From: an uncultured Alloprevotella sp.
GTDB lineage: Bacteria > Bacteroidota > Bacteroidia > Bacteroidales > Bacteroidaceae
Assembly (NCBI GenBank): GCA_944322325.1
Contig: CALUOQ010000002.1
Span: forward strand, 186,001 to 250,000
Reading direction: 5' to 3'
DNA: 64,000 nucleotides
Shown: in pieces, positions 1-64,000 of the stretch
Position numbering within the stretch: the first letter of the stretch is position 1
Layout of the letters: the number at the start of each line of letters is the position of its first letter
Program-made: the position numbers and the translations under genes
The notes under the pieces: generated by a model
Database searches by the model: none
Told to the model about the DNA's origin: nothing
Seen by the model: the letters and a program-made list of their open reading frames with translations, nothing else

Positions 1-381
1 CAAGGCCTCCTGGTGCTCGTCGGCATTGAGGAAGCCGACGGCGCCGACGACAGCGCCTGGCTCGTCAAGAAGATAGTCAACCTGCGCGTCTTCGACGACG
101 CCGACGGTGTGATGAACCTGTCCGTCAGCGACATCGGCGGCGAAGTGCTCGTCGTCAGCCAGTTCACGCTCATGGCCTCTACCAAAAAGGGAAACCGCCC
201 CTCCTACATTCGCGCCGCACGCCCCGAACATGCCGTGCCGCTCTACGAGGCGTTTTGCCGGGAGCTGTCCGAGGCCCTCGGACGCCCCGTAGCCACGGGC
301 CAGTTCGGCGCCGACATGAAGGTGGAACTGCTCAACGACGGCCCGGTGACCATCTGCATGGACACGAAAGCCAAGGAATAA
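1..381 (+). CDS. dtd: D-aminoacyl-tRNA deacylase (5' end outside window)
   Basis: The reading frame is open from base 1, so the gene starts upstream of the window; 126 residues are visible of a family usually near 150. Dtd hydrolyses D-aminoacyl (and glycyl) esters on mischarged tRNAs in the cytoplasm. The two family signatures are present: SQFTL, and the C-terminal NDGPVT that matches the NxGPxT motif carrying the Gly-cisPro pair used for chiral proofreading. It is the first gene of a plus-strand run with a MazG-like gene and deoC. The GTG at 13 is an internal valine codon, not a plausible start, because upstream codons GLLV belong to the conserved fold. Confidence 0.95.
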
Positions 382-455
382 ACAGCCCCGCTGCCCCAAT
401 GGGCGCCATGCCAACGACGTTCATCGCGGGCGAGGCGCTTATCACATCTGCCATT

Positions 456-782
456 ATGACCTTAAAAGAAGCTCAAAGCACTGTTGACCAGTGGATTAAG
501 ACTTATGGCGTGCGTTACTTCTCCGAGCTGACCAACATGGCTTGCCTGACGGAAGAAGTCGGCGAGCTGGCCCGCGTCATGGCCCGCCGTTACGGCGACC
601 AGTCCTTCAAGCCCGGCGAAAGCACCGACCCGGCCGACGAAATGGCCGACGTGCTGTGGGTACTGCTGTGCCTGGCCAACCAGACGGGCGTGGACCTCAC
701 CGAGGCATTCCGAAAAAATCTGGAAAAGAAGACCCGGCGCGACGCCACACGCCACCTGAACAACCCGAAACTTAACTCCTAA
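456..782 (+). CDS. MazG-like nucleotide pyrophosphohydrolase
   Basis: 108 residues, the size of a single-domain MazG-type all-alpha NTP pyrophosphatase. Such enzymes hydrolyse non-canonical or excess (d)NTPs to NMP and pyrophosphate. The metal-binding pattern is visible as EEVGE near residue 30 followed by DEMADVLW near residue 62, matching EExxE...DExxD. The start at 456 was chosen because MTLKEAQ begins the conserved helix; an upstream in-frame ATG near 396 would add an unconserved leader. It lies 74 bp after dtd and 11 bp before deoC, suggesting a small nucleotide and tRNA housekeeping operon. The in vivo substrate is not predictable. Confidence 0.85.
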   Translation: MTLKEAQSTVDQWIKTYGVRYFSELTNMACLTEEVGELARVMARRYGDQSFKPGESTDPADEMADVLWVLLCLANQTGVDLTEAFRKNLEKKTRRDATRHLNNPKLNS

Positions 783-793
783 GTACCAACGAT

Positions 794-1720
794 ATGACTC
801 CACACTACGACGACTGCGGGGACGTACACGAACACCCGCAAAGCAAATACGACCAGGCCCTCGCCCACTACGACCTGCACCTCCACGACGACCAGGTGGC
901 CGACAGCGTACGCAAGCTCCTCGACCAGCACAAGAGCGACTACGATACGCCCGACGTAAGGCTACAGTTGCTGGGCTCGCTCGAACTGACTTCGCTCAAG
1001 GTCACCGACAGCGCCGAAAGCATCCTGGCGCTCACCGAGCGCGTCAATGCATTCGCCGACGACAACCCCGACCTGCCCCATCTGGCCGCAGTCTGTGTCT
1101 ATCCCAACTTTGCCCAAATTGTCTCGCAGTCGCTCCAGGCCGACGGTGTCGAAGTGGCCTGCGTGGCGGGCGGCTTCCCCTCCTCGCAGACCTTTGCCGA
1201 AATCAAAACGGCCGAAGCGGCACTCGCCATCCACGACGGAGCCACGGAGATAGACTGCGTGCTGAACGTGGGTGCCTACCTGTCCGAGGACTACGAGACA
1301 GCGTGCGACGAAATTGCCGAAATCAAGGCCGTCTGCGGCGAGCACCGGCTGAAAGTCATCCTTGAGACCGGCGCGCTCGCCACGGCCTCGCACATCAAAC
1401 GGGCCGCCCTGCTGGCCATCTACGCAGGAGCTGATTTCATTAAGACCTCTACAGGTAAAATAGAGCCCGCTGCGACGCCCGAAGCCGCCTACGTGATGTG
1501 CAGCGCCATTAAGGATTATTTCGCGCGAACAGGGACGAAAATCGGCTTCAAGGCGGCCGGCGGCATCGCCACGGTCGACGACGCCCTCACCTACTACACC
1601 ATCGTGCGCGAAGTGCTGGGCGAAAGCTGGATAAAGGAGGGACTTTTCCGCATCGGGGCCAGCCGACTGGCCAACCGCCTGGCCGGCGAGATTCTCGACG
1701 AGACGAAAGTTTACTTCTAA
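794..1720 (+). CDS. deoC: deoxyribose-phosphate aldolase
   Basis: 308 residues. Class I aldolase that cleaves 2-deoxyribose-5-phosphate into glyceraldehyde-3-phosphate and acetaldehyde during deoxynucleoside catabolism. The Schiff-base lysine lies in FIKTSTGK and the second conserved lysine in GFKAAGGI; DCVLNVG and KVILETG are also typical. The protein is longer than the roughly 220-residue short DeoC form owing to an N-terminal extension of about 60 residues rich in His and Asp, whose role is unknown. Last gene of the run; a palindromic repeat copy (1755-1817) follows 35 bp after the stop and can act as its terminator against convergent polA. Confidence 0.93.
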   Translation: MTPHYDDCGDVHEHPQSKYDQALAHYDLHLHDDQVADSVRKLLDQHKSDYDTPDVRLQLLGSLELTSLKVTDSAESILALTERVNAFADDNPDLPHLAAVCVYPNFAQIVSQSLQADGVEVACVAGGFPSSQTFAEIKTAEAALAIHDGATEIDCVLNVGAYLSEDYETACDEIAEIKAVCGEHRLKVILETGALATASHIKRAALLAIYAGADFIKTSTGKIEPAATPEAAYVMCSAIKDYFARTGTKIGFKAAGGIATVDDALTYYTIVREVLGESWIKEGLFRIGASRLANRLAGEILDETKVYF

Positions 1721-1754
1721 GTCCCGCGGCGCACAAGTGCTGCGCCAGGCCTAA

Positions 1755-1817
1755 ACAAGTACTACGCCCGTTTTTCCTATCGCAGCGATAGAAAAAACGG
1801 GCGTAGTACTTGTTTTT
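1755..1817. repeat. Modular 21-bp palindromic repeat, copy A (3 units)
   Basis: Three 21-bp units (1755-1775, 1776-1796, 1797-1817) form a palindrome: 30-nt arms 1753-1782 and 1786-1815 around a 3-nt centre, with one G.U-type mismatch. The left arm begins ACAAGTACTACGCCCG, the centre is CTATCGCAGCGATAG and the right arm is CGGGCGTAGTACTTGT. A T-run follows, so this copy could terminate deoC transcription, and by symmetry polA. The same module recurs at 8651, 12712, 17800 and 46345. Read in the deoC direction all three units are open in the heptapeptide frame (TSTTPVF, PIAAIEK, TGVVLVF). Confidence 0.9.
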
Positions 1818-1898
1818 TCTCCCAGTGGACTCGTTTATTTTACGACGCTGAGGGGACTAACGGGAGCTATGGGACTGACGAGCGGAACGGTGACCGCC

Positions 1899-4661
1899 TC
1901 AATGAGCCTCCAGCCAGTTGTCGCCCCAGCCGCAGTCTGCTTTCAGCGGGACACTCATCGCAAAAGCGCCCTCCATCTCCCGGATGACCAGCGCTTCCAT
2001 GCGCTCGCGTTCCTCGGGGACAACGCTGAAATTCAGTTCGTCGTGCACTTGCAGCACCATTTTCGAACGCAGCCCCTCTGCTTTCATTCTTTCGTAGATA
2101 CGGACCATGGCAACCTTGATTATGTCCGCCGCCGTGCCCTGTATAGGGGCGTTGATGGCGTTGCGCTCGGCGTAACCGCGGACGGTGGCATTGCGCGACG
2201 CGATGTCGGGCAGGTAACGCCGGCGACCGAAGGCCGTTTCCACATACCCCCGCTCGCGCGCCCGCTCAATGCTCTCGTCCATATAGCGTTTGACGCCGGG
2301 ATACGTGGCGAAGTAGTTGTCAATCAGATCGCGGGCTTCGCCGCGCGAAACGCCCATACGCTCGGCCAGCCCAAAGGCCGAGATTCCGTAAATGATGCCG
2401 AAGTTGGCCGTTTTCGCTTTGCGGCGCTCGTCGCGCGTTACGTCGGCGATGTCCTTGTGGAAGATGCGCGCCGCCGTCGCAGCGTGGATGTCGTCGCCCT
2501 CCCGGAAGGCTTCAATCAGGTGGCTGTCGCCACTCAGGTGCGCCATGATGCGCAACTCTATCTGTGAATAGTCGGCCGAGAAGAACAGGCATCCGTCGTC
2601 CGGAACAAAGGCTTTGCGAATCTCGCGGCCGTCCTCGCCACGCACAGGGATGTTCTGCAAATTCGGATTGCTGGACGAGAGGCGGCCTGTCGCCGTGACG
2701 GCTTGGTTGAACGACGTGTGCAGGTGGCCCGTCGCCGGATTCACCAGTTTGGGCAAGGCCTCAATGTACGTTCCCATTAGCTTTTTCAGCCCGCGGTAAG
2801 CCAGAATTTTGTCCACCACCGGGTGCGCCGTTCGCAGGGCTTCGAGCACTTCTTCCGACGTTACGTACTGACCCTTTTTCGTGCGGCGGGCCTTTTCGGT
2901 CACCTTGAGCTCGTCAAACAGCACTTCGCCCACCTGCCGAGGCGAACCGATGTTGAATTCGTGCCCAGCCATGGCGTACACCTCCGCCTCAATCTGACTC
3001 AGCCGCTCGCCGAACAGGCGTCCCGTCGCTTCGAGCGCCTGCGTGTCGAGCCGGACGCCCCACCGCTCCATAGCCACCAGCACACGCACCAGCGGCAACT
3101 CCACTTCGCGGAGCAGGCGGTCGGCCTCGGGCGGCAGTTCCCGCAACAACCGATGGTAGAGCCGCAAGGTCACATCGGCGTCCTCGCAGGCATACTCGTA
3201 GACCTCGCGAGGCGTAAGGTCGCTCATCAGCTTCTGCCCCCTACCCTTTGGCCCGATGAGTTCCTCGATGTGAATCGTGCGGTAACCGAGATACACTTCG
3301 GCCAGGTAGTCCATGTTGTGCCGTTGCTCCGGTTGCAGCACGTAGTGCGCCAGCATCGTGTCGTAAATCGGTCCGCGCACCTCCACGCCGTAGTTGGCGA
3401 GAACCGTAAGGTCGTACTTGAGGTTCTGCCCGACTTTCAAAATTTTCTCGGACTCAAGGACCGGACGAAACAGGTCGACGACTGCCTGCGCTTTCGCTCC
3501 GTCGGCCGGCACAGCCACGTACCAGGCCTCGCCTTCGGCTACGGCAAAGCTCATTCCGACTAAGCGGGCCGTCACGGCGAGGGTGGAAGTTGTCTCTGTG
3601 TCTAAGCTGAGAATTTCTTTTGTCAATAAAAATTCTCTCAGTGCTGCCATATCCGTTTCTTCCTCAACGAGATGATACGTATGCGGTGTATCCGAAAGGC
3701 TTGTCAGCGTACCGTTTTTTTCTTCTTCCGTCCCGCTCTCGGGAAATGCGGCGAAGAGATCGAGCTGCGCCGTGGGCTTTTTGTCCCCGATGCCTCGGTT
3801 TTTTTTCACACGGTCCGTCAGCGAGCGAAACTCCAGCTCGTCGAACAACTGCGTCAGTCGCTCGAGATCCGGCTCGCGGCTTCTGAAACTCTCGAGGTCG
3901 AGGTCGACAGGCACGTCGGTGCGAATGGTGACCAGGAAACGGGAGAAGCGGATTTTCTCGGCGCCCTCCTCGATCCTACGACGCATGGCGCCCTTCAGCT
4001 GAGCCGTCGCGTCGAGCAGGGCGTCGACCGAGCCAAACTCGGCGATGAGCTTGGCCGCCGTCTTCTCGCCCACGCCGGGACAGCCGGGCACGTTGTCCGA
4101 CGCGTCGCCCATGAGCGCCAACAGATCGACCATCTGCTCCGTACGGGCGATGCCGTACTTTTCGCAAACCTCCTGCGGGCCCATCACGTCGAAGCCGCCG
4201 CCTTGCTTGGGGCGGTACATGTGGATGCGGTCGGTAACCAGCTGGCCATAGTCCTTATCGGGCGTCATCATGAACGTCGCGACACCCCGCTCCGAAGCCT
4301 GCCGCGCCAACGTGCCGATCACGTCGTCGGCCTCGAAGCCCGGCACTTCGACAATCGGGATACGGTAAGCGCGGACAATATCCTTGATGAGGGGAACCGC
4401 CGCGCGGATGTCCTCGGGCGTAGCCTCGCGCTGGGCCTTATACTCGGGGTAGGCTTCGTGGCGGAAGGTAGGGCCGGGCGGGTCGAAGGCTACGGCAATG
4501 TAGTCCGGATGCTCCTTGACGAGCACCTCCTCCAGCGTGTTGACAAAACCCATCACCGCCGACGTGTTCTGCCCCTTTGAGTTGATGCGCGGAGCGCGGA
4601 TGAAGGCGTAATAGGCTCTATAGATGAGCGCATACGCGTCCAAGAGAAATAACTTTTCCAT
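1899..4661 (-). CDS. polA: DNA polymerase I
   Basis: 920 residues. The N-terminal 5'-3' exonuclease/flap domain covers about residues 1-290 (MEKLFLLDAYALIYRAYYAF start, helix-hairpin-helix region). The 3'-5' proofreading domain is apparently active: its DxE motif is intact in SLDTETT, and further acidic residues lie in YDTMLAHY and CEDADVTLRLYH. The polymerase domain has motif A (FFSADYSQIELRIMAHLS), motif B (KTANFGIIYG) and motif C (LQVHDEL). It functions in Okazaki-fragment processing and repair synthesis. The start at 4661 is used because upstream in-frame sequence is unconserved and would overlap the divergent promoter region. It is divergent from the polyprenyl synthetase and convergent with deoC. 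Confidence 0.97.
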   Translation of the reverse strand: MEKLFLLDAYALIYRAYYAFIRAPRINSKGQNTSAVMGFVNTLEEVLVKEHPDYIAVAFDPPGPTFRHEAYPEYKAQREATPEDIRAAVPLIKDIVRAYRIPIVEVPGFEADDVIGTLARQASERGVATFMMTPDKDYGQLVTDRIHMYRPKQGGGFDVMGPQEVCEKYGIARTEQMVDLLALMGDASDNVPGCPGVGEKTAAKLIAEFGSVDALLDATAQLKGAMRRRIEEGAEKIRFSRFLVTIRTDVPVDLDLESFRSREPDLERLTQLFDELEFRSLTDRVKKNRGIGDKKPTAQLDLFAAFPESGTEEEKNGTLTSLSDTPHTYHLVEEETDMAALREFLLTKEILSLDTETTSTLAVTARLVGMSFAVAEGEAWYVAVPADGAKAQAVVDLFRPVLESEKILKVGQNLKYDLTVLANYGVEVRGPIYDTMLAHYVLQPEQRHNMDYLAEVYLGYRTIHIEELIGPKGRGQKLMSDLTPREVYEYACEDADVTLRLYHRLLRELPPEADRLLREVELPLVRVLVAMERWGVRLDTQALEATGRLFGERLSQIEAEVYAMAGHEFNIGSPRQVGEVLFDELKVTEKARRTKKGQYVTSEEVLEALRTAHPVVDKILAYRGLKKLMGTYIEALPKLVNPATGHLHTSFNQAVTATGRLSSSNPNLQNIPVRGEDGREIRKAFVPDDGCLFFSADYSQIELRIMAHLSGDSHLIEAFREGDDIHAATAARIFHKDIADVTRDERRKAKTANFGIIYGISAFGLAERMGVSRGEARDLIDNYFATYPGVKRYMDESIERARERGYVETAFGRRRYLPDIASRNATVRGYAERNAINAPIQGTAADIIKVAMVRIYERMKAEGLRSKMVLQVHDELNFSVVPEERERMEALVIREMEGAFAMSVPLKADCGWGDNWLEAH

Positions 4662-4733
4662 TACGATTGGCGTTTGTAGCGTAAAAATACTCATATTTGT
4701 CGGGGTGCCGATAAGACGGCGCGACTTTTTTCG

Positions 4734-4741
4734 TACTTTTG
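4734..4741 (+). promoter_or_regulatory. Bacteroidota -7 element for polyprenyl synthetase gene
   Basis: TACTTTTG matches the Bacteroidota sigma-ABfr -7 consensus TAnnTTTG, 20 bp before the ATG at 4762. No clear TTTG -33 box is present at the expected spacing. Confidence 0.6.
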
Positions 4742-4761
4742 CAACTAAATTTTTTCCCTCT

Positions 4762-5739
4762 ATGGCTACGTTGTCACTCATCAGACGCCCCATCGAAAGC
4801 GAACTTGCCGACTATAAGAAAGTCTTCGACGCCACTTTGCAACACCCCGACGGCTTGTTGGGAAGCGCACTGACGCACATCCGAAACCGGCAAGGCAAGA
4901 TGATGCGCCCCATCCTTGTGCTGCTCACGGCCAAGGCCACGGGAGGCGTCAACGAGACTGCCATACACTCGGCCGTGACGCTCGAACTGCTCCACACGGC
5001 AAGCCTCGTGCACGACGACATCGTCGACGAGAGCGACGAACGCCGCGGCCAGGCCTCGGTCAACGCCGTCTACGACAACAAGGTGGCCGTCCTCGTGGGC
5101 GACTACCTGCTTTCCAGTTCGCTCGAGCAGGCCGCCCTGACCGGCGACGCCCACATCGTCGCACGCATCGCGCAACTGGGCAAATCGCTCTCCGAGGGCG
5201 AAATTCTGCAACTGTCGAACATCCATACCGAGACCGTGAGCGAGGAGGCATACTTTACCATCATCCGCCAGAAGACAGCGGCCCTCTTCGCCACCTGCGC
5301 CGAACTGGGCGCCATCGCCACGGGCGCCACGCCTGAAGTTGCCGCTACGGCGCGCGAACTCGGCGAGGTCATCGGCATCTGCTTCCAAATCCGCGACGAC
5401 ATCTTCGACTACTACGAGCAGGCCGCCATCGGGAAACCCACGGGCAACGACATGGCCGAAGGCAAGCTGACCTTGCCGGCCATCTACGCCCTGAACCACG
5501 CGGCCGACGCCGAGATGGACCGTCTGGCCTCGCTCGTCAAGTCCGGCAAGGCTTCGCCCGACGACATCGCCCGCCTCGTGGCTTTCACCAAATCGGCCGG
5601 CGGCATCGACTACGCCGAACGCGTGATGCGCGACTACGGCCGGCGCGGTCACGAGCTGGCCCGCACGCTCGCTGGTGACGGCGAGGTAGGCCAGGCCCTC
5701 ACCGAATACGTGGACTACGTCGTCGAGCGCAACATGTAG
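4762..5739 (+). CDS. trans-polyprenyl diphosphate synthase (octaprenyl/heptaprenyl type)
   Basis: 325 residues, the usual length for long-chain trans-prenyltransferases. It condenses IPP units onto an allylic diphosphate, most likely to make the menaquinone side chain. Both aspartate-rich motifs are present: the first in HDDIVDESDERR and the second in QIRDDIFDYY. MRPILVLL and KLTLPAIYAL are also family-typical. The start is at MATLSL because the -7 box TACTTTTG ends 20 bp upstream; an earlier in-frame ATG lies within polA. Chain length cannot be fixed from sequence alone, so no symbol is assigned (ispB or hepT-like). Followed by a strong bidirectional hairpin. Confidence 0.92.
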   Translation: MATLSLIRRPIESELADYKKVFDATLQHPDGLLGSALTHIRNRQGKMMRPILVLLTAKATGGVNETAIHSAVTLELLHTASLVHDDIVDESDERRGQASVNAVYDNKVAVLVGDYLLSSSLEQAALTGDAHIVARIAQLGKSLSEGEILQLSNIHTETVSEEAYFTIIRQKTAALFATCAELGAIATGATPEVAATARELGEVIGICFQIRDDIFDYYEQAAIGKPTGNDMAEGKLTLPAIYALNHAADAEMDRLASLVKSGKASPDDIARLVAFTKSAGGIDYAERVMRDYGRRGHELARTLAGDGEVGQALTEYVDYVVERNM

Positions 5740-5761
5740 TTCCCCGCCCCCTTCTATCACT

Positions 5762-5810
5762 AACGACGTGGGGTGCATCTCCGGAAGTCCGGGATGCACC
5801 CCACGTCGTT
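5762..5810. terminator. Bidirectional terminator hairpin
   Basis: Perfect 18-bp stem (5762-5779 with 5793-5810; arm begins AACGACGTGGGGTGCATC) and a 13-nt loop, followed by TTTCG on the plus side. It lies between the convergent polyprenyl synthetase and flavodiiron genes, so it can serve both. Confidence 0.85.
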
Positions 5811-5832
5811 TTCGTCGTACCTGCCGCGCGGA

Positions 5833-7020
5833 CTATGCCTCGCGCATCACCGCCTCGGCCAACTGGCGGCCCATGGTGCGCGCAGCCTCCAGCGTCAGGG
5901 CTCCCACACCCTGCTTCCACTCCACCGGAAGGCCGACCACGTCCATGCGCATCTTCTCGTTGTAATGTGCAATGGTCTTGCAGGCGGCACTGGCCCAGGT
6001 GAAGCCGCCAAAGTAAGCCAGCTTGTGCTGACTGACCTCGCGCCCGGCCAGACGCTTGAGCAGGTCCTCGACCACGGGGAAGAGCCCGCCGTTATACGTC
6101 GGCCCGCCGATGGCCAGACCGCTGTACCTGAATATGTCGGCCAGCACGAACGACGGTTGCGAGACCGAGAGGTTGTGCACCACGATTTTCTTCATGCCGG
6201 CCTCGGCAGCTCCGGCCGCCACGGCCTCGGCGACGCGCTGCGTGTTGCCGTACATCGAACCGTAGCAGACAACGACGCCCGGCTCCGTCACGCCGCGGCT
6301 CAGGCGGTCGTACGTGCCGACGGCGCGCGCCACTTCCTTCCGCCACACCGGGCCGTGGGTCGAACAGATGGTCTTTATCGGCAGTCCGCCGAGCTTGGCC
6401 AGTGCGCGTTTCACCATCGGCGAGAACTTGCCCAGAATGGCGGCGTAGTAACGCTCCATCTCGGGCCAGTAAGGCGCAGTGTCCATCTGCTCGTCCACGA
6501 CGTTGCCGTTGAGGGCGCCAAAGCAGCCGAAGGCATCGCCCGAGAAGAGGATGCCCTCCGTCTCGTCGAAGCTGACCATCGTCTCGGGCCAGTGGAGCAT
6601 CGGGGCCAGGTAGAAGCGCAGCTTATGGTAGCCCAGGTCGAGCGTATCGCCGTCGGCCACGACCAGAGCGTCCTCCGTCGGTTCGCTGTAGAAGCCCTCG
6701 ACCATTTCGAAAGTCTTCTTGTTGCCCACGAGGCGGATGCCGGGATAATACTTGCGGATGAGCGAGATCGAACCGGAGTGGTCGGGCTCCATGTGGTTGA
6801 TGATGAGATAATCGACGGGGCGGTCGCCGATGACGTCGCGGATATGGTCGAGATACTCGGCAAAGAAAGCCACGTCGACCGTATCGACAAGCGCCACTTT
6901 CGCATCGTCGATGAGGTACGAGTTGTACGACACGCCTTGTGGCAGGAGCCAGAGGCCTTCGAAGCGGTGCTTCACGCGGTCGTTGACGCCGACATAGTGT
7001 ACTTTTCCTTGGATATTCAT
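5833..7020 (-). CDS. flavodiiron protein (FprA-type: metallo-beta-lactamase fold plus flavodoxin)
   Basis: 395 residues. The N-terminal metallo-beta-lactamase-like domain (about 1-245) carries the diiron ligand pattern: HMEPDH, MLHWPE, SGDAFG and STHGP. The C-terminal flavodoxin domain (about 250-395) has the FMN phosphate loop GSMYGNTQ. Family members reduce O2 or NO without making reactive products, fed by rubredoxin or a similar donor, which suits an anaerobe exposed to oxygen. The start at 7020 is MNIQGKVHYVG. It lies 49 bp downstream of miaB on the same strand with no promoter motif seen between, so co-transcription is likely. O2 versus NO preference cannot be read from sequence. Confidence 0.93.
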   Translation of the reverse strand: MNIQGKVHYVGVNDRVKHRFEGLWLLPQGVSYNSYLIDDAKVALVDTVDVAFFAEYLDHIRDVIGDRPVDYLIINHMEPDHSGSISLIRKYYPGIRLVGNKKTFEMVEGFYSEPTEDALVVADGDTLDLGYHKLRFYLAPMLHWPETMVSFDETEGILFSGDAFGCFGALNGNVVDEQMDTAPYWPEMERYYAAILGKFSPMVKRALAKLGGLPIKTICSTHGPVWRKEVARAVGTYDRLSRGVTEPGVVVCYGSMYGNTQRVAEAVAAGAAEAGMKKIVVHNLSVSQPSFVLADIFRYSGLAIGGPTYNGGLFPVVEDLLKRLAGREVSQHKLAYFGGFTWASAACKTIAHYNEKMRMDVVGLPVEWKQGVGALTLEAARTMGRQLAEAVMREA

Positions 7021-7069
7021 AATTTTAATGGTTTGTTCGTAAAAGGGGCGGCTCAGGCGGTGCGTCGTC

Positions 7070-8404
7070 TCAGGCCTCGGGCGCTTCGGGCTCAACGCCC
7101 TGCAACGTGGCGGACGACGCGGCGGTGATGCGCAGGCGCACGTAGTCGCCGGGGCGGTGCGTGCCGCGGTCGAAAACGACCACCTTGTTCTGCTCCGTAC
7201 GGCCGAAGAGCTGCTCGCGGGAACGTTTGCTCACTCCCTCGGCGAGCACCTCGACCGTCTGACCTACGCAGCGCTGGTTGCTCGCGGCGCTCAGGCGGTT
7301 TTGCAGGGCGATGAGTTCCTCCAGCCGGCGCACCTTGACTTCTTCGGGCACGTCGTCGGGCAAGTGGCGGGCGGCGTAAGTGCCGGGACGCTCGCTGTAT
7401 TTGAAGAGAAACGCCGAGTCGTAGGCGCACTCCTCCATGAGCGAGAGCGTCTGGCGGTGGTCGTCCTCCGTCTCGGAGCAGTAGCCCGCAAAGATGTCGG
7501 TCGAGAGGCCACAGTCGGGCACGATGCGGCGAATGGCGGCGACGCGGTCCAGATACCAGGCCCGTGTGTACTTACGGTTCATAAGCCTGAGAATGCGGTC
7601 CGAGCCGCTCTGCACGGGCAGGTGTATGTGGCGACACACGTTCGGCTCCTCGGCGATGACGTGCAGCGTCGCGTCGCTCATGTCCTTAGGGTGCGACGTC
7701 GTGAACCTTACGCGCAGCGTCGGCACAGCCTGCGCCACGCGTCGCAGGAGGGCCGGGAAGTCGACCTCGGCACCGCCTTCGCCCTGCCAGCGGTAGGAGT
7801 TGACGTTCTGCCCCAGCAGCGTCACCTCGCGGTATCCGCGTTCGGCCAGGTCGCGCACCTCGCGGAGGATGCTGTCGACATCGCGCGAGCGCTCGCGGCC
7901 GCGCGTATAGGGCACGATACAGTAGTGGCAGAAATTGTTGCAGCCGCGCGTGATGCTGACAAAACCCGACAGGCGGTTGCCGCAGTAGCGCTCGGGCACG
8001 ACGTCGCGATAGGTCTCCGTAGTGGAGAGGGCCACGTCGATAGCCTTATGCCCCGTCTCGGCCTGGGCGACGAGGTCGGGCAGACTCAGGTAGGCGTCGG
8101 GACCGGCGACGAGATCGGCGCCATGGCGGTTAAGCAAGTCGTCCTTGACGCGCTCGGCCATGCAGCCCAGCACGCCGACAATCATGCGACGCCCCTTGCG
8201 GCGCTGCGCCGTCAGTGTCTCGAGCCGGTGCAGTATCTTCTGTTCGGCATTGTCGCGCACCGAGCAGGTGTTCAGGAACACCGCGTCGGCCTCGGCCTCC
8301 GTCGCGCAGGGTTCGTAGCCCGCCATGCGCATCACCGAGGCCACCACCTCGCTGTCCGCCACGTTCATCTGGCAACCGTAGGTCTCTATGTACAGTTTCT
8401 TCAT
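7070..8404 (-). CDS. miaB: tRNA-2-methylthio-N6-isopentenyladenosine synthase
   Basis: 444 residues. Radical-SAM methylthiotransferase acting on i6A37 of tRNAs reading UNN codons. The N-terminal UPF0004 domain carries the three cysteines of the auxiliary [4Fe-4S] cluster (YGCQMN, NTCSVR, LGCMAE). The radical-SAM cluster motif is CNNFCHYC near residue 150, and a TRAM RNA-binding domain occupies roughly the last 65 residues. The start at 8404 gives the conserved MKKLYIETYGCQMN; the in-frame ATG 7 codons upstream overlaps the promoter. A -7 box TACCTTTG lies 18 bp upstream. Confidence 0.96.
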   Translation of the reverse strand: MKKLYIETYGCQMNVADSEVVASVMRMAGYEPCATEAEADAVFLNTCSVRDNAEQKILHRLETLTAQRRKGRRMIVGVLGCMAERVKDDLLNRHGADLVAGPDAYLSLPDLVAQAETGHKAIDVALSTTETYRDVVPERYCGNRLSGFVSITRGCNNFCHYCIVPYTRGRERSRDVDSILREVRDLAERGYREVTLLGQNVNSYRWQGEGGAEVDFPALLRRVAQAVPTLRVRFTTSHPKDMSDATLHVIAEEPNVCRHIHLPVQSGSDRILRLMNRKYTRAWYLDRVAAIRRIVPDCGLSTDIFAGYCSETEDDHRQTLSLMEECAYDSAFLFKYSERPGTYAARHLPDDVPEEVKVRRLEELIALQNRLSAASNQRCVGQTVEVLAEGVSKRSREQLFGRTEQNKVVVFDRGTHRPGDYVRLRITAASSATLQGVEPEAPEA

Positions 8405-8422
8405 GCTTACGGATTTTCCGGG

Positions 8423-8430
8423 CAAAGGTA
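8423..8430 (-). promoter_or_regulatory. Bacteroidota -7 element for miaB
   Basis: On the minus strand TACCTTTG matches TAnnTTTG, 18 bp upstream of the miaB ATG. No clear -33 TTTG is seen. Confidence 0.6.
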
Positions 8431-8650
8431 GTCATTTTTTTCGAGGCAGCCTGCCGCGTTTCCGCATGACGGACGGCAACGGAGAAGTGCCCGGACGCCG
8501 CGCCGGGCGCCGCGCTCGTTTTGCACACTGCCCCGCAGGGCGCGATTGGCATTAACGTTTTTAACTTCTGTCAACACGAGCGGGATGGCGGAGACTGCGC
8601 CGCAAACAGCGGACAGTGCCCTGCGAGGGCCCGTCCGGGAGGAAAAACGG

Positions 8651-8734
8651 ACAAGTGCAGCGCCCGTTCTCACAAGTACTACGATAGTTCTCACAAGTAC
8701 TACGACAGTTTTTACGGGGACTGCGCCCGTCGCG
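8651..8734 (+). repeat. Modular 21-bp repeat, copy B (4 direct units, intergenic)
   Basis: Four exact 21-bp steps: 8651-8671, 8672-8692, 8693-8713, 8714-8734. Units 1-3 begin ACAAGT (unit 2 ACAAGTACTACGATAG, unit 3 ACAAGTACTACGACAG) and unit 4 begins ACGGGGACTGCG. The order and the final ACGGGGACT box match the copies inside ispG and folK. It is not a hairpin and does not sit behind a gene, so a terminator role is unlikely. The heptad frame is open (TSAAPVL, TSTTIVL, TSTTTVF, TGTAPVA), although no gene is evident here. Confidence 0.9.
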
Positions 8735-8927
8735 GTGCCGGGCAACGAAAAAGGCCGCCCCAGCCGGGGCAGCCCTCCTACTTCACCGTAAAGATAGCGA
8801 ATCGTTGCGACCCGGCCAAACGGCGCGGACGAAGTGTTAAATTGCACACTGTCAAAAAAATGTACTTCCTGCCGAAGAAAAACGGGCTCATACAGCCGTA
8901 CGATGAGCGTAACTCAAAAAAAAACTT

Positions 8928-8935
8928 TACCTTTG
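8928..8935 (+). promoter_or_regulatory. Bacteroidota -7 element for the M16-like gene
   Basis: TACCTTTG matches TAnnTTTG, 27 bp upstream of the ATG at 8963. No convincing -33 box is seen. Confidence 0.6.
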
Positions 8936-8962
8936 TCCGCACGTTTTAGCCGTATATTAATA

Positions 8963-10516
8963 ATGAGAAATACTGTGCTCACCTGCCTGCTGGCCGCCTT
9001 GGCCCTGCTGATGCCGGCACCAGCCGCAGCCCAGGGCATGTTTGTCCCGACGGACACGGCTGTGCGACGCGGCACCCTGCCGAACGGACTGGCGTACTAC
9101 GTCCGCCGCAACGCGCAGCCCAGCGGCCGGGCCGACTTCCATCTGGTCCTGAAAGCCGGGTCGTTGCAGGAGGAGGACAGTGAGCGCGGCGTGGCCCTCT
9201 TTGTGGCGCGCATGGGCCTGACGAGCACCGCGCATTTTCCCGCCGGCGCCCTGAACGCCTACTGCGCCAGCCTCGGCGTGAAGGAGGACGACGGCCTCGA
9301 CTACGCCGTCTCCTACGACCAGACGCTCTACCACCTCGTCAACATCCCCGTCGGCCGCCCGGCCACGGTGGACTCCTGCCTGCTCGTTCTTCGCGACTGG
9401 GCCGGGGACATCCGTTTCGGCGCCGACGAGGTCGAAACGGCGCGCTGCCTCGTCCGCCAGGCACAGGCGCACTTCCCGTCTGGCCTACAGCGCATCTGCA
9501 TGCGCCACCTGACAACCCTTTACTCCGGCTCGCGCTACGCGGAGCGCGAGCCCGCCGGCCTGGCGTCGGTCGTCGACACGTGCGGTCCGGCGACGCTGCG
9601 CGCTTTCTGCGAGCGGTGGTACCGCCCTGACCTGATGGGTGTCGTTGTCGTAGGCGACGTCGACCCCGACGCCGTCGCAAGCACCATCCAGTACCTCTTC
9701 GACGACCTCGACATGCCCGAACGGCCGACCCCGGTCCTCGCTTACCCCGTGCCCGACAACGTCCGGCCCATCTACGTCGCCGACAGCGACAGCACCGTCC
9801 GCGAACCGCTTTTCAGGGTCTCTTTCAAGATACCCGCCTACCCCGACTCGCTGAAGGGGGCCGTCGCCTATCTCGGCATGCAGTTCCTCAAACACGCCGC
9901 CATACGTATGCTCAACGACCGCCTCAGCCAGGCGCAGCTGCAAGCGGGCTGCCCCTTCGTCGAGGCGAGCAGTTCGATAATGCCTTACGGTGAGGCGAAA
10001 ACCAAGGACGCCCTGGTCCTCACCATCAAGGCGCGGCCCGGCGCCGAAACCGCCGCCCTGCGCGCCGTGCTCGGGGAGGTGGAGCGCATCAAGCGCGACG
10101 GTTTCACCATCAGGGAGTACGACCGCACACGCCGGGAACTGATGGAACAGCTCGAGGCGCGCCGCAACAACCGCGTCCGGCTGAACAACGGATTCTTCGC
10201 GCAGCAATGCATCGACCACTTCCTGCGCGGCGAGCCCTTGGTGTCGACGGCCGACCACTACTCGCTGATGAAGCAATTCACGCCCATGATGCCCGTCGAC
10301 GCGGTCAGCCGGCTCTTTGCGCGCATCGTGGCCCGCACGGACACAAACTTTGTCGTCACGGCCTTCTACCCCGCCACCGAGGGAGCCAACCGCCCCAGTG
10401 TGGACGAGCTGCGCCGCGCCGTGGCCAACGCTGCCACCACCCTGCCCGACCCCTACGTCGACCCGAGAGACGACGGGCCCCTCGGGCCGTCCCCGGACGC
10501 TCCTGCCGGCCCCTGA
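8963..10516 (+). CDS. M16 peptidase-like protein lacking the zinc site (secreted, half-length)
   Basis: 517 residues with a clear signal peptide (MRNTVLTCLLAALALLMPAP, cleavage probable after AAAQ). The fold-typical stretch GSLQEEDSERGVALFVARM aligns with the M16 zinc-binding region, but HxxEH is replaced by L79-F-V-A-R83. The distal glutamate region is also changed (VETARCLVRQAQ). It therefore cannot bind zinc in the usual way. Bacteroidota M16 enzymes of this type are usually near 930 residues with two halves; here only the first half plus one C-terminal M16 domain remain. It may act as a non-catalytic partner or substrate-binding subunit, as in mitochondrial MPP-alpha; this is inference. 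The frame is intact, so it is not an obvious pseudogene. It precedes dsbD by 80 bp. Confidence 0.82.
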   Translation: MRNTVLTCLLAALALLMPAPAAAQGMFVPTDTAVRRGTLPNGLAYYVRRNAQPSGRADFHLVLKAGSLQEEDSERGVALFVARMGLTSTAHFPAGALNAYCASLGVKEDDGLDYAVSYDQTLYHLVNIPVGRPATVDSCLLVLRDWAGDIRFGADEVETARCLVRQAQAHFPSGLQRICMRHLTTLYSGSRYAEREPAGLASVVDTCGPATLRAFCERWYRPDLMGVVVVGDVDPDAVASTIQYLFDDLDMPERPTPVLAYPVPDNVRPIYVADSDSTVREPLFRVSFKIPAYPDSLKGAVAYLGMQFLKHAAIRMLNDRLSQAQLQAGCPFVEASSSIMPYGEAKTKDALVLTIKARPGAETAALRAVLGEVERIKRDGFTIREYDRTRRELMEQLEARRNNRVRLNNGFFAQQCIDHFLRGEPLVSTADHYSLMKQFTPMMPVDAVSRLFARIVARTDTNFVVTAFYPATEGANRPSVDELRRAVANAATTLPDPYVDPRDDGPLGPSPDAPAGP

Positions 10517-10596
10517 CGGTGCTCCCGGCGACCGAATCACCCCATCCCTCACTTCAAACACCCCGTCAGTCTGAAAAAACTTAACCTCACATACAC

Positions 10597-12678
10597 ATGA
10601 AACGGACCTTATCCTTGTTCGCATTACTGCTGACACTGGCCTGGCTGCCCTTGGCGGCACAACTCCAGACCCCCGTGAAATTCGCGACCTCGCAAAAACG
10701 CGTGTCGCCCACGGAAATCGACCTTGTCTTTACCGCCACCATCGACGCCGGCTGGCACGTGTACTCCACCGGGCTGGGCGACGGCGGCCCCACCTCGGCC
10801 ACGTTTGCCACCGACGCCATCGAGGGCGCCGAACTCGTCGGGACGCTCAAGGCCGGCCCCGGCGAAAAGGACAAGCACGACGCCATCTTCGACATGCCGG
10901 TGCGCTACTTCGAAGGGACGGCCACCTTCACCCAACGCATCCGCCTGACAGCACCGACGTACTCGGTGAAAGGCTACCTGACCTACGGCGCCTGCAACGA
11001 CGAGAACTGCCTGCCGCCCACCAACGTCGACGTCACCGTGAGCGGATCCGACGGCCCGAAAGCCGCCTCCGCCGAAGCAAAGGCCGACGCAGCCCCCGCA
11101 GCCCCGGCCGCCACTGCGTCCGAAAAGACCGACGTGGCCATCTTCAACGGCCCCGCCGCGATGGTCGACACCGCCGCTGCCGCCGACACGACTGCCGCTG
11201 CGACAGCCGCCTCCGCCACGGCCGCAGACCTGTCGGCCGGTGCCCCGAGCCTGTGGCAGCCTGTCGTCGACGAGCTCCGCGCTTTCGACGACAGCGCGCC
11301 CTCGGACCAGCGCTCGTGGTGGGTAGTCTTCCTGCTGGGCTTCGTCGGTGGCGTCGTAGCGCTCTTTACCCCCTGCGTTTGGCCCATTATCCCAATGACG
11401 GTCAGCTTCTTCCTGAAACGTTCGTCCAGCCGGCGGCGCGGCGTGCGCGACGCCATGACGTACGGCGCCGCTATCGTGGTTATCTACGTGGGGCTGGGCG
11501 TCATCATCACGTCGCTGTTCGGCGCCAGCGCCCTTAACGACCTGTCGACGAACGCCGTGTTCAACATCCTGTTCTTCCTGATGCTCGTCGTGTTCGCCGC
11601 GAGCTTCTTCGGCGGCTTTGAGATTACGCTTCCTTCGTCCTGGAGCGACAAAGTCGACAGCAAGGCCGAAGCGACGACCGGCCTGCTGAGTATCTTCCTC
11701 ATGGCGTTCACGCTGTCGCTCGTATCGTTCTCGTGCACAGGTCCTATCATCGGTTTCCTGCTCGTCGAGGTCGGCACGTCGGGCAGCATCCTGGCCCCGA
11801 CCATCGGCATGTTGGGCTTCGCCATCGCGCTGGCCCTGCCGTTTACGCTCTTTGCGCTGTTCCCCACGTGGCTGAAGAGCGCACCCAAAAGCGGCGGCTG
11901 GATGAACGTCATCAAGGTGACACTCGGTTTCCTGGAGTTGGCGTTCGCGCTGAAGTTCCTTTCGGTGGCCGACCTGGCGTACGGCTGGCACCTGCTGGAC
12001 CGCGAGACGTTCCTGGCGCTTTGGATTGTCATCTTCGCCCTGCTGGGCTTCTACCTGCTGGGCAAGCTGAAATTCCCGCACGACGACGACACGACGCACA
12101 CCAGCGTGCCGCGCTTCTTCCTCGGCTTGGTGTCGCTGGCCTTCGCCGTCTACATGGTTCCGGGCCTTTGGGGCGCACCGCTCAAGGCAGTGAGCGCCTT
12201 TGCGCCGCCTATGTCGACGCAGGACTTCAACCTCGACCGTCAGTCGGACGTCGAAGCCCAGTTCAAGGACTACGACGCCGGCATGACCTATGCCGCCGAG
12301 ACGGGCAAACCCGTGCTTATCGACTTCACCGGGCATGGCTGCGTGAACTGCCGGAAGATGGAGCTGGCCGTTTGGCGCGACCCGTCCGTGGCGCGGCTCA
12401 TTAAGGAAAAGTACGTGCTCATCTCCCTTTATGTCGACGACAAGACCCGCCTGCCCGAGCCCATCGTCGTCAAGGAAAACGGGCAGGACGTCACGCTGCG
12501 CACCGTCGGCGACAAATGGAGCTACCTGCAACGCGCGAAGTTCGGCGCCAACGCCCAGCCTTTCTACGTCCTGCTCGACAACGAGGGCAAGCCGCTCAAC
12601 AAGTCCTACTCCTACGACGAAGACGTGCAGAAGTACGTCGACTTCCTCGAAGAGGGACTCGAGCGTTACCGTCAATAA
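10597..12678 (+). CDS. dsbD: thiol:disulfide interchange protein DsbD
   Basis: 693 residues. Order: signal peptide (1-21); DsbD-alpha periplasmic domain (about 25-150) with its cysteine pair in YGACNDENCLPP; an Ala/Thr-rich low-complexity linker (about 150-215); a multi-span membrane domain (about 240-540) with redox cysteines in CVWPIIPMT and FSCTGPIIG; and a C-terminal thioredoxin domain with C582-V-N-C585. It moves electrons from cytoplasmic thioredoxin across the inner membrane to periplasmic disulfide reductases. The long Ala-rich linker is unusual in composition. Repeat copy C (12712-12774) follows 33 bp after the stop and can terminate transcription. Confidence 0.95.
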   Translation: MKRTLSLFALLLTLAWLPLAAQLQTPVKFATSQKRVSPTEIDLVFTATIDAGWHVYSTGLGDGGPTSATFATDAIEGAELVGTLKAGPGEKDKHDAIFDMPVRYFEGTATFTQRIRLTAPTYSVKGYLTYGACNDENCLPPTNVDVTVSGSDGPKAASAEAKADAAPAAPAATASEKTDVAIFNGPAAMVDTAAAADTTAAATAASATAADLSAGAPSLWQPVVDELRAFDDSAPSDQRSWWVVFLLGFVGGVVALFTPCVWPIIPMTVSFFLKRSSSRRRGVRDAMTYGAAIVVIYVGLGVIITSLFGASALNDLSTNAVFNILFFLMLVVFAASFFGGFEITLPSSWSDKVDSKAEATTGLLSIFLMAFTLSLVSFSCTGPIIGFLLVEVGTSGSILAPTIGMLGFAIALALPFTLFALFPTWLKSAPKSGGWMNVIKVTLGFLELAFALKFLSVADLAYGWHLLDRETFLALWIVIFALLGFYLLGKLKFPHDDDTTHTSVPRFFLGLVSLAFAVYMVPGLWGAPLKAVSAFAPPMSTQDFNLDRQSDVEAQFKDYDAGMTYAAETGKPVLIDFTGHGCVNCRKMELAVWRDPSVARLIKEKYVLISLYVDDKTRLPEPIVVKENGQDVTLRTVGDKWSYLQRAKFGANAQPFYVLLDNEGKPLNKSYSYDEDVQKYVDFLEEGLERYRQ

Positions 12679-12711
12679 CCACCCGCCGGACCAGGGCAGC
12701 ACTTGGTCCGC

Positions 12712-12774
12712 ACAAGTACTACGACAGTTTTTCCTATCGCAGCGATAGAAAAAACTGTCGTAGTACTTGTTTTT
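12712..12774. repeat. Modular 21-bp palindromic repeat, copy C (3 units)
   Basis: Three 21-bp units (12712-12732, 12733-12753, 12754-12774) with 28-nt arms 12712-12739 and 12743-12770 around a 3-nt centre. The centre is identical to copy A (CTATCGCAGCGATAG). The arms differ from copy A by ACAG replacing CCCG on the left and CTGT replacing CGGG on the right, a compensated four-base change. Followed by TTTTTA, so it can act as the dsbD terminator. Confidence 0.9.
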
Positions 12775-12931
12775 ACCCCTCGCCGTGCCCGGCGGAACGG
12801 GGCCGCCCCGACAATGTCCGGAGAGGACGCCCGTAGCTTCCGCCGAAGCGAGATCGCCGCGTAACCGCCTGAAAGAGGCGCCGGAAATAGTTAAAATTCC
12901 CGAAAACGCAGCGCCGGCCTTTTTTATGCAG

Positions 12932-12939
12932 TACTTTTG
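12932..12939 (+). promoter_or_regulatory. Bacteroidota -7 element for ftsX operon
   Basis: TACTTTTG matches TAnnTTTG. It lies 13 bp before an in-frame ATG (12953) and 52 bp before the preferred ftsX ATG (12992), which supports the later start. Confidence 0.6.
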
Positions 12940-12991
12940 TAGCACTTTAACGATGGAGTACCCGCCCGAGTCGGCGGGGCGACGTACAAGA

Positions 12992-13864
12992 ATGACGAAA
13001 AAGAAAAGACGCAGCACCGGCGCATTCAACGCCATTACCTCGTGCATCAGCACAACCTTGGTACTTGTCCTTCTGGGGCTCATCGTGTTTTTCGTGACGA
13101 CAGCCCACAACCTGAGCCGCAGCGTCCGCGAGAATTTCACCGTGCAGGTGATGCTCTCGGACAGCCTTGGCGACAAGCAGACGCGCGCCATGCAGGCCGA
13201 ACTGAGCCGCGAGCCGTACGTGCGCCGCGTCTCGTACACCTCGAAGGACGACGCCACGCGCGAACAGGCCGAAGCGCTGGGCACGGACCCCGCCGAATTT
13301 CTCGGCACCAGTCCCATTCCCGCCTCGTTCGAGCTTCACCTGAAGGCCGACTACGCCAACAACGACAGTCTGGCCCGCTACCTCCCCGCCCTCACCGGCC
13401 GGAGCGAAATCATCGACGTCGTGTATCCGCGGGACTTGATGGACAACGTCAACCACAACATCCGGCAAATCAGCGCGGTGCTCCTCATTGTCGCCGTGCT
13501 GCTCACGTTCGTATCGTTCTCCCTGATCAACAACACCATGAGGCTGAACATCTATGCCCGCCGCTTCACCATACACACGATGAAGATGGTCGGCGCGCGG
13601 CGCAGCTTCATCCGCCGGCCGTTCATGGCGCGTGCCTTCTGGATCGGTGCCATCTCGGCGCTGCTGGCCGACGGGCTCCTCGCCGGCGGCATCATCCTGC
13701 TGCTCGACTGGGACCCGGGACTAACCGGGCTTATCGACCTCATCGTCTGGGGCGCCACGATGGGCAGCGTCGCCGTGTGCGGCATCCTGCTCACGGTAAT
13801 CTGCGCCTTCTTCTCCGTCAACAAACATCTGCGCATGAACACTGCGCAAGTCTTCGTCAGCTGA
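12992..13864 (+). CDS. ftsX: cell division protein FtsX
   Basis: 290 residues. Permease-like partner of the ATPase FtsE; the complex controls peptidoglycan hydrolases at the septum. Visible: a basic N-terminus, TM1 at about residues 20-42, an extracytoplasmic FtsX domain with the segment DLMDNVNHNIRQ, and three C-terminal membrane spans with the FtsX/MacB-like loop RLNIYARRFTIHTMKMVGA. The start MTKKKRRSTGAFNA is preferred over MEYPPES (12953) because the latter would begin only 13 bp after the -7 box. First gene of ftsX-DUF3098-uppP-truB-queA-folK. ftsE is not in the window. Confidence 0.92.
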   Translation: MTKKKRRSTGAFNAITSCISTTLVLVLLGLIVFFVTTAHNLSRSVRENFTVQVMLSDSLGDKQTRAMQAELSREPYVRRVSYTSKDDATREQAEALGTDPAEFLGTSPIPASFELHLKADYANNDSLARYLPALTGRSEIIDVVYPRDLMDNVNHNIRQISAVLLIVAVLLTFVSFSLINNTMRLNIYARRFTIHTMKMVGARRSFIRRPFMARAFWIGAISALLADGLLAGGIILLLDWDPGLTGLIDLIVWGATMGSVAVCGILLTVICAFFSVNKHLRMNTAQVFVS

Positions 13865-13919
13865 CGCCGAGAGGCCGGCAGCGACAAACGTCACTAACCC
13901 GCCAACCAATCAACTCATC

Positions 13920-14204
13920 ATGGATAGAAGAAATTTTGCATTTGACCGCGTCAACTTCATCCTGCTCGCCGCAGGCATGGTCGTCGTCATCATCGGTTTT
14001 CTCCTTATGTCGGGTCCCGGTTCGACCGAGACCGTATTCAACCCCGACGTATTCAGCGCACGCCGCATTAAGGTAGCCCCGCTCGTCAGCCTCGTCGGCT
14101 TTCTTTTCATGGTCTACGCCATCGTGCGCCGCCCCATAGACAAACACAACAACGACAAAGACTTAACTAACCAACCCACTCCACATTCAAATGACTTGGA
14201 TTGA
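13920..14204 (+). CDS. DUF3098 family small membrane protein
   Basis: 94 residues with two predicted membrane spans (about 12-31 and 54-68) separated by a short polar loop containing FNPDVFSARRIKVAP. DUF3098 proteins are characteristic of Bacteroidota and commonly lie between ftsX and uppP, as here. Function is unknown; the context suggests a role near cell-wall lipid or division machinery, which is inference. Its 3' end overlaps the start of uppP by 14 bp, implying translational coupling. Confidence 0.85.
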   Translation: MDRRNFAFDRVNFILLAAGMVVVIIGFLLMSGPGSTETVFNPDVFSARRIKVAPLVSLVGFLFMVYAIVRRPIDKHNNDKDLTNQPTPHSNDLD

Positions 14205-15030
14205 ATCAATCATCATCGCCATCGTCGAAGGCCTCACGGAGTTCCTGCCCGTCTCGTCTACGGGCCACATGATTATCACGCAGGGCCTGCTCGGCATGGA
14301 AAGCACGCCGTTTCTGAAGGCTTTCACCGTTATCATCCAGTTCGGCGCCATCCTTTCCGTCATCTGCCTCTATTGGCGCAAGTTCTTCTATCCGGAAACC
14401 ATGCAAAGCAAGGGATACACCTGGTGGCAGGCCATCTGGCGCTTTTATCTGCGCCTGATAGTCGGCGTCATACCTGCCGTGATTCTGGGCTTTACGTTCA
14501 ACGACTTCATCGAATCGAACCTCGACAATGTCATGCTGGTAGCCGTGATGCTCATAGTGGGCGGCGTGTTCATGTTATTCTGCGACCGTCTGTTCAGCGA
14601 CTCGTCCGAGACGACTCCTATGACGCTGAAGCGCGCCTTTATCATCGGTTGCTTCCAGTGTATCTCCATGATTCCGGGCATATCGCGCTCCATGGCTACG
14701 ATAGTGGGTGGTATGGCCCAGAAGCTGACGCGCAAGGCGGCCGCCGAGTTCTCGTTTTTCCTCGCCGTGCCGACCATGTTCGGCGCTACGTGCCTCGAAC
14801 TCTACAAGCTGATGAGCCACGACGGCGGCAATATCCTTACACAGGGCGATAACCTGAGCCTGCTGCTCACTGGCTGCGTAGTGGCTTTCGTAGTGGCCAT
14901 CCTTGCCATTAAGTTCTTCATCAACTACGTCGCTAAGTATGGCTTCGTCGCCTTCGGATGGTATCGCATCATTGTCGGCGCCGCAATTCTCATCATGGCT
15001 GCCCTGGGATACGAACTCACTTTGGACTAA
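14191..15030 (+). CDS. uppP: undecaprenyl-diphosphatase
   Basis: 279 residues, BacA/UppP family. It dephosphorylates undecaprenyl diphosphate in the membrane to recycle the carrier lipid for peptidoglycan and surface glycans, and its overexpression gives bacitracin resistance in model species. Both signature regions are visible: EGLTEFLPVSSTGHMI near the N-terminus, with the catalytic glutamate and serine cluster, and PGISRSMATI in the middle. About eight membrane spans. It overlaps the DUF3098 gene and is 9 bp before truB. Confidence 0.96.
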   Translation: MTWIESIIIAIVEGLTEFLPVSSTGHMIITQGLLGMESTPFLKAFTVIIQFGAILSVICLYWRKFFYPETMQSKGYTWWQAIWRFYLRLIVGVIPAVILGFTFNDFIESNLDNVMLVAVMLIVGGVFMLFCDRLFSDSSETTPMTLKRAFIIGCFQCISMIPGISRSMATIVGGMAQKLTRKAAAEFSFFLAVPTMFGATCLELYKLMSHDGGNILTQGDNLSLLLTGCVVAFVVAILAIKFFINYVAKYGFVAFGWYRIIVGAAILIMAALGYELTLD

Positions 15031-15039
15031 ACGGGAGGC

Positions 15040-15774
15040 ATGGATTTTTTCGAGGGAGAGGTACTGGCGTTCGACAAACCCTACGAATGGACGTCCTTCG
15101 GCATCGTGGCGAAGGTGCGGTGGCTGCTCACGCAACATCTGGGGCGCAAGATAAAGGTAGGACACGCCGGCACGCTCGACCCGCTGGCGACGGGCATCGT
15201 ACTACTCTGTACCGGAAAAGCCACAAAGCGTATCGAAGAACTTCAGGCCGGCGAGAAAGAATATACAGCCACCCTGCGGCTCGGCGCCACGACGGCGAGC
15301 TTTGACCTTGAGCACCCCGTCGACGCCACCTACCCCACCGACCACATCACCGAGGACGCCGTGCGCCAAGCGCTCCGCCGCTTCGAGGGCGACATTGAGC
15401 AGGTGCCGCCTGCGTTCTCCGCCTGCAAGATAGAGGGGCGCCGCGCCTATGCCTTGGCCCGCAAGGGAAAGGACGTCAGCCTCAGCGCCAAACCCATCCA
15501 TATCGCCGCTATCGAGCTCACCGGCTGCCGCCTGCCCGACGAAATCGACATCCGCGTCGTCTGTAGCAAGGGGACGTACATCCGCGCACTGGCCCGCGAC
15601 ATCGGGCAGGCGCTCGGAAGCGGCGCCCACCTGATGGCACTGCGCCGCACCAGGGTAGGCGACTATCGCATCGCCGACTGCATGACGCTCGAAAGTTTCG
15701 AGCAATGGCTGGCCGCACAGCCCGTCGCTACAACCTCACTCCAGACAAACACAAACAAGCCTACACAAATATGA
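15040..15774 (+). CDS. truB: tRNA pseudouridine(55) synthase
   Basis: 244 residues. It isomerises U55 in the T-loop of tRNAs. The catalytic aspartate is in [14 protein letters not shown], and the family segments [27 protein letters not shown] and [15 protein letters not shown] follow. Its stop overlaps the queA start (ATGA), indicating translational coupling. Confidence 0.96.
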
Positions 15775-16823
15775 AGCTGTCGCAATTCAAATTCAAGCTG
15801 CCCGAGGAGAAAATCGCGAAGTACCCCGCACCCCACCGGGACGAGTGCCGCATGATGGTACTTCACCGGAAGAACGGCGAAATCGAGCACCGCATGTTCA
15901 AGGAGATACTGACCATGTTCGACGAACACGACGTCTTTGTCTTCAACGACACCAAGGTTTTTCCCGCCCGCTTATATGGGAACAAGGAAAAGACCGGTGC
16001 GCGCATCGAAGTGTTCCTTCTGCGCGAACTGAACCAGGAGTTGCGCCTATGGGACGTACTGGTAGACCCTGCGCGCAAGATACGCATCGGCAACAAGCTC
16101 TACTTCGGTGAAGACAACTCCATCGTGGCGGAAGTCATCGACAACACCACGAGCCGCGGACGCACCCTCCGTTTCCTCTACGACGGCGACCACGACGAAT
16201 TCAAGCGCCAGCTTTACGCCTTGGGCGAAGCCCCGATTCCCCGCTTCATCGGCCGGCCCTCCGAGCCCGAGGATCTGGAACGCTTCCAGTGCATCTTTGC
16301 CCGCAACGAGGGCGCCGTGACGGCTCCGACAGCCGGCCTGCATTTCTCGCGGGAGCTGATGAAACGCATGGAGATACGCGGCATCGACTTCGCGTACCTG
16401 ACGATGCACTGCGGACTGGGCAATTTCCGCACGACCGACGTCGAGGACCTCACGAAGCACAAGATGGACAGCGAGGAGATGCACGTGGACGGCACGTGCT
16501 GCCGGATCGTAAACACGGCCAAGGACAACGAACACAAGGTCGTAGCCGTAGGCACGACGGTGCAGCGCGCACTCGAAGCCTGCGTAGGCACCGACGGACG
16601 CATCAAGGAGTTCGGCGGATGGACCAATAAGTTTATTTTTCCGCCCTACCAGTTCTCCGTGGCTGACGCTATGCTTTCGAACTTCCACCTCCCCTATTCT
16701 ACGCTCCTCATGCTCACCGCAGCTTTCGGGGGCTACGAGCACACCATGGCGGCCTACGACGTGGCGCTCAAGGAGGACTACCAGTTCGGTCCCTACGGCG
16801 ACGTGATGCTCATTGTCGACTAA
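15771..16823 (+). CDS. queA: S-adenosylmethionine:tRNA ribosyltransferase-isomerase
   Basis: 350 residues. It transfers and isomerises the ribosyl moiety of SAM onto preQ1 in tRNA to give epoxyqueuosine. Conserved blocks are present: [64 protein letters not shown] and the C-terminal [18 protein letters not shown]. The start at 15771 overlaps the truB stop by 4 bp. No preQ1 riboswitch-like element is seen, as expected for an internal operon gene. Confidence 0.96.
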
Positions 16824-16830
16824 ACGCGCC

Positions 16831-17904
16831 ATGCCCACCCTGCTGCTCTCGCTCGGCGCCAACCTGGGCCACCGCGCGGCCACCCTCGCGACGGCCTGCG
16901 ACCTGCTCAGCCTCATGTTGGGCAGCCGCCCCGTGGTGTCGGACTTCTACGAGAGCGAACCCATGGGCTTCGCGTCGGACCACCGCTTCCTGAACTGCGC
17001 CGCACGCCTCGAATGCAGTGCGCAGCCGGCCGACGTGCTGGCGGTGTGCTGCCACGTGGAGCGCCTGCTGGGCCGCACACAGAAAAGCCACAACGGCCAA
17101 CACACCGACCGCCCCGTCGACATCGACCTGCTGGCCTACGGCGACACCGTCATGCAGACACCGGACCTTACCCTGCCCCACCCGCGCATGGGCAAACGGT
17201 CCTTTGTCCTCCTGCCGCTGGCCGAGATTGCCGGCGACCTGCGCCACCCCACCACAGGGCTGACCTACGACGAAATGGCCGCCCGCTGCACACAAGGCGA
17301 AGCCACGCGCATCGGAGGATCGGCGCCCCAGCTCTGCCGGCGCCTGACCGAGGCCGACGCCACGCCGCATACGACCGAAGGACTCAACCGGCTGCTCGCC
17401 CAACTCAGTTCCCGCCGTCTCACCTGGCAGCCCGACAGCCTGCGCGCCCTGCTTCGCCACGACGCACTGCGCCTGCTGGTGCTGACCGACGCCAAGGGCG
17501 ACCTCATCGGCACAGCCTCCCTGCTCGTCACGCCCCAGCTGACGGGCCTGAAAAGCCACCTGGAGGACGTCGTGGTCGACACGGCCTGGCGCGGCAAGGG
17601 GCTGGGCGCACGCCTCGTCGCCAACGCACTGGCCCACGCCGCGCGTGAAGGCATCGGCAGCCTCGAACTGACCTCGCGCCCCGAGCGCGAAGCGGCCAAC
17701 GCGCTCTACCGCAAAATGGGCTTTGCCCCACGCCCGACCAACGTCTACCGCACCACGGGCGAAGCACTGACACGATGGGCCTCCGCAGCAGGCGCACTCA
17801 CAAGTGCCGCGACAGGAAAAACAAGTACTACGATAGAAATTTCTGGGACTACGATAGAAAAAACGGGGACTACACTTGTAAAAACAGGGTCGCCGACAGG
17901 ATAA
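16831..17904 (+). CDS. folK: FolK-GNAT fusion with a repeat-derived C-terminal tail
   Basis: 357 residues. Residues 1-150 are 6-hydroxymethyl-7,8-dihydropterin pyrophosphokinase (folate synthesis): LSLGANLG at the start, RTQKSHNGQHTDRPVDIDLL and LPHPRMGKRSFVLLPL. Residues about 180-310 look like a GNAT acetyltransferase: LEDVVVDTAWRGKGLGARL contains the acetyl-CoA loop RGKGLG, and ANALYRKMGF is a typical late motif. Residues 324-357 are heptapeptide repeats (TSAATGK, TSTTIEI, SGTTIEK, TGTTLVK, then TGSPTG and stop) encoded by the dispersed 21-bp repeat; the TAA falls in the fifth unit. The start at 16831 lies 7 bp after queA; an ATG at 16813 inside queA is less likely. Whether the GNAT part is active is unknown. 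Confidence 0.88.
   Translation: MPTLLLSLGANLGHRAATLATACDLLSLMLGSRPVVSDFYESEPMGFASDHRFLNCAARLECSAQPADVLAVCCHVERLLGRTQKSHNGQHTDRPVDIDLLAYGDTVMQTPDLTLPHPRMGKRSFVLLPLAEIAGDLRHPTTGLTYDEMAARCTQGEATRIGGSAPQLCRRLTEADATPHTTEGLNRLLAQLSSRRLTWQPDSLRALLRHDALRLLVLTDAKGDLIGTASLLVTPQLTGLKSHLEDVVVDTAWRGKGLGARLVANALAHAAREGIGSLELTSRPEREAANALYRKMGFAPRPTNVYRTTGEALTRWASAAGALTSAATGKTSTTIEISGTTIEKTGTTLVKTGSPTG
17800..17904 (+). repeat. Modular 21-bp repeat, copy D (5 units, inside folK)
   Basis: Units start at 17800, 17821, 17842, 17863 and 17884, all in phase with the folK codons. Unit 1 begins ACAAGTGCCGCGACAGG, unit 2 ACAAGTACTACGATAG, unit 3 TCTGGGACTACGATAG, unit 4 ACGGGGACTAC and unit 5 ACAGGGTCGCCGACAGG. Unit 5 mirrors unit 1 and ends in the folK stop TAA where unit 1 has AAA. 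The array is direct, not palindromic. Spacing, order and the ACGGGGACTAC box match copies B and E. Confidence 0.92.
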
Positions 17905-18019
17905 ACCCGCCGGCGCCGTCGCGAGCACGAACGGTGCGGCCCGGAAGCACCGCACCGACTGCCCCGCAAACCGCGCCCCACCCCACCCTACAAACGACAA
18001 TAAAAACAAAACACTCACC

Positions 18020-19123
18020 ATGGCTCTACAATGTGGCATAGTCGGACTACCCAACGTCGGTAAGTCCACCCTTTTCAACTGCCTGAGCAACGCTAAAGCC
18101 CAGGCGGCCAACTTTCCTTTCTGCACCATCGAACCCAACGTCGGCGTCATCACCGTTCCCGACGAACGGCTGACGCGTCTGGCCGAAATCGTGCATCCGG
18201 GCCGCGTAGTCCCCACAACGGTGGAGATAGTCGACATCGCCGGCCTCGTAAAGGGCGCGTCAAAGGGCGAAGGCCTGGGCAACCAGTTCTTAGCCAACAT
18301 CCGCGAGACCGACGCCATCATTCACGTGCTCCGCTGCTTCGACGACGGCAACGTAGTCCACGTCGACGGCTCGGTAAACCCCGTGCGCGACAAGGAAATC
18401 ATAGACACCGAACTGCAACTGAAAGATTTGGAGACCGTAGAGGCACGCATCAAGCGCGTAGAGAAAGTGGCACAGGTCGGCGGGGACAAGAACGCCAAGA
18501 CCGAGTACGACGTGCTCTGCGCCTACCGCGCCGCCCTGCTCGAAGGCAAAAGCGCCCGCACCGTGCAGTTCGACACGAAGGAAGAGCAGGCCGCCGCGCG
18601 GAACCTTTTCCTGCTTACGTCGAAGCCCGTGCTCTACGTGTGCAACGTCGACGAAGCCTCCGCCGTCAGCGGCAACGCCTACGTCGACGCCGTGCGCGAA
18701 GCCGTAAAGGACGAGGGCGCGGACATCCTCGTCGTGGCCGCACGCACCGAGGCTGACATCGCCGAACTCGAGACCTACGAAGAACGCCAGATGTTCCTGC
18801 AAGACATCGGCCTCGCCGAGAGCGGATGCAACCGCCTTATCAAAGCCGCCTACCACATGCTGAACCTTGAAACCTTCATCACCGCCGGCGAAATGGAGGT
18901 CAAGGCCTGGACCTACCGGCGCGGCTGGAAGGCCCCGCAGTGCGCCGGCGTCATCCACACCGACTTCGAACGTGGCTTCATCCGCGCCGAGGTCATCAAG
19001 TACGACGACTACATCAAGTACGGCAGCGAAGCCGCCGTACGCGAGGCCGGCGCCCTGCACATCGAGGGCAAGGACTACATCGTGCAGGACGGCGACATCA
19101 TGCACTTCCGTTTCAACGTTTAA
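18020..19123 (+). CDS. ychF: redox-regulated ATPase YchF (Obg-family, OLA1 homologue)
   Basis: 367 residues. P-loop protein with G1 GLPNVGKSTLFN at the N-terminus, the DIAGLVKGAS G3 region, a helical coiled insertion (about 130-200) and a C-terminal TGS-like domain ending with DYIVQDGDIMHFRFNV. YchF/OLA1 prefers ATP over GTP and binds ribosomes. It lies 115 bp after folK and 10 bp before lgt, so it is probably co-transcribed with lgt. Confidence 0.96.
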   Translation: MALQCGIVGLPNVGKSTLFNCLSNAKAQAANFPFCTIEPNVGVITVPDERLTRLAEIVHPGRVVPTTVEIVDIAGLVKGASKGEGLGNQFLANIRETDAIIHVLRCFDDGNVVHVDGSVNPVRDKEIIDTELQLKDLETVEARIKRVEKVAQVGGDKNAKTEYDVLCAYRAALLEGKSARTVQFDTKEEQAAARNLFLLTSKPVLYVCNVDEASAVSGNAYVDAVREAVKDEGADILVVAARTEADIAELETYEERQMFLQDIGLAESGCNRLIKAAYHMLNLETFITAGEMEVKAWTYRRGWKAPQCAGVIHTDFERGFIRAEVIKYDDYIKYGSEAAVREAGALHIEGKDYIVQDGDIMHFRFNV

Positions 19124-19133
19124 GCCCCGCGCC

Positions 19134-20000
19134 ATGTCAGACCCCATCATCTGGAACCCCGACATCGTCGCCCTGCACCTTGGCAACTTCGAGCTGCGCT
19201 GGTATTCCGTCTGCTGGTGCATCGGGCTTGTGCTGGCCTACGTCGTGGTGGCCAGGCTCTACAAGCAGCAGGGCATCCCCGGCGAGAAGTTCGACCCGCT
19301 CTTCTTCTATTGCTTCGTGGGCATCCTTGTCGGCTCGCGCCTCGGCCATTGTCTCTTCTACGAGCCGGCCTATTTCCTCAGCCACCCCGTCGAGATGTTC
19401 CTCCCCATCCGCCAGACGGACGAGGGCTGGCGCTGCACGGGCTACGCCGGACTGGCCAGCCACGGCGGCACCATCGGCCTCATCCTGGCGCTGTGGCTCT
19501 ACGTACGACGAACGAAGGTGAACCTCATGCGCGTACTCGACGACATCGCCATCGCCACGCCCGTCACGGCTTGCTTTATCCGGCTCGGAAATCTCATGAA
19601 CTCTGAAATCGTAGGCCATACGACCGACGTGCCCTGGGGGTTCGTGTTCCAGCACAACGGCGACCTGCTGCCGCGCCACCCTGCCCAGCTCTATGAAGCC
19701 ATTGCCTATCTGGTGTTCTTCTTCGTCGGGCTGTGGCTCTATCGCCGCTACCGTCAGAAGGTAGGCACCGGCTTCTTCTTCGGCTATTGCCTGACGAGTA
19801 TCTTCACGTTCCGCTTCTTCGTCGAGTTCCTGAAGGAAATCCAAGAACCGTGGGAGCAGCAACTCGTGGCCGCCATCGGCATCAACCAAGGCCAGCTACT
19901 GAGCCTGCCTTTCGTCGCCATCGGACTCTACTGCCTGCTGGGCGGGAAATGGTGCCGCCGACTGGGCGAACCGCCCACAACGACGGTCCCAAAGAAGTAA
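19134..20000 (+). CDS. lgt: prolipoprotein diacylglyceryl transferase
   Basis: 288 residues, integral inner-membrane enzyme. It transfers diacylglycerol from phosphatidylglycerol to the lipobox cysteine of prolipoproteins. Signature regions: LASHGGTIGLI, and RLGNLMNSEIVG, equivalent to the Lgt signature G-R-x-G-N-F-x-N-x-E-x-x-G with a relaxed first part. Seven or so membrane spans. The start at 19134 is 10 bp after the ychF stop. Its substrates include the lipoproteins encoded just downstream (20176, 21998) and at 44443. Confidence 0.95.
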   Translation: MSDPIIWNPDIVALHLGNFELRWYSVCWCIGLVLAYVVVARLYKQQGIPGEKFDPLFFYCFVGILVGSRLGHCLFYEPAYFLSHPVEMFLPIRQTDEGWRCTGYAGLASHGGTIGLILALWLYVRRTKVNLMRVLDDIAIATPVTACFIRLGNLMNSEIVGHTTDVPWGFVFQHNGDLLPRHPAQLYEAIAYLVFFFVGLWLYRRYRQKVGTGFFFGYCLTSIFTFRFFVEFLKEIQEPWEQQLVAAIGINQGQLLSLPFVAIGLYCLLGGKWCRRLGEPPTTTVPKK

Positions 20001-20135
20001 GCAAAACGAAACTTTTCAGCAGGCTTTATGCCTAAAGACTCAGCAAACGCAGTTTTTCCGACTGAATTTTAAGAAATCTTGCGCAGTGGGTAAAAAAAAA
20101 GAGACAAAGGCAACCGGGCTTAGCTGGCTTATTTA

Positions 20136-20143
20136 TATCTTTG
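20136..20143 (+). promoter_or_regulatory. Bacteroidota -7 element for TPR lipoprotein
   Basis: TATCTTTG matches TAnnTTTG, 32 bp upstream of the ATG at 20176, in an AT-rich 175-bp gap after lgt. Confidence 0.6.
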
Positions 20144-20175
20144 CCGCGAATTTACGTTAAACAAATTCAGATATC

Positions 20176-21873
20176 ATGCGTAACAAGAACCTGTACCTGA
20201 CATTGACTCTTGCGTCGACACTCGCAATGAGTTCGTGTAAAAAACTGGGCGAACTGTCGGCCGACAATTTCACGGTCATCCCCTCGCCCATGGAAACCGT
20301 AAGCGGAAAGGTGCCTGTCACCATCAACGGCCGCTTCCCTGAAAAATACATGAAGAAAAAGGCTGTCGTCACCGTAACTCCCGTTGTGAAGTACGAAGGT
20401 GGCCAGGCAGTCGGCCAAGGCGAGACATTCCAAGGCGAGAAAGTCGAAGGAAATGCACAGACTATCAACTACAAAGTCGGTGGCAACTACACAATGAAGA
20501 ACACCTTCGACTACGTGGACGACATGGCTGTGAGCGAACTCTGGCTCACTTTCGAGGCCAAGGTCGGCAAACGCACGGTCAAGGTGCCCGAGGTTAAGGT
20601 AGCCGACGGCGTCATTGCTACTTCCGAGCTGCTCGGTCGTACGCTCGCCAGCGCCAACGGCTCCATCGCCCCCGACGCTTACCAGCGCATCATCAAGCAA
20701 AAGAAAGACGCGCAGATTAAATTCGTCATCCAGCAGGCCAAGATTCGCAACAGCGAGCTTAAGACGACCTCCGTGCAGGAATTCATTCAGACCCTGCGCG
20801 ACATCAAGGCCGATCAGAAAGGCTATGCGCTCGAAAACATCGAAGTTTCGGCTTACGCCTCGCCCGATGGTGGTGTGAAGCTCAACACGGACCTCGCCGC
20901 TGACCGCGAGAAGAACACCAACAAGTACCTCAACGAACAACTGGAGAAAGAGGACATCGCTACACACGTAGACTCCAAATACACGGCTCAGGACTGGGAA
21001 GGCTTCCAAGAGCTCGTTCAGGCTTCCAACATCCAGGACAAGGACGTCATCCTGCGCGTCCTGTCGATGTACAAGGACCCCGAGGAACGCGAAACGCAGA
21101 TCCGCAACCTCTCGGCCGCTTTCCGCGAATTGGCTGACGAAGTATTGCCCGAACTCCGCCGCTCGCGCCTGACGATTAACTACAACATCGTAGGCCGCAG
21201 CGACGAGGAAATCATGGCTCAGTACAAGTCCGACGCTTCGAAACTCAGCGTTGAAGAACTCCTGTACGCCGCTACGCTCACCGACAACGACGCTGAGAAA
21301 GAGGCTATCTACAAGACGGCAGCCCGCCAGTACCCCAACGATTTCCGCGCTACGAACAACCTCGCTACGCTCGCATACAAGAAGGGGGACAAGGCTGCCG
21401 CACAGCAGTACCTCAGTCAGGTAGCTTCGAGCAACGCACCTGAAGTGGCCGTCAACAACGCCCTCGTCGCTCTGGCTAACGGAGACGTAGCCAAGGCCGA
21501 AACGTTCCTCGGCAAGGGCAACGGCGCTGCTACGTACAACGAAGCCCTCGGTAACCTCTACATTGCGAAAGGCAACTACGCCCAGGCAGTCAGCGCATTC
21601 GGCGATACGAAGACGAACAGCGCCGCTCTGGCCAAGATCCTGAACAAGGACTACAACGGCGCACAGAGCACGCTCGGTGCCATCGCCCAGCCTGACGCCA
21701 TGACCAGCTACCTGAAAGCCATTGTGGCCGCACGCACCAACCAAAGCTCCACGGCTCTGGCCAACCTGCGCGAAGCCATTGCCAAGGACAGCTCGCTCAA
21801 GGCTCACGCCGCCAAGGACCTCGAGTTCCGCGCCCTCTTCGAGGATGCAGCTTTCCAGAGCCTGGTGAAGTAA
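20176..21873 (+). CDS. TPR-containing lipoprotein with an OmpA-like segment
   Basis: 565 residues. A lipoprotein signal peptide ends at the lipobox (LAMSSC, Cys21). Residues about 25-150 form a beta-rich domain with conserved GRFPEKYMKKKAVVTVTPV. A middle segment, IEVSAYASPDGGVKLNTDLAADR, resembles the OmpA/MotB peptidoglycan-binding motif (x-AYASPDG then repeated Asn/Arg positions). Residues about 375-565 carry helical TPR-like repeats (EAIYKTAARQYPNDFRATNNLA, EALGNLYIAKGNYAQAVSAF). This suggests a periplasm-facing outer-membrane lipoprotein anchored to the wall; the exact function is unknown. Codons differ mildly from neighbours (more GCT and GCA), compatible with high expression. It has its own promoter and terminator, so it is monocistronic. 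Confidence 0.8.
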   Translation: MRNKNLYLTLTLASTLAMSSCKKLGELSADNFTVIPSPMETVSGKVPVTINGRFPEKYMKKKAVVTVTPVVKYEGGQAVGQGETFQGEKVEGNAQTINYKVGGNYTMKNTFDYVDDMAVSELWLTFEAKVGKRTVKVPEVKVADGVIATSELLGRTLASANGSIAPDAYQRIIKQKKDAQIKFVIQQAKIRNSELKTTSVQEFIQTLRDIKADQKGYALENIEVSAYASPDGGVKLNTDLAADREKNTNKYLNEQLEKEDIATHVDSKYTAQDWEGFQELVQASNIQDKDVILRVLSMYKDPEERETQIRNLSAAFRELADEVLPELRRSRLTINYNIVGRSDEEIMAQYKSDASKLSVEELLYAATLTDNDAEKEAIYKTAARQYPNDFRATNNLATLAYKKGDKAAAQQYLSQVASSNAPEVAVNNALVALANGDVAKAETFLGKGNGAATYNEALGNLYIAKGNYAQAVSAFGDTKTNSAALAKILNKDYNGAQSTLGAIAQPDAMTSYLKAIVAARTNQSSTALANLREAIAKDSSLKAHAAKDLEFRALFEDAAFQSLVK

Positions 21874-21927
21874 GCCCTAACCGTCAGACTTTCCGCTCGC
21901 CACGCGAGCATATCGAGTCATAAGCAT

Positions 21928-21962
21928 GCCCCTGCCTGCCGCTTCCCTGCGCAGGCAGGGGC
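21928..21962 (+). terminator. Rho-independent terminator after TPR lipoprotein
   Basis: 12-bp stem GCCCCTGCCTGC (21928-21939) with GCAGGCAGGGGC (21951-21962), an 11-nt loop, followed by TTTCGTTT. Only 35 bp separate it from the next ATG, and no TAnnTTTG box lies in that gap, so the next gene may depend on read-through or on a promoter overlapping the hairpin. Confidence 0.88.
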
Positions 21963-21997
21963 TTTCGTTTGAATCCCTATCCGCCCGCCAGACCATC

Positions 21998-23005
21998 ATG
22001 AATGCCCACTTTCCCATTTCGCTCCTTGCACTGCTGTGTTTACTCGCTGCGTGCGGCCCATCGTCGGACCGCGTCCGCATTGAGGGCGACTACCGCAATA
22101 TCTCCAGCTCCGAGTTCTACATTTACGACGAAAGCGGTCAGAGCGGCCCGCCCGACACCATCACCATACGCGAAGGGCAGTTCACGTTCGAGCGTCCCCT
22201 CTCGAAACCCTGCGTGCTGACCCTGCTTTACCCGAACTTCTCAGAACTGCGCCTCATCGCCGAGCCGGGAAAGACCATCACCGTGAAAGGCGATGCCAAC
22301 CAGTTGATGAAAACCGAAATCGGCGGCACCGAGGAAAACGAGGCACTGACGCAATTTCGCCTCGAAAACAGTACACGCCCGGCCGGCGACCAGCTGCTCG
22401 CCGCCAGCCAGTACATCCGTTCCCACCCCGACCGGCTCTCGGCCGAAGCTCTCTTTCTACAATACTTCGCCCGGGCCGAACAGTTCGACCGCCGCACCAT
22501 CGAACTGCTCGATGCCATGCGGCGCGCGCGCCCTGACGCCGCCTATCTCACCGAACTGCGCCGCAGGCTTGAACCGATGAGCCGCACAGCCGCAGGTGCC
22601 GCCCTGCCCGACTTCACCGCTATCGACATCGACGGCGACACCGTCCGCGCCTCGCAGTACGGCAAACGGCCTCTCGTTGTGCTGTTTTGGTCGTCCTGGA
22701 ACGCCCGCAGCCGTGCCTACGCCCGTGCCCTCCATCGCTGCCATAAAGCCTACGGCGACCGCTTCGACGTGCTCACCGTCTCGTTCGACTACTCCGCCCA
22801 TACGTCGCGTCGCCGCGCCGCCACCGACTCCCTGCCCGGAACACTCGTCTGCGATGGCCGCAGCTTCGACTCGCCGCTGACCGCACGCCTCGGCGTGCGC
22901 TACGTGCCCGGCCTGCTCCTTATCGACAAAAACCGCCGCATCGTGTCGCGCGACCTGTCAGCTGACGAAATCTATAACGCGCTGGGCAAACTCGTCACTC
23001 CCTAA
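21998..23005 (+). CDS. DUF4369/TlpA-like lipoprotein without the redox CxxC
   Basis: 335 residues. Lipobox LLAACGPS at residues about 16-22. The N-terminal half (about 25-130) resembles the DUF4369 domain found ahead of thioredoxin-like domains in Bacteroidota (GDYRNISSSEFYIYD, GQFTFERPL). The C-terminal half (about 200-335) is a TlpA-type thioredoxin fold: LPDFTAIDIDGDTVRASQYGKRPLVVLFW followed by SSWNARSR, where active members have WCxxC. Both cysteines are missing, so it cannot be a thiol oxidoreductase. The cis-Pro region VRYVPGLLLID is retained. It is 15 bp upstream of comM. Confidence 0.82.
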   Translation: MNAHFPISLLALLCLLAACGPSSDRVRIEGDYRNISSSEFYIYDESGQSGPPDTITIREGQFTFERPLSKPCVLTLLYPNFSELRLIAEPGKTITVKGDANQLMKTEIGGTEENEALTQFRLENSTRPAGDQLLAASQYIRSHPDRLSAEALFLQYFARAEQFDRRTIELLDAMRRARPDAAYLTELRRRLEPMSRTAAGAALPDFTAIDIDGDTVRASQYGKRPLVVLFWSSWNARSRAYARALHRCHKAYGDRFDVLTVSFDYSAHTSRRRAATDSLPGTLVCDGRSFDSPLTARLGVRYVPGLLLIDKNRRIVSRDLSADEIYNALGKLVTP

Positions 23006-23020
23006 CTTTCCGCCACCGTC

Positions 23021-24577
23021 ATGACCGACACCGCCACCCGACTCGTCAAACTCAGCTGCGCCGCCGTCAACGGGCTCGAAGCCACCCCCGTCAGTATTGA
23101 GGTCAGCACCACGACCGGAAAGGACTTCTTCATGGTCGGCCTGCCCGACAGTGCCGTGCGTGAGAGCCGCACCCGCGTACAGTCCGCCTTGTCCCACACA
23201 GGCTTCCGGCTGGCCCTGCGCCACACGGTGGTAAACTTCGCCCCTGCCGATCTGCGCAAGGAAGGCACCGCGTACGACCTGCCCCTCGCCCTCGGCTTGC
23301 TCGGCGCCTACGACCTGGTCCGCACCGACCACTTCGCCCGCTCCATGTTCCTCGGCGAACTGGGACTCGACGGCTCGCTGCGTCCCGTACGCGGTGCCCT
23401 GCCCGTGGCCATCATGGCGCGACGTCTGGGCTACGAGACGCTGATTGTGCCCAAGGCCAATGCCCGCGAGGCCGCCGTGGTCGACCGACTCGACGTTTAC
23501 GGTGCCGAGCGCCTCACGGACGTCGTCGACTTCCTCAACGGCCGCCCGGCGCTCAGCCCCACGCGCGTCGACACCCGCGCCGAGTTCTACGCCCACCAGG
23601 AACAGTTTGCCTGGGACTTTGCCGATGTACGCGGACAGGAAAATGTGAAACGCGCCCTCGAAGTCGCCGCCGCCGGCGGGCACAACATCCTGCTCGTCGG
23701 CAGTCCCGGCTGCGGCAAGAGTATGATGGCCAAACGGTTGCCCTCCATTCTCCCGCCGCTCACCTTGGCCGAAAGCCTCGAAACGACGCAAATCCACTCC
23801 GTAGCAGGCCGTCTCTCGGCCGACACGTCGCTCATCGCGCAACGCCCCTTCCGCGCCCCTCACCATACCATTTCCGACGTCGCCCTCATCGGTGGTGGCG
23901 CCCACTTCCAGCCCGGCGAAATCAGTCTGGCTCACAACGGCGTCCTCTTCCTCGACGAGCTGCCCGAGTTCAGCCGCTCAGCCCTCGAAACGCTCCGCCA
24001 GCCCCTCGAGGACCGCGTCGTCACCGTCTCTCGCGCCAAATACAACGTTGAGCTCCCCTGCTCGTTCATGCTCGTGGCTTCGATGAATCCCTGCCCCTGC
24101 GGCTACTACAATCACCCCACCCATGCTTGCAGCTGCCTGCCCGGTCAGATAAAGCGCTACCTGAGCAAAATTTCCGGACCGTTGCTCGACCGCATCGACA
24201 TCCAGGTTGAAGTAACACCCGTGCCTTTCGCCGACCTGGCCGACGCCGCGCCCGGCGAGCCCAGTGCCGCCATCCGCGCCCGCGTAGTAAGAGCGCGGCA
24301 GATACAGGCCGACCGCTATGCCAGCTGCCCCGGCATCCATTGCAACGCCCAGATGGACGCGCGCCTGCTGCGTACCTACGCACAACCCGACGCCGACGCA
24401 GCCGAGGTGCTGCGCCGTGCCATGACCCACTACGACCTCTCTGCACGCGCCTACGACCGCATTCTCAAAGTGGCCCGCACAATAGCAGACCTTGATGGCA
24501 GTCCTGCCATAGAACGCCGCCATGTTGTCGAAGCCGTGGGCTACCGCCGCCTCGACCAGGCCGGTTGGGGCGAATAG
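23021..24577 (+). CDS. comM: YifB/ComM family Mg-chelatase-like AAA+ ATPase
   Basis: 518 residues. The N-terminal Lon-like ChlI fold (about 1-175) is followed by the AAA+ module with Walker A GSPGCGKSMMAKR (about residue 226) and Walker B VLFLDELPEF, then the C-terminal Mg-chelatase helical domain. A cysteine-rich loop, NPCPCGYYNHPTHACSC, is typical for the family. In Vibrio, ComM is a hexameric helicase that promotes branch migration during natural transformation. In Bacteroidota the gene is widespread and the role is inferred. It is convergent with recQ across a 320-bp gap. Confidence 0.93.
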   Translation: MTDTATRLVKLSCAAVNGLEATPVSIEVSTTTGKDFFMVGLPDSAVRESRTRVQSALSHTGFRLALRHTVVNFAPADLRKEGTAYDLPLALGLLGAYDLVRTDHFARSMFLGELGLDGSLRPVRGALPVAIMARRLGYETLIVPKANAREAAVVDRLDVYGAERLTDVVDFLNGRPALSPTRVDTRAEFYAHQEQFAWDFADVRGQENVKRALEVAAAGGHNILLVGSPGCGKSMMAKRLPSILPPLTLAESLETTQIHSVAGRLSADTSLIAQRPFRAPHHTISDVALIGGGAHFQPGEISLAHNGVLFLDELPEFSRSALETLRQPLEDRVVTVSRAKYNVELPCSFMLVASMNPCPCGYYNHPTHACSCLPGQIKRYLSKISGPLLDRIDIQVEVTPVPFADLADAAPGEPSAAIRARVVRARQIQADRYASCPGIHCNAQMDARLLRTYAQPDADAAEVLRRAMTHYDLSARAYDRILKVARTIADLDGSPAIERRHVVEAVGYRRLDQAGWGE

Positions 24578-24897
24578 GGCAGGGGACAGATCTTCCACCA
24601 CACACTACATCTTTCGGCCACACGACAGGAAGGCCTTGAATGCGGCACTGCTTCCATAAATTCCTTCAAGGGAATAAAACTTTTTCTCGGACTGGATAAC
24701 TTTTTCCTCAGATACTGGGAGTTTTCTTCAGGTTCGAGAAAAAAATACCCTAAGTCCGAAAAAAGTCGTACCGCCTGAGAAAAAGCTCAGAAACCGTAGA
24801 AAGAACACCGGAAAAGCAAGGAAACATCCAGCAAGGGAGAGCACGTGCCTCGGCAGGTATACTTGAGAAGAAAAAATAGAGTGGGGGAACGGACTGG
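24578..24897. other. AT-richer gap between convergent comM and recQ
   Basis: 320 bp, clearly richer in A/T than the flanking genes and purine-heavy in its second half. It contains a short stem CTGAG-AAAAAG-CTCAG near 24777 and a weak CCTTGAA/TTCAAGG pairing near 24634-24668. No open frame with conserved sequence, no strong terminator and no recognised RNA family. Confidence 0.4.
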
Positions 24898-26823
24898 TTA
24901 CTTGTCCAGCGCTTCGCTGACCTCAACAAAGCCCTCTGGCGTAATACGGATGAGGTTTTCGTTCACCATATAGCTGAACGCTGCCTTTACGGCGGCTTCG
25001 GGCAGACCACAGAAATCGATCTCGTCGGCACGGTGCGGCTGGCCGTCAGCCACAAGGCGACGCAGAGCGTCGGCCAAGGCCTCAAAGTCGCCCTCGGCCA
25101 AGTGCGATGGGTGACGACGCCGGCAGACGTCGCAACGGCGGCACGCAGCAGCGTCCGTTTCTCCGAAATAGGCCAGCAGCTGGCGGCTGCGGCAGTGGCG
25201 ATCGTCACTCATGTAGCGGAGCATAGCCTCTATGCGGTCGACATATTGCTCGCGGCGACGCTCGTAGACCTCGGGGCTGAGTACGACGCGATCGCCGTCG
25301 ATACGGTCGCGCAGGTATGCAACACGGGGGATACGTCGACGAGGAATGTAGTGAAGTACACGACGGTGGGTGAGCCGCTTGAGCGTGTCGTAGACCTGCT
25401 GGGGAGTGAGTCCCGCAGCAAGGGCCAGACGCTTCTCCTCAATGGCGACATAATCGCTGAACAGACCGCCGTACGTGCGCAACAGGGCGCTGAGGACGGC
25501 TTCGTCTTCTGGGCGGGGCGAGGGGAGGGCGTAGAGCTCGTCGCGTGTGGTGAAGAAATAAACGCGCGAAGTGCTGTCGTCCTCGTCGCGATAGTCAATG
25601 TAGCCTGCACGGCTTAGCAACTGCAAGGCACTGACCACCTGCACGGCATTGTGGTGAAAGTTACGACAAAAGGTGTCGACGTTGAACTCATACGTGACGC
25701 CACGCCCGGCACCGACTGCAAGTTGGAAGTAATAGGCCAGCTCGTCGTAGACTCGGCGCACGAAGTCTTTCGGCGGATAGGCGTCAGCCACACGGCGACG
25801 CAGCCGGCGCACGTCGCCGCGGTGGGTGAGCAGCACGGCATAGGCGGTCTGTCCGTCACGCCCGGCGCGTCCGGCCTCCTGAAAATACGCCTCAACCGAA
25901 TCGGGCGGGTCAGTGTGGATGACCAGCCGCACGTCGGCCTTGTCAATACCCATACCGAACGCGTTTGTCGCTACCATGACACGTGCTTCACCCTCTTGCC
26001 AGGCGCGTTGGCGCAGGTCCTTATCGATGCTGGTCAGGCCGGCATGGTAATCGAGCGCTGAGATACCTTGCTGGCGAAGCCACCGGGCCGTGTCGTACGT
26101 ATCGCGTCGACTGCGAGTGTAAACGATGGCCGAACCGGCTACGGCATTGAGAATATGAAGCATGGCGGCAGACTTGTCCTCTGCCTGACGGACGACGTAG
26201 ACAAGATTAGCCCGCTCGAAACTCATGCGGAACACGTTTTTCTCGGCAAAGCCAAGACGGTCCTGAATGTCGTCGACCACAGCAGGCGTAGCAGTGGCCG
26301 TCAGGGCCAACACGGGCGTCCCGGGCAACAGGCGGCGCAGACCGACAATGTCAAGGTAAGCAGGGCGAAAGTCGTACCCCCATTGCGAAATACAGTGAGC
26401 CTCGTCGACCGTAATAAAACAGATGTGCATGTGCCGGAGCTTGGCTTGGAACAGGTCGGAGCCCAAGCGCTCGGGCGAGACGTAGAGGAACTTCACCCCA
26501 CCGTAGATGCAGTTTTCAAGCCTTGCTATGATTTCCTCACGCGGCAGCCCGTTGTGAATGGCTGTCGCCTTGATGCCCCTGCGATGGAGGTGCGCCACCT
26601 GGTCCTTCATCAGCGCGACGAGCGGCGTGACGACGAGACAAGTGCCCTCCATGGCGAGGGCTGGAACCTGAAAGGTCAGGCTCTTGCCGCCACCGGTAGG
26701 CATGAGCCCCAAGGTGTCGCGGCCAGCGCCGATACTGCGGATGATGTCGAGCTGGATGCCCCGAAAGTCGGCGTAACCCCACCAACGGCGCAGGATGTCG
26801 CGGTAATCAGTTGTGGACGTCAT
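24898..26823 (-). CDS. recQ: ATP-dependent DNA helicase RecQ
   Basis: 641 residues. 3'-5' helicase with Walker A LMPTGGGKSLTFQ, the DEAH box VDEAHCISQWGYDFRPAY, motif VI region AGRAGRDG, and a RecQ zinc site CRSRQLLAYFGE...CRRCDVC. The RQC winged-helix region follows; an HRDC domain is not obvious, consistent with a shorter RecQ. ATG 26823 is preferred over a GTG four codons upstream. It is 25 bp downstream of recJ on the same strand, so helicase and 5'-3' exonuclease are co-expressed, matching their partnership in RecF-type recombination and stalled-fork processing. Confidence 0.95.
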   Translation of the reverse strand: MTSTTDYRDILRRWWGYADFRGIQLDIIRSIGAGRDTLGLMPTGGGKSLTFQVPALAMEGTCLVVTPLVALMKDQVAHLHRRGIKATAIHNGLPREEIIARLENCIYGGVKFLYVSPERLGSDLFQAKLRHMHICFITVDEAHCISQWGYDFRPAYLDIVGLRRLLPGTPVLALTATATPAVVDDIQDRLGFAEKNVFRMSFERANLVYVVRQAEDKSAAMLHILNAVAGSAIVYTRSRRDTYDTARWLRQQGISALDYHAGLTSIDKDLRQRAWQEGEARVMVATNAFGMGIDKADVRLVIHTDPPDSVEAYFQEAGRAGRDGQTAYAVLLTHRGDVRRLRRRVADAYPPKDFVRRVYDELAYYFQLAVGAGRGVTYEFNVDTFCRNFHHNAVQVVSALQLLSRAGYIDYRDEDDSTSRVYFFTTRDELYALPSPRPEDEAVLSALLRTYGGLFSDYVAIEEKRLALAAGLTPQQVYDTLKRLTHRRVLHYIPRRRIPRVAYLRDRIDGDRVVLSPEVYERRREQYVDRIEAMLRYMSDDRHCRSRQLLAYFGETDAAACRRCDVCRRRHPSHLAEGDFEALADALRRLVADGQPHRADEIDFCGLPEAAVKAAFSYMVNENLIRITPEGFVEVSEALDK

Positions 26824-26848
26824 GGCGGCAGGCACGGGCAGGCCGGCT

Positions 26849-28579
26849 TCAGCTCATCGGTTCGGCTGGGCGGATGTCCTCAATGAGCAACTGGATGTCA
26901 CCGCGCTTGTGAGTGTTGTCCTCCACGGTGTAGCAGATATCGAAAGCACGCTTTGTCTTGATGTAACGGGCCTGCGAGCTTTGACCGAACGCAATGCCGT
27001 TCATCACGTGGCTTGACTTGTTGTCGACTAACTCCAGTTTGATGTGTTCCTGTCCACGCCCCACAACCTTGCTGGTGCCGTAGTCGTAGACACGCTTGGT
27101 GCAGAACACGGGCTTGGGATTGCCGGGACCGAAAGGGGCAAAGCGCTTCAGCTCATTGTTGAAGCGCGGCGTCACGTCCTTGAAGTCAAGCATGGCGTCG
27201 ATGTCGATGCGGGCGCGCGTCTGTTCGTCGTTGATGTGCTCAGCGACGTAGGCCTCGAAACGGCGGGTGAATTCCGGAACATTTTCCACGCGCAATGAGA
27301 GACCGGCGGCGTAGGTGTGGCCGCCAAAGTTCTCAAGCAAATCCTCGCAGCTTTGAACGGCCTTGTAGACGTCGAAACCCGAAACCGAACGCGCCGACCC
27401 CGTAGCGATGCCATCATCGCTACAAGTAAGCACCACGCTGGGACGATAATACAGTTCAGTGAGCCGCGAGGCTACGATGCCAATGACGCCTTTGTGCCAC
27501 TCCTTATTAAATATGACGAGGGACCGGCGGCTTTCCAAGTCGGTAAAATCTTTTACCAGCTCGGTGGCCTGCTCGGTCATCTGTTTGTCAAGGTCTTTGC
27601 GGGCCTCGTTGTAAAGGTTGATACGGTTAGCCTGTTCGAGCGCACTGGGATAGTCTTTTTCGACAAGCAGGTCCACAGCTTCCTTGCCGTTCTGCATACG
27701 GCCCGAAGCGTTGATGCGCGGCCCGATTTTGAAGATGATATCGGACATGGCGAGCTCCCGGTCAGCCAGACCGCACACCTCGATGATAGCCTGTAAACCA
27801 ATGGAAGGACTGACGTTGAGACAGCGAAGCCCGTGGTAGGCCAGAATGCGGTTCTCGCCCATGATGGGGACAATATCGGCGGCTATGCTCACCGCGCATA
27901 AGTCGAGCAACGGTGTAAGCTTATTGAACTCGATACCGTTGCTTTCGGCGAATGCCTGCATGAACTTGAAGCCGACACCGCAGCCGGAGAGGTCGGCATA
28001 GGGATAGTGATTGTCGAGCCGCTTGGGGTTAAGGATGGCCACGGCCGGTGGCATGACGGCGTCGGGGACGTGGTGGTCGCAGATAATAAAGTCGATGCCC
28101 AGCTCGCGGGCATAGGCAATCTCGTCCACGGCTTTGATGCCACAGTCAAGGACAATGATGAGCGTAACACCCATTTCGGCCGCTTGCTCAATACCTTTCT
28201 TCGATACGCCGTACCCCTCCTCATAGCGATCGGGAATATAGAAGTCGACGTTCGAGTAGTACTGGCGGAGAAATTTGTAGACCAGCGCCACAGCCGTACA
28301 TCCGTCCACGTCGTAATCACCGTAGACCAAGATGTGCTCCTTGTTGCCCATGGCAGCATTAAGCCGGTCGACAGCCTCGCGCATGTCGTCCATCAGGAAC
28401 GGGTCGTAAAGGTCGGAGAGCTGGGGGTGGAAAAAACGGCGCGCCTCAGCGGCGGTCGTAATGCCCCGCTCCCCGAGCAGATACCCCAATACGGGATGGA
28501 CACCCACTTCGCGCGCCAAAGCCCTGGCTTCCTCCTTGCGCCGGGGCGTGGGCGCTTCGTAGTTCCATTCGTAATTCAT
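26849..28579 (-). CDS. recJ: single-stranded-DNA-specific exonuclease RecJ
   Basis: 576 residues, the usual RecJ length. The DHH phosphoesterase core is visible: VYGDYDVDGCTA (motif I), IVLDCGIK, CDHHVPD (motif III, DHH) and SGCGVGFKF. The DHHA1 region contains GGHTYAAGLSL, and the C-terminal OB-fold-like domain starts around DVTPRFNNEL. It degrades ssDNA 5'-3' during mismatch repair, base excision and RecF-pathway recombination. First gene of recJ-recQ. Confidence 0.96.
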   Translation of the reverse strand: MNYEWNYEAPTPRRKEEARALAREVGVHPVLGYLLGERGITTAAEARRFFHPQLSDLYDPFLMDDMREAVDRLNAAMGNKEHILVYGDYDVDGCTAVALVYKFLRQYYSNVDFYIPDRYEEGYGVSKKGIEQAAEMGVTLIIVLDCGIKAVDEIAYARELGIDFIICDHHVPDAVMPPAVAILNPKRLDNHYPYADLSGCGVGFKFMQAFAESNGIEFNKLTPLLDLCAVSIAADIVPIMGENRILAYHGLRCLNVSPSIGLQAIIEVCGLADRELAMSDIIFKIGPRINASGRMQNGKEAVDLLVEKDYPSALEQANRINLYNEARKDLDKQMTEQATELVKDFTDLESRRSLVIFNKEWHKGVIGIVASRLTELYYRPSVVLTCSDDGIATGSARSVSGFDVYKAVQSCEDLLENFGGHTYAAGLSLRVENVPEFTRRFEAYVAEHINDEQTRARIDIDAMLDFKDVTPRFNNELKRFAPFGPGNPKPVFCTKRVYDYGTSKVVGRGQEHIKLELVDNKSSHVMNGIAFGQSSQARYIKTKRAFDICYTVEDNTHKRGDIQLLIEDIRPAEPMS

Positions 28580-28787
28580 TATATATTATTTTTTTCTTTG
28601 TCATAGAAAGTCGTATGTCCCTGTCAATAACAGGATACGGAGCTGGGATTCACGGTGCCCCTGCTTCAACAAGTGCGTAAAGTTAGCTAAAAAAGAGCAA
28701 GCACCTACGTTTTCCTCTCTTTTTTAACGCCTGTTGCCATTTGCCGGGGGCTGGAGGGCAGCAACAGCGGACACGATTTTACGCGAA

Positions 28788-29705
28788 CTACAGCAGGAGG
28801 CTCAGTAACGGAATAGTGATGACGGAAAATAGCGTCGTGAGAAACAAGCCTTGCGTCATGACACGCTCATCGCGCCCATATTGTAGGCAGAACATGATGC
28901 CGTTCGTGGCTACGGGCATGGCGGAAAGTACCACGGCAATGCCGCTGGCAAATTCCGGAAAACCGCACAAACGGAACACGGTGAATACAACAAGCGGCAG
29001 CACGATGAGGCGCAGCGTAGCTGCCATGTACACAAATCGGTTGCCGAGCATGTCTCGCCACGGTATGTGGCTCAAACTCGAACCTATGATAAGCAGGGCG
29101 CAAGGCACGGTCATGTCGCCCAGCAGGTGAAACCAATTAGCCACCGGCACAGGAGTAGACACCTTGAACAGCGCTATGGCAATGGCCGCCAGCGAGGCAA
29201 TCATGCAGGGCGTTACCAACATACGCGGACAGAAAGCATCACGCGCCGGACTTCCTTTAATATAAGACACACCCAGCGTAAACATCAACAAATTCGACGG
29301 CAGATTCAGCACACTGGCACAGAACACGGCCCGCGGACCGAACACGGCATCGACCACCGGGTAACCGATAAACGTGACATTGCCGAAAGCCAACATGAAG
29401 CGCAGGATGCCACGTCGGCCCTCACCGACGGGCCACACACGCGGCACGAACCACGCCGCACCTATCAAGAGAACGTAGTTGACGGCTGCGATGCCCAGCA
29501 GGGAAACAATCTCGCTGCGCTCAAAGGCAAGATCATCGCCCATGACCGAGGCCAGAATCAACGCTGGCATACTCACATTGAGTACAAAAGTCGACATCTT
29601 GCGGTCCATGTCGCTGGCCCACAAACCGCGCTTGGCGGCCACAAGTCCAACCAGCACAATGCCGAAAATAGAAAGCATCTGAATGACGATGTGCGTATAG
29701 TCCAT
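28788..29705 (-). CDS. AEC family transporter (auxin efflux carrier superfamily)
   Basis: 305 residues with about ten hydrophobic spans arranged as two five-helix halves, the usual AEC layout. Diagnostic stretches are FVLNVSMPALILASVMG near the N-terminus and AVVLSAMPVATNGIMFCLQYG near the C-terminus, the paired crossover helices. Bacterial members export or import small organic acids; the substrate here is unknown. The start at 29705 (MDYTHIVIQ) is supported by a strong promoter 43 bp upstream. Apparently monocistronic. Confidence 0.85.
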   Translation of the reverse strand: MDYTHIVIQMLSIFGIVLVGLVAAKRGLWASDMDRKMSTFVLNVSMPALILASVMGDDLAFERSEIVSLLGIAAVNYVLLIGAAWFVPRVWPVGEGRRGILRFMLAFGNVTFIGYPVVDAVFGPRAVFCASVLNLPSNLLMFTLGVSYIKGSPARDAFCPRMLVTPCMIASLAAIAIALFKVSTPVPVANWFHLLGDMTVPCALLIIGSSLSHIPWRDMLGNRFVYMAATLRLIVLPLVVFTVFRLCGFPEFASGIAVVLSAMPVATNGIMFCLQYGRDERVMTQGLFLTTLFSVITIPLLSLLL

Positions 29706-29747
29706 ACGTTTGAGGATTAGGGCGCAGTGCCTGAATGATACGGCCGG

Positions 29748-29778
29748 CAAAGTTACGACTTTCCTTTTGTAATGCAAA
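29748..29778 (-). promoter_or_regulatory. Bacteroidota promoter (-33/-7) of AEC transporter gene
   Basis: On the minus strand: TTTG (29778-29775), a 19-bp spacer, then TAACTTTG (29755-29748). This is a full match to TTTG-N19-21-TAnnTTTG. Confidence 0.8.
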
Positions 29779-29831
29779 GTCGGCGCATGAAGGAGTTGCA
29801 GCTCGTTTTTCGCTTTCCTTATAGGCAAGAA

Positions 29832-29880
29832 CAATTTCTATGTCCCCGCTAAGGAAAACTCAGCAGGGACACAGAAATTG
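29832..29880 (-). terminator. Hairpin terminator after the glycosyltransferase gene
   Basis: 19-nt arms 29832-29850 (CAATTTCTATGTCCCCGCT) and 29862-29880, with two mismatches of the G.U/A.C type and an 11-nt loop. It lies just downstream of the GT2 gene on the minus strand. The arms resemble the dispersed repeat module TTTCTATCGTAGTCCCCG with CGTA removed from both arms, so it may be a derived member of that family. Confidence 0.65.
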
Positions 29881-29910
29881 CGATCAGGTTGGGAATTTAT
29901 GCGCAGTCGC

Positions 29911-30879
29911 TCAATGAAACGCTCCCCGCCGTCTTAGCTTCATTTTGCGCAGCAGGCCCGCTACGCACTGGCGCATCCGGCAATATATAGTGTACACTAC
30001 GGGGTGGTAGAGCGCCATGCGCTCGATGGAAGACAGAGTTAGGCCACTCTGAACTACGTCCTCAAGTATTCTCTGCCGGAATGCAGATTTACGGGCATCG
30101 ACATCGCCTGCTATTAAGCACCCCATGTATCCCGTAAGCCGGCTTCGCAGACACATCTTGAAATAAGACTCGCGCAAGTCAAGCGGGATGGAATCTGTAC
30201 GAAAACGGTCGTACATCTCCTCGTAGGCTACGGTAGGACGGAACGTATGGACGACACTTTCGTCGTTGTTTCGGTACAGGTAAACCTGAGCCGGTATTAC
30301 GCGGGCCGGCTTGTCCGTCGCAAAAGCCAAGCGGATATTCATCAGCATATCTTCGCCTTTGACGATTTCCCGCGGAAGTTCAAGTATCGTTGGGTGCGTT
30401 GCAAACAAATTCCGCCGGATGAGTTTTCCCCATGGTGCAGCAGGAAGGAGCTCCCCGGTGAGGCAGCAATGCCTTAATTCGTCGACGGGTAAAACGGTGT
30501 CTACACCTCGCGTATGGTGGAAACCGATCACAAGGTCATAGGCCTCCCCCGCTGCTTTATACAGCAAGGCAAGCGCATCGGCAGGAAGGCGATCGTCGGC
30601 ATCCACAAAGCAAACCCATTCACCCGCGGCGTGTGCGACACCCGTTCGTCGGGCACAAGTAACGCCTTCGTTCTTTTGATGTAGAGTTTTGACTTGCGGA
30701 TACTTCGCCGCGTAGTCATCCACAAGCTTTCCCGTCGCATCAGGACTACCGTCATCTACGAAGATGATTTCGAAATCCTCAAAAGTTTGTTCAAACAAGC
30801 TGTCCATACATTCTGGCAGCCATCTCACAGCCTTGTAACACGGTACAACGACTGAAATTGCAGGTCCGATTTCTTTCAT
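29911..30879 (-). CDS. Family 2 glycosyltransferase
   Basis: 322 residues. GT-A fold at residues 1-220 with SVVVPCYKAVRWLPECMDSLFEQTFEDFEIIFVDDGSPDATG, the VDADDRLP metal-binding DxD-type motif, and a hydrophobic amphipathic C-terminus ending in a basic tail (KMKLRRRGAFH) suited to membrane association. It probably transfers a sugar to a surface glycan or lipid-linked acceptor; donor and acceptor cannot be read from sequence. It stands alone with no polysaccharide genes around it, which is unusual for a GT2 of this type. Confidence 0.9.
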   Translation of the reverse strand: MKEIGPAISVVVPCYKAVRWLPECMDSLFEQTFEDFEIIFVDDGSPDATGKLVDDYAAKYPQVKTLHQKNEGVTCARRTGVAHAAGEWVCFVDADDRLPADALALLYKAAGEAYDLVIGFHHTRGVDTVLPVDELRHCCLTGELLPAAPWGKLIRRNLFATHPTILELPREIVKGEDMLMNIRLAFATDKPARVIPAQVYLYRNNDESVVHTFRPTVAYEEMYDRFRTDSIPLDLRESYFKMCLRSRLTGYMGCLIAGDVDARKSAFRQRILEDVVQSGLTLSSIERMALYHPVVYTIYCRMRQCVAGLLRKMKLRRRGAFH

Positions 30880-30995
30880 AGGGCATGAAACATGTTATCC
30901 GGACTGCGCCACCGATGCCAATATCTCTTTCTATGGCCTTCATCTCTGCTTAGGAAAAGAGGACAAAGCTTCCCACATATTCCTGATATACACAC

Positions 30996-31280
30996 CATTC
31001 TACGCAAGAATGAGAAAAGCACCATCATACACAGCCATTTCTCCCGCCATAAAGCTGACAATCAAAAACGTAAGTTGTCTGCACCATGCGAAAACGTTGA
31101 CAAAAAGACTCACCGCGCCCTTACGCACCATCCCTTAAGCAAGGACATAATCGAAGAAGTGAGCACGAACGAACAGGCGGAACACACGTAATAATCAAAA
31201 GAATATCAAAGAAAATGCTTACTTTTGCAAAAACTTCTGTGATCGTGTTTCCGGTGCTTTCCTCATTCTTGCGTAGAATG
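30996..31280. repeat. 28-bp inverted repeat pair bracketing 229 bp
   Basis: Left copy 30996-31023 and right copy 31253-31280 are reverse complements with one mismatch. Each contains the small palindrome CATTCTtgcgtAGAATG. The layout resembles a MITE with terminal inverted repeats, or a long-range stem. No target-site duplication is evident next to the outer ends. Confidence 0.7.
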
Positions 31281-31381
31281 AGAAAGGGGAAAATAAGTTT
31301 TGCTTCCTTTTTCGACAAAACGACAAGCGCTGTGACATTGTAAATAAAGACCCTAAAGACTACAGATAAACGACACGTTAG

Positions 31382-31413
31382 TTTCGCCGTAGTCCGCAAA
31401 TGTTGTAAATTTG
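31382..31413 (+). promoter_or_regulatory. Candidate Bacteroidota promoter for sbcD-sbcC
   Basis: TTTC (31382-31385) as a one-mismatch -33 box, a 20-bp spacer, then TAAATTTG (31406-31413), 49 bp upstream of the sbcD ATG. Confidence 0.6.
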
Positions 31414-31462
31414 CTCCGCTGAAAACGGGCCGAGACGCGGCCCTACGTAAGGTAGCAAACGC

Positions 31463-32701
31463 ATGAAAATCATCCACACAGCCGATTGGCACCTCGGTAA
31501 TACGTTTCACGGCCACGACCGCCACGACGAACAGGCTTACTTCCTGGACCACTTGGTCGACCTCTTAAAGGACGAGCAGCCGGACGCACTTCTCATCGCC
31601 GGCGACGTGTTCGACACATCAAACCCCTCGGCGGCGGCCGAGAAGCTATTCTTCGATTTTCTAAGCCACGCGACGGCTGAAGTCGACGGTTTGCAAATCG
31701 TCGTCGTTGCGGGGAATCACGATTCTGCTGCCCGCCTCGAAGCTCCCTCGGCCATGCTGAGCACACACCGCGTTTTCGTGCGCGGTACGGTACAGCGTCT
31801 TCCGTCGGGCGAAGTCAACTATACACGCCATCTCATTCCTCTGCGCCAGCGGAGCAACGACCGGGTCGGCGCGCTCTGTCTGGCAGTACCTTTTTTACGC
31901 GCCTGCGACTACCCCGCCGGCTTGGCGCCAGCCGAGGGGGTAACCCACTTCTTCCGCCATCTGCGGGAAGCCGCCACGGAACACCGCTATGCCGGCGTTC
32001 CCTTAGTAGCTGTCGCCCATTTCTATGCGGCCGGGGCTGACATCTGCACCGATGAGCACAGCGAACGCCTCGTCGTAGGCGGTCAGGAGTGTGTCGACGT
32101 CGCCCGCCTGCCTCGCGGCGTAGCCTACACGGCCTTGGGCCATATCCACAAAGCCCAGCGCGTGGCCGGCCGCGACGACGTGCGTTATGCCGGCAGCGTG
32201 CTTCCCCTCTCATTCTCCGAGCGCACGTATCGCCACGGGGTGGTGCGCGTCGAAATCGACGATATGGGCCACGTCACGACAGAGTCGATCGGTCTGCCCC
32301 TACTGCGCCCCCTGTTGTCATTGCCTGCGAACGGCGTCTCGTCGGCCGACGAGATGTTCCGAGCCATCGCCCGCCTGCCCAAACAGCAGGAAGGCGACCT
32401 CGGCGCCGGTTGGCCCTATCTGGAGATGAAGATACTCGAAACGCAACCTGAGCCGACGTTGGTCAGCCGCCTGCTCGACGCACTGGCCGACCGGGCGGTC
32501 CATTTCTGCCGCGTGGTGCGCTCGGTGCCTGCTGCCCGTGACAATGAGCCCTCAGCCATCACGACGACCGACGAACTGGCCGCCATACAGCCAGCCGAAC
32601 TGGCCCGGCGCATCTTTGCCGAACGCTACCACAGCCCCATGCCGCATGAACTCGAAACCCTTTTCCTTGAAGCCGAAGCAGCATGCAAAGCGACGGAATG
32701 A
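31463..32701 (+). CDS. sbcD: Exonuclease SbcCD subunit D (Mre11-like nuclease)
   Basis: 412 residues. Calcineurin-like phosphoesterase motifs in order: HTADWHLG, IAGDVFD, VVAGNHDS, and later VAHFYAAG and ALGHIHKAQ, which complete the dimetal site. With SbcC it forms the Mre11-Rad50-type complex that opens DNA hairpins and processes blocked ends, a notable neighbour in a genome carrying long palindromes. The C-terminal cap region is at about 290-412. It is 25 bp upstream of sbcC. Confidence 0.95.
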   Translation: MKIIHTADWHLGNTFHGHDRHDEQAYFLDHLVDLLKDEQPDALLIAGDVFDTSNPSAAAEKLFFDFLSHATAEVDGLQIVVVAGNHDSAARLEAPSAMLSTHRVFVRGTVQRLPSGEVNYTRHLIPLRQRSNDRVGALCLAVPFLRACDYPAGLAPAEGVTHFFRHLREAATEHRYAGVPLVAVAHFYAAGADICTDEHSERLVVGGQECVDVARLPRGVAYTALGHIHKAQRVAGRDDVRYAGSVLPLSFSERTYRHGVVRVEIDDMGHVTTESIGLPLLRPLLSLPANGVSSADEMFRAIARLPKQQEGDLGAGWPYLEMKILETQPEPTLVSRLLDALADRAVHFCRVVRSVPAARDNEPSAITTTDELAAIQPAELARRIFAERYHSPMPHELETLFLEAEAACKATE

Positions 32702-32726
32702 GCGTTTCAACAACAGACTTCCCTTT

Positions 32727-35700
32727 ATGAAAATAGAAAAGATAACTCTCTGCAACCTAACGTCGCTCGAAGGCGAACAGGTGGTCGACTTCACCGTCGA
32801 GCCGTTGCGCTCGGCGGGATTATTCGCCATCACCGGCGATACGGGCGCCGGCAAGTCGACCCTCCTCGACGCCATCTGTCTGGCCCTTTACGACCGTGCG
32901 CCGCGCTTCGACGACGCCGAACGAATCAAGTCCGAGGACTTCGAGCGCCTGAAACAGGGCAAGGTGCGCCCGCTCCAGACCAACGACGTCAGCAACCTGC
33001 TGCGGCGCGGCTGTACCGAAGCCTATAGCCGCATCGTATTCACCGACCGCAGCAGCCACTGCTACGAAGCCGAGTGGCGTCTGCGCGTCAACCGCAACGG
33101 CAACATCGAACCCGCCACCCGGGCGCTGCGACGCCTCAGTCCCTCGCCCGAAGAATTCGGCGGGACAAAGACTGAAATCAATCGACGCATAGAAGAACTG
33201 ACCGGACTCAGTTACGAACAATTTACGCGCACCGTACTGCTGGCGCAAAACAGCTTTTCCAACTTTCTCAAGGCGAAGCGCAACGAAAAATCCAGCCTGC
33301 TCGAGAAACTGACCGGTACGGAAATCTACGGCACCATCTCCACTAAAATCTACGAGAAAAGCAAAGCGGCAGCCGCCCATTACGACCTGCTCAAGGCGCG
33401 GCTCGAAGAAGCCGCCGGCAGCGGACTCCTCGACGAAACCGACTTGGCCCGCATACGCGAAGAGCGCGGACTGACGGCCTCGGCCCTCGACCACGCCGGT
33501 CACGAGGCCGAACGCCTGGCCGCCGCCTGCCGCTGGTTTGCAGCCTACAACGAAGCGGTATCCGAACAGGCCCATTGCGAAGCACAGTTCAACGCGGCTC
33601 ACAAGGCCTACACCGCCCGCCACGACGACGAGGCCGCCATCGAGCGCTACGACCGCGTATTGCCTATGCAAGAACTATTCCGCCATACCCAGCGTTGTGC
33701 GGCGCAGCTCGAACAGAACAAAACGGTGCGCGCCCGCCTTGACGAGGATATCGCCCGGCAGGAACAACTTGTCCAACAAGCCGCCGACGCCCTCCAAGCC
33801 GCCCACGAGCAGGTGACCAACGCTGAAAACCGCCTCACGGCCCGCCGCAGCGACCTCGACCAAGGTTATCGTCTGCAAGGACAGCTTGACGACGTGCGCG
33901 AACATCTTCGCCAGCTGGCCGCCCAGCGGGATCGTTGCCGCAATATGGTGAACAACAGCCGCGACGGACTGAAGAACAAACGGGCGGAGCACGAGTCGCT
34001 CCAAAAAACGCTGGAAACGTACCGCGCCGGACTACAATCGCTCACCGTACATCGCCGAATGCTCGAACGCTACGACTTGGTGTGCGATAAACTGAACCAC
34101 CTGAACCGCGTACACACCGAGGTGCGAAAACTCAACGAGGTACTCGAAGCACAGCGCCGCCAGCGCGACGAACTGCGCGCCACGGTCGAAACCGAACGGA
34201 AAACTTGCGGACAAATAGCCCAGCAGGTCCGTTCGAAGCGTGAGGCCCTTGACGTGGCCCGCACCGCCAATCAGGGACGCGACGGCCTTGAACTGCAAAC
34301 GCGCCTCACCGACCTACAGCGCAACTACGCCCAGCTCGAAGCGGCCAAGACGCTTTGGACACGCATCACCGACGGTTATGCCGATGTGGAGCGGCGCACG
34401 GCCGATGTGGAGCGCTGCGAACGCGAGCTCCGGCAGACCGAGCAGGCCGTACAGATGCAGGAAGCTACCCTCGCCCCCCTGCGACGCGAACATACCCGGC
34501 TACAGGAGGCCTGCACCCTAAGCCGCGGGCAGGACATCGTAGAACTGCGCAAAAGTCTCAAGGAAGGCACGCCCTGCCCCCTCTGCGGTGCCACGCACCA
34601 TCCCTACCACACGGAGACCGAGCGCACTTTGGGCCATATTCTCTCGAAACTTGAGCAGGACTTTGCCGACGTCGACGAGGAACTGACGCGCAAAATGCAA
34701 GCCCTCGACGAGCTGCGACGCGAGCAAGCCCGCCGCGAAGTCGCCCTCACCACCGGCCGCGAGTACCTCACCGGCCGGCGTGACCGCCTCAGTGCCGACA
34801 TCGAAGAGTGGAATGCCTACGCCACGCTCGACCGCTCCTTTGCCGACTGTTCCGAGTCAGTAAACCGTGACGCACGGCGCGTTATGCTGGGACAACTCAT
34901 CGACAGTACCCAGCGCTCGCTCGGCGAAATACAACGCGAGTGGAATGCCTTTCACGTCAACCAGCAGGCCATCAATACCCTCAACGAGGAGTTACGCCGC
35001 CTCGACGAAAGCCTCAGCGAAGTGCGCGACCACTTCGAAGAACACAACCGCAACCTGGCCGCCCTAAACCAGACGGTCGCTCAGCTGCAACAACGCGTCA
35101 GCGAAACCGATCGCGAAGGCAGCCTCCTCTACTCCGAGCTCGACAAGCTCATAACGCTTTCCGCCTGGTTCACCACCTGGAGCCGCGACCCCGACCACTT
35201 CCACGTGATTATCGAGAACTACTACCGCCAGTGGTGCGACCAGACCGCCGCACTCGAAAAAGGCGAACGCGAATGCATCGCCCTCGACGAACAACTCGCC
35301 GCGCTGGAGAAAGATAACCTCAATGCCGAGCGTAGCCTTCGCGAAAGCGAGGACGAATACAACCGCTCTGCGGAGCGACAGACCGGCCTTGCCGAAGCAC
35401 TGCGCCGCCTCTTCGGCGACAGTTCACCGCGTGCCGAGGCCGAACGACTACAGCACGCCGTGGACGAGGCCGTGGCTGGCGAGCAGGCGGCACGCCGCAA
35501 CTACGAGGCTGCTGTAGCCTTACAGGAGAACCTCCACGGACGCCGCAAGCACCTGGACGACAGCGACGCCGCCATGCGCGACGAAGGGCGGCACTACAGT
35601 AGTCTTTTGGACAACGAGATACTCCGCTTCAACGGCAATGGCAACGGCTCGCCCCTACAACGCGCCGAACTGGAGCGCATCTTCGCTGACGACCGCCACT

Positions 35701-36500
35701 GGTACAACTTGCGCGCCGAAGTAAACCGCGTCCGCGAGGCACGCATGCTGGCTTCCGACCGTCTCGAACAGGCGCGCGCTGTCGTAGCCCGTCTGCTGGC
35801 CGACCCGTCCCATCCCTCGGGCGAACAGGGCGAGACGCCCGACAACGTGGCAGCCGCCCTGACGGAAGCACACCAACGCATCGAGACTCTGCGTGTCCAG
35901 TTGGCCGAACAGGACCGCCGCCTGCACATACACGACGAACGCCGCGCCCAAACCGAACACCTGCAACAGGAACTGACCGCCGCCGGCGAAGTCCGCGAAA
36001 ACTGGAGCCGACTGAACGCCCTCTTCGGCAGTCAGGACGGCAAACGCTTCCGCGAACTGGCCCAAAGCTACACGTTCCGCCTGCTCGTCGACCACGCCAA
36101 CGAGCAGTTGCGCCTTTTTTCTCCGCGTTACCGTCTGCACAACCTGCCCGGCACGCTCGATCTCGAAATCATCGACCGCGACATGTTCGACCGCCGACGC
36201 TACGTCTATTCCCTTTCCGGTGGCGAAACGTTCATCGTCAGTCTGGCCCTTGCTCTCGGTCTTGCTTCACTCTCAAGCGGCAATCTGTCTATCGGAAGCC
36301 TCTTTATCGATGAGGGATTCGGCAATCTCGATCAAGGCTCGCTGGCCTTGGTGATGGACGCACTGTCCCACCTCGAAAGTACGCAGGGCCGGAAAGTAGG
36401 AGTCATCAGCCACACCGAACAGATACGCTCGCAGATAAGTCCGCAAATACACATTGTGAAACTGCCTACTGGCGGACGCAGCCGCATCGAAATCGAATAG
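32727..36500 (+). CDS. sbcC: Exonuclease SbcCD subunit C (Rad50-like ATPase)
   Basis: 1257 residues. The N-terminal ABC half carries Walker A GDTGAGKSTLLD (about residue 38). A very long Glu/Arg/Gln-rich coiled coil (about 190-1040) is broken by the zinc hook C617-P-L-C620. The C-terminal ABC half holds the signature YSLSGGETF and Walker B SLFIDEGFGNLD. It pairs with SbcD to cleave hairpins and palindrome-derived cruciforms. The start at 32727 (MKIEKITLCNLTSLEG) is the standard beginning of the ATPase lobe; upstream in-frame sequence overlaps sbcD and is unconserved. Confidence 0.96.
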   Translation: MKIEKITLCNLTSLEGEQVVDFTVEPLRSAGLFAITGDTGAGKSTLLDAICLALYDRAPRFDDAERIKSEDFERLKQGKVRPLQTNDVSNLLRRGCTEAYSRIVFTDRSSHCYEAEWRLRVNRNGNIEPATRALRRLSPSPEEFGGTKTEINRRIEELTGLSYEQFTRTVLLAQNSFSNFLKAKRNEKSSLLEKLTGTEIYGTISTKIYEKSKAAAAHYDLLKARLEEAAGSGLLDETDLARIREERGLTASALDHAGHEAERLAAACRWFAAYNEAVSEQAHCEAQFNAAHKAYTARHDDEAAIERYDRVLPMQELFRHTQRCAAQLEQNKTVRARLDEDIARQEQLVQQAADALQAAHEQVTNAENRLTARRSDLDQGYRLQGQLDDVREHLRQLAAQRDRCRNMVNNSRDGLKNKRAEHESLQKTLETYRAGLQSLTVHRRMLERYDLVCDKLNHLNRVHTEVRKLNEVLEAQRRQRDELRATVETERKTCGQIAQQVRSKREALDVARTANQGRDGLELQTRLTDLQRNYAQLEAAKTLWTRITDGYADVERRTADVERCERELRQTEQAVQMQEATLAPLRREHTRLQEACTLSRGQDIVELRKSLKEGTPCPLCGATHHPYHTETERTLGHILSKLEQDFADVDEELTRKMQALDELRREQARREVALTTGREYLTGRRDRLSADIEEWNAYATLDRSFADCSESVNRDARRVMLGQLIDSTQRSLGEIQREWNAFHVNQQAINTLNEELRRLDESLSEVRDHFEEHNRNLAALNQTVAQLQQRVSETDREGSLLYSELDKLITLSAWFTTWSRDPDHFHVIIENYYRQWCDQTAALEKGERECIALDEQLAALEKDNLNAERSLRESEDEYNRSAERQTGLAEALRRLFGDSSPRAEAERLQHAVDEAVAGEQAARRNYEAAVALQENLHGRRKHLDDSDAAMRDEGRHYSSLLDNEILRFNGNGNGSPLQRAELERIFADDRHWYNLRAEVNRVREARMLASDRLEQARAVVARLLADPSHPSGEQGETPDNVAAALTEAHQRIETLRVQLAEQDRRLHIHDERRAQTEHLQQELTAAGEVRENWSRLNALFGSQDGKRFRELAQSYTFRLLVDHANEQLRLFSPRYRLHNLPGTLDLEIIDRDMFDRRRYVYSLSGGETFIVSLALALGLASLSSGNLSIGSLFIDEGFGNLDQGSLALVMDALSHLESTQGRKVGVISHTEQIRSQISPQIHIVKLPTGGRSRIEIE

Positions 36501-36691
36501 TCACATCCCGACGCCGCACGCTCATCTATCCCACTGACCGGGCATCCCCGCCCAGCGCGTTTTTGTATAGATGCTGCTCTGTCGCACAAAACGAAAACCG
36601 CGTTCATCCCCGCGACCGCAACAGACACAGCCAACGGCGATCTGTACCCAATCGACCCTACACCTACCGGCTGCCAAAGTGCACCAAACAA

Positions 36692-36730
36692 CGTCCCGCC
36701 GCACGGACGCAAGGTCCATGCGGCGGGACG
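36692..36730 (-). terminator. Terminator of the suf operon
   Basis: 17-nt arms 36692-36708 (CGTCCCGCCGCACGGAC) and 36714-36730 with one mismatch and a 5-nt loop. On the minus strand it is followed by GTTGTTTGG, fitting termination after sufS. The rest of the 249-bp gap to sbcC holds nothing recognised. Confidence 0.7.
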
Positions 36731-36749
36731 AAAAAAATGGGGCAGGACG

Positions 36750-37964
36750 TCAGAACATGCGCCGTACGCGCTCGATGCCCTCAGCCAGAGCGTCAACTTC
36801 GGCGCGCGTATTGTAGAGGGCAAACGAAGCGCGCACCATACCCTCCACGCCGAAACGCTCCATCAAGGGCTGCGCACAATGATGCCCGGTGCGCACGGCG
36901 ATGCCCAGCCGGTCCAAAAGGGTACCCAGGTCAAGGTGATGGATACCCTCGACGTTGAAGGCCACGACGGCATCCTTGTCTTCGGCTTCACCATAGAGGT
37001 GCAAACCCGGGATGGCGCCGAGACGCTCCATGGCGTAGCGCGTCAGGTCGCGCTCGTGAGCCCGAATACAGTCCCGACCGAGGTCGTCCACATAATCCAA
37101 AGCCTGGGCCAAAGCAGCCGAACCGACATAGTCCGGCGTACCGGCCTCGAATTTGTAAGGCAACTGCTCATAGGTGGTACGCTCGAAGCTGACGTGCGAA
37201 ATCATCTCGCCTCCGCCCTGATAAGGGGGTAGGCGGTCGAGCCACTCCTCGCGACCGTAGAGCACACCGATGCCCGTGGGACCGTAGACCTTGTGCCCGC
37301 TGAACGTGAGAAAGTCGCAACCGATAGCCTCTACGTCGATGGGAAAGTGGGGCACGCTCTGCGCACCGTCCACCAGCACGGGGATGCCGTGAGCGTGGGC
37401 CATGGTCGTGATGGCCTCGACGGGATTAACCGTGCCGAGTACGTTGCTCACGTGGGTCACGGCTACCAGCCGCGTGCGACCGGTGAAAAGGCGCTCCAAG
37501 GCCTCAAGGTCGAGCACGCCCCGCTCGTCAATGGGGGCGACCCGTATGACGATGCCCCGCCGGTCGTGGAGCATCTGCCACGGCACGATGTTCGAGTGGT
37601 GCTCCATCGTGGTGAGGATGACTTCGTCGCCCTCACTCATACAAGCCTCACCGAAAGAGAAAGCTACGAGGTTGAGGCTCTCGGTCGTTCCACGCGTGAA
37701 GATAATTTCGCGCTCCGAGCGGGCGCCGATGAAACGGGCCACGCGACGGCGGGCCTGCTCGTGGAGCTCGGTGGCCTGCTGTGAAAGGAAGTGGACACCA
37801 CGGTGCACATTGGCGTTCACCGAATAGTACTCGCGCTCGATGGCTTCAACCACCTCGCGCGGCTTCTGCGTCGTGGCGGCATTGTCCAAATAGACGAGAG
37901 GGCGGCCGTAGATCTCACGGCTCAGTATGGGAAAATCTTTACGTACTTCTTCAAGGGAATACAT
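36750..37964 (-). CDS. sufS: SufS cysteine desulfurase
   Basis: 404 residues, group II cysteine desulfurase. The PLP lysine is in SGHKVYGPTGIG (about residue 225), the catalytic cysteine in RTGHHCAQPLMERFG (about residue 363), and the N-terminal YLDNAATTQKP is typical. It mobilises sulfur from cysteine for SUF Fe-S assembly. The start at 37964 (MYSLEEVRKDFP) lies 43 bp after sufD; an upstream extension overlaps sufD and is unconserved. No sufE or sufU is seen next to it. Confidence 0.95.
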   Translation of the reverse strand: MYSLEEVRKDFPILSREIYGRPLVYLDNAATTQKPREVVEAIEREYYSVNANVHRGVHFLSQQATELHEQARRRVARFIGARSEREIIFTRGTTESLNLVAFSFGEACMSEGDEVILTTMEHHSNIVPWQMLHDRRGIVIRVAPIDERGVLDLEALERLFTGRTRLVAVTHVSNVLGTVNPVEAITTMAHAHGIPVLVDGAQSVPHFPIDVEAIGCDFLTFSGHKVYGPTGIGVLYGREEWLDRLPPYQGGGEMISHVSFERTTYEQLPYKFEAGTPDYVGSAALAQALDYVDDLGRDCIRAHERDLTRYAMERLGAIPGLHLYGEAEDKDAVVAFNVEGIHHLDLGTLLDRLGIAVRTGHHCAQPLMERFGVEGMVRASFALYNTRAEVDALAEGIERVRRMF

Positions 37965-38007
37965 CTCAGTCTGGGTTTGTTCCGGCGCTGGCCGGAGGGT
38001 GGGGGAG

Positions 38008-39354
38008 TCAGGAGTGACACATCTCGCAGCCGCCACAACGGTGGAGCAAACCGCGAAAGCGCATCTCGACAAGATAAGAGAGGCGGTCGCGTACGGGCTC
38101 GAGCTCAATGCGACGGATGACGTCGTTCACGAAAGCATGCTGCAAGAGCAGGCGGGCCTCGGACTCGTCGATGCCACGCTGACGCATGTAGAAGAGGGCC
38201 TGCTCGTCGAAACGTCCGACGGTGGCGCCGTGGTTGCACCTGACGTCGTCGGCATAAATCTCGAGGATGGGCCGCGTGAACATACGGGCGTCGGGCGAGG
38301 CGCAGAGATTGGCGTTCGTTTCGTCGGACGCGGTATGTTCCGCTCCCTCGCGCACCAGAATGCGCCCGGCAAAGACGCCCGTGGCGCGGTCGTCGAGCAC
38401 ATACTTGTAGAGCAAATCGCTCGTGCAGCCCGGCGCGGCGTGGTCTACGAGGAGATTGTTGTCCACATGTTCCTCACCGTCAGCCACAACGCAGCCGTAG
38501 GCCCGTGCTTCAGCGCCCTCGCCGCCGAGATGGAGGTCCAAGCGGTTGCGCGTCAAGCCGGCCATGAGCGTGATGCCGCCAAACGTAAAGCGGCTTCCGG
38601 CCTGCTGGTCTGCATAAAGGTGACAAAACCGGCGGTGACTGGCGTGGGTCTCCTCGACGGAGTAGAAGTCGACCCGGGCGCCCTTGCCAAGGAAAGCCTC
38701 GACGACCTGCGTAGTCAGGTAGTTGTGGCGACCGTCCGAGTGGTCGCAGAACAAGAGGGACGCCTCGGCACCCGCCTCGGCCACGAGCAGCACGCGGCGC
38801 GTCGCCATCAGGTCGAGCGACGCCGCCGACATGTTCACGACTTGCAGTGTGCGGGGACACTTCACGCCGGCGGCGACATGGACAAAGAGACCATCCTGCG
38901 CCAGCATCGTGTTGAGCGCCGTAATGCCGTCGCCAGCCGGGTCGGCCAACCGACCATAACAGTTGTCCACCACGTCGGGGAAACGCCGGGCAGCCTCACC
39001 GAGGGAGCATACCGTAACGCCCTCAGGCTGCTGTGCCGCAACAGGCGAGGGGGACATGAAACTGTCGTTGACTACAAAGTAAAGGGCTGTACTCAAATTG
39101 GGCACCTGACAGCGATAAGCGCGATAGGGGTCGACACCCGGGACGATGCGCCCAAGGTTCAGCCCGTAGTCCGGCGCGAAGGCTTCCGCCACGTCGGTGT
39201 ACTTGCACCGCTCGTCGCGCCGCGTAGGCAGGCCGTGCGCGGCAAAGGCCTCGCGGGCCGCCGCGCGCCGGGCGTTGAGCACGCCGACACTGTGGCGATC
39301 AATAAGGTCGCGCTGGCTGTCAAAAAGTTCGATGTACTGCTGTTCAACCCCCAT
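38008..39354 (-). CDS. sufD: Fe-S cluster assembly protein SufD
   Basis: 448 residues, SufBD beta-helix family. It begins MGVEQQYIELFDSQRDL and has PTRRDERCKYTDV, typical of Bacteroidota SufD rather than SufB, which is longer and carries extra cysteines. The C-terminal core includes CNHGATVGRFDEQALFYMRQRG. SufD works with SufB and SufC as a scaffold. It starts 3 bp after the sufC stop. Confidence 0.93.
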   Translation of the reverse strand: MGVEQQYIELFDSQRDLIDRHSVGVLNARRAAAREAFAAHGLPTRRDERCKYTDVAEAFAPDYGLNLGRIVPGVDPYRAYRCQVPNLSTALYFVVNDSFMSPSPVAAQQPEGVTVCSLGEAARRFPDVVDNCYGRLADPAGDGITALNTMLAQDGLFVHVAAGVKCPRTLQVVNMSAASLDLMATRRVLLVAEAGAEASLLFCDHSDGRHNYLTTQVVEAFLGKGARVDFYSVEETHASHRRFCHLYADQQAGSRFTFGGITLMAGLTRNRLDLHLGGEGAEARAYGCVVADGEEHVDNNLLVDHAAPGCTSDLLYKYVLDDRATGVFAGRILVREGAEHTASDETNANLCASPDARMFTRPILEIYADDVRCNHGATVGRFDEQALFYMRQRGIDESEARLLLQHAFVNDVIRRIELEPVRDRLSYLVEMRFRGLLHRCGGCEMCHS

Positions 39355-39357
39355 GGC

Positions 39358-40110
39358 TTAGGCTGTGATTTCGTTCTTAATCCAGTCGAAACCGCGCTCC
39401 TCGATGGCGTATCCCAACGAGGCGTCGCCGTTCTTCACGATACGACCGCCGACGAGCACATGTACGAAGTCAGGCTTCAGGTAGTCGAGCATACGCTGGT
39501 AGTGCGTGATGACGATGGCGCTCGACTGCGGCGTGCGCAGCTGGTTGAACCCTTCGGCCACGATGCGCAGCGCGTCGACGTCGAGTCCGGAGTCCGTCTC
39601 GTCCAAGATGCTGAGCTTCGGCTCGAGCACCGCCATCTGGAAAATCTCGTTGCGCTTCTTCTCACCACCACTGAAGCCCTCGTTCACCCCGCGGCTCATG
39701 AAATGGGCGTCGAGACCCACCAGTTTGCGCTTCTCGCGCAGCAATTTGAGCAGCTCGCCGGCCGGCAGGGGCTCCTGGCCGAAATACTTGCGCTTGGCGT
39801 TCAGCGCGGCGCGCAGAAAGTTGGTCATCGAAACTCCGGGAATTTCGACCGGCGCCTGGAACGACATGAACAGCCCTTCGTGCGAGCGGTCCTCGGCCGA
39901 CAGGGCCAGCAGGTCCTTCCCGTTAAAGGTGACACTGCCCTCAGTGACGGTGTACTTGGGATTGCCGACCAGCACATTGCTCAGCGTACTCTTGCCCGAA
40001 CCGTTCGGGCCCATAAGCACATGCACTTCGCCGTCGCCGACGGTCAGGTCGATGCCTTTCAAAATTTCTTTGCCCTCTACGCAGGCATGGAGATTCTTTA
40101 TTTCTAACAT
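39358..40110 (-). CDS. sufC: Fe-S cluster assembly ATPase SufC
   Basis: 250 residues. ABC-type ATPase: Walker A GPNGSGKSTLSN, the SufC-specific Q-loop region MSFQAPVEIPGVS, signature FSGGEKKRNEI, Walker B LSILDETDSGLD and the switch histidine in VITHYQR. It powers the SufBCD scaffold. The start MLEIKNLHACVEG at 40110 is preceded by its own -7 box, so sufC is the first gene of this transcript. sufB, normally adjacent in Bacteroidota suf operons, is not present upstream or anywhere in the window. Confidence 0.95.
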   Translation of the reverse strand: MLEIKNLHACVEGKEILKGIDLTVGDGEVHVLMGPNGSGKSTLSNVLVGNPKYTVTEGSVTFNGKDLLALSAEDRSHEGLFMSFQAPVEIPGVSMTNFLRAALNAKRKYFGQEPLPAGELLKLLREKRKLVGLDAHFMSRGVNEGFSGGEKKRNEIFQMAVLEPKLSILDETDSGLDVDALRIVAEGFNQLRTPQSSAIVITHYQRMLDYLKPDFVHVLVGGRIVKNGDASLGYAIEERGFDWIKNEITA

Positions 40111-40424
40111 AAGCAAATGGGTGACGACAAAACGCCGCAGCGTTGTCCGTAAGCGTGGCAAAAGTAGCGCTTTTTCGCGAGGCAGCGCCCCGCCGTGGCA
40201 GGCTTTCTTTATGTCAGAAGTCAAGCAGACGGCATTTTACAAGTACTGCGGACTGATAGTTTCCCAACCTGACAAAAAAGAGAGCCCCGTCCACAGAAAA
40301 AACGCCCACCCAGAAAATAATGCCCAATTTTCTTCTCTCATTTACGTCTTTTGCGTTCATTGTGCGTCTTATAGACAAAGAGACGCATTCGTTGCCCACA
40401 GTCAAAATCCCTACTACCATAAAA
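40111..40424. other. Divergent gap between sufC and ECF sigma gene
   Basis: 314 bp holding the sufC promoter and, at 40239-40265, a single degenerate repeat-like unit (ACAAGTACTGCG, then GACTG, then ATAGTTTCCC) related to the dispersed 21-bp module. No additional gene is supported; an in-frame ATG at 40320 upstream of the sigma gene lacks conserved sequence. Confidence 0.45.
40159..40166 (-). promoter_or_regulatory. Bacteroidota -7 element for sufC
   Basis: On the minus strand TACTTTTG, 48 bp upstream of the sufC ATG. It supports sufC as the operon's first gene. Confidence 0.6.
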
Positions 40425-40946
40425 ATGAGCACTAATATGCACAATTTACAGGAAAAAGAAAGCAGTTCTGACGAAACGCTGACACAGCTCATGAAAGCAG
40501 AACGTACCGACATGCTACGCTATGCCTGCATCAGGTTGGGCAACTTGCCGGATGCCGAAGACGTCGTGCAGGATGTCTACCTCCGCCTGAAAACAACCGA
40601 ACAACACGTTCCGGCAAACAAATGGCGCGCTTACGTCTACCGCAGCCTGTCAAACCTATGTACAGACCGGTTACGAGGCCTAAGCAAGCAGCACTTCGTC
40701 TCACTGGAACAAGCCAGGGACATCGCAAACGCCGACAACAACATCCACGGAATTGAACGCGACTTTCGCCGGATTACCCTGTTGCTGGCCGGGCTTCCCC
40801 CTGAACAAGCCGAAGTCATTCGCCTGCGCTTGCACGCAGACAAAAGTTTTGCCGAAATAGCCGACATTCTGAACGTCCCGCTGACTACAGCCAAATCGCG
40901 CTTTCAGTATGGCATCGAGAAGTTACGAAAAGGCTTACGGCGTTGA
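40425..40946 (+). CDS. ECF-type RNA polymerase sigma factor
   Basis: 173 residues. Sigma-70 region 2 at about 25-90 (LRYACIRLGNLPDAEDVVQDVYLRLK, then NKWRAYVYRSLSNLCTDRLR) and region 4 at about 115-170 (LAGLPPEQAEVIRLRLHADKSFAEIADILNVPLTTAKSRFQYGIEKLRK). The start at 40425 (MSTNMHNLQ) is used since upstream codons are unconserved. It is followed 57 bp later by its probable anti-sigma gene. Confidence 0.9.
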   Translation: MSTNMHNLQEKESSSDETLTQLMKAERTDMLRYACIRLGNLPDAEDVVQDVYLRLKTTEQHVPANKWRAYVYRSLSNLCTDRLRGLSKQHFVSLEQARDIANADNNIHGIERDFRRITLLLAGLPPEQAEVIRLRLHADKSFAEIADILNVPLTTAKSRFQYGIEKLRKGLRR

Positions 40947-41003
40947 CCATAAAAATTCACAGACCGAAATACCACCATTTACTCACCTCAAAACTTAACC
41001 GAC

Positions 41004-42338
41004 ATGACTTGTGAAGAATTCAGAAAAAACTTGGTCGAACTCTGTGATAAGGATGTAAATCCTGACCTTCGCACCCGTATGGAGCATCATAGAGCACACT
41101 GCGACGAATGCCGCACCGAGTACAACGAATATATGGCCGTGGTAGACTTGCTGAGACCCCAAAACACGCACACTACCGCCAATCCCGACCAAACCGACAC
41201 GCTCCATAACGACTGCCACATCCCTAATCACCCGCATCGCCGCACGCTCACCCATCGGCGACAAAGGTGGCTTCATGCGGCTGCGGCTATCCTCCTTTTC
41301 GCGGCCGGAGTATGCACAGGCTGGAGTCGTTTCTTCTCTACCGACGCTACCGCCAACGAACTACCCTCACAGACCCTCAGTCAAGCCATCGCCGGACTGC
41401 GCAACGTGGGGAACTTTGTCGCCGACTTTCAGGTGCGTACGACCGGCGGTGAAAACTTTGCTTACCTCAACCCTAATGCCGACTTTGTGCATCTCCACCT
41501 TGCCGTATTCCGGGAAAACGGAACGATCTGCTGGCGCATGGAAAAGGAAAACGGACGTACCGTGGTGTGCGACGGACAAAATCAATTCATGTGGTACGGC
41601 GAACACTACCGCGTAACCGACAATGCCGACGCCAACTTCCTGGAAGGATTTGCCCCGCTGCTACAGCCCGAAAACATGTTGGAATCACTCGAAGAAATCC
41701 TGAAAGACGAATCCGAAACGTCGTTCCGATTCACTGAAACCGATTCGACTCTCGTCCTTACCGCCACAGTACCGCGATGGCTGGGTTTCTTTGTTGACCA
41801 ACCTTCCGGAGAAAAAATGCCATGCGCTTTGGAATATGTATTTGACAAAGCCAACGGACTGCCCCAACAGCTCCGCATCTGGGCACAACAGGGCGACAAA
41901 CAAGTCTTAGTACTTGAAAGTAAATACATTCGCTACAATGTAGCACTCGATCGCAAGACTTTGACCACCGTACCAAAAGGACAAACCGAATGGACCGTAA
42001 CGGACCCACCACTCATCCGGGAAAATGTACGCCTTTCCCGCCTGCAAAAGGAAACAGCCATAGAAGCCGCACGGCGTATCACCGAAGCATTGGCCAGTGG
42101 CGACACCCTAAACGCCCGTGAGGCACTGCATCCATATCGCCAAGTACTTCCCCAACTGATGAAAACAATGAGCGGCTGCAAAATGTCCGATTTCAGAGAA
42201 AATACCACAACGAAAAACTATGCCGGCACTCACGTCACTTTCACAGAAACCCTCCCCGACGGTACTGCTCGACAACGTACTATATTCCTTCGGCGCGATA
42301 ATACGCAACGCATTTGGATTCTTGACGGCGGATTCTAA
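41004..42338 (+). CDS. Membrane anti-sigma factor with zinc-finger N-terminus and large extracytoplasmic domain
   Basis: 444 residues. Residues 1-45 contain an anti-sigma zinc-binding motif HHRAHCDEC (HxxxCxxC). One membrane span lies at about residues 88-107 (AAAAILLFAAGVCTGW). The remaining 330 residues lie outside the membrane and resemble LolA/LolB-like or outer-membrane lipoprotein sorting folds in pattern (ADFQVRTTGGENFAYLNPNADF, WRMEKENGRTVVCDGQNQFMWY). Pairing with the ECF sigma gene suggests it holds the sigma factor until an envelope signal arrives; a signal at the lipoprotein or envelope level is inference. Confidence 0.75.
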   Translation: MTCEEFRKNLVELCDKDVNPDLRTRMEHHRAHCDECRTEYNEYMAVVDLLRPQNTHTTANPDQTDTLHNDCHIPNHPHRRTLTHRRQRWLHAAAAILLFAAGVCTGWSRFFSTDATANELPSQTLSQAIAGLRNVGNFVADFQVRTTGGENFAYLNPNADFVHLHLAVFRENGTICWRMEKENGRTVVCDGQNQFMWYGEHYRVTDNADANFLEGFAPLLQPENMLESLEEILKDESETSFRFTETDSTLVLTATVPRWLGFFVDQPSGEKMPCALEYVFDKANGLPQQLRIWAQQGDKQVLVLESKYIRYNVALDRKTLTTVPKGQTEWTVTDPPLIRENVRLSRLQKETAIEAARRITEALASGDTLNAREALHPYRQVLPQLMKTMSGCKMSDFRENTTTKNYAGTHVTFTETLPDGTARQRTIFLRRDNTQRIWILDGGF

Positions 42339-42428
42339 GGCCACTCTCACCGGTCGTTCCGTCCGACGACTTCATCAGCAAAGGATAAAAAATCAGAAAC
42401 TCACCTTGGCCCGACCGAAACTTCTTCG

Positions 42429-42436
42429 TACTTTTG
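42429..42436 (+). promoter_or_regulatory. Bacteroidota -7 element for tRNA-Gln
   Basis: TACTTTTG, 29 bp before the mature tRNA 5' end. A CTTG (42408-42411) sits upstream at 17-bp spacing as a weak -33. Confidence 0.6.
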
Positions 42437-42465
42437 CACCGCTATCTAACGATAAGCACCGAGTC

Positions 42466-42537
42466 TGTTCCGTGGTGTAATGGTCAGCACTAGAGTTTTT
42501 GGTTCTCTCAGTCTCTGTTCGAATCAGGGCGGAACAA
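42466..42537 (+). tRNA. tRNA-Gln (UUG)
   Basis: 72 nt. Acceptor TGTTCCG pairs fully with CGGAACA (42530-42536), followed by discriminator A. The anticodon loop TTTTGGT gives anticodon TTG. The T-arm CTCTG-TTCGAAT-CAGGG is intact. The anticodon stem has a T.T apposition at its top pair. CCA is not encoded. Confidence 0.93.
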
Positions 42538-42547
42538 CTCCACAAGG

Positions 42548-42580
42548 GGCTGGGCGTCGAGACGTCCAGCCTTATTTTTT
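42548..42580 (+). terminator. Terminator after tRNA-Gln
   Basis: Stem GGCTGGGCGT (42548-42557) with ACGTCCAGCC (42562-42571), one mismatch, loop CGAG, followed by TTATTTTTT. Confidence 0.85.
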
Positions 42581-42603
42581 ACCTTAAACCCTACATTGAC
42601 ATT

Positions 42604-44229
42604 ATGGGCATATTCATCCGCAAACCTGTCAGCCAGCTGGTCAGCGAAGCCAGCGAAGAAGGCCAGCGCAGCCTAAGGCGCGTATTGGGCCCCTGGAGCC
42701 TCATTGCGCTGGGCGTAGGCGTCATCATAGGCGCAGGACTCTTCTCCATCACCGGTACTGTGGCCGCCTCATACACCGGGCCGGCCATCACCCTCTCGTT
42801 CGTCATCGCCGCGCTGGGTTGCTGCTTCGCCGGACTCTGCTACGCCGAATTTGCCTCCATGATACCCGTGGCGGGCAGCGCGTACACCTACGCTTATGCC
42901 ACCATGGGCGAGCTGATAGCCTGGATCATCGGATGGGACCTCGTACTGGAGTATTCCGTGGCCGCTACGACGGTGAGCATCTCCTGGAGCCGTTACATGG
43001 TCGTCCTGCTCGAGGACATCGGCGTCCATTTGCCCCCAGCCCTGACCGCCTGTCCTTGGGACGGTGGCATCGTCAACCTGCCCGCTGCCTTTATCGTCGT
43101 CGTCATGAGCCTCTTCCTTATCCGCGGTACGAAAGGCAGCTCCGTACTCAACGGCATCATCGTCTTCCTGAAAGTCGCCGTTATTGTGCTCTTCATTGCC
43201 CTCGGCTGGCGCTACATCGACAGCAGCAACTATACCCCCTATCTGCCCAAGAACACCGGCACGCTCGGCGAGTTCGGCCTCTCGGGCGTGCTGCGCGGCG
43301 CGGCCATCGTCTTTTTCGCCTTTTTGGGTTTCGACGCCGTGAGCACCGCCGCTCAGGAGACCAAAAATCCCAAGCGCGACATGCCTATCGGCATACTCGG
43401 CTCGCTCCTCGTCTGCACGGTGCTCTATATGCTCTTCGGCCACGTCATGACGGGCGTAGCCCATTACAGCGAATTCGCCGGCCACGAGGGTATTGCTCCC
43501 GTCGCTATCGCCATCCAGCACATCGGCGACAGTGGCCACGCCGCTTTCCCTTGGCTCAACCGCGCCATTCTGCTGGCCATCCTCTTCGGCTACTGCTCCG
43601 TTATCATGGTCACGCTGCTGGCCCAAAGCCGCGTATTCTACTCCATGAGCCGCGACGGTCTGCTGCCTCCTTTCTTCTCGCGCATACATCCCCGTTTCCG
43701 CACACCGGCCCACAGCAATCTGCTTTTCATGGCCATGGTCGCTCTGATGGCCGCCTTTGTGCCCGCCAGTATGGCCGGCGAAATGACCAGTATCGGCACG
43801 CTGCTGGCCTTCACCCTAGTCTGTGCCGCCGTACTCGTCGTGCGCCGCAGCCAGCCCGACGCGCCCCGAGGCTTCCGTACCCCGCTGGTGCCCCTCGTCC
43901 CCGTGCTGGGCATACTCACCTGTTTGGGACTCATGCTTTTCCTGCCCGCCGACACGTGGATTCGCCTCGTAGTCTGGATGCTCCTCGGCCTCGACATCTA
44001 CGTCCACTACGGCTTACGCCGCAGCCACCTCGAGCCCGCCACAGCCCACCGCCGCGGTGCCTGGGTCATCAACGCCTTGGGCCTTGCCTTAGCCGTACTC
44101 TGCATCGTCACCGGCTTCTGGCACCAGCAAACCGTAGGCTGGGCCGAAAGCAAGGTACTCCTCGTCGTAGCCTCCGTATTCGCCCTCATCCACTTCGCCT
44201 ACTACACGTGGCGATGGTTTCGCGCATAA
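42604..44229 (+). CDS. APC superfamily amino acid permease (CAT-like)
   Basis: 541 residues, about 14 membrane spans. The N-terminal APC signature IALGVGVIIGAGLFSITGTVAA (helix 1) and FAGLCYAEFASMIPVAGSAYTYAY (helix 3 region) match cationic amino acid transporter-like permeases (YfnA/CAT group). GFDAVSTAAQETKNPKRDMPIGI is also characteristic. It imports amino acids by proton-coupled transport; specificity is unknown. The start at 42604 lies after the tRNA terminator. Confidence 0.93.
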   Translation: MGIFIRKPVSQLVSEASEEGQRSLRRVLGPWSLIALGVGVIIGAGLFSITGTVAASYTGPAITLSFVIAALGCCFAGLCYAEFASMIPVAGSAYTYAYATMGELIAWIIGWDLVLEYSVAATTVSISWSRYMVVLLEDIGVHLPPALTACPWDGGIVNLPAAFIVVVMSLFLIRGTKGSSVLNGIIVFLKVAVIVLFIALGWRYIDSSNYTPYLPKNTGTLGEFGLSGVLRGAAIVFFAFLGFDAVSTAAQETKNPKRDMPIGILGSLLVCTVLYMLFGHVMTGVAHYSEFAGHEGIAPVAIAIQHIGDSGHAAFPWLNRAILLAILFGYCSVIMVTLLAQSRVFYSMSRDGLLPPFFSRIHPRFRTPAHSNLLFMAMVALMAAFVPASMAGEMTSIGTLLAFTLVCAAVLVVRRSQPDAPRGFRTPLVPLVPVLGILTCLGLMLFLPADTWIRLVVWMLLGLDIYVHYGLRRSHLEPATAHRRGAWVINALGLALAVLCIVTGFWHQQTVGWAESKVLLVVASVFALIHFAYYTWRWFRA

Positions 44230-44317
44230 AAGCGTCGCCGGCCCTCCCTCAAGACGGACAGACACGAAAAAAACGCAAATTCCGCCCCGAAACCAACCGC
44301 CGTATCCATTTATCTAT

Positions 44318-44325
44318 TAACTTTG
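44318..44325 (+). promoter_or_regulatory. Bacteroidota -7 element for duplicated-domain lipoprotein
   Basis: TAACTTTG, with a long leader of about 117 bp to the ATG at 44443. The 213-bp gap also has a GC-rich patch, CCCCGCCCAGGGGCC, of unclear role. Confidence 0.5.
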
Positions 44326-44442
44326 CTTTTAGAAAATACGAAAAAGGACATTACAACTTCGAGGCCACCCCGCCCAGGGGCCCTCGCCGGAGAAAGTTTT
44401 AATTAATCACTGTTTGTATTAACCATCAAAAACAAAGTTATC

Positions 44443-45348
44443 ATGAAAGAACTACTTAAAACCACCAGCCTGCTGCTCCTTCTATTGGTTAGCGGTTTCA
44501 CGCTGAGCTCCTGTAGCGACGACGACAATGAAGCCGGCCCCCTGCCTGAACTTGTCGGTACATGGGTCTGCACTGACTCCTACGAAGCCTCCTACGAGGA
44601 CGGCCAAAAAATTGATGAGTACACCGACGAGGACCAAGGCCGCAGTTTCACGCTTAATGCCAACGGTACGCTGAGTATGGGCAACTACACCGTCGGCTCG
44701 TGGAGCAGTGACGGCGGCACCATGTGGATTACTGTCACCGATGAGGACGGCACGTGGACCACGACCTACAGCATGCGCAAGCACTCCGCCGACAGCTACA
44801 CACTCAGCTATGACATCAGCTACAACGAGGACGGCAGCAGTTACCGCGAAGTCTACAGCATGACCCTCCAACGCCAAGGCACCGGCTCCGACACTGACGA
44901 TGACGACGACGTGTCCATACCCGTTGACTCCACCATAGGACCCGACCTCGGCCAAGTCCCCACCAGAGACCCTGGTTACGCAACCGGAGTTTCCATCACT
45001 ACGGACGAAGTTGTCGGCAGTTGGACTCTCGTCAGCGGCTACTCCGCCGCCTACCAGCACGGCGCGCTTCTTGACAGTGAAGTTTACACCCGCGACGAGG
45101 GTGTAGGCGACGTAATGACCCTCAACGCCGATGGGACTTGTACCGTATCGAACGGGCTCAACGGTACATGGCGCTTAGTAGGCTCGCATCTATACCTCAC
45201 CGTCAGCGAGGACGGCTACGCTGAAACCGTTGACTACATCGTCGCCGCACGCAGCGCCGACAAAGTCGAATTGCGCATCGACTACACCGTCGACCATCCT
45301 ACAAGCTCCATTCACGGCGTCGAGAGTATCACTTTCCAGCGCATATAA
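44443..45348 (+). CDS. Lipocalin-like lipoprotein with two tandem domains, probably surface exposed
   Basis: 301 residues. The lipobox LSSC is followed by SDDDNE, an acidic stretch like the Bacteroidota lipoprotein export signal, suggesting surface display. Two similar beta-barrel-type domains follow: LVGTWVCTDSYEASYEDG (about 36-145) and VVGSWTLVSGYSAAYQHG (about 185-301), each continuing with FTLNANGTLS or MTLNADGTCT, a G(T/S)W turn, and an ending like SMTLQR or SITFQR. They resemble the lipocalin-like/DUF4923-type domains common in gut Bacteroidota. The acidic linker GTGSDTDDDDDVS joins the halves. Ligand unknown. Confidence 0.78.
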   Translation: MKELLKTTSLLLLLLVSGFTLSSCSDDDNEAGPLPELVGTWVCTDSYEASYEDGQKIDEYTDEDQGRSFTLNANGTLSMGNYTVGSWSSDGGTMWITVTDEDGTWTTTYSMRKHSADSYTLSYDISYNEDGSSYREVYSMTLQRQGTGSDTDDDDDVSIPVDSTIGPDLGQVPTRDPGYATGVSITTDEVVGSWTLVSGYSAAYQHGALLDSEVYTRDEGVGDVMTLNADGTCTVSNGLNGTWRLVGSHLYLTVSEDGYAETVDYIVAARSADKVELRIDYTVDHPTSSIHGVESITFQRI

Positions 45349-45406
45349 TCCCTTTACAGTACATACTTTTCATTCGAGAAAAGAGAACGCGAATTCCAAA
45401 ATTAGC

Positions 45407-45452
45407 AAAAGCAAGCCCACCCAGTCTCGTTCGACCGGGTGGGCTTGCTTTT
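45407..45452. terminator. Bidirectional terminator between lipoprotein and ispG
   Basis: 16-bp perfect stem AAAAGCAAGCCCACCC (45407-45422) with GGGTGGGCTTGCTTTT (45437-45452), 14-nt loop. U-runs exist in both orientations. Confidence 0.92.
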
Positions 45453-45519
45453 GATTATTAGGGAACTGCGGCAATAACCTCCCAAAACGGTGTTCGCCAT
45501 CCTGAAAGCCTGTTTTCCC

Positions 45520-47436
45520 TCACGCGCGACCGTCGGCCTCGATGAGCCGGAGGAGGCGATCGACGGCCTCGGCCTCGGGAATGTTGCGCTCGACGCACTG
45601 CTTGCCCCTATAGAGACTGACTTTACCACGGGCGGCACCGACGTAGCCGTAGTCGGCATCGGCCATTTCGCCGGGGCCATTGACGATGCACCCCATGACG
45701 GCGATCTTGAGCCCGACAAGGTGGGCCGTGGCAGCCTTGACGCGGGCTATGGTAGCCTGGAGGTCGTAGAGCGTACGGCCACAGCCGGGACAGCTGATGT
45801 ATTCCGTGCGGGTGGTGCGGACGCGGGTGGCCTGGAGGATGGCAAAGGCGATGTCGTCGCGCCGGGAGGCCGGAACGGGGATCTGTCCGGCAGGAGTGGA
45901 GGTCCAAAGCATGAGGCCGTCTGCCAGCCCGTCAAAGAAGAGAGGAGCGGCCTCGGCGGCAGCTTCGAGCATGAGGTCCTCGGTTTCCTCGAGGCCGTGG
46001 CTGAACTGCTGGAAAACGACTACAGGGTTCGACAAGCGCTCAGTCCATAATTCATGGACAAGGGCACGGAGCTCGCCCAAACGGTTGGCGTGGGCGGACT
46101 GGGCGATGACGACGGTCTCGGGATGGTGGCGCAGACAAGCGCGTACTTCCTCATCCAGCGCGGGATACGTCAGGAACAAGAACTTCAGCGGAGCGTTTAA
46201 CGCAGGTAGGAACAAGAGGGTCTCGGGAGTAAAAGCGGGGTAGGTATCGGCCTCGCCCGTCCAGACTGGGGCGTCAACGATGAAACGACGGCCTTGGCGA
46301 ACATCCGGTTCAGGCAGTTGGTTTCCGCAATAAATATAGTCCGGCTGGACAGGTGTAGTCCCCGTATTTTCTATCGTAGCGATAGATTTTCCTGTCGCTA
46401 CGATAGGATTTTCTGTCGTAGTACTTGTTTTTTCATCCAGTGCGGCGCGAATAACGACGGGAGGATTCGTACCGCCGATGTCCAACACCGGGCAAGTGGG
46501 ACGTCGTTCGGGATGCAGATAGTCAAACTCCGGTGCAGGCGTGCCAGGGATAAAATCGTGGCCGGCACGGCGGACAACGTACGAAGCAAGCTTATAGGCC
46601 ACAGGGACCTCGCGCTCGGGCTCTTCACTGAGCGATACGCGCAGGGTGTCGCCGATACCGTCGGCCAGGAGGGCACCGATGCCGGCAGCGCTCTTTATGC
46701 GTCCGTCTTCGCCCTCACCGGCTTCGGTGACACCGAGGTGCAGGGGATAGTCCATCCCCTCGGCTTGCATGGCGTGGCAAAGCAGGCGCACAGAACGGAC
46801 CATGACGGAGGTATTGCTGGCCTTGACGGAGATGACCACATCGGGGAAGTGCTCGCGTTGACAGACGCGCAAAAACTCCATGCAGCTTTCGACGATACCC
46901 TCGGGGGTGTCGCCATAACGGCTCATGATGCGGTCGGAAAGCGAACCGTGGTTCACACCGATGCGCAGCGCCGTGTGGTGCGTACGGCAGATGGCAAGCA
47001 GCCTGCGAAACCGTGTCTCAAGGCGGGCAAGCTCGGCGGTATACTCCTCGTCGGTATAGGTCAGATGTTTGAACTGCCGCGCGGGATCGACGTAGTTACC
47101 GGGATTGATGCGCACCTTTTCGACAACGGTTGCTGCGACGTCGGCCACGTCGGGATTGAAGTGCACGTCAGCCACGAGGGGGCGGTCGTAGCCTGCCTCG
47201 TGAAGGCGGCGGCGAATCTCGCGCAGGTTCTCGGCCTCGCGCGTACCCTGTGTGGTGAGGCGTACGTAGTCTGCGCCGGCATCGAATATGCGTTTGCACT
47301 GTGCGACGCAGGCTTCAGTGTCCATGGTCGAGGCGGTCGTCATGCTTTGCAGGCGGAGCGGCTGGTCGCCGCCCAAAGGACGGTTACCGACGTGTACCTC
47401 GTGGGAATGGCGGGGCTGATAGTTGAAGAGCGACAT
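45520..47436 (-). CDS. ispG: (E)-4-hydroxy-3-methylbut-2-enyl-diphosphate synthase, large form, with repeat insertion
   Basis: 638 residues. MEP-pathway enzyme converting MEcPP to HMBPP with a [4Fe-4S] cluster. The N-terminal TIM barrel (about 1-320) has VKASNTSVMVRSVRLL and GVTEAGEGEDGRIKSA. The extra central domain of the large form lies at about 365-550. The C-terminal iron-sulfur domain has CPGCGRTLYDLQ and MGCIVNGPGEMADADYG. At the junction of the barrel and the central domain (residues 337-364) sits an insert of four heptapeptides, TSTTTEN, PIVATGK, SIATIEN and TGTTPVQ, encoded by the dispersed 21-bp repeat. The frame is preserved, so the enzyme is presumably functional. Last gene of rpoN-PAP2-purE-ispG. 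Confidence 0.95.
   Translation of the reverse strand: MSLFNYQPRHSHEVHVGNRPLGGDQPLRLQSMTTASTMDTEACVAQCKRIFDAGADYVRLTTQGTREAENLREIRRRLHEAGYDRPLVADVHFNPDVADVAATVVEKVRINPGNYVDPARQFKHLTYTDEEYTAELARLETRFRRLLAICRTHHTALRIGVNHGSLSDRIMSRYGDTPEGIVESCMEFLRVCQREHFPDVVISVKASNTSVMVRSVRLLCHAMQAEGMDYPLHLGVTEAGEGEDGRIKSAAGIGALLADGIGDTLRVSLSEEPEREVPVAYKLASYVVRRAGHDFIPGTPAPEFDYLHPERRPTCPVLDIGGTNPPVVIRAALDEKTSTTTENPIVATGKSIATIENTGTTPVQPDYIYCGNQLPEPDVRQGRRFIVDAPVWTGEADTYPAFTPETLLFLPALNAPLKFLFLTYPALDEEVRACLRHHPETVVIAQSAHANRLGELRALVHELWTERLSNPVVVFQQFSHGLEETEDLMLEAAAEAAPLFFDGLADGLMLWTSTPAGQIPVPASRRDDIAFAILQATRVRTTRTEYISCPGCGRTLYDLQATIARVKAATAHLVGLKIAVMGCIVNGPGEMADADYGYVGAARGKVSLYRGKQCVERNIPEAEAVDRLLRLIEADGRA
46345..46428 (-). 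repeat. Modular 21-bp repeat, copy E (4 units, inside ispG)
   Basis: Read on the coding strand from 46428 down to 46345, four in-phase 21-bp units: unit 1 begins ACAAGTACTACGACAG, unit 2 CCTATCGTAGCGACAGG, unit 3 TCTATCGCTACGATAG and unit 4 ACGGGGACTACACCTGT. Units 2 and 3 use the flipped core (CTATCG...) seen at the centre of palindromic copies A and C, while units 1 and 4 match the first and last units of copies B and D. Flanking IspG sequence on both sides is conserved in kind, marking this as a clean insertion. Confidence 0.92.
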
Positions 47437-47462
47437 GGCGGTACGGATGGAGGTTCGACGGC

Positions 47463-47969
47463 TCAGTTTGTCTTGTAGCTGTACTTCACGTTGCTCAGGT
47501 CGGCGTTGGCCTTGACGATTTTTTCCTTAAGTCCCTCCTTGTAGTCGGCCAGCCGCTGGGCCAGGGCATCGTCCGAGAGGGCCAGCATCTCGAGGGCCAG
47601 TATGGCAGCGTTCATGGCGCCGTTGACGCCTACGGTGGCCACGGGGATGCCCGGCGGCATCTGAATAATGGAGAGCATGGCGTCGAGGCCGTCGAGCATG
47701 CCTTTGATGGGTACGCCGATGACTGGTAGCGTCGTCGCGGCCGCGATGACGCCGGGCAGGGCTGCGGCCATGCCGGCTCCGGCGATGATAACGCGGAGAC
47801 CGCGCCCTTTGGCCTCGCGGGCAAATGTTTCAACTTCGGCGGGAGTGCGGTGCGCCGAGAGGGCGTTCATCTCGAACGGCACTTCCATTTTGTCGAGCAG
47901 CTGGGCTGCCTTTTCCATGACGGGCAGGTCGGACGTGCTGCCCATGATAATACTTACTAAGGGTGTCAT
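47463..47969 (-). CDS. purE: 5-(carboxyamino)imidazole ribonucleotide mutase
   Basis: 168 residues, class I PurE. It converts N5-CAIR to CAIR in purine biosynthesis. Conserved: [21 protein letters not shown] (catalytic histidine), [16 protein letters not shown] and VGVPIKG. The start at 47969 ([11 protein letters not shown]) is preferred to one nine codons upstream. It sits between the PAP2-like gene (39 bp) and ispG (26 bp). Confidence 0.95.
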
Positions 47970-48008
47970 AATGTTGAATATGATTAGATGGAACAAAGGT
48001 GGTGTGCT

Positions 48009-48620
48009 TCAGATCAGGATACTCACGAAGCCACAGAGGAAACCCACCAGCGTGCTCACGCCGATTTGCGTCAGGGTGTGTTGGCGCAGAATGAGACGGC
48101 TGGTACCTACGGCGCCGGCAAGAATGACGGTCAGACAGAGCCAACCGGTAGGGTCGAAGAAAAAGATCTGGGAATAAGCGAGCAGGGCGCCCACGACAGC
48201 ACCGGAGGCCGCGGCGTGGGTGCTCATCTTCATGAAACCATTGAGCAGCGCGCAGATGACCTGGACAGCCAATGCACCCACGATGATGTCCTGTATGAAA
48301 CGCAGGTGCATGACATGCAGGATATAGAGCAGCACCGAATAGCAGGTGATAGAGAGGATGTAGGGCACGTAGCGGCGTTCGCGGCGGCTCATCTGATGGC
48401 GCGTCCAGCCCTTGATGCGCCGGAAACAAAAGATGGAGAGCCGCGGCAAAACGACGGTAAAAACGTACACCATGGCGAGCAGGATGAGCTTGTAGAACAC
48501 CGGCAACATACTCAGGTAGCTGAACATGAAGAGAGCGATGAGCGCTATCACCGGCAGGTAGAACGGCGAAAAGAGCATGGAGATGACTTGCGCCGTGAGG
48601 ATGAGGTATTTGTCTTTCAT
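48009..48620 (-). CDS. PAP2-like membrane protein
   Basis: 203 residues with about six membrane spans. Two elements recall the PAP2 phosphatase core: [10 protein letters not shown] in place of the usual SGH-containing motif, and [13 protein letters not shown] in place of SRxxxxxHxxxD, where the final aspartate is replaced by glutamine. It may be a divergent or inactive lipid phosphatase. It lies in an operon between rpoN (32 bp upstream) and purE. No stronger assignment is possible. Confidence 0.65.
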
Positions 48621-48652
48621 TGTTCCGGATTAAGACCACGTTGTGGGGCTGC

Positions 48653-50122
48653 TCAGCGCCGCATCCGCGCGATAGGCAGGCCCAGTTGTTCGCGATATTT
48701 GGCCACAGTTCGGCGCGCCACGGGAAAGCCTTTTTCGGCCAGCATGGCCGACAGTTTGTCGTCGGTCAGGGGCTGACGCTTGTCCTCGTGGTCTATCATT
48801 TCGCGCAGCAGGAGCTTGATTTTCCGGGTGGAGTGTTCCTCGCCCCCGCTGTCGGTCACAAGATTGGAAAAGAAGAACTTGAGCGGATAGACACCGAAGT
48901 CGGTCTGCACATACTTGCTGCCCGTGACGCGCGACACAGTGGAGATGTCCACTCCCGCACGCTCGGCTACGTCCTTCAGTATCATGGGGCGCAGACGGGC
49001 TTCGTCGCCGTCCTCAAAGAAAGGGCGTTGTAGGGCTACGATGACACTCATCACGCTGAGCAGCGTGTGCTGACGCTGTTTCAGGGCGTCGATAAAACCT
49101 TGGGCAGCCTCCACCTTCTGCCGGGCATAAAGGTAGGCATCGCGCTGTTCGCGGCTGAGGTTCGGGCGGTTAATGTCGTACTCCTTAAGGGAGTCGCGGA
49201 AAGCGCGGCTGACGTGGAGCTCGGGCAGATTGGCTCCATTGAGGCGGACGACCGGTTCGCCATCCTCCTCGGTGACGATGAAGTCGGGAATGACAGTGGC
49301 GGCCGCGTTTCCTTCGTTTTCGCCCAATGCGTTGCCGGGCCGGGGATTGAGACGCAACAGCTCTGCCTTGACGTGGGCGAAGCGCTCCTCGGTGATGCCG
49401 AGACGGCGGCAGATGGTTTCCCAATGTTTGTGAATGAACTCATCGAAATACTTATCGACAACGGTAAGCGCTTCCTCCTTATAGGGGGAATGGTAGTCGG
49501 GGTCGGCGAGCTGTAGATGGAGACACTCCTGGAGCGAGCGGGCGCCGATACCGCGAGGATCGAACGTCTGGAGGATACCGACCAAGCGGTCAACCTCCTC
49601 GACCGTAGTCTCCAGCCCGTGATAGATGGCAAGTTCGTCGACTATCGATTCCGTATCCTTACGGAGCAGACCGTCATCGTCGAGCGAACCGATGAGGTAC
49701 TCCATCAGTTCCGTCTCGCGTTCCGTCAAGTCGTGTTCACTTATCTGGTCGTGTAACCGCTCGTAGAACGAAGTGTGACCGCTAAAAGGAATTTCACGCT
49801 GCTCGCGCTCGGCATCAGCGCGGGCCAGCAGGTAGTCGGGCACGTCATCACTATTGAGGTAATCACCCAAGGCGTCGGCCGTCTCCGGCGTGGCGTCGGC
49901 ATATTCGTTGTCGGACGCTTCGGCCGTGACTTCTTCCGTATTTTCTTCCGAAACTTCAGCGTCGCCGCTTTCTTCCAAGGCAGCGTTTTCAAGAAGCTCA
50001 TTCTGAATGCGTTCCTCCAGTTCCGTCACTGGCAACTCCAGCAGGCGAACCACCATGAGCTGCTGCGGAGTGAGCGTTTGCGTTTGTGTGAGTTGTTGTG
50101 ACTGGACCAGTTTTTGCGACAT
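48653..50122 (-). CDS. rpoN: RNA polymerase sigma-54 factor
   Basis: 489 residues. Region I is Gln/Leu-rich (MSQKLVQSQQLTQTQTLTPQQL). An acidic region II follows (about 45-105), then the core-binding domain with LHLQLADPDY and PRPGNALGENEG, the helix-turn-helix DISTVSRVTGSKYVQTDFGVYPLKFFFS, and the C-terminal RpoN box ARRTVAKYRE. It directs transcription from -24/-12 promoters with enhancer-binding activators. First gene of rpoN-PAP2-purE-ispG. Confidence 0.96.
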   Translation of the reverse strand: MSQKLVQSQQLTQTQTLTPQQLMVVRLLELPVTELEERIQNELLENAALEESGDAEVSEENTEEVTAEASDNEYADATPETADALGDYLNSDDVPDYLLARADAEREQREIPFSGHTSFYERLHDQISEHDLTERETELMEYLIGSLDDDGLLRKDTESIVDELAIYHGLETTVEEVDRLVGILQTFDPRGIGARSLQECLHLQLADPDYHSPYKEEALTVVDKYFDEFIHKHWETICRRLGITEERFAHVKAELLRLNPRPGNALGENEGNAAATVIPDFIVTEEDGEPVVRLNGANLPELHVSRAFRDSLKEYDINRPNLSREQRDAYLYARQKVEAAQGFIDALKQRQHTLLSVMSVIVALQRPFFEDGDEARLRPMILKDVAERAGVDISTVSRVTGSKYVQTDFGVYPLKFFFSNLVTDSGGEEHSTRKIKLLLREMIDHEDKRQPLTDDKLSAMLAEKGFPVARRTVAKYREQLGLPIARMRR

Positions 50123-50149
50123 GGCTTATTCTCTCCTTTTTCGTGACGA

Positions 50150-50157
50150 CAAAAGTA
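50150..50157 (-). promoter_or_regulatory. Bacteroidota -7 element for rpoN
   Basis: On the minus strand TACTTTTG, 27 bp upstream of the rpoN ATG. Confidence 0.6.
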
Positions 50158-50423
50158 CGAAAAAAGCCATGAACCGTCCCGGCACACTATGCTTTTTTTA
50201 CGGAAGACATTACAGGCGGTTTCTTTCTCAGCCATGGGGAGGTGCACAGGAGTACAGACTTTTTCATACACCGGGATGCAGAAAATTCAAGAAGCATGAA
50301 TCCTCTCATGCAACAGTCCAAGCGTACAAAAGACAACGACTACTGGTTTCCGAAAACGGGGTAGTACATTTTCCGATGCAGAAATAACGGCAGTGACAGC
50401 AGCAGGAATCCATTTTTTATTGT

Positions 50424-50431
50424 TACTTTTG
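50424..50431 (+). promoter_or_regulatory. Bacteroidota -7 element for murG operon
   Basis: TACTTTTG, 22 bp upstream of the murG ATG. Confidence 0.6.
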
Positions 50432-50453
50432 CTGGGTACTATATCCTATCGTC

Positions 50454-51581
50454 ATGAACGAAGCACTTAAAATCATCGTCAGCGGCGGCGGAACGGGCGG
50501 CCACATCTTTCCCGCTATTTCCATAGCGAACGCCATCCGTGCCAAGCTACCTGATACTCAGATACTTTTCGTCGGTGCCGAAGGCCGTATGGAAATGCAG
50601 CGTGTGCCGGCAGCGGGTTACCCCATCAAGGGGTTGCCCATTTGCGGCTTCGACCGCAAAAATCTGCTCAAGAACGTCGGCGTGTTTTTCAAAATCATGG
50701 AGAGCCGCCGGCTTGCGCGTCAAATCATCCGCGACTTTGCGCCGATGGCAGCCGTCGGGGTAGGGGGGTATGCCAGCGGCCCCATGCTGAACATGGCACA
50801 AGCCATGGGCATCCCGACTCTGATTCAGGAACAGAATTCCTACGCCGGCGTAACCAACAAACTCCTCGCAAAAAAGGCGGACCGTATCTGCGTGGCATAT
50901 GACGGCATGGAACGCTTCTTTCCGCAGGAAAAAATCGTAATGACGGGCAACCCGGTGCGCCAGGCTCTGACCGAAGGCAAACTGTCACGTGAGGAGGCCA
51001 TCCGCTCATTCGGACTGATACCGGCCAAGCGTACCATCCTCATTGTAGGCGGTTCGCTGGGGGCCCGCACCCTCAACGACTGCGTGCTCGGCAACTTACC
51101 CTTAGTGCGCCAGCAAAGTGACGTACAGTTCATCTGGCAGACCGGAGGGTACTACAAGGCGGAAATCGACGCCGAACTGGCTCGGCGTGAACAGCCGGCC
51201 AACCTTTACGTGACGGACTTCATTGCCGACATGAGCGCCGCCTATGCTGCGGCCGACGTGGTCATCTCGCGTGCCGGTGCAGGCTGCATCTCGGAACTTT
51301 GCCTGCTTGGCAAACCGGCCGTGCTCGTTCCTTCGCCCAACGTGGCCGAAGACCATCAGACAAAAAACGCCTTGGCATTGGTGCAAAAGGACGCTGCCCT
51401 CTATGTGGCCGACGCCGAGGCGCGCCGTACCCTTTTACCGTTGGCCATCAACACCGTAAGCGACGCCAACCGCCTCGATACACTGAGCCGGCATATCCTT
51501 CAGTTGGCCCGGCCAGATGCCGCATCGGCCATAGCTGACGAAGTGATAGCCTTGGCAAGGCGCTACAAAGATTCACATTAA
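50454..51581 (+). CDS. murG: UDP-N-acetylglucosamine--N-acetylmuramyl-(pentapeptide) pyrophosphoryl-undecaprenol GlcNAc transferase
   Basis: 375 residues, GT-B fold. The glycine-rich loops SGGGTGGHIFPA and VGVGGYASGP, and the C-domain RAGAGCISELCLLGKPAVLVPSP that binds UDP-GlcNAc, are present. It converts lipid I to lipid II at the cytoplasmic face of the inner membrane. First gene of murG-murC-ftsQ-ftsA-ftsZ. Confidence 0.97.
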   Translation: MNEALKIIVSGGGTGGHIFPAISIANAIRAKLPDTQILFVGAEGRMEMQRVPAAGYPIKGLPICGFDRKNLLKNVGVFFKIMESRRLARQIIRDFAPMAAVGVGGYASGPMLNMAQAMGIPTLIQEQNSYAGVTNKLLAKKADRICVAYDGMERFFPQEKIVMTGNPVRQALTEGKLSREEAIRSFGLIPAKRTILIVGGSLGARTLNDCVLGNLPLVRQQSDVQFIWQTGGYYKAEIDAELARREQPANLYVTDFIADMSAAYAAADVVISRAGAGCISELCLLGKPAVLVPSPNVAEDHQTKNALALVQKDAALYVADAEARRTLLPLAINTVSDANRLDTLSRHILQLARPDAASAIADEVIALARRYKDSH

Positions 51582-51592
51582 CGCTGAACAGC

Positions 51593-52981
51593 ATGAAAGC
51601 AGAAGACATACTTGCGACTTACTTCATAGGCGCCGGGGGTATAGGCATGAGTGCCCTCGAGCGCTACTTCCTTTCAAAAGGGCTCACCGTGGCAGGCTAC
51701 GACCGGACGCCCTGCGAACTGACTGAAAGGCTTCGCACTGAAGGGGCGCTTATTCATTATGACGACAACCCCGATGCCATCCCTACAGCCTGCCGCGACC
51801 AGGCACATACGCTGGTGGTGTACACCCCGGCCATACCGGCTGAACACCGCGAACTGACATGGTTCAGGGCAAACGGCTTCGAGGTGCAGAAGCGCGCTGA
51901 AGTGCTCGGAACGCTGACCCGCTCGATGAAAGGACTCTGCGTGGCCGGAACACACGGCAAAACGACCACCACGGCCATGGCTGCGCACATCCTGCACGAC
52001 AGCCACGTAGGCTGCAACGCTTTCCTCGGGGGTATCACAAAAAACTACGGTACGAATTATCTGGTGGACCACAAGAGCCCCTACGTGGTCATTGAGGCCG
52101 ATGAGTTCGACCGCTCGTTTCACCACCTGCGTCCTTATGCCACCGTCATTACCGCGACAGACCCCGACCACCTCGACATTTACGGCACCAAGGAGGCTTA
52201 TCTCGAGAGCTTCCGCCACTACACATCGCTTGTACGTCCCGACGGAGTGCTCATCTGCCACCGCGACCTCGAACTGCACCCCGACCCACAACCGGGCGTT
52301 CGCTGTTACGACTATGGCCGTACAGTGGGTGATTTCCACGCCGAAAACCTTCAGATAGGCGGCGGGCGCATCACGTTCGACTTCGTATCGCCCTTAGGTC
52401 GCATCGACAACATTGAGCTGGGCGTCCCGGTGAGTATCAATGTGGACAACGGCATTGCCGCCATGGCTCTGGCGCAAATCGCTGGGGCTACGTCTGACGA
52501 GATACGCCGCGCCATGCAAAGCTATAGCGGCGTAGACCGTCGGTTCGACTTCAAACTAAAGAATGACCGCCACGTCTTGCTGAGCGACTACGCCCATCAT
52601 CCGGCCGAAATCCGCCAAAGCATCCTGTCCCTGCGCGAGGTATTCGACGGGCGGCGCCTGACGGGAGTCTTTCAACCACATCTTTATACGCGTACCCGCG
52701 ACTTTTACCACGAGTTCGCCGACAGCCTTTCGCTGCTCGACGACGTGATACTCCTGGACATCTACCCGGCACGCGAACAGCCCATCGAAGGGGTTACGAG
52801 CCAGCTTATCTACGACTGTCTGCGTCCAGACATGAGTAAAAGGCTGTGTCACAAGGAAGATTTACCCCGGCTCGTGGAAGCCGAAGACTTCGACGTACTT
52901 GTTGTGCTGGGCGCCGGAGACGTAGACAACTACATGGACAAACTGAAAGAAATCCTCGAGTCGAAAGAACTGCGCGCATGA
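51593..52981 (+). CDS. murC: UDP-N-acetylmuramate--L-alanine ligase
   Basis: 462 residues. Mur ligase with N-terminal FIGAGGIGMSALERYF, ATP-binding AGTHGKTTTTAMAA, EADEFDRSF, and the C-terminal DYAHHPAEI and FQPHLYTRT. It adds L-Ala to UDP-MurNAc. Its stop overlaps the ftsQ start (ATGA). Confidence 0.97.
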   Translation: MKAEDILATYFIGAGGIGMSALERYFLSKGLTVAGYDRTPCELTERLRTEGALIHYDDNPDAIPTACRDQAHTLVVYTPAIPAEHRELTWFRANGFEVQKRAEVLGTLTRSMKGLCVAGTHGKTTTTAMAAHILHDSHVGCNAFLGGITKNYGTNYLVDHKSPYVVIEADEFDRSFHHLRPYATVITATDPDHLDIYGTKEAYLESFRHYTSLVRPDGVLICHRDLELHPDPQPGVRCYDYGRTVGDFHAENLQIGGGRITFDFVSPLGRIDNIELGVPVSINVDNGIAAMALAQIAGATSDEIRRAMQSYSGVDRRFDFKLKNDRHVLLSDYAHHPAEIRQSILSLREVFDGRRLTGVFQPHLYTRTRDFYHEFADSLSLLDDVILLDIYPAREQPIEGVTSQLIYDCLRPDMSKRLCHKEDLPRLVEAEDFDVLVVLGAGDVDNYMDKLKEILESKELRA

Positions 52982-53706
52982 AAACGGTCCTGAAACTGCT
53001 GTTGCTGCTTGGCCTGACCGTTTATCTGGTCTTCGCCTTTACGCGTTTCAACAAGCCGGACGAAACTACGGTTTGCAAGGCCGTCAACGTGACCATAAAA
53101 GACAGTTCGCGGGCCGGCTTCATCACTGCCGACGAGGTAAGGCGGCTGCTCAAAAACAGCAAGCTCTATCCCGTAGGCCGCACAGTGGGGGATGTGAACG
53201 GTGAGGCCATCGAACGGATCTTGGAGAGAAATCCGTTCATCGCTGAGGCTATTTGCTACAAGTCGCCGGACGGCGACGTCAATATCAGCGTGGAGCAACG
53301 TCTGCCCGTGATGCGAATCATTGCGGACAACGGTGATAATTACTTCATCGACGGCAAGGGAGGCATCATGCCTCGTCTGGATTACGCCGCTGACGTGGTG
53401 GTGGCCACCGGACACATTTCAAAACAATATGCACAACGCCACCTCGTACGATTGGGACGACATCTGCAAAGCGACCCTTTCTGGAACGACCAGACACAAC
53501 AGATAAACATTGACCAACGCGGCAACATGGAAATCATACCCCGAGTGGGCGACCATGTGCTCTACTTGGGAAAACCGGTCGACCTGCAAAAAAAGCTGAA
53601 TCACCTGCGCGCGTTCTACGAACAAGCGATGAACACCGTAGGCTGGAACAAATACTCGCGCATCAGCGCGGAGTTTAGTAACCAAATTATATGCACAAGA
53701 AAATAA
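52978..53706 (+). CDS. ftsQ: cell division protein FtsQ
   Basis: 242 residues. A short cytoplasmic N-terminus, one membrane span (about 5-22), then a periplasmic POTRA-like region (VNVTIKDSSRAGFITADEVRRLL) and an FtsQ beta domain (VEQRLPVMRIIADNGDNYFIDGKGGIMP). A bridge in the divisome. The start at 52978 overlaps the murC stop. The family is divergent, and identification leans on position between murC and ftsA. Confidence 0.92.
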   Translation: MKTVLKLLLLLGLTVYLVFAFTRFNKPDETTVCKAVNVTIKDSSRAGFITADEVRRLLKNSKLYPVGRTVGDVNGEAIERILERNPFIAEAICYKSPDGDVNISVEQRLPVMRIIADNGDNYFIDGKGGIMPRLDYAADVVVATGHISKQYAQRHLVRLGRHLQSDPFWNDQTQQINIDQRGNMEIIPRVGDHVLYLGKPVDLQKKLNHLRAFYEQAMNTVGWNKYSRISAEFSNQIICTRK

Positions 53707-53716
53707 CACTACGTAT

Positions 53717-55177
53717 ATGACAACAGACGATAACATCATTGTAGCCATTGAACTGGGTTCTTCGAAAGTCACCGGCATCGCAGGTTGCAAGCAACCCGAC
53801 GGAGGCATCCAAATACTGGCCTTGGCGCAAGAGCCATCGGCCACCTTCATACGAAAAGGGTTAGTGTACAATCTGGACAAGACGCGACAGTGTCTTGCCA
53901 ACATCCGCGAGAAACTGAGCAAGGCGCTCAATAAACCGATACGCCAAGTGTATGTCGGAATTGCCGGACAGGGCATCACAACGGCGCGCAACACCGTTCT
54001 GCGACAACTGGAATCGCAGACAAGCATCACACACGAAATCGTAGACAGCCTTCTCGACAACAACTTGAACACCCATCCGGGCGAGCGGGAAGTGCTCGAC
54101 GTCATCCCACAGGAGTACAAAGTCGGCACGCAACTACAGGTAGACCCAATCGGCGTGCTGACAGACAGCATCGAGGGACGTTTCCTGAACATCACTGCCA
54201 GCCCGTCATTGCGCGAAAACATCGACAAGTGTTTTGCGCAAGCCGGTATCGAAATTGCCGATCGCCCCATTTCTGCGTTAGCACTGGCCGCCTGCATGTT
54301 GTCGGAAACGGAACGACGGTCGGGTTGCGTCCTGGTCGACATGGGGGCCGACACCACGACTGTTTCCATCTACAAAAGCAACATACTGCGACAACTCTCC
54401 GTCATTCCGCTTGGCGGTAATAACGTCACGAAAGACATCATGAGCCTCCAAGTAGAGCAGGAGGAAGCAGAACAGCTCAAACGCACATATGGAACGGCGT
54501 ACGCGGAAGTGGACGAAGACAAAGCCACTGGCACCATCTCACTGTCAGAAAACCGCAGCGTAGATGAGATCACATTCTACGAAATCGTAGAAGCCCGCCT
54601 TGAAGAAATCATTGTCAACGTAGCCAACCAGATAAAAATGTCGGGCTACACCAAGGAGCAGCTGCTCGCAGGAATCATCATCACCGGCGGCGTGGCGGCC
54701 ACGAAAAACTTGGAGCGTGCTTTTCGCGAGCACACGGGGTTCGACAAATTCCGTTTCGCAAAGAGTGTGTCAATGACCGTGCGTTTACCACAAGGCTTCG
54801 AGAACGTCGGGAAATACGGCAACCTGAACACAGCCATTGCCTTGCTGGACAAAGGCGAGGAGAACTGTTGCGGCGAAATCGCGGAGAGCAAACCGGCGAC
54901 GACACTGTTTTCCAACGATGAGCACGCTGGAAACCACAACAGTGAAGCTGAACGCGCCCGAAAAGCCGCAGAAGAGGCTGAAGCCAAAGCCCGCGAGGAG
55001 CAAGAACGCCTTGAAGCCGAAGAACGCGAACGCGAGGCCGAAGAGAAAAAGCGCAGGAAAGAGGAAAAACGCGCCAGGATGAAAGCAAAATTCGGCCGTT
55101 TCTGGCAGCGTTTAAGTTCTGTCGTCAGCGAAGAGGATGAATTTCCTGATGAAAAAGAAACAGATAAAAAGAAGTGA
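53717..55177 (+). CDS. ftsA: cell division protein FtsA
   Basis: 486 residues. Actin-like ATPase that tethers FtsZ to the membrane. Visible: VAIELGSSKVTGIAG (phosphate 1), VYVGIAGQ, VLVDMGADTTTVSIY (phosphate 2) and GIIITGGVAATKNLE (adenosine). After residue about 400 there is a charged Glu/Lys/Arg helical stretch (EAERARKAAEEAEAKAREEQ) and a basic tail, KRARMKAKFGRFWQRLSS, that could be the amphipathic membrane-targeting helix. Confidence 0.96.
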   Translation: MTTDDNIIVAIELGSSKVTGIAGCKQPDGGIQILALAQEPSATFIRKGLVYNLDKTRQCLANIREKLSKALNKPIRQVYVGIAGQGITTARNTVLRQLESQTSITHEIVDSLLDNNLNTHPGEREVLDVIPQEYKVGTQLQVDPIGVLTDSIEGRFLNITASPSLRENIDKCFAQAGIEIADRPISALALAACMLSETERRSGCVLVDMGADTTTVSIYKSNILRQLSVIPLGGNNVTKDIMSLQVEQEEAEQLKRTYGTAYAEVDEDKATGTISLSENRSVDEITFYEIVEARLEEIIVNVANQIKMSGYTKEQLLAGIIITGGVAATKNLERAFREHTGFDKFRFAKSVSMTVRLPQGFENVGKYGNLNTAIALLDKGEENCCGEIAESKPATTLFSNDEHAGNHNSEAERARKAAEEAEAKAREEQERLEAEEREREAEEKKRRKEEKRARMKAKFGRFWQRLSSVVSEEDEFPDEKETDKKK

Positions 55178-55208
55178 ACAAATAAGATCTGAAATAGCTT
55201 GATTGATT

Positions 55209-56522
55209 ATGGCGGACACAAAAGATAACGGAGCGGTAGCATTCGGCATACCCGACGGGCCGGCTCCTATAATAAAGGTAATCGGTGTGGGTGGCGGTGG
55301 CGGTAACGCCGTCAACCACATGTACAAGGAAGGCATACACGACGTAAGTTTTGCACTATGCAATACGGACAAGCAAGTACTGGACGACTCGCCGATTCCC
55401 ACACGCTTACAGATGGGACCGGGACTCGGAGCCGGAGGAAGGCCCAAGAAGGCCAGCGAATACGCTGAGGCTTCACTGGGAGCCATTCACGACCTGCTGA
55501 ACGACGGAACGAGAATGGTGTTCATTACGGCCGGCATGGGCGGCGGAACCGGAACCGGCGCAGCCCCCATCATCGCCCGCGAAGCGCGGAAAATGGGTAT
55601 CCTCACAGTGGGCATCGTGACGATTCCGTTTGCGTTCGAGGGGAAGAAAAAAATTGACCTTGCACTCGACGGCGTAGAGGAAATCGCCAAGGAAGTAGAC
55701 GCCCTACTCGTCATCAACAATCAGCGCCTGCTCGACATTTATCCCGAACTGACGCTGCTCAACGCTTTCGGCAAGGCCGACGACACACTGACAGTAGCCG
55801 CTCGCAGCATCGCAGAACTGATTACAACACGGGGCATCCTGAATGTCGACTTCGAAGACGTACTGACCACCCTGCGCGACGGTGGTGTGGCTATCATCTC
55901 AACCGGTTACGGCGAAGGCGAAAATCGCGTGACCAAAGCCATTGAGGATGCACTCCACTCCCCCCTGCTCAACAACAACGACATTTACAACTCGAAGAAG
56001 ATTCTGCTTTGCATCTCATTCTGTAGCGAAAACGACGAGAAGTCCACGATGCGTACGGAAGAAATGAACGAACTCCATGAGTTTATGAATCGTTTCGACG
56101 ACCAGTACGAATCGAAATTCGGCATCGCCACCGACCCCACCTTGGGCAACAAGGTGAAAGTCACGATACTGGCATCAGGATTCGGTATTGAGACCTTGCC
56201 GGGAATGGAAAGCAAGCTCAAGCAACGCAACGATGACGAAGAAGCCCGCAAGATAGAAGAAGACCAGAAGAAGTCGGAACGACGCGAGAAATGGTACGGC
56301 ACGCAAGACTCCAAAACACGGTTGCGCCATAAACACAACGTCTACCGCTTCACGCGCGAAAGCCTGGACAATGCAGAAGTAATCGCCATGGTCGAATCGA
56401 CCCCAAGCTACCAACGCACCGCAGACCTCGTGAAGCGCATCGAGATGAAAGCACGAGGGGAAGAAGAACCTCGCGAGGCGCCGCAAGTGGGAATCATAGA
56501 CCAGACACCCATCGTATTTTAA
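55209..56522 (+). CDS. ftsZ: cell division protein FtsZ
   Basis: 437 residues. Tubulin-like GTPase: VIGVGGGGGNAVNHM, the signature GGGTGTGAAP, the T7 loop NVDFEDV and KTTLRDGG-type segment LTTLRDGGVAII. After about residue 320 comes a long charged linker (KQRNDDEEARKIEEDQKKSERREK) and a C-terminal tail ending in DQTPIVF. The ATG at 55209 is preferred over a TTG two codons upstream. Confidence 0.97.
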   Translation: MADTKDNGAVAFGIPDGPAPIIKVIGVGGGGGNAVNHMYKEGIHDVSFALCNTDKQVLDDSPIPTRLQMGPGLGAGGRPKKASEYAEASLGAIHDLLNDGTRMVFITAGMGGGTGTGAAPIIAREARKMGILTVGIVTIPFAFEGKKKIDLALDGVEEIAKEVDALLVINNQRLLDIYPELTLLNAFGKADDTLTVAARSIAELITTRGILNVDFEDVLTTLRDGGVAIISTGYGEGENRVTKAIEDALHSPLLNNNDIYNSKKILLCISFCSENDEKSTMRTEEMNELHEFMNRFDDQYESKFGIATDPTLGNKVKVTILASGFGIETLPGMESKLKQRNDDEEARKIEEDQKKSERREKWYGTQDSKTRLRHKHNVYRFTRESLDNAEVIAMVESTPSYQRTADLVKRIEMKARGEEEPREAPQVGIIDQTPIVF

Positions 56523-56552
56523 GGAAGTACATCTATAAATTAAAATAAAGAC

Positions 56553-57005
56553 ATGGCACTTTTTGAACAAATAAGCCAAGACATCGTGGCAGCAATGAAA
56601 GCGAAGGACAAGGTAAAACTGGAAACCCTGCGCAACGTAAAGAAACTTTTCCTTGAAGCCAAAACGGCGCCGGGCGCCAACGATACGCTAACCGACGACG
56701 CGGCGATAAAAATCATGGCCAAAATGGTCAAACAAGGTAAGGACGCAGCCGATATTTTCAACGGACAAGGCCGCACCGACTTGGCTGAGGAAGAATTGGC
56801 ACAGGTCAGCGTCATAGAGGCTTACCTGCCCAAATCCTTAACGCCTGAAGAACTCGAAGCCGCACTACGGGAAATCATCATACGTACCGGCGCGACCGGC
56901 CCAAAAGATATGGGCAAAATCATGGGCACAGCTTCCAAGGAACTTGCTGGCCGAGCCGACGGAAAAACCATTTCCACCCTTGTAAAACAGTTGCTGGCTC
57001 AATAA
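56553..57005 (+). CDS. GatB/YqeY domain protein
   Basis: 150 residues, all-helical YqeY family related to the tail of the amidotransferase GatB. MALFEQISQDIVAAMKAKDKVKLETLRNVKKLFLEAK and the C-terminal GPKDMGKIMGTASKELAGRADG are typical. Probably binds tRNA or acts in an unknown tRNA-linked role. 30 bp after ftsZ, so likely in the same transcript. Confidence 0.93.
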   Translation: MALFEQISQDIVAAMKAKDKVKLETLRNVKKLFLEAKTAPGANDTLTDDAAIKIMAKMVKQGKDAADIFNGQGRTDLAEEELAQVSVIEAYLPKSLTPEELEAALREIIIRTGATGPKDMGKIMGTASKELAGRADGKTISTLVKQLLAQ

Positions 57006-57115
57006 AACAGCGACCGGCTACGGATGTGCGTAAGCAGAATAAAACGTCCCCCCTCACCAATAAAGAAAAAAATAAAGGCCGACGTAGAGCTGAGATTCAG
57101 TTTTTCCCGCGATTT

Positions 57116-57147
57116 TTTGCTGGATTACATGAAATATCGTAATTTTG
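57116..57147 (+). promoter_or_regulatory. Bacteroidota promoter (-33/-7) of tRNA-Met
   Basis: TTTG (57116-57119), a 20-bp spacer, then TAATTTTG (57140-57147), 31 bp upstream of the tRNA 5' end. A full consensus match. Confidence 0.85.
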
Positions 57148-57178
57148 CGCACACTTCCGATGCAGTTCGGTCGATGTA

Positions 57179-57252
57179 GGACTTGTAGCTCAGTTGGTTA
57201 GAGCAGCAGACTCATAATCTGAAGGTCCCTGGTTCAAGCCCAGGCTGGTCCA
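57179..57252 (+). tRNA. tRNA-Met (CAU), elongator type
   Basis: 74 nt. Starts GGACTTGTAGCTCAGTTGG, anticodon loop CTCATAA, T-arm CCTGG-TTCAAGC-CCAGG, acceptor 3' CTGGTCC plus discriminator A. The D-arm and the G-C first pair fit elongator tRNA-Met; a lysidine-modified tRNA-Ile2 also has a CAU anticodon and cannot be excluded absolutely. A Bacteroides-type integrase gene lies just downstream, so the tRNA 3' end is a likely integration site. Confidence 0.9.
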
Positions 57253-57255
57253 CTT

Positions 57256-57302
57256 AGAAAAGAAGCGTTAATTGCACGAAATCAAGCAGTTAACGCTTTT
57301 CT
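57256..57302 (+). terminator. Terminator after tRNA-Met
   Basis: Arms AGAAAAGAAGCGTTAA (57256-57271, with a 2-nt bulge) and TTAACGCTTTTCT (57290-57302), followed by TTTTGCTC. Confidence 0.8.
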
Positions 57303-57367
57303 TTTTGCTCTCTTAGTGTTTCTATGGCAATATCAGACAGACAGCTATCTGTGCCTTTCATATCGTT

Positions 57368-57389
57368 TGTTGACTAATTGTTGACTAAT
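57368..57389 (+). repeat. Two tandem copies of an 11-bp repeat at the island integrase start
   Basis: TGTTGACTAAT occurs at 57368-57378 and again at 57379-57389, immediately before the integrase start codon. It may be an integrase arm-type binding site or a slippage product; no further copies were seen nearby. Confidence 0.75.
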
Positions 57390-57395
57390 TTAAAG

Positions 57396-58691
57396 ATGTG
57401 CAAGATGCTGACTATCAGAGCGAAAATTAAGAAGCAAGAACAAAAGTTGGATGGAACGTACAATGTCAAGCTACGGTTTACGCTTGACAGGAAAGTAAAG
57501 CGTTTGTCAACGAGTTTATTTGTTACCAACAAGGACTTATCTAAAGATTTAAAAATCAAGCAGACCTCACCTATTAAACAAGAGATAGATTCACTTATCC
57601 GCAGTTATCAGGAGAAATGTGCCAAGCTGCAAATAGAACTAAACCATTACACACTTGATGAAGTAATGGACTACATAGATGGTGAACGTCAGAAGCAGCG
57701 AACCATTGACTTTATCAAATTCAGTAGAGAATGGATAGCCTCAACCACTATAAAAGGAGCATCCAATTACACTTCTGCCCTTAATGCCTTAATACGCTTT
57801 ATCGGCAAAGAAGAATTGAATGTGAATCTGATAACCTTTGACTTCTTGGAGAACTTCAATGCATTTCTGAATAAAGAGCGTGAAGCACGGACAAAGAAGT
57901 TGATAGCACAAGGCAAGCGTGTCCCCTCTAACCGTTCTCTATCCCTCTATTTGGTAAGCATAAAGAAGCTGTTCAATGAAGCCAAGAAGAAGAAGTACAA
58001 CAAGAAAGACAAAAATCTAATTCTGATACCCAACTCACCTTTTGAGGATTTTACCATACCTAAACAAGAAGCTACCCGTAAGAGAGCCATTCCAGCAGAC
58101 ATTATTAAAAAGGTGTGGGAATTGCCATATAAAGACATGAAAAAAGGCTATAAAGCAACGTGCCGTTATAATTTGGCAAAAGACTGTTTCATCCTCTCAT
58201 TCTGTTTAATGGGAATCAATTCAGCAGACCTTTATAATGCTACTAAAATGGATGGCAATACTATTACCTATTATAGAACCAAGACGAAAGACCGTAGGCT
58301 GGATAATGCTAAGATGGTGGTAGATATTCCCTCAATAGTACAACCTTTAATAGAGAAGTACAAAGACAAGACTGGTAAACGGCTATTCAACTTCTATCAA
58401 TACTATGCTGATGAGAAAGGCTTCAACAAGGCTATCAATTATGGTCTAAAAGAGATTGGTGCTATATTGGAAGTAGAAGATTTAGAATATTATGCTGCAA
58501 GACATAGTTGGGCTACCATTGCACTAAATAAAGTTGGCATAGATAAATACATAGTCCATGCAGCATAGAATCACATAGACGATTCTATGAAAGTGACAGA
58601 CATTTATATTGAACGTGATTTTGTGAATGAGAATAGAGCTAATGCCAAAGTTATAAAGTACGTGTTTAGTAAAAAGCTACCGTCAAGTTAG
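57396..58691 (+). pseudogene. Tyrosine recombinase (integrase) interrupted by an in-frame amber codon
   Basis: The frame reads 431 codons from ATG 57396 to a stop at 58689, but codon 58566-58568 is TAG. Before it is a SAM-like core-binding domain (about 110-200) and most of the catalytic domain, including YYAARHSWATIALNKVGIDKYIVHAA. After it the same frame continues NHIDDSMKVTDIYIERDF, which contains the catalytic tyrosine. The expected residue at the stop is leucine (TTG to TAG is one change), since the family reads LNH or LGH there. The box-I arginine position reads GINSADLY, a variant common in Bacteroidota integrases. AT-rich, unlike the genes to the left, so horizontally acquired. Without suppression the product lacks its nucleophile. 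Confidence 0.85.
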
Positions 58692-58704
58692 AAGTGCAAT
58701 TCCA

Positions 58705-58759
58705 CCACCGCCTTTCTCCGTCCTTGGAGCGTAGCGGCAAGGACGGAGAAAGGCGGTGG
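58705..58759. repeat. 21-bp perfect hairpin in the IS30 left end
   Basis: Arms 58705-58725 and 58739-58759 (core CCTTTCTCCGTCCTT) around a 13-nt loop. A second small hairpin GGGAGAC-CACC-GTCTCCC follows at 58801-58818. Both stand before the transposase promoter and may block outside transcription from entering the transposase gene. Confidence 0.85.
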
Positions 58760-58828
58760 CAACCCGGCTACAGGTCATCCGGCAATACAAAAACAAAAAA
58801 GGGAGACCACCGTCTCCCAAGGATTAAC

Positions 58829-58836
58829 TACTTTTG
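58829..58836 (+). promoter_or_regulatory. -7 element for IS30 transposase
   Basis: TACTTTTG, 11 bp before the ATG at 58848. The short leader suggests a weak ribosome-binding context, as is common for transposases. Confidence 0.5.
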
Positions 58837-58847
58837 TATTGCTATAT

Positions 58848-59798
58848 ATGTATAAGCACTTAACCCGTGAGCAAAGGTACGCAATTTACCTGGGAAAACA
58901 AAAAGGTGAGACTTTGGAGATAATTGCTCGCTCCATAGGAGTCCATAGGTCGACGGTTAGCCGTGAGGTCAGGCGCAACTCTACCCCTAACGGCAAGTAT
59001 GTATGGAACAAGGCCCACGACATGGCCGAGTCCCGGCAATCTCGCACTCCCGGGAACAGGAGGCTGAAGGGGTTGCTGAAATGGCGCATCATGGAACTGA
59101 TAAGGGAGAGACAATGGTCTGCGAGACAGATATCCGGCCGTCTGAAGAGGGAAGGCATAAACGTCTCGCATGAAACCATCTACGCAATCATCCGCAGCGA
59201 CGGGAGCGGTGAGCTGGCCTCCCATTGCCGCCACAAGATGAAATACAGGCGCAGGGCTGTACGCAGGCACGAGACCAGGGCCACGAACATCCGTAACCGC
59301 GTGAGCATACACGAACGTCCGGCCCAAGCCGACGGGAAGCGTTTCGGGGATTGGGAGATGGACCTTATCGTGGACAAGGACAGTAATGCCATACTCACGC
59401 TCATGGAGAGGAGCACGAACTTCCTGCTCATGGAAAAACTAAAGTACGGAAAGAAGGCGAAGCCCCTGGCTAAAGTTGTATGGAGGCTGCTTCTGCCTTA
59501 CAAGGGGGACTCCTTGAAGTCCACCACCACGGACAACGGCAGCGAGTTTGCCGAACATGAATGGATAACAGAAAAGCTTCACGTACCCGTGTTCTTTACA
59601 GACTCATACTGCGCATGGCAGAAAGGAACCATTGAAAACGGAAACAAGTTAGTCAGGCAATATATACTCAAGGGAACGGACATCGGCACGGTCACTGACG
59701 GGAAAATTGCCAAGATCAGAAAGAAAATCAATACTAGACCAAGGGAAAAACTCAATTTCCTCACTCCAGCAGAGTGTTTTTTCAGAGCTTTTTCGTAA
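58848..59798 (+). CDS. IS30-family transposase
   Basis: 316 residues. An N-terminal helix-turn-helix (MYKHLTREQRYAIYLGKQKG, then IARSIGVHRSTVSREVRRN) and a second DNA-binding helix pair (WSARQISGRLKREGINVSHETIYAII) precede the DDE core. The catalytic residues are visible: D in GDWEMDLIVDKD, D in STTTDNGSEF and E in KGTIENGNKLVRQY. Complete, with no internal stop. A TTG three codons upstream is an alternative start. Confidence 0.93.
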   Translation: MYKHLTREQRYAIYLGKQKGETLEIIARSIGVHRSTVSREVRRNSTPNGKYVWNKAHDMAESRQSRTPGNRRLKGLLKWRIMELIRERQWSARQISGRLKREGINVSHETIYAIIRSDGSGELASHCRHKMKYRRRAVRRHETRATNIRNRVSIHERPAQADGKRFGDWEMDLIVDKDSNAILTLMERSTNFLLMEKLKYGKKAKPLAKVVWRLLLPYKGDSLKSTTTDNGSEFAEHEWITEKLHVPVFFTDSYCAWQKGTIENGNKLVRQYILKGTDIGTVTDGKIAKIRKKINTRPREKLNFLTPAECFFRAFS

Positions 59799-59808
59799 TG
59801 TTGCACTT

Positions 59809-60456
59809 GCTGGTTGACTCTGCCTCTTGATGAAGCCTTGCTACTTTGAACTTCTTGAAAGGGTAGCAATCCTGTGAAACAGCATCTTCTTCCATTGCCA
59901 CATTATAGATAGCTCTTAGGGTGCGGAATCGTATGCCAATAGTGTTCTCTGCCAAACGATTCTCTCTTAAAAACAACTCGTATCGTTTCAGCCAAGCCAC
60001 ATCCATTTCAGAGAAATAGAAGTCAAGGCTATGGCTAAACTCTTTAAGGGAGTTGTATAGTTGTTTGACGGATAAAGCAAAGCTTTTGCGTCCAGCCTTT
60101 ATAAGAGAAGTCATGTATTCCTGAAAGACATTCTCCACTGTCTTACAGTTGGTATGCTTTACATTGACTTTCTCCACAAGAGAAGTAGATGTAAATTCTT
60201 GATGGGTTGCTTTAAGCTCAATGATTTTAGCGGAGTATTCTTTGATTTTATCTGCTATGAGCATTTCGATGTACTCACGGTTGGGACAATCTGCCTTTGG
60301 CTCATTTTTGGAGAAGTCCCAATGCACAGGATTCAGGGATATGCCCAAGCTGACATATTTCAGCTTTCTGTCTTTTGTCACCCTCAACATTAGAGGTGAT
60401 TCATTGTTACTAAGCACCTTAGACTTGTAACAAACTGCTTTTACTGTAATTGCCAC
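59809..60456 (-). pseudogene. N-terminal fragment of a second tyrosine recombinase, cut by IS30
   Basis: Starts with GTG at 60456 and reads MAITVKAVCYKSKVLSNNESPLMLRV, the Arm-DNA-binding domain typical of Bacteroidota conjugative-element integrases, then a SAM-like core-binding domain (about 105-200, FQEYMTSLIKAGRKSFALSVKQLYNSL). It ends at the IS30 boundary about residue 215, before any catalytic residue. The missing C-terminal half is not found on the other side of the IS, so it was deleted, not just split. Confidence 0.85.
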
Positions 60457-60767
60457 GGTTTAAACTATGGTTTAAACAAACCGCTTAAACTGCTGCTAAA
60501 ACAAGGGGTAAAAGCAATAAAAAAGAGAGCTACATATCTGTAACTCTCTGATTTTCAAGTGGTGCCACCAGGAATCGAACTATTGATTCAAGTGGCTGAA
60601 TATCTTTGATTTATCTTTCTGCAAGTAGCGTAATCTCCCGCTATTGCTCCACCGGATTGTTGCAGCGTTCTGCGTCAGGTTGCGTGGAGGTTTCCTTTAC
60701 TGATTACAAATATACAGCTTTCTTTTGAATGTCAGGCATGTAATCATGAAAACTTCTCTACCTTGGT
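60457..60767. other. AT-rich gap with GTTTAAAC direct repeats and a tRNA 3' fragment
   Basis: 311 bp. GGTTTAAAC occurs at 60457-60465 and 60469-60477, with a third related copy CGCTTAAAC at 60482-60490, directly before the second integrase start; it may be an operator or arm site. A tRNA 3'-end-like sequence follows at 60560-60580. No gene is supported. Confidence 0.55.
60560..60580 (-). other. tRNA 3'-end fragment, probable attachment-site remnant
   Basis: On the minus strand the sequence reads GTTCGATTCCTGGTGGCACC plus A, that is the T-loop, the 3' T-stem strand (CCTGG) and an acceptor 3' strand (TGGCACC) with discriminator A. No matching 5' acceptor (GGTGCCA), D-arm or anticodon arm precedes it in the next 100 bases, so it is not a working tRNA. 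Such 3' fragments are typical attachment cores left by integrative elements. Confidence 0.6.
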
Positions 60768-62134
60768 TCAAAATCCTTTTTGGACTTCCCAATAGCCGCC
60801 TTTATTGGGGCCGACATGTCTGATTATCCCCTTTTCTTGGAGTGAAGCCAACCGACGTTTTACACTGCTTTCATGTATGCCTAAGCGACTTACCAATTCT
60901 TTCCTTTGTATATAAGGATTCTCTTTGATTAGTTCAAGAATAACGTTTTCTTGCTTTTGCTGGTCGGTTTCTGGGTCGTTTCTGGGTCGTTCTTTTGGGT
61001 CGTAGCCCTTTCCGGGTACTCAAACTTAAAGGTTGTCCATATACCTGAAGCATCATAGCGGAACTCCGGCGTGGAGAATCCGTCATTCTTACATGCCGTG
61101 ATGATACGCTCGATGCCACGTCCCCATGCCTCAATCTCGCCAGCACGGAAAAAGGTGTTGGCAATATCAGGGTTGTAAGGCATACTTCGATGCGAAGACA
61201 ATAAGGTTTCCACCGTCCACCCTTCGGGCAATACCCCACCGTTTATTATCTCCAACTTATTCTCATACACGCGGATTTGGATGGGAGAAGGTTCTGCATA
61301 GTCTTTGTTGATACAGGCATTTAATAATGCCTCACGCAGAGCCTCACGGGGCATAGGCAATGTTTCTATCCGTTGGATGCCCTCGTAGGTAATGATGGCT
61401 TTCATGTATTTGGTACATAGCAAGTCCATCAGTTTCACAATTTGCTGGAACAGATTACCATGTACTTCGTCTTGATACACCAAATCCATGCCTTCGCGGA
61501 AGAAGCCGACCTTTACAAATGCCCCGGTCACATATTGTTCCGGGTCGGGATGGAACAACAAAGCGGCAGCACGTTTCAAGTAATTACCCTCATAAAGCCG
61601 GAGTTTCTCCAATAATCCGTGATTGTCGTCCATTAAGTCCGCTTCCTCCATGCGTCCGCTCCGTTTGGCATACTTGCGGAACAAATCGAATGTGGCATTA
61701 TCCAAGTCTTCCGCTTTTAGATAAGGCACAGGTACACCATCCCAAGTCTTGCCCTGCTTGCGAAGCATGAAACGGTCGAGTGCAGCCCCTTTCAGTTCCT
61801 GATTGGTTGCACCGCTTCGCTGGTAATACTTCCCACGAAAGCTAATAGGATAAGGATAAGCATCCGTCACAATCTCCAGATATTGCTTTTCGTCCTTTTC
61901 TCTCAAATTGACTTCCACCAAGATACCCATCATGTCGCGCACCTTGTTCGGAATGTCCTCCATCAACTTCTTGGCATCCTGTACGCCGCACACTTCGCCA
62001 TTATCACGCAGACCGATATACAGCGTACCACCTTGTGCATTGGCAAAGCCACAAATCCATTTCTGGTATTCATCGCGCCAAGATTCTTTGAATTCTATGT
62101 TTTGAGATTCGGCTTTCATCATATTGTCATCCAT
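60768..62134 (-). pseudogene. AlbA_2 (Schlafen-type) putative DNA-binding protein with C-terminal winged helix, frameshifted
   Basis: From ATG 62134 the frame encodes an AlbA_2 domain (IEFKESWRDEYQKWICGFANAQGGTLYIGLRDNG) and an ATP-binding helicase-like C-domain (REALREALLNACINKDYAE, IINGGVLPEGW, AWGRGIERI). It then runs out at 60929 after ATTQKNDPETTQK. In the +2 frame the sequence continues QKQENVILELIKENPYIQRKELVSRLGIHESSVKRRLASL, a winged helix ending at 60768. Two tandem 11-bp units (60969-60990) lie at the break, and removing one restores the frame. It overlaps the hsdR stop by 8 bp. Such genes often accompany type I restriction loci; the role is not established. Confidence 0.8.
60969..60990 (-). 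repeat. 11-bp tandem duplication at the frameshift
   Basis: TTCTGGGTCGT twice in tandem (60969-60979, 60980-60990), with a related partial third copy to 61003. 11 bp is not a multiple of three; one copy fewer joins the two reading frames of the AlbA_2 gene. Confidence 0.85.
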
Positions 62135-64000
62135 TGTATTTCTTGAAATTCTCCGCTTGTTCCAAAATCTCCTTAAATACCTCGTCATTCGTTACCGGTG
62201 GATAGCCATATTCAGCTAAAACCAAAATCAAATCCATTTTCAGTTCTGCCTTTATGTCATCACGGGTGGACCAGTCTGTGTACTTGGACTTGTCTGCTAC
62301 AATCTTCTTGATTTCAGCAGCGAGTTTAAGTAGCTTATCTTCAGGATATTCAAAGCCAAACTGTTTGGCGATTGATTTCAGAATATCGTAAAAGGCTTTT
62401 TCTTCGTAGCTAATGCCTAAATCAAGGAAAGATTTCTTCTCCCTGTTTAGCTCTTTCAACAAATTAGCCATCTGATTAGCCACTTCCGTCAAGACCTCAT
62501 CCGCAAAGATAGCACTATCTCTGCGTTCGTTGTATTTGTCAACCAAAGTGCTCAAGCGTTTGGAGAAGTCTACGCCTTTCGCCTTGTTCACCTTCTTGAA
62601 CTCTGTGATGACGGTTTTCAGCAGGCGTTCCATGAGTTTTACTTTCGTATTGGGCAGTTTCAGTTTGCCAAGGCGTTCCATGTATTCTTCGCTCAGCACA
62701 TCCAAGTTTTCTTTGTCATTGCCTATCTGGATGATTTCTTCCACGCCTTCCGATTGGATAGCTTCTTCTATCATTTCACTGACACGACGGTTCATCTGAG
62801 AGATGTCTGGCGTATCGCCTATTGTCAATTTATAAATAATGGAACGTACGCCACAGAAATAATGAATTTCTTCACGCTCGTCGTCGCTTATCTCTTCGCT
62901 GTTGCTGCACAAGTTAAATGCCGATTTCAGTTTCTTGGCGTGTCCCATGAATAAGTTTTCCTGTTCTTTAGTCTGCTGCATAAACTCGGCACCCTTGTTC
63001 AGGCAGTCTAATTGTTCCAATGGTGTACCCGTAGAAAATTTTGAATAGTCAAACTCGCCGAACATCCGCCGGATAATATCCAGTTCGTCTTTCACCATCG
63101 CAACGGACTGCTCAATGCTTTCCACTGAATCTAAGTTGGCATCACCTTGCGCATAACGCTTCAATGCCACATTCATGTTGCTTTTGATGCCGATATAATC
63201 CACCACCAAGCCTTTCTCCTTTCCCGGATAAACACGGTTCACCCGTGAAATGGTCTGCACCAACGTGTGTTGCTGCAAAGGTTTGTCAATGTACATCGTG
63301 TCTAGACAGTCCACATCGAAACCGGTTGTCCACATATCGACCACAATGGCAATCTTGAAGTTTGATTTCGGCTTTTTAAACTCTTCTGCCCAAGCACGGC
63401 GGTCTTCATCCGTTCCCAGCAAGTTGTAAAGTTCTGGTTCATCGTCCTTGCTTCGGGTCATTATCAGCTTTATTTTCTCGATGGGGAGTTCTTGATTTCC
63501 ATAAGGAATACGCGGTTCTGCCGCCATCATATAATGGTCTTCATGCGCTTCTTCGCCGGGTATCTTTGCCCACTCTGGACGCAAAGCGATAATCTTTTTA
63601 TAAAGGTTGAAAGCGATGGTTCGGTTGGAACAAACGAACATAGCCTTGCCCTCTACCGTACTGCCTTCTTCCACCCGTTTCTCATAGTGGGCAATAAAGT
63701 CTTCGGCTACGGCTTGCAGACGGTCGGAGTCTCCCAAGATACGTTCCATTTTGGTCACGGCTTTCTTGCTTTCCTCTATCTGGTATTCATTCGCTCCTTC
63801 TTCCGCACATTGCTTATAATAATTCTCTATTTCTTGCAATTTCCTATTGTCAAGCAAAACCTTGGCGGCACGTCCTTCGTACACAATACGCCGTGTGATA
63901 CCATCCTCCACCGATTCGGTCATCGTATAGGCATCTACCACCTCGCCAAACACATCTATCGTGGCATCAATCGGTGTTCCTGTGAAACCTACGTACGTGG
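62127..64000 (-). CDS. hsdR: Type I restriction endonuclease subunit R (5' part outside window)
   Basis: The minus-strand frame is open to the end of the window (624 codons visible), so the N-terminal nuclease and first helicase parts lie beyond it. The first visible motif is GFTGTPID, the SF2 motif III-type stretch of HsdR. Then come a motif V/VI region (VVDMWTTGFDVDCLDTMYIDKPLQQHTLVQTISRVNRVYPGKEKG) and the long helical C-terminal domain with LNREKKSFLDLGISYEEKAFYDIL. HsdR is the ATP-driven translocase and cutting subunit; hsdM and hsdS are expected outside the window. Its stop overlaps the start of the AlbA_2 gene. Confidence 0.92.
   Translation of the reverse strand, partial: TYVGFTGTPIDATIDVFGEVVDAYTMTESVEDGITRRIVYEGRAAKVLLDNRKLQEIENYYKQCAEEGANEYQIEESKKAVTKMERILGDSDRLQAVAEDFIAHYEKRVEEGSTVEGKAMFVCSNRTIAFNLYKKIIALRPEWAKIPGEEAHEDHYMMAAEPRIPYGNQELPIEKIKLIMTRSKDDEPELYNLLGTDEDRRAWAEEFKKPKSNFKIAIVVDMWTTGFDVDCLDTMYIDKPLQQHTLVQTISRVNRVYPGKEKGLVVDYIGIKSNMNVALKRYAQGDANLDSVESIEQSVAMVKDELDIIRRMFGEFDYSKFSTGTPLEQLDCLNKGAEFMQQTKEQENLFMGHAKKLKSAFNLCSNSEEISDDEREEIHYFCGVRSIIYKLTIGDTPDISQMNRRVSEMIEEAIQSEGVEEIIQIGNDKENLDVLSEEYMERLGKLKLPNTKVKLMERLLKTVITEFKKVNKAKGVDFSKRLSTLVDKYNERRDSAIFADEVLTEVANQMANLLKELNREKKSFLDLGISYEEKAFYDILKSIAKQFGFEYPEDKLLKLAAEIKKIVADKSKYTDWSTRDDIKAELKMDLILVLAEYGYPPVTNDEVFKEILEQAENFKKYNG

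Follow-up and report, generated by a model that had tools for sequence, protein, structure and literature searches.

Dispersed arrays of 21-bp modules in an Alloprevotella genome and similarly designed repeat families in related species

Five modular arrays in the window

The stretch of DNA analysed here (the window; 64,000 nucleotides of contig CALUOQ010000002.1 from an uncultured Alloprevotella sp.) contains five arrays of short modules, designated copies A to E (Table 1). A first-pass annotation of the sequence had placed five copies at these positions, and the module scan calls these five and no other array. Copy A is flanked by convergent genes (794-1720 on the plus strand and 1899-4661 on the minus strand), and its proposed extent required revision, because a degenerate unit precedes it at 1733. 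Copy B is the direct array in a divergent region that had been described, with genes on the minus strand (7070-8404) and the plus strand (8975-10516) on its two sides; the module scan calls only its inner two units, and the outer two were recognized by eye from the sequence. Copy C lies 33 bp past the stop codon of the plus-strand gene 10597-12678 and upstream of the plus-strand gene 12992-13864. Copies A and C had been described as palindromes between genes, and both indeed fold as 59-nt hairpins, with z scores of -11.1 (A) and -12.0 (C) for RNA folding against shuffled sequences; the description is corrected in that C lies between co-directional genes. The direct arrays B and D fold no better than shuffled sequences (z of -1.0 and -1.5). 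A search of the window with Rfam at the gathering score returns two tRNAs only, and the arrays match no known RNA.

Copies D and E lie inside genes, as annotated. Copy D supplies codons near the C-terminus of its called host gene, which looks to us like a fusion of an HPPK (FolK)-like domain with a GNAT acetyltransferase. The host gene of copy E presumably encodes an IspG-like protein, and this gene has matches in 56 of the 58 genomes of the genus, the source genome included. The proposed likeness of B, D and E is retained for the fourth unit, which carries ACGGGGACT, and is not retained for the middle units, which differ.

Table 1. Positions of the arrays and of their host genes in the window
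Feature	Position	Strand	Description	Basis
Copy A	1755..1813	.	59-bp palindromic element: arm ACAAGTACTACGCCCG, core CTATCGCAGCGATAG, inverted arm	
Degenerate outer module ACAAGTGCTGCGCCAG	1733..1748	+	Left of copy A	Sequence, module scan
Copy B	8651..8729	+	Direct array, four 21-bp units starting at 8651, 8672, 8693 and 8714	
Copy C	12712..12770	.	59-bp palindromic element	Sequence, module scan, folding
Copy D	17800..17879	+	Four-unit array, frame 0, translation TSAATGKTSTTIEISGTTIEKTGTTLV	
Copy D host gene	16831..17904	+		Own gene call, translation
Copy E	46349..46428	-	Four-unit array, frame 0 on the minus strand, translation TSTTTENPIVATGKSIATIENTGTTPV	
Copy E host gene	45520..47436	-	638 aa product	

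Copy number, module order and gene context in the source genome

The source genome (G000) comprises 2,721,972 bases and is 90.67% complete. The exact sequence ACAAGTACTACGNNNG occurs 222 times (119 + 103) in it, compared with 0 for the control read backward, so the further copies that had been anticipated are abundant, and the proposed modular family is borne out as dispersed, expanded and present in both palindromic and direct form. When up to two mismatches are allowed, the same search yields 378 matches, compared with 127 for the control. Arrays, defined as at least two called modules, were collected from a sample of 1,245,828 bases (46% of the genome, including the window), which contains 102 arrays that make up 0.61% of the sampled bases, whereas the reversed sequence contains no multi-module element. 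Two modules are called in 8 arrays, three in 31, four in 48, five in 12 and six in 3. The module is approximately 16 bp long and is followed by a 5-bp A/T-rich spacer, and the A/T tracts are phased at 21 bp. In agreement with the proposed 21-bp unit, the step between neighbours is 21 bp in 199 of 277 pairs; steps of 22 bp (65 pairs) and 20 bp (8 pairs) occur mostly at changes of orientation.

The orientation of neighbouring arms that bear ACAAGT, counted by passing over cores and other modules between them, is +- in 71 pairs, ++ in 30, -- in 32 and -+ in none. The absence of the -+ arrangement in G000 indicates that an array is ordered as outward-left arms, core and outward-right arms, and its simplest form is the 59-bp palindrome seen in copies A and C. 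This strict order is limited to the G000 family and was rejected as a general rule, since the -+ arrangement is present, with the motifs chosen, in 2 of 22 pairs in the related genome G204, 5 of 23 in G015 and 1 of 12 in G099. In G216, the arm order depends on the motif (5 of 5 pairs are +- with one, and 4 are -+ and 4 ++ with another).

The hairpin form of REPINs and BIMEs, with two inverted arms and a variable core, is found here with a folding z below -3 in 82 of the 102 arrays, and the remaining 20 fall short of this value. An outward ACAAGT is present at 164 of the 204 called array ends. Distant loci share exact matches of up to 65 bp, and 670 pairs have at least 24 bp in common. Among the 24 pairs listed, which omit a 91-bp overlap between two neighbouring elements, exact sharing stops approximately at the ACAAGT/ACTTGT ends, with an overshoot beyond the called array of 0-6 bp in most pairs and of 11 and 20 bp in single cases, and flanks like the leader and tail of a MITE are not seen. 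The shared extents vary with the pair of loci, which reflects a mosaic. The array edges grade into degenerate modules, with the A/T phasing recurring approximately 21 bp beyond the last called module, and the information content is low outside the array ends. Additionally, 70 two-ended elements show no excess of target-site duplication (mean 2.14, compared with 2.23 in shuffled sequences).

According to gene calls from a custom codon-based caller, as opposed to a standard annotator, 93 of the 102 arrays are intergenic, 8 are wholly within genes and 1 overlaps a gene end. All eight in-gene arrays of the 1.25-Mb sample lie in one open frame, as proposed for the family, and ACA AGT ACT ACG is read as part of Thr/Ser/Ala-rich linkers. 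Seven of the hosts were read and are taken to be HU-like, LysM, DnaX, FolK-GNAT, IspG, alpha-2-macroglobulin-like and 4Fe-4S proteins. Of 51 arrays in co-directional gaps, 44 lie closer to the upstream stop (median 66 bp) than to the start (220 bp). Divergent gaps are the most often occupied (26 of 89), compared with 15 of 82 convergent and 52 of 318 co-directional gaps; the arrays are not bound to one gene orientation. A T-rich right flank is present in only 46 of the 102 arrays, and several AT-rich, gene-poor stretches of the sample contain no array.

The dnaX linker of G000 holds an array and was considered as a conserved array site. Among 29 other orthologues, only that of G202 (L279) has a seven-residue repeat by eye, which indicates that the linker is a tolerant place and not a conserved site. 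The dnaX orthologue of L283 passes the lag-21 threshold through Ala-rich low complexity.

Sites, spacing and sequence in other species

The G000 array sequence is present in 0 of 12 other genomes of the genus, and the pattern that would have spoken for ordinary conserved sequence, an identical insert at identical positions throughout the distant relatives, is not seen. In the wider family, 9 of 188 other genomes contain one or two matches each, which does not exceed the backward control. A long G000 pattern has 0 matches in viral contigs and also 0 in a set of genome contigs that possibly lacks G000 and its near relatives.

Three observations go beyond the first-pass annotation: related species have arrays of similar design but different letters, sister species share some of the sites, and the arrays keep apart from one another. 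The arm CTGTCAGCCGTCC of G204 occurs at 119.8 per Mb in that genome and at 0 in G000, whereas the arm ACAAGTACTACG occurs at 0 in G204 and at 91.5 per Mb in G000; the core CTGTCGCAGCGACAG is common to both (13.8 and 9.6 per Mb). The G015 unit has 178 matches and only one among 57 other genomes (in G243), and the unit of G210 and G216 has 62 and 93 matches, with single matches in G223 and G230 and 0 in the other 54. A 22-bp family in G043 has 57 matches and single ones in G230 and G240; its backward control has 48 matches in G064, and six further genomes have one or two each. In Hoylesella shahii, a 22-bp unit is present in 45 + 66 copies and in none of 7 other genomes, and palindromic cores at a 22-bp step are found in Bacteroides finegoldii and two Phocaeicola species (3 of 7 genomes). 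Dispersal was counted genome-wide in G000, G015, G210, G216, G043 and H. shahii and partly in B. finegoldii and the two Phocaeicola species. Several Alloprevotella species and H. shahii carry a similar design in different letters, which suggests that the sequence changes between species and the layout is retained.

Sites of period 21, counted unfiltered and therefore containing coding or low-complexity sites by eye (2 of 3 in G099, several in G204 and, for period 22, L143), number 69 in 786 kb of G000, 14 in 217 kb of G204, 8 in 97 kb of G216, and 5, 7 and 3 in 100 kb each of G210, G015 and G099, the last with one clear array by eye. Other named Bacteroidota loci contain 5 such sites in 805 kb (first set) and 5 in 566 kb (second set). 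Period 22 is prominent in the first set (14 in 805 kb, compared with 3 in 566 kb), and these sites fall in Prevotella, Hoylesella, Leyella and Bacteroides loci. Among 20 stretches from 16 further species of the genus, 14 have at least one site of period 21 or 22 (a number that includes some low-complexity and coding sites) and 6 have none, so universality in the genus is not established.

The ispG tree places G000 with G204, G216 with G210 and G099 with G184 as sisters (ultrafast bootstrap of 100 each). The array letters are common to G216 and G210, G000 and G204 have only the core in common, and those of G099 and G184 are similar at one G184 site. At the ispG linker, G000 and G204 carry different 21-bp arrays at the same place, and no array is seen by eye in 28 other orthologues (30 were examined of the 56 matching genomes), so that this array, like a Rickettsia palindromic element, is an in-frame insertion missing from orthologues. 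The remaining evidence for site sharing between G000 and G204 consists of three array-bearing gaps among 34 syntenic ones: arrays are present in both genomes in 2, in G204 only in 1 (17 bp in G000 and 204 bp in G204) and in neither in 31. At a higher identity cut, 30 gaps are left, with the same three bearing arrays. G216 and G210 share a colinear block of 27.5 kb (80.9-92.1% identity in BLAST pieces), in which 7 array sites of G216 are occupied in 5 cases, empty in 1 and filled by another hairpin in 1 in G210; no array restricted to G210 is found in this block. By eye, the central module is flipped between the two species at site 42963, and the G210 array is one unit longer than that of G216 at site 48069. 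Sharing with distant species was rejected, as comparison of G000 with G216, G210, G099 and G015 reveals 0 common sites in 54 syntenic gaps, of which only 5 bear an array in either species (1 in G000 only and 4 in the relative only).

The arrays avoid one another, as seen in a shortage of pairs separated by less than about 3.5 kb. When the G000 arrays are redistributed over length-matched gaps within 30 kb (1000 trials), 18.1 ± 3.3 intervals shorter than 3.5 kb are expected (lowest trial 9), and 5 of 89 are observed. Below 1.5, 2.5 and 5 kb, 1, 3 and 14 intervals are observed, compared with 4.2, 11.0 and 26.5 expected, the length-matched test being weak below 1.5 kb (1 compared with 4.2 ± 1.8). 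Under a looser null that admits any gap of at least 20 bp, 5 of 97 intervals are shorter than 3.5 kb, compared with 24.9 ± 3.6 expected. In G015, 0, 0, 4 and 10 of 60 intervals are shorter than 3, 4.5, 6 and 8 kb, compared with 6.4, 9.3, 12.0 and 15.4 under uniform placement; these positions are a thinned list of exact matches of one 13-mer, five single-site contigs were dropped, and contigs other than C1 and C2 were tested between their outermost sites. The 30 intervals of G204, on short contigs and without a null model, span 1.3-6.7 kb. The data do not establish a regular lattice: the coefficient of variation, at 0.85 compared with 0.99 ± 0.08, is only marginally reduced.

Origin of the arrays and comparison with known systems

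Our tentative preference is for an interspersed mosaic repeat family that resembles BIMEs and REPINs and evolves in concert, without a detectable RAYT in G000, G204 and G015. Each element comprises, in most cases, three to five 21-bp modules, and its arm-core-arm order enables most copies to fold as hairpins or cruciforms. The family was probably passed on vertically, presumably as a whole set, and arrays would persist at some sites across the divergence of sister species while modules are flipped, gained, lost and rewritten in concert genome-wide. The copier would probably be ectopic gene conversion together with template switching between short inverted repeats, which is the most economical mechanism in light of the lack of a Y1 transposase in these three genomes and of an excess of target-site duplication. 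Since the genome comparisons are between species throughout, no copying or insertion event is seen in them, and they do not separate gene conversion from transposition. New sites may be seeded occasionally, with slow gain and loss, and selection would purge copies near starts, near each other or in a harmful frame. Several other Alloprevotella species and, outside the genus, at least H. shahii use a similar design in which the units measure 21 or 22 bp, equivalent to two helical turns, and the letters are their own.

The spacing exclusion might instead be a function and not selection against close repeats, and the arrays may serve the host. An unlikely reading, which we rate second, is that they are chromosome-organising sites, contacted on one face of the DNA at intervals of two helical turns by a putative binder that could be gyrase, a nucleoid protein or an uncharacterized dimer; the spacing would be kept by function, and the letters would drift as the preference of the binder or the shape of the DNA co-evolves. 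Room for such a role is left by the two-turn step, which stays at 21 or 22 bp while the letters change and recurs in the palindromic cores of B. finegoldii and the two Phocaeicola species, and by the exclusion in both G000 and G015; the phased A/T tracts and the independence from gene orientation also agree with it. However, A/T tracts are missing by eye in some units (Leyella), the array-free AT-rich stretches fit either view, and selection against close repeats gives exclusion too. It is rather unlikely that this extends to a Bacteroidaceae class of chromosome-wide, distance-keeping platforms with a step of 21-22 bp, the letters of which are rewritten per species along with a putative binder; the layout and the sites would then be under selection, in parallel with fast-evolving centromeric or PRDM9-type sites.

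The arrays could also be true REPINs whose copier, a RAYT (Y1/HUH transposase), is lost or unassembled in some genomes, but we regard this as quite improbable. They are intergenic and number over 100 per genome in G000, as do REPINs and BIMEs, and inverted arms around a variable core form hairpins, as described for REPINs in the sections of PMC8049555 available. The transposase search, which covered the Y1_Tnp family alone, finds matches in 28 of 58 genomes of the genus, among them the family-bearing G216, G210, G099, G184 and G043, in which a RAYT is possible. However, no Y1_Tnp match is found in G000 (90.7% complete), G204 (86%) or G015 (99%, with its 178 unit matches), and a RAYT was rejected as the driver. 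We know of no REPINs with fixed 21-bp tandem steps. REPINs do occur in E. coli genomes without a RAYT, according to the same part of PMC8049555, and G000 is incomplete, so the missing RAYT lowers the likelihood of membership in the REPIN/BIME class without excluding it. REPINs and BIMEs are described with a constant GTAG or CGTC tag in the portion of PMC3733652 at hand; here, by eye only, GTAG is present inside G000 arms and some G216 variants, and CGTC in G204 and G015 units. With no RAYT in the three genomes and a constant tag not established, the family is not filed as REPIN.

It is distinctly improbable that the arrays spread for use at gene ends, either as intrinsic terminators acting in both directions or as hairpins that stabilise mRNA. 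The hairpins, the proximity of co-directional copies to stop codons and the location of copy A between convergent genes agree with such a role, but divergent gaps are the most often occupied and hold 26 of the 93 intergenic arrays, which is at variance with placement at gene 3' ends only; moreover, the folding of B and D is no stronger than that of shuffled sequences, T-rich right flanks are present in fewer than half of the arrays, and some copies are inside genes. A MITE, that is, an insertion-sequence remnant with ACAAGT/ACTTGT terminal inverted repeats resembling BrickBuilt (a 23-nt tandem array inside a MITE in the part of PMC4596501 consulted), is highly improbable despite the frequent outward ACAAGT ends, given the lack of excess target-site duplication, the absence of a common leader or tail, the graded edges and the other ends of the families in other species. 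A CRISPR was rejected on structure, as consecutive repeats are separated by 5-6 bp of A/T spacer and long unique spacers are absent.

Bacterial interspersed repeats seem to have been studied mainly in enterobacteria, Pseudomonas and Rickettsia. The mosaic family that we favour forms a natural series in several Alloprevotella species and H. shahii, with a similar design, different letters, partly common sites and kept distances. Through this series one can ask by what means more than 100 scattered copies change in concert when no transposase is known for them, and whether a chromosome function underlies the two-turn step and the spacing. As the first-pass annotation had presumed, no published description of such a class of arrays was found in the literature searched; the word Prevotella is absent from the portions available of the texts on RepRanger (PMC12306157) and of a stem-loop survey (PMC2267715).

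Rickettsia palindromic elements, which are palindromes tolerated in frame inside protein genes, had been named as a precedent. The in-frame palindromes are alike, but BIMEs and REPINs are the closer parallel, since few of the present copies are coding (8 of 102 arrays wholly in genes); the modular 21-bp arrays and the different host also set the family apart by description. BrickBuilt, the host of which (Porphyromonas gingivalis) also belongs to the Bacteroidales, is the nearest system in that order, yet it is a MITE with leader and tail. According to the part of PMC4596501 consulted, its short tandem units are likewise dispersed and species-specific, with 19 copies of up to 22.8 repeats, all intergenic, and with a leader and tail of up to 285 and 318 nt and inverted-repeat ends. 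For the family described here, 46% of the genome yields 102 mostly symmetric arrays of 2-6 called modules; neither a leader nor a tail is seen, and parallel families exist in other species. The BIMEs, REPs and REPINs of enterobacteria and Pseudomonas resemble it most closely as dispersed intergenic, hairpin-forming mosaics of oriented short modules, with over 100 copies and lineage-specific sequence, whereas the present arrays are distinguished by no detectable Y1 transposase in three species, the 21- or 22-bp step, the tandem growth of arms, the strict outward order in the G000 family, the spacing exclusion and the in-frame copies.

Repeats in related Alloprevotella genomes

A comparison of two sister species that share an array family of their own reveals an array near position 40647 of contig C26 in G216, whereas the orthologous site in G210 is occupied by a different palindrome, CGAGCGGAGGACTTA..TAAGTCCTCCGCTCG; a second repeat family may use the same sites as the arrays. 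In the dnaX linker of the same-genus genome G202 (locus L279), a 7-residue repeat, PPTGKTS/PPTGATT, is observed, which would correspond to a 21-bp array that keeps the reading frame and is independent of the one in dnaX of our genome.

A TTGTCTTATAGGACAATT-like palindromic motif is common to stretches of G043, which has a 22-bp family of its own, and G114 (L234, position 14439; L230, position 6550), and both positions are period-22 sites. The G043 pattern read backward, a gauge of chance matches, gave 26+22 matches in G064; these possibly represent an unrelated dispersed family of G064 itself.

Array-free stretches of contig C2

The array-free stretches listed below have a GC content of 0.41-0.47 and a called coding fraction of 0.11-0.31, and are possibly acquired DNA.

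AT-rich, gene-poor stretches without arrays
Contig C2	Window
40001-80000	
240001-250000	~54001-64000

Palindromes in Bacteroides and Phocaeicola

Related palindromes, CCACGGCCGTGG, recur at a 22-bp step in Bacteroides finegoldii and two Phocaeicola species, and the filler between them is partly palindromic. Allowing at most 3 mismatches, such arrays occur at 11, 3 and 4 places in the genomes of loci L152, L148 and L145, respectively.
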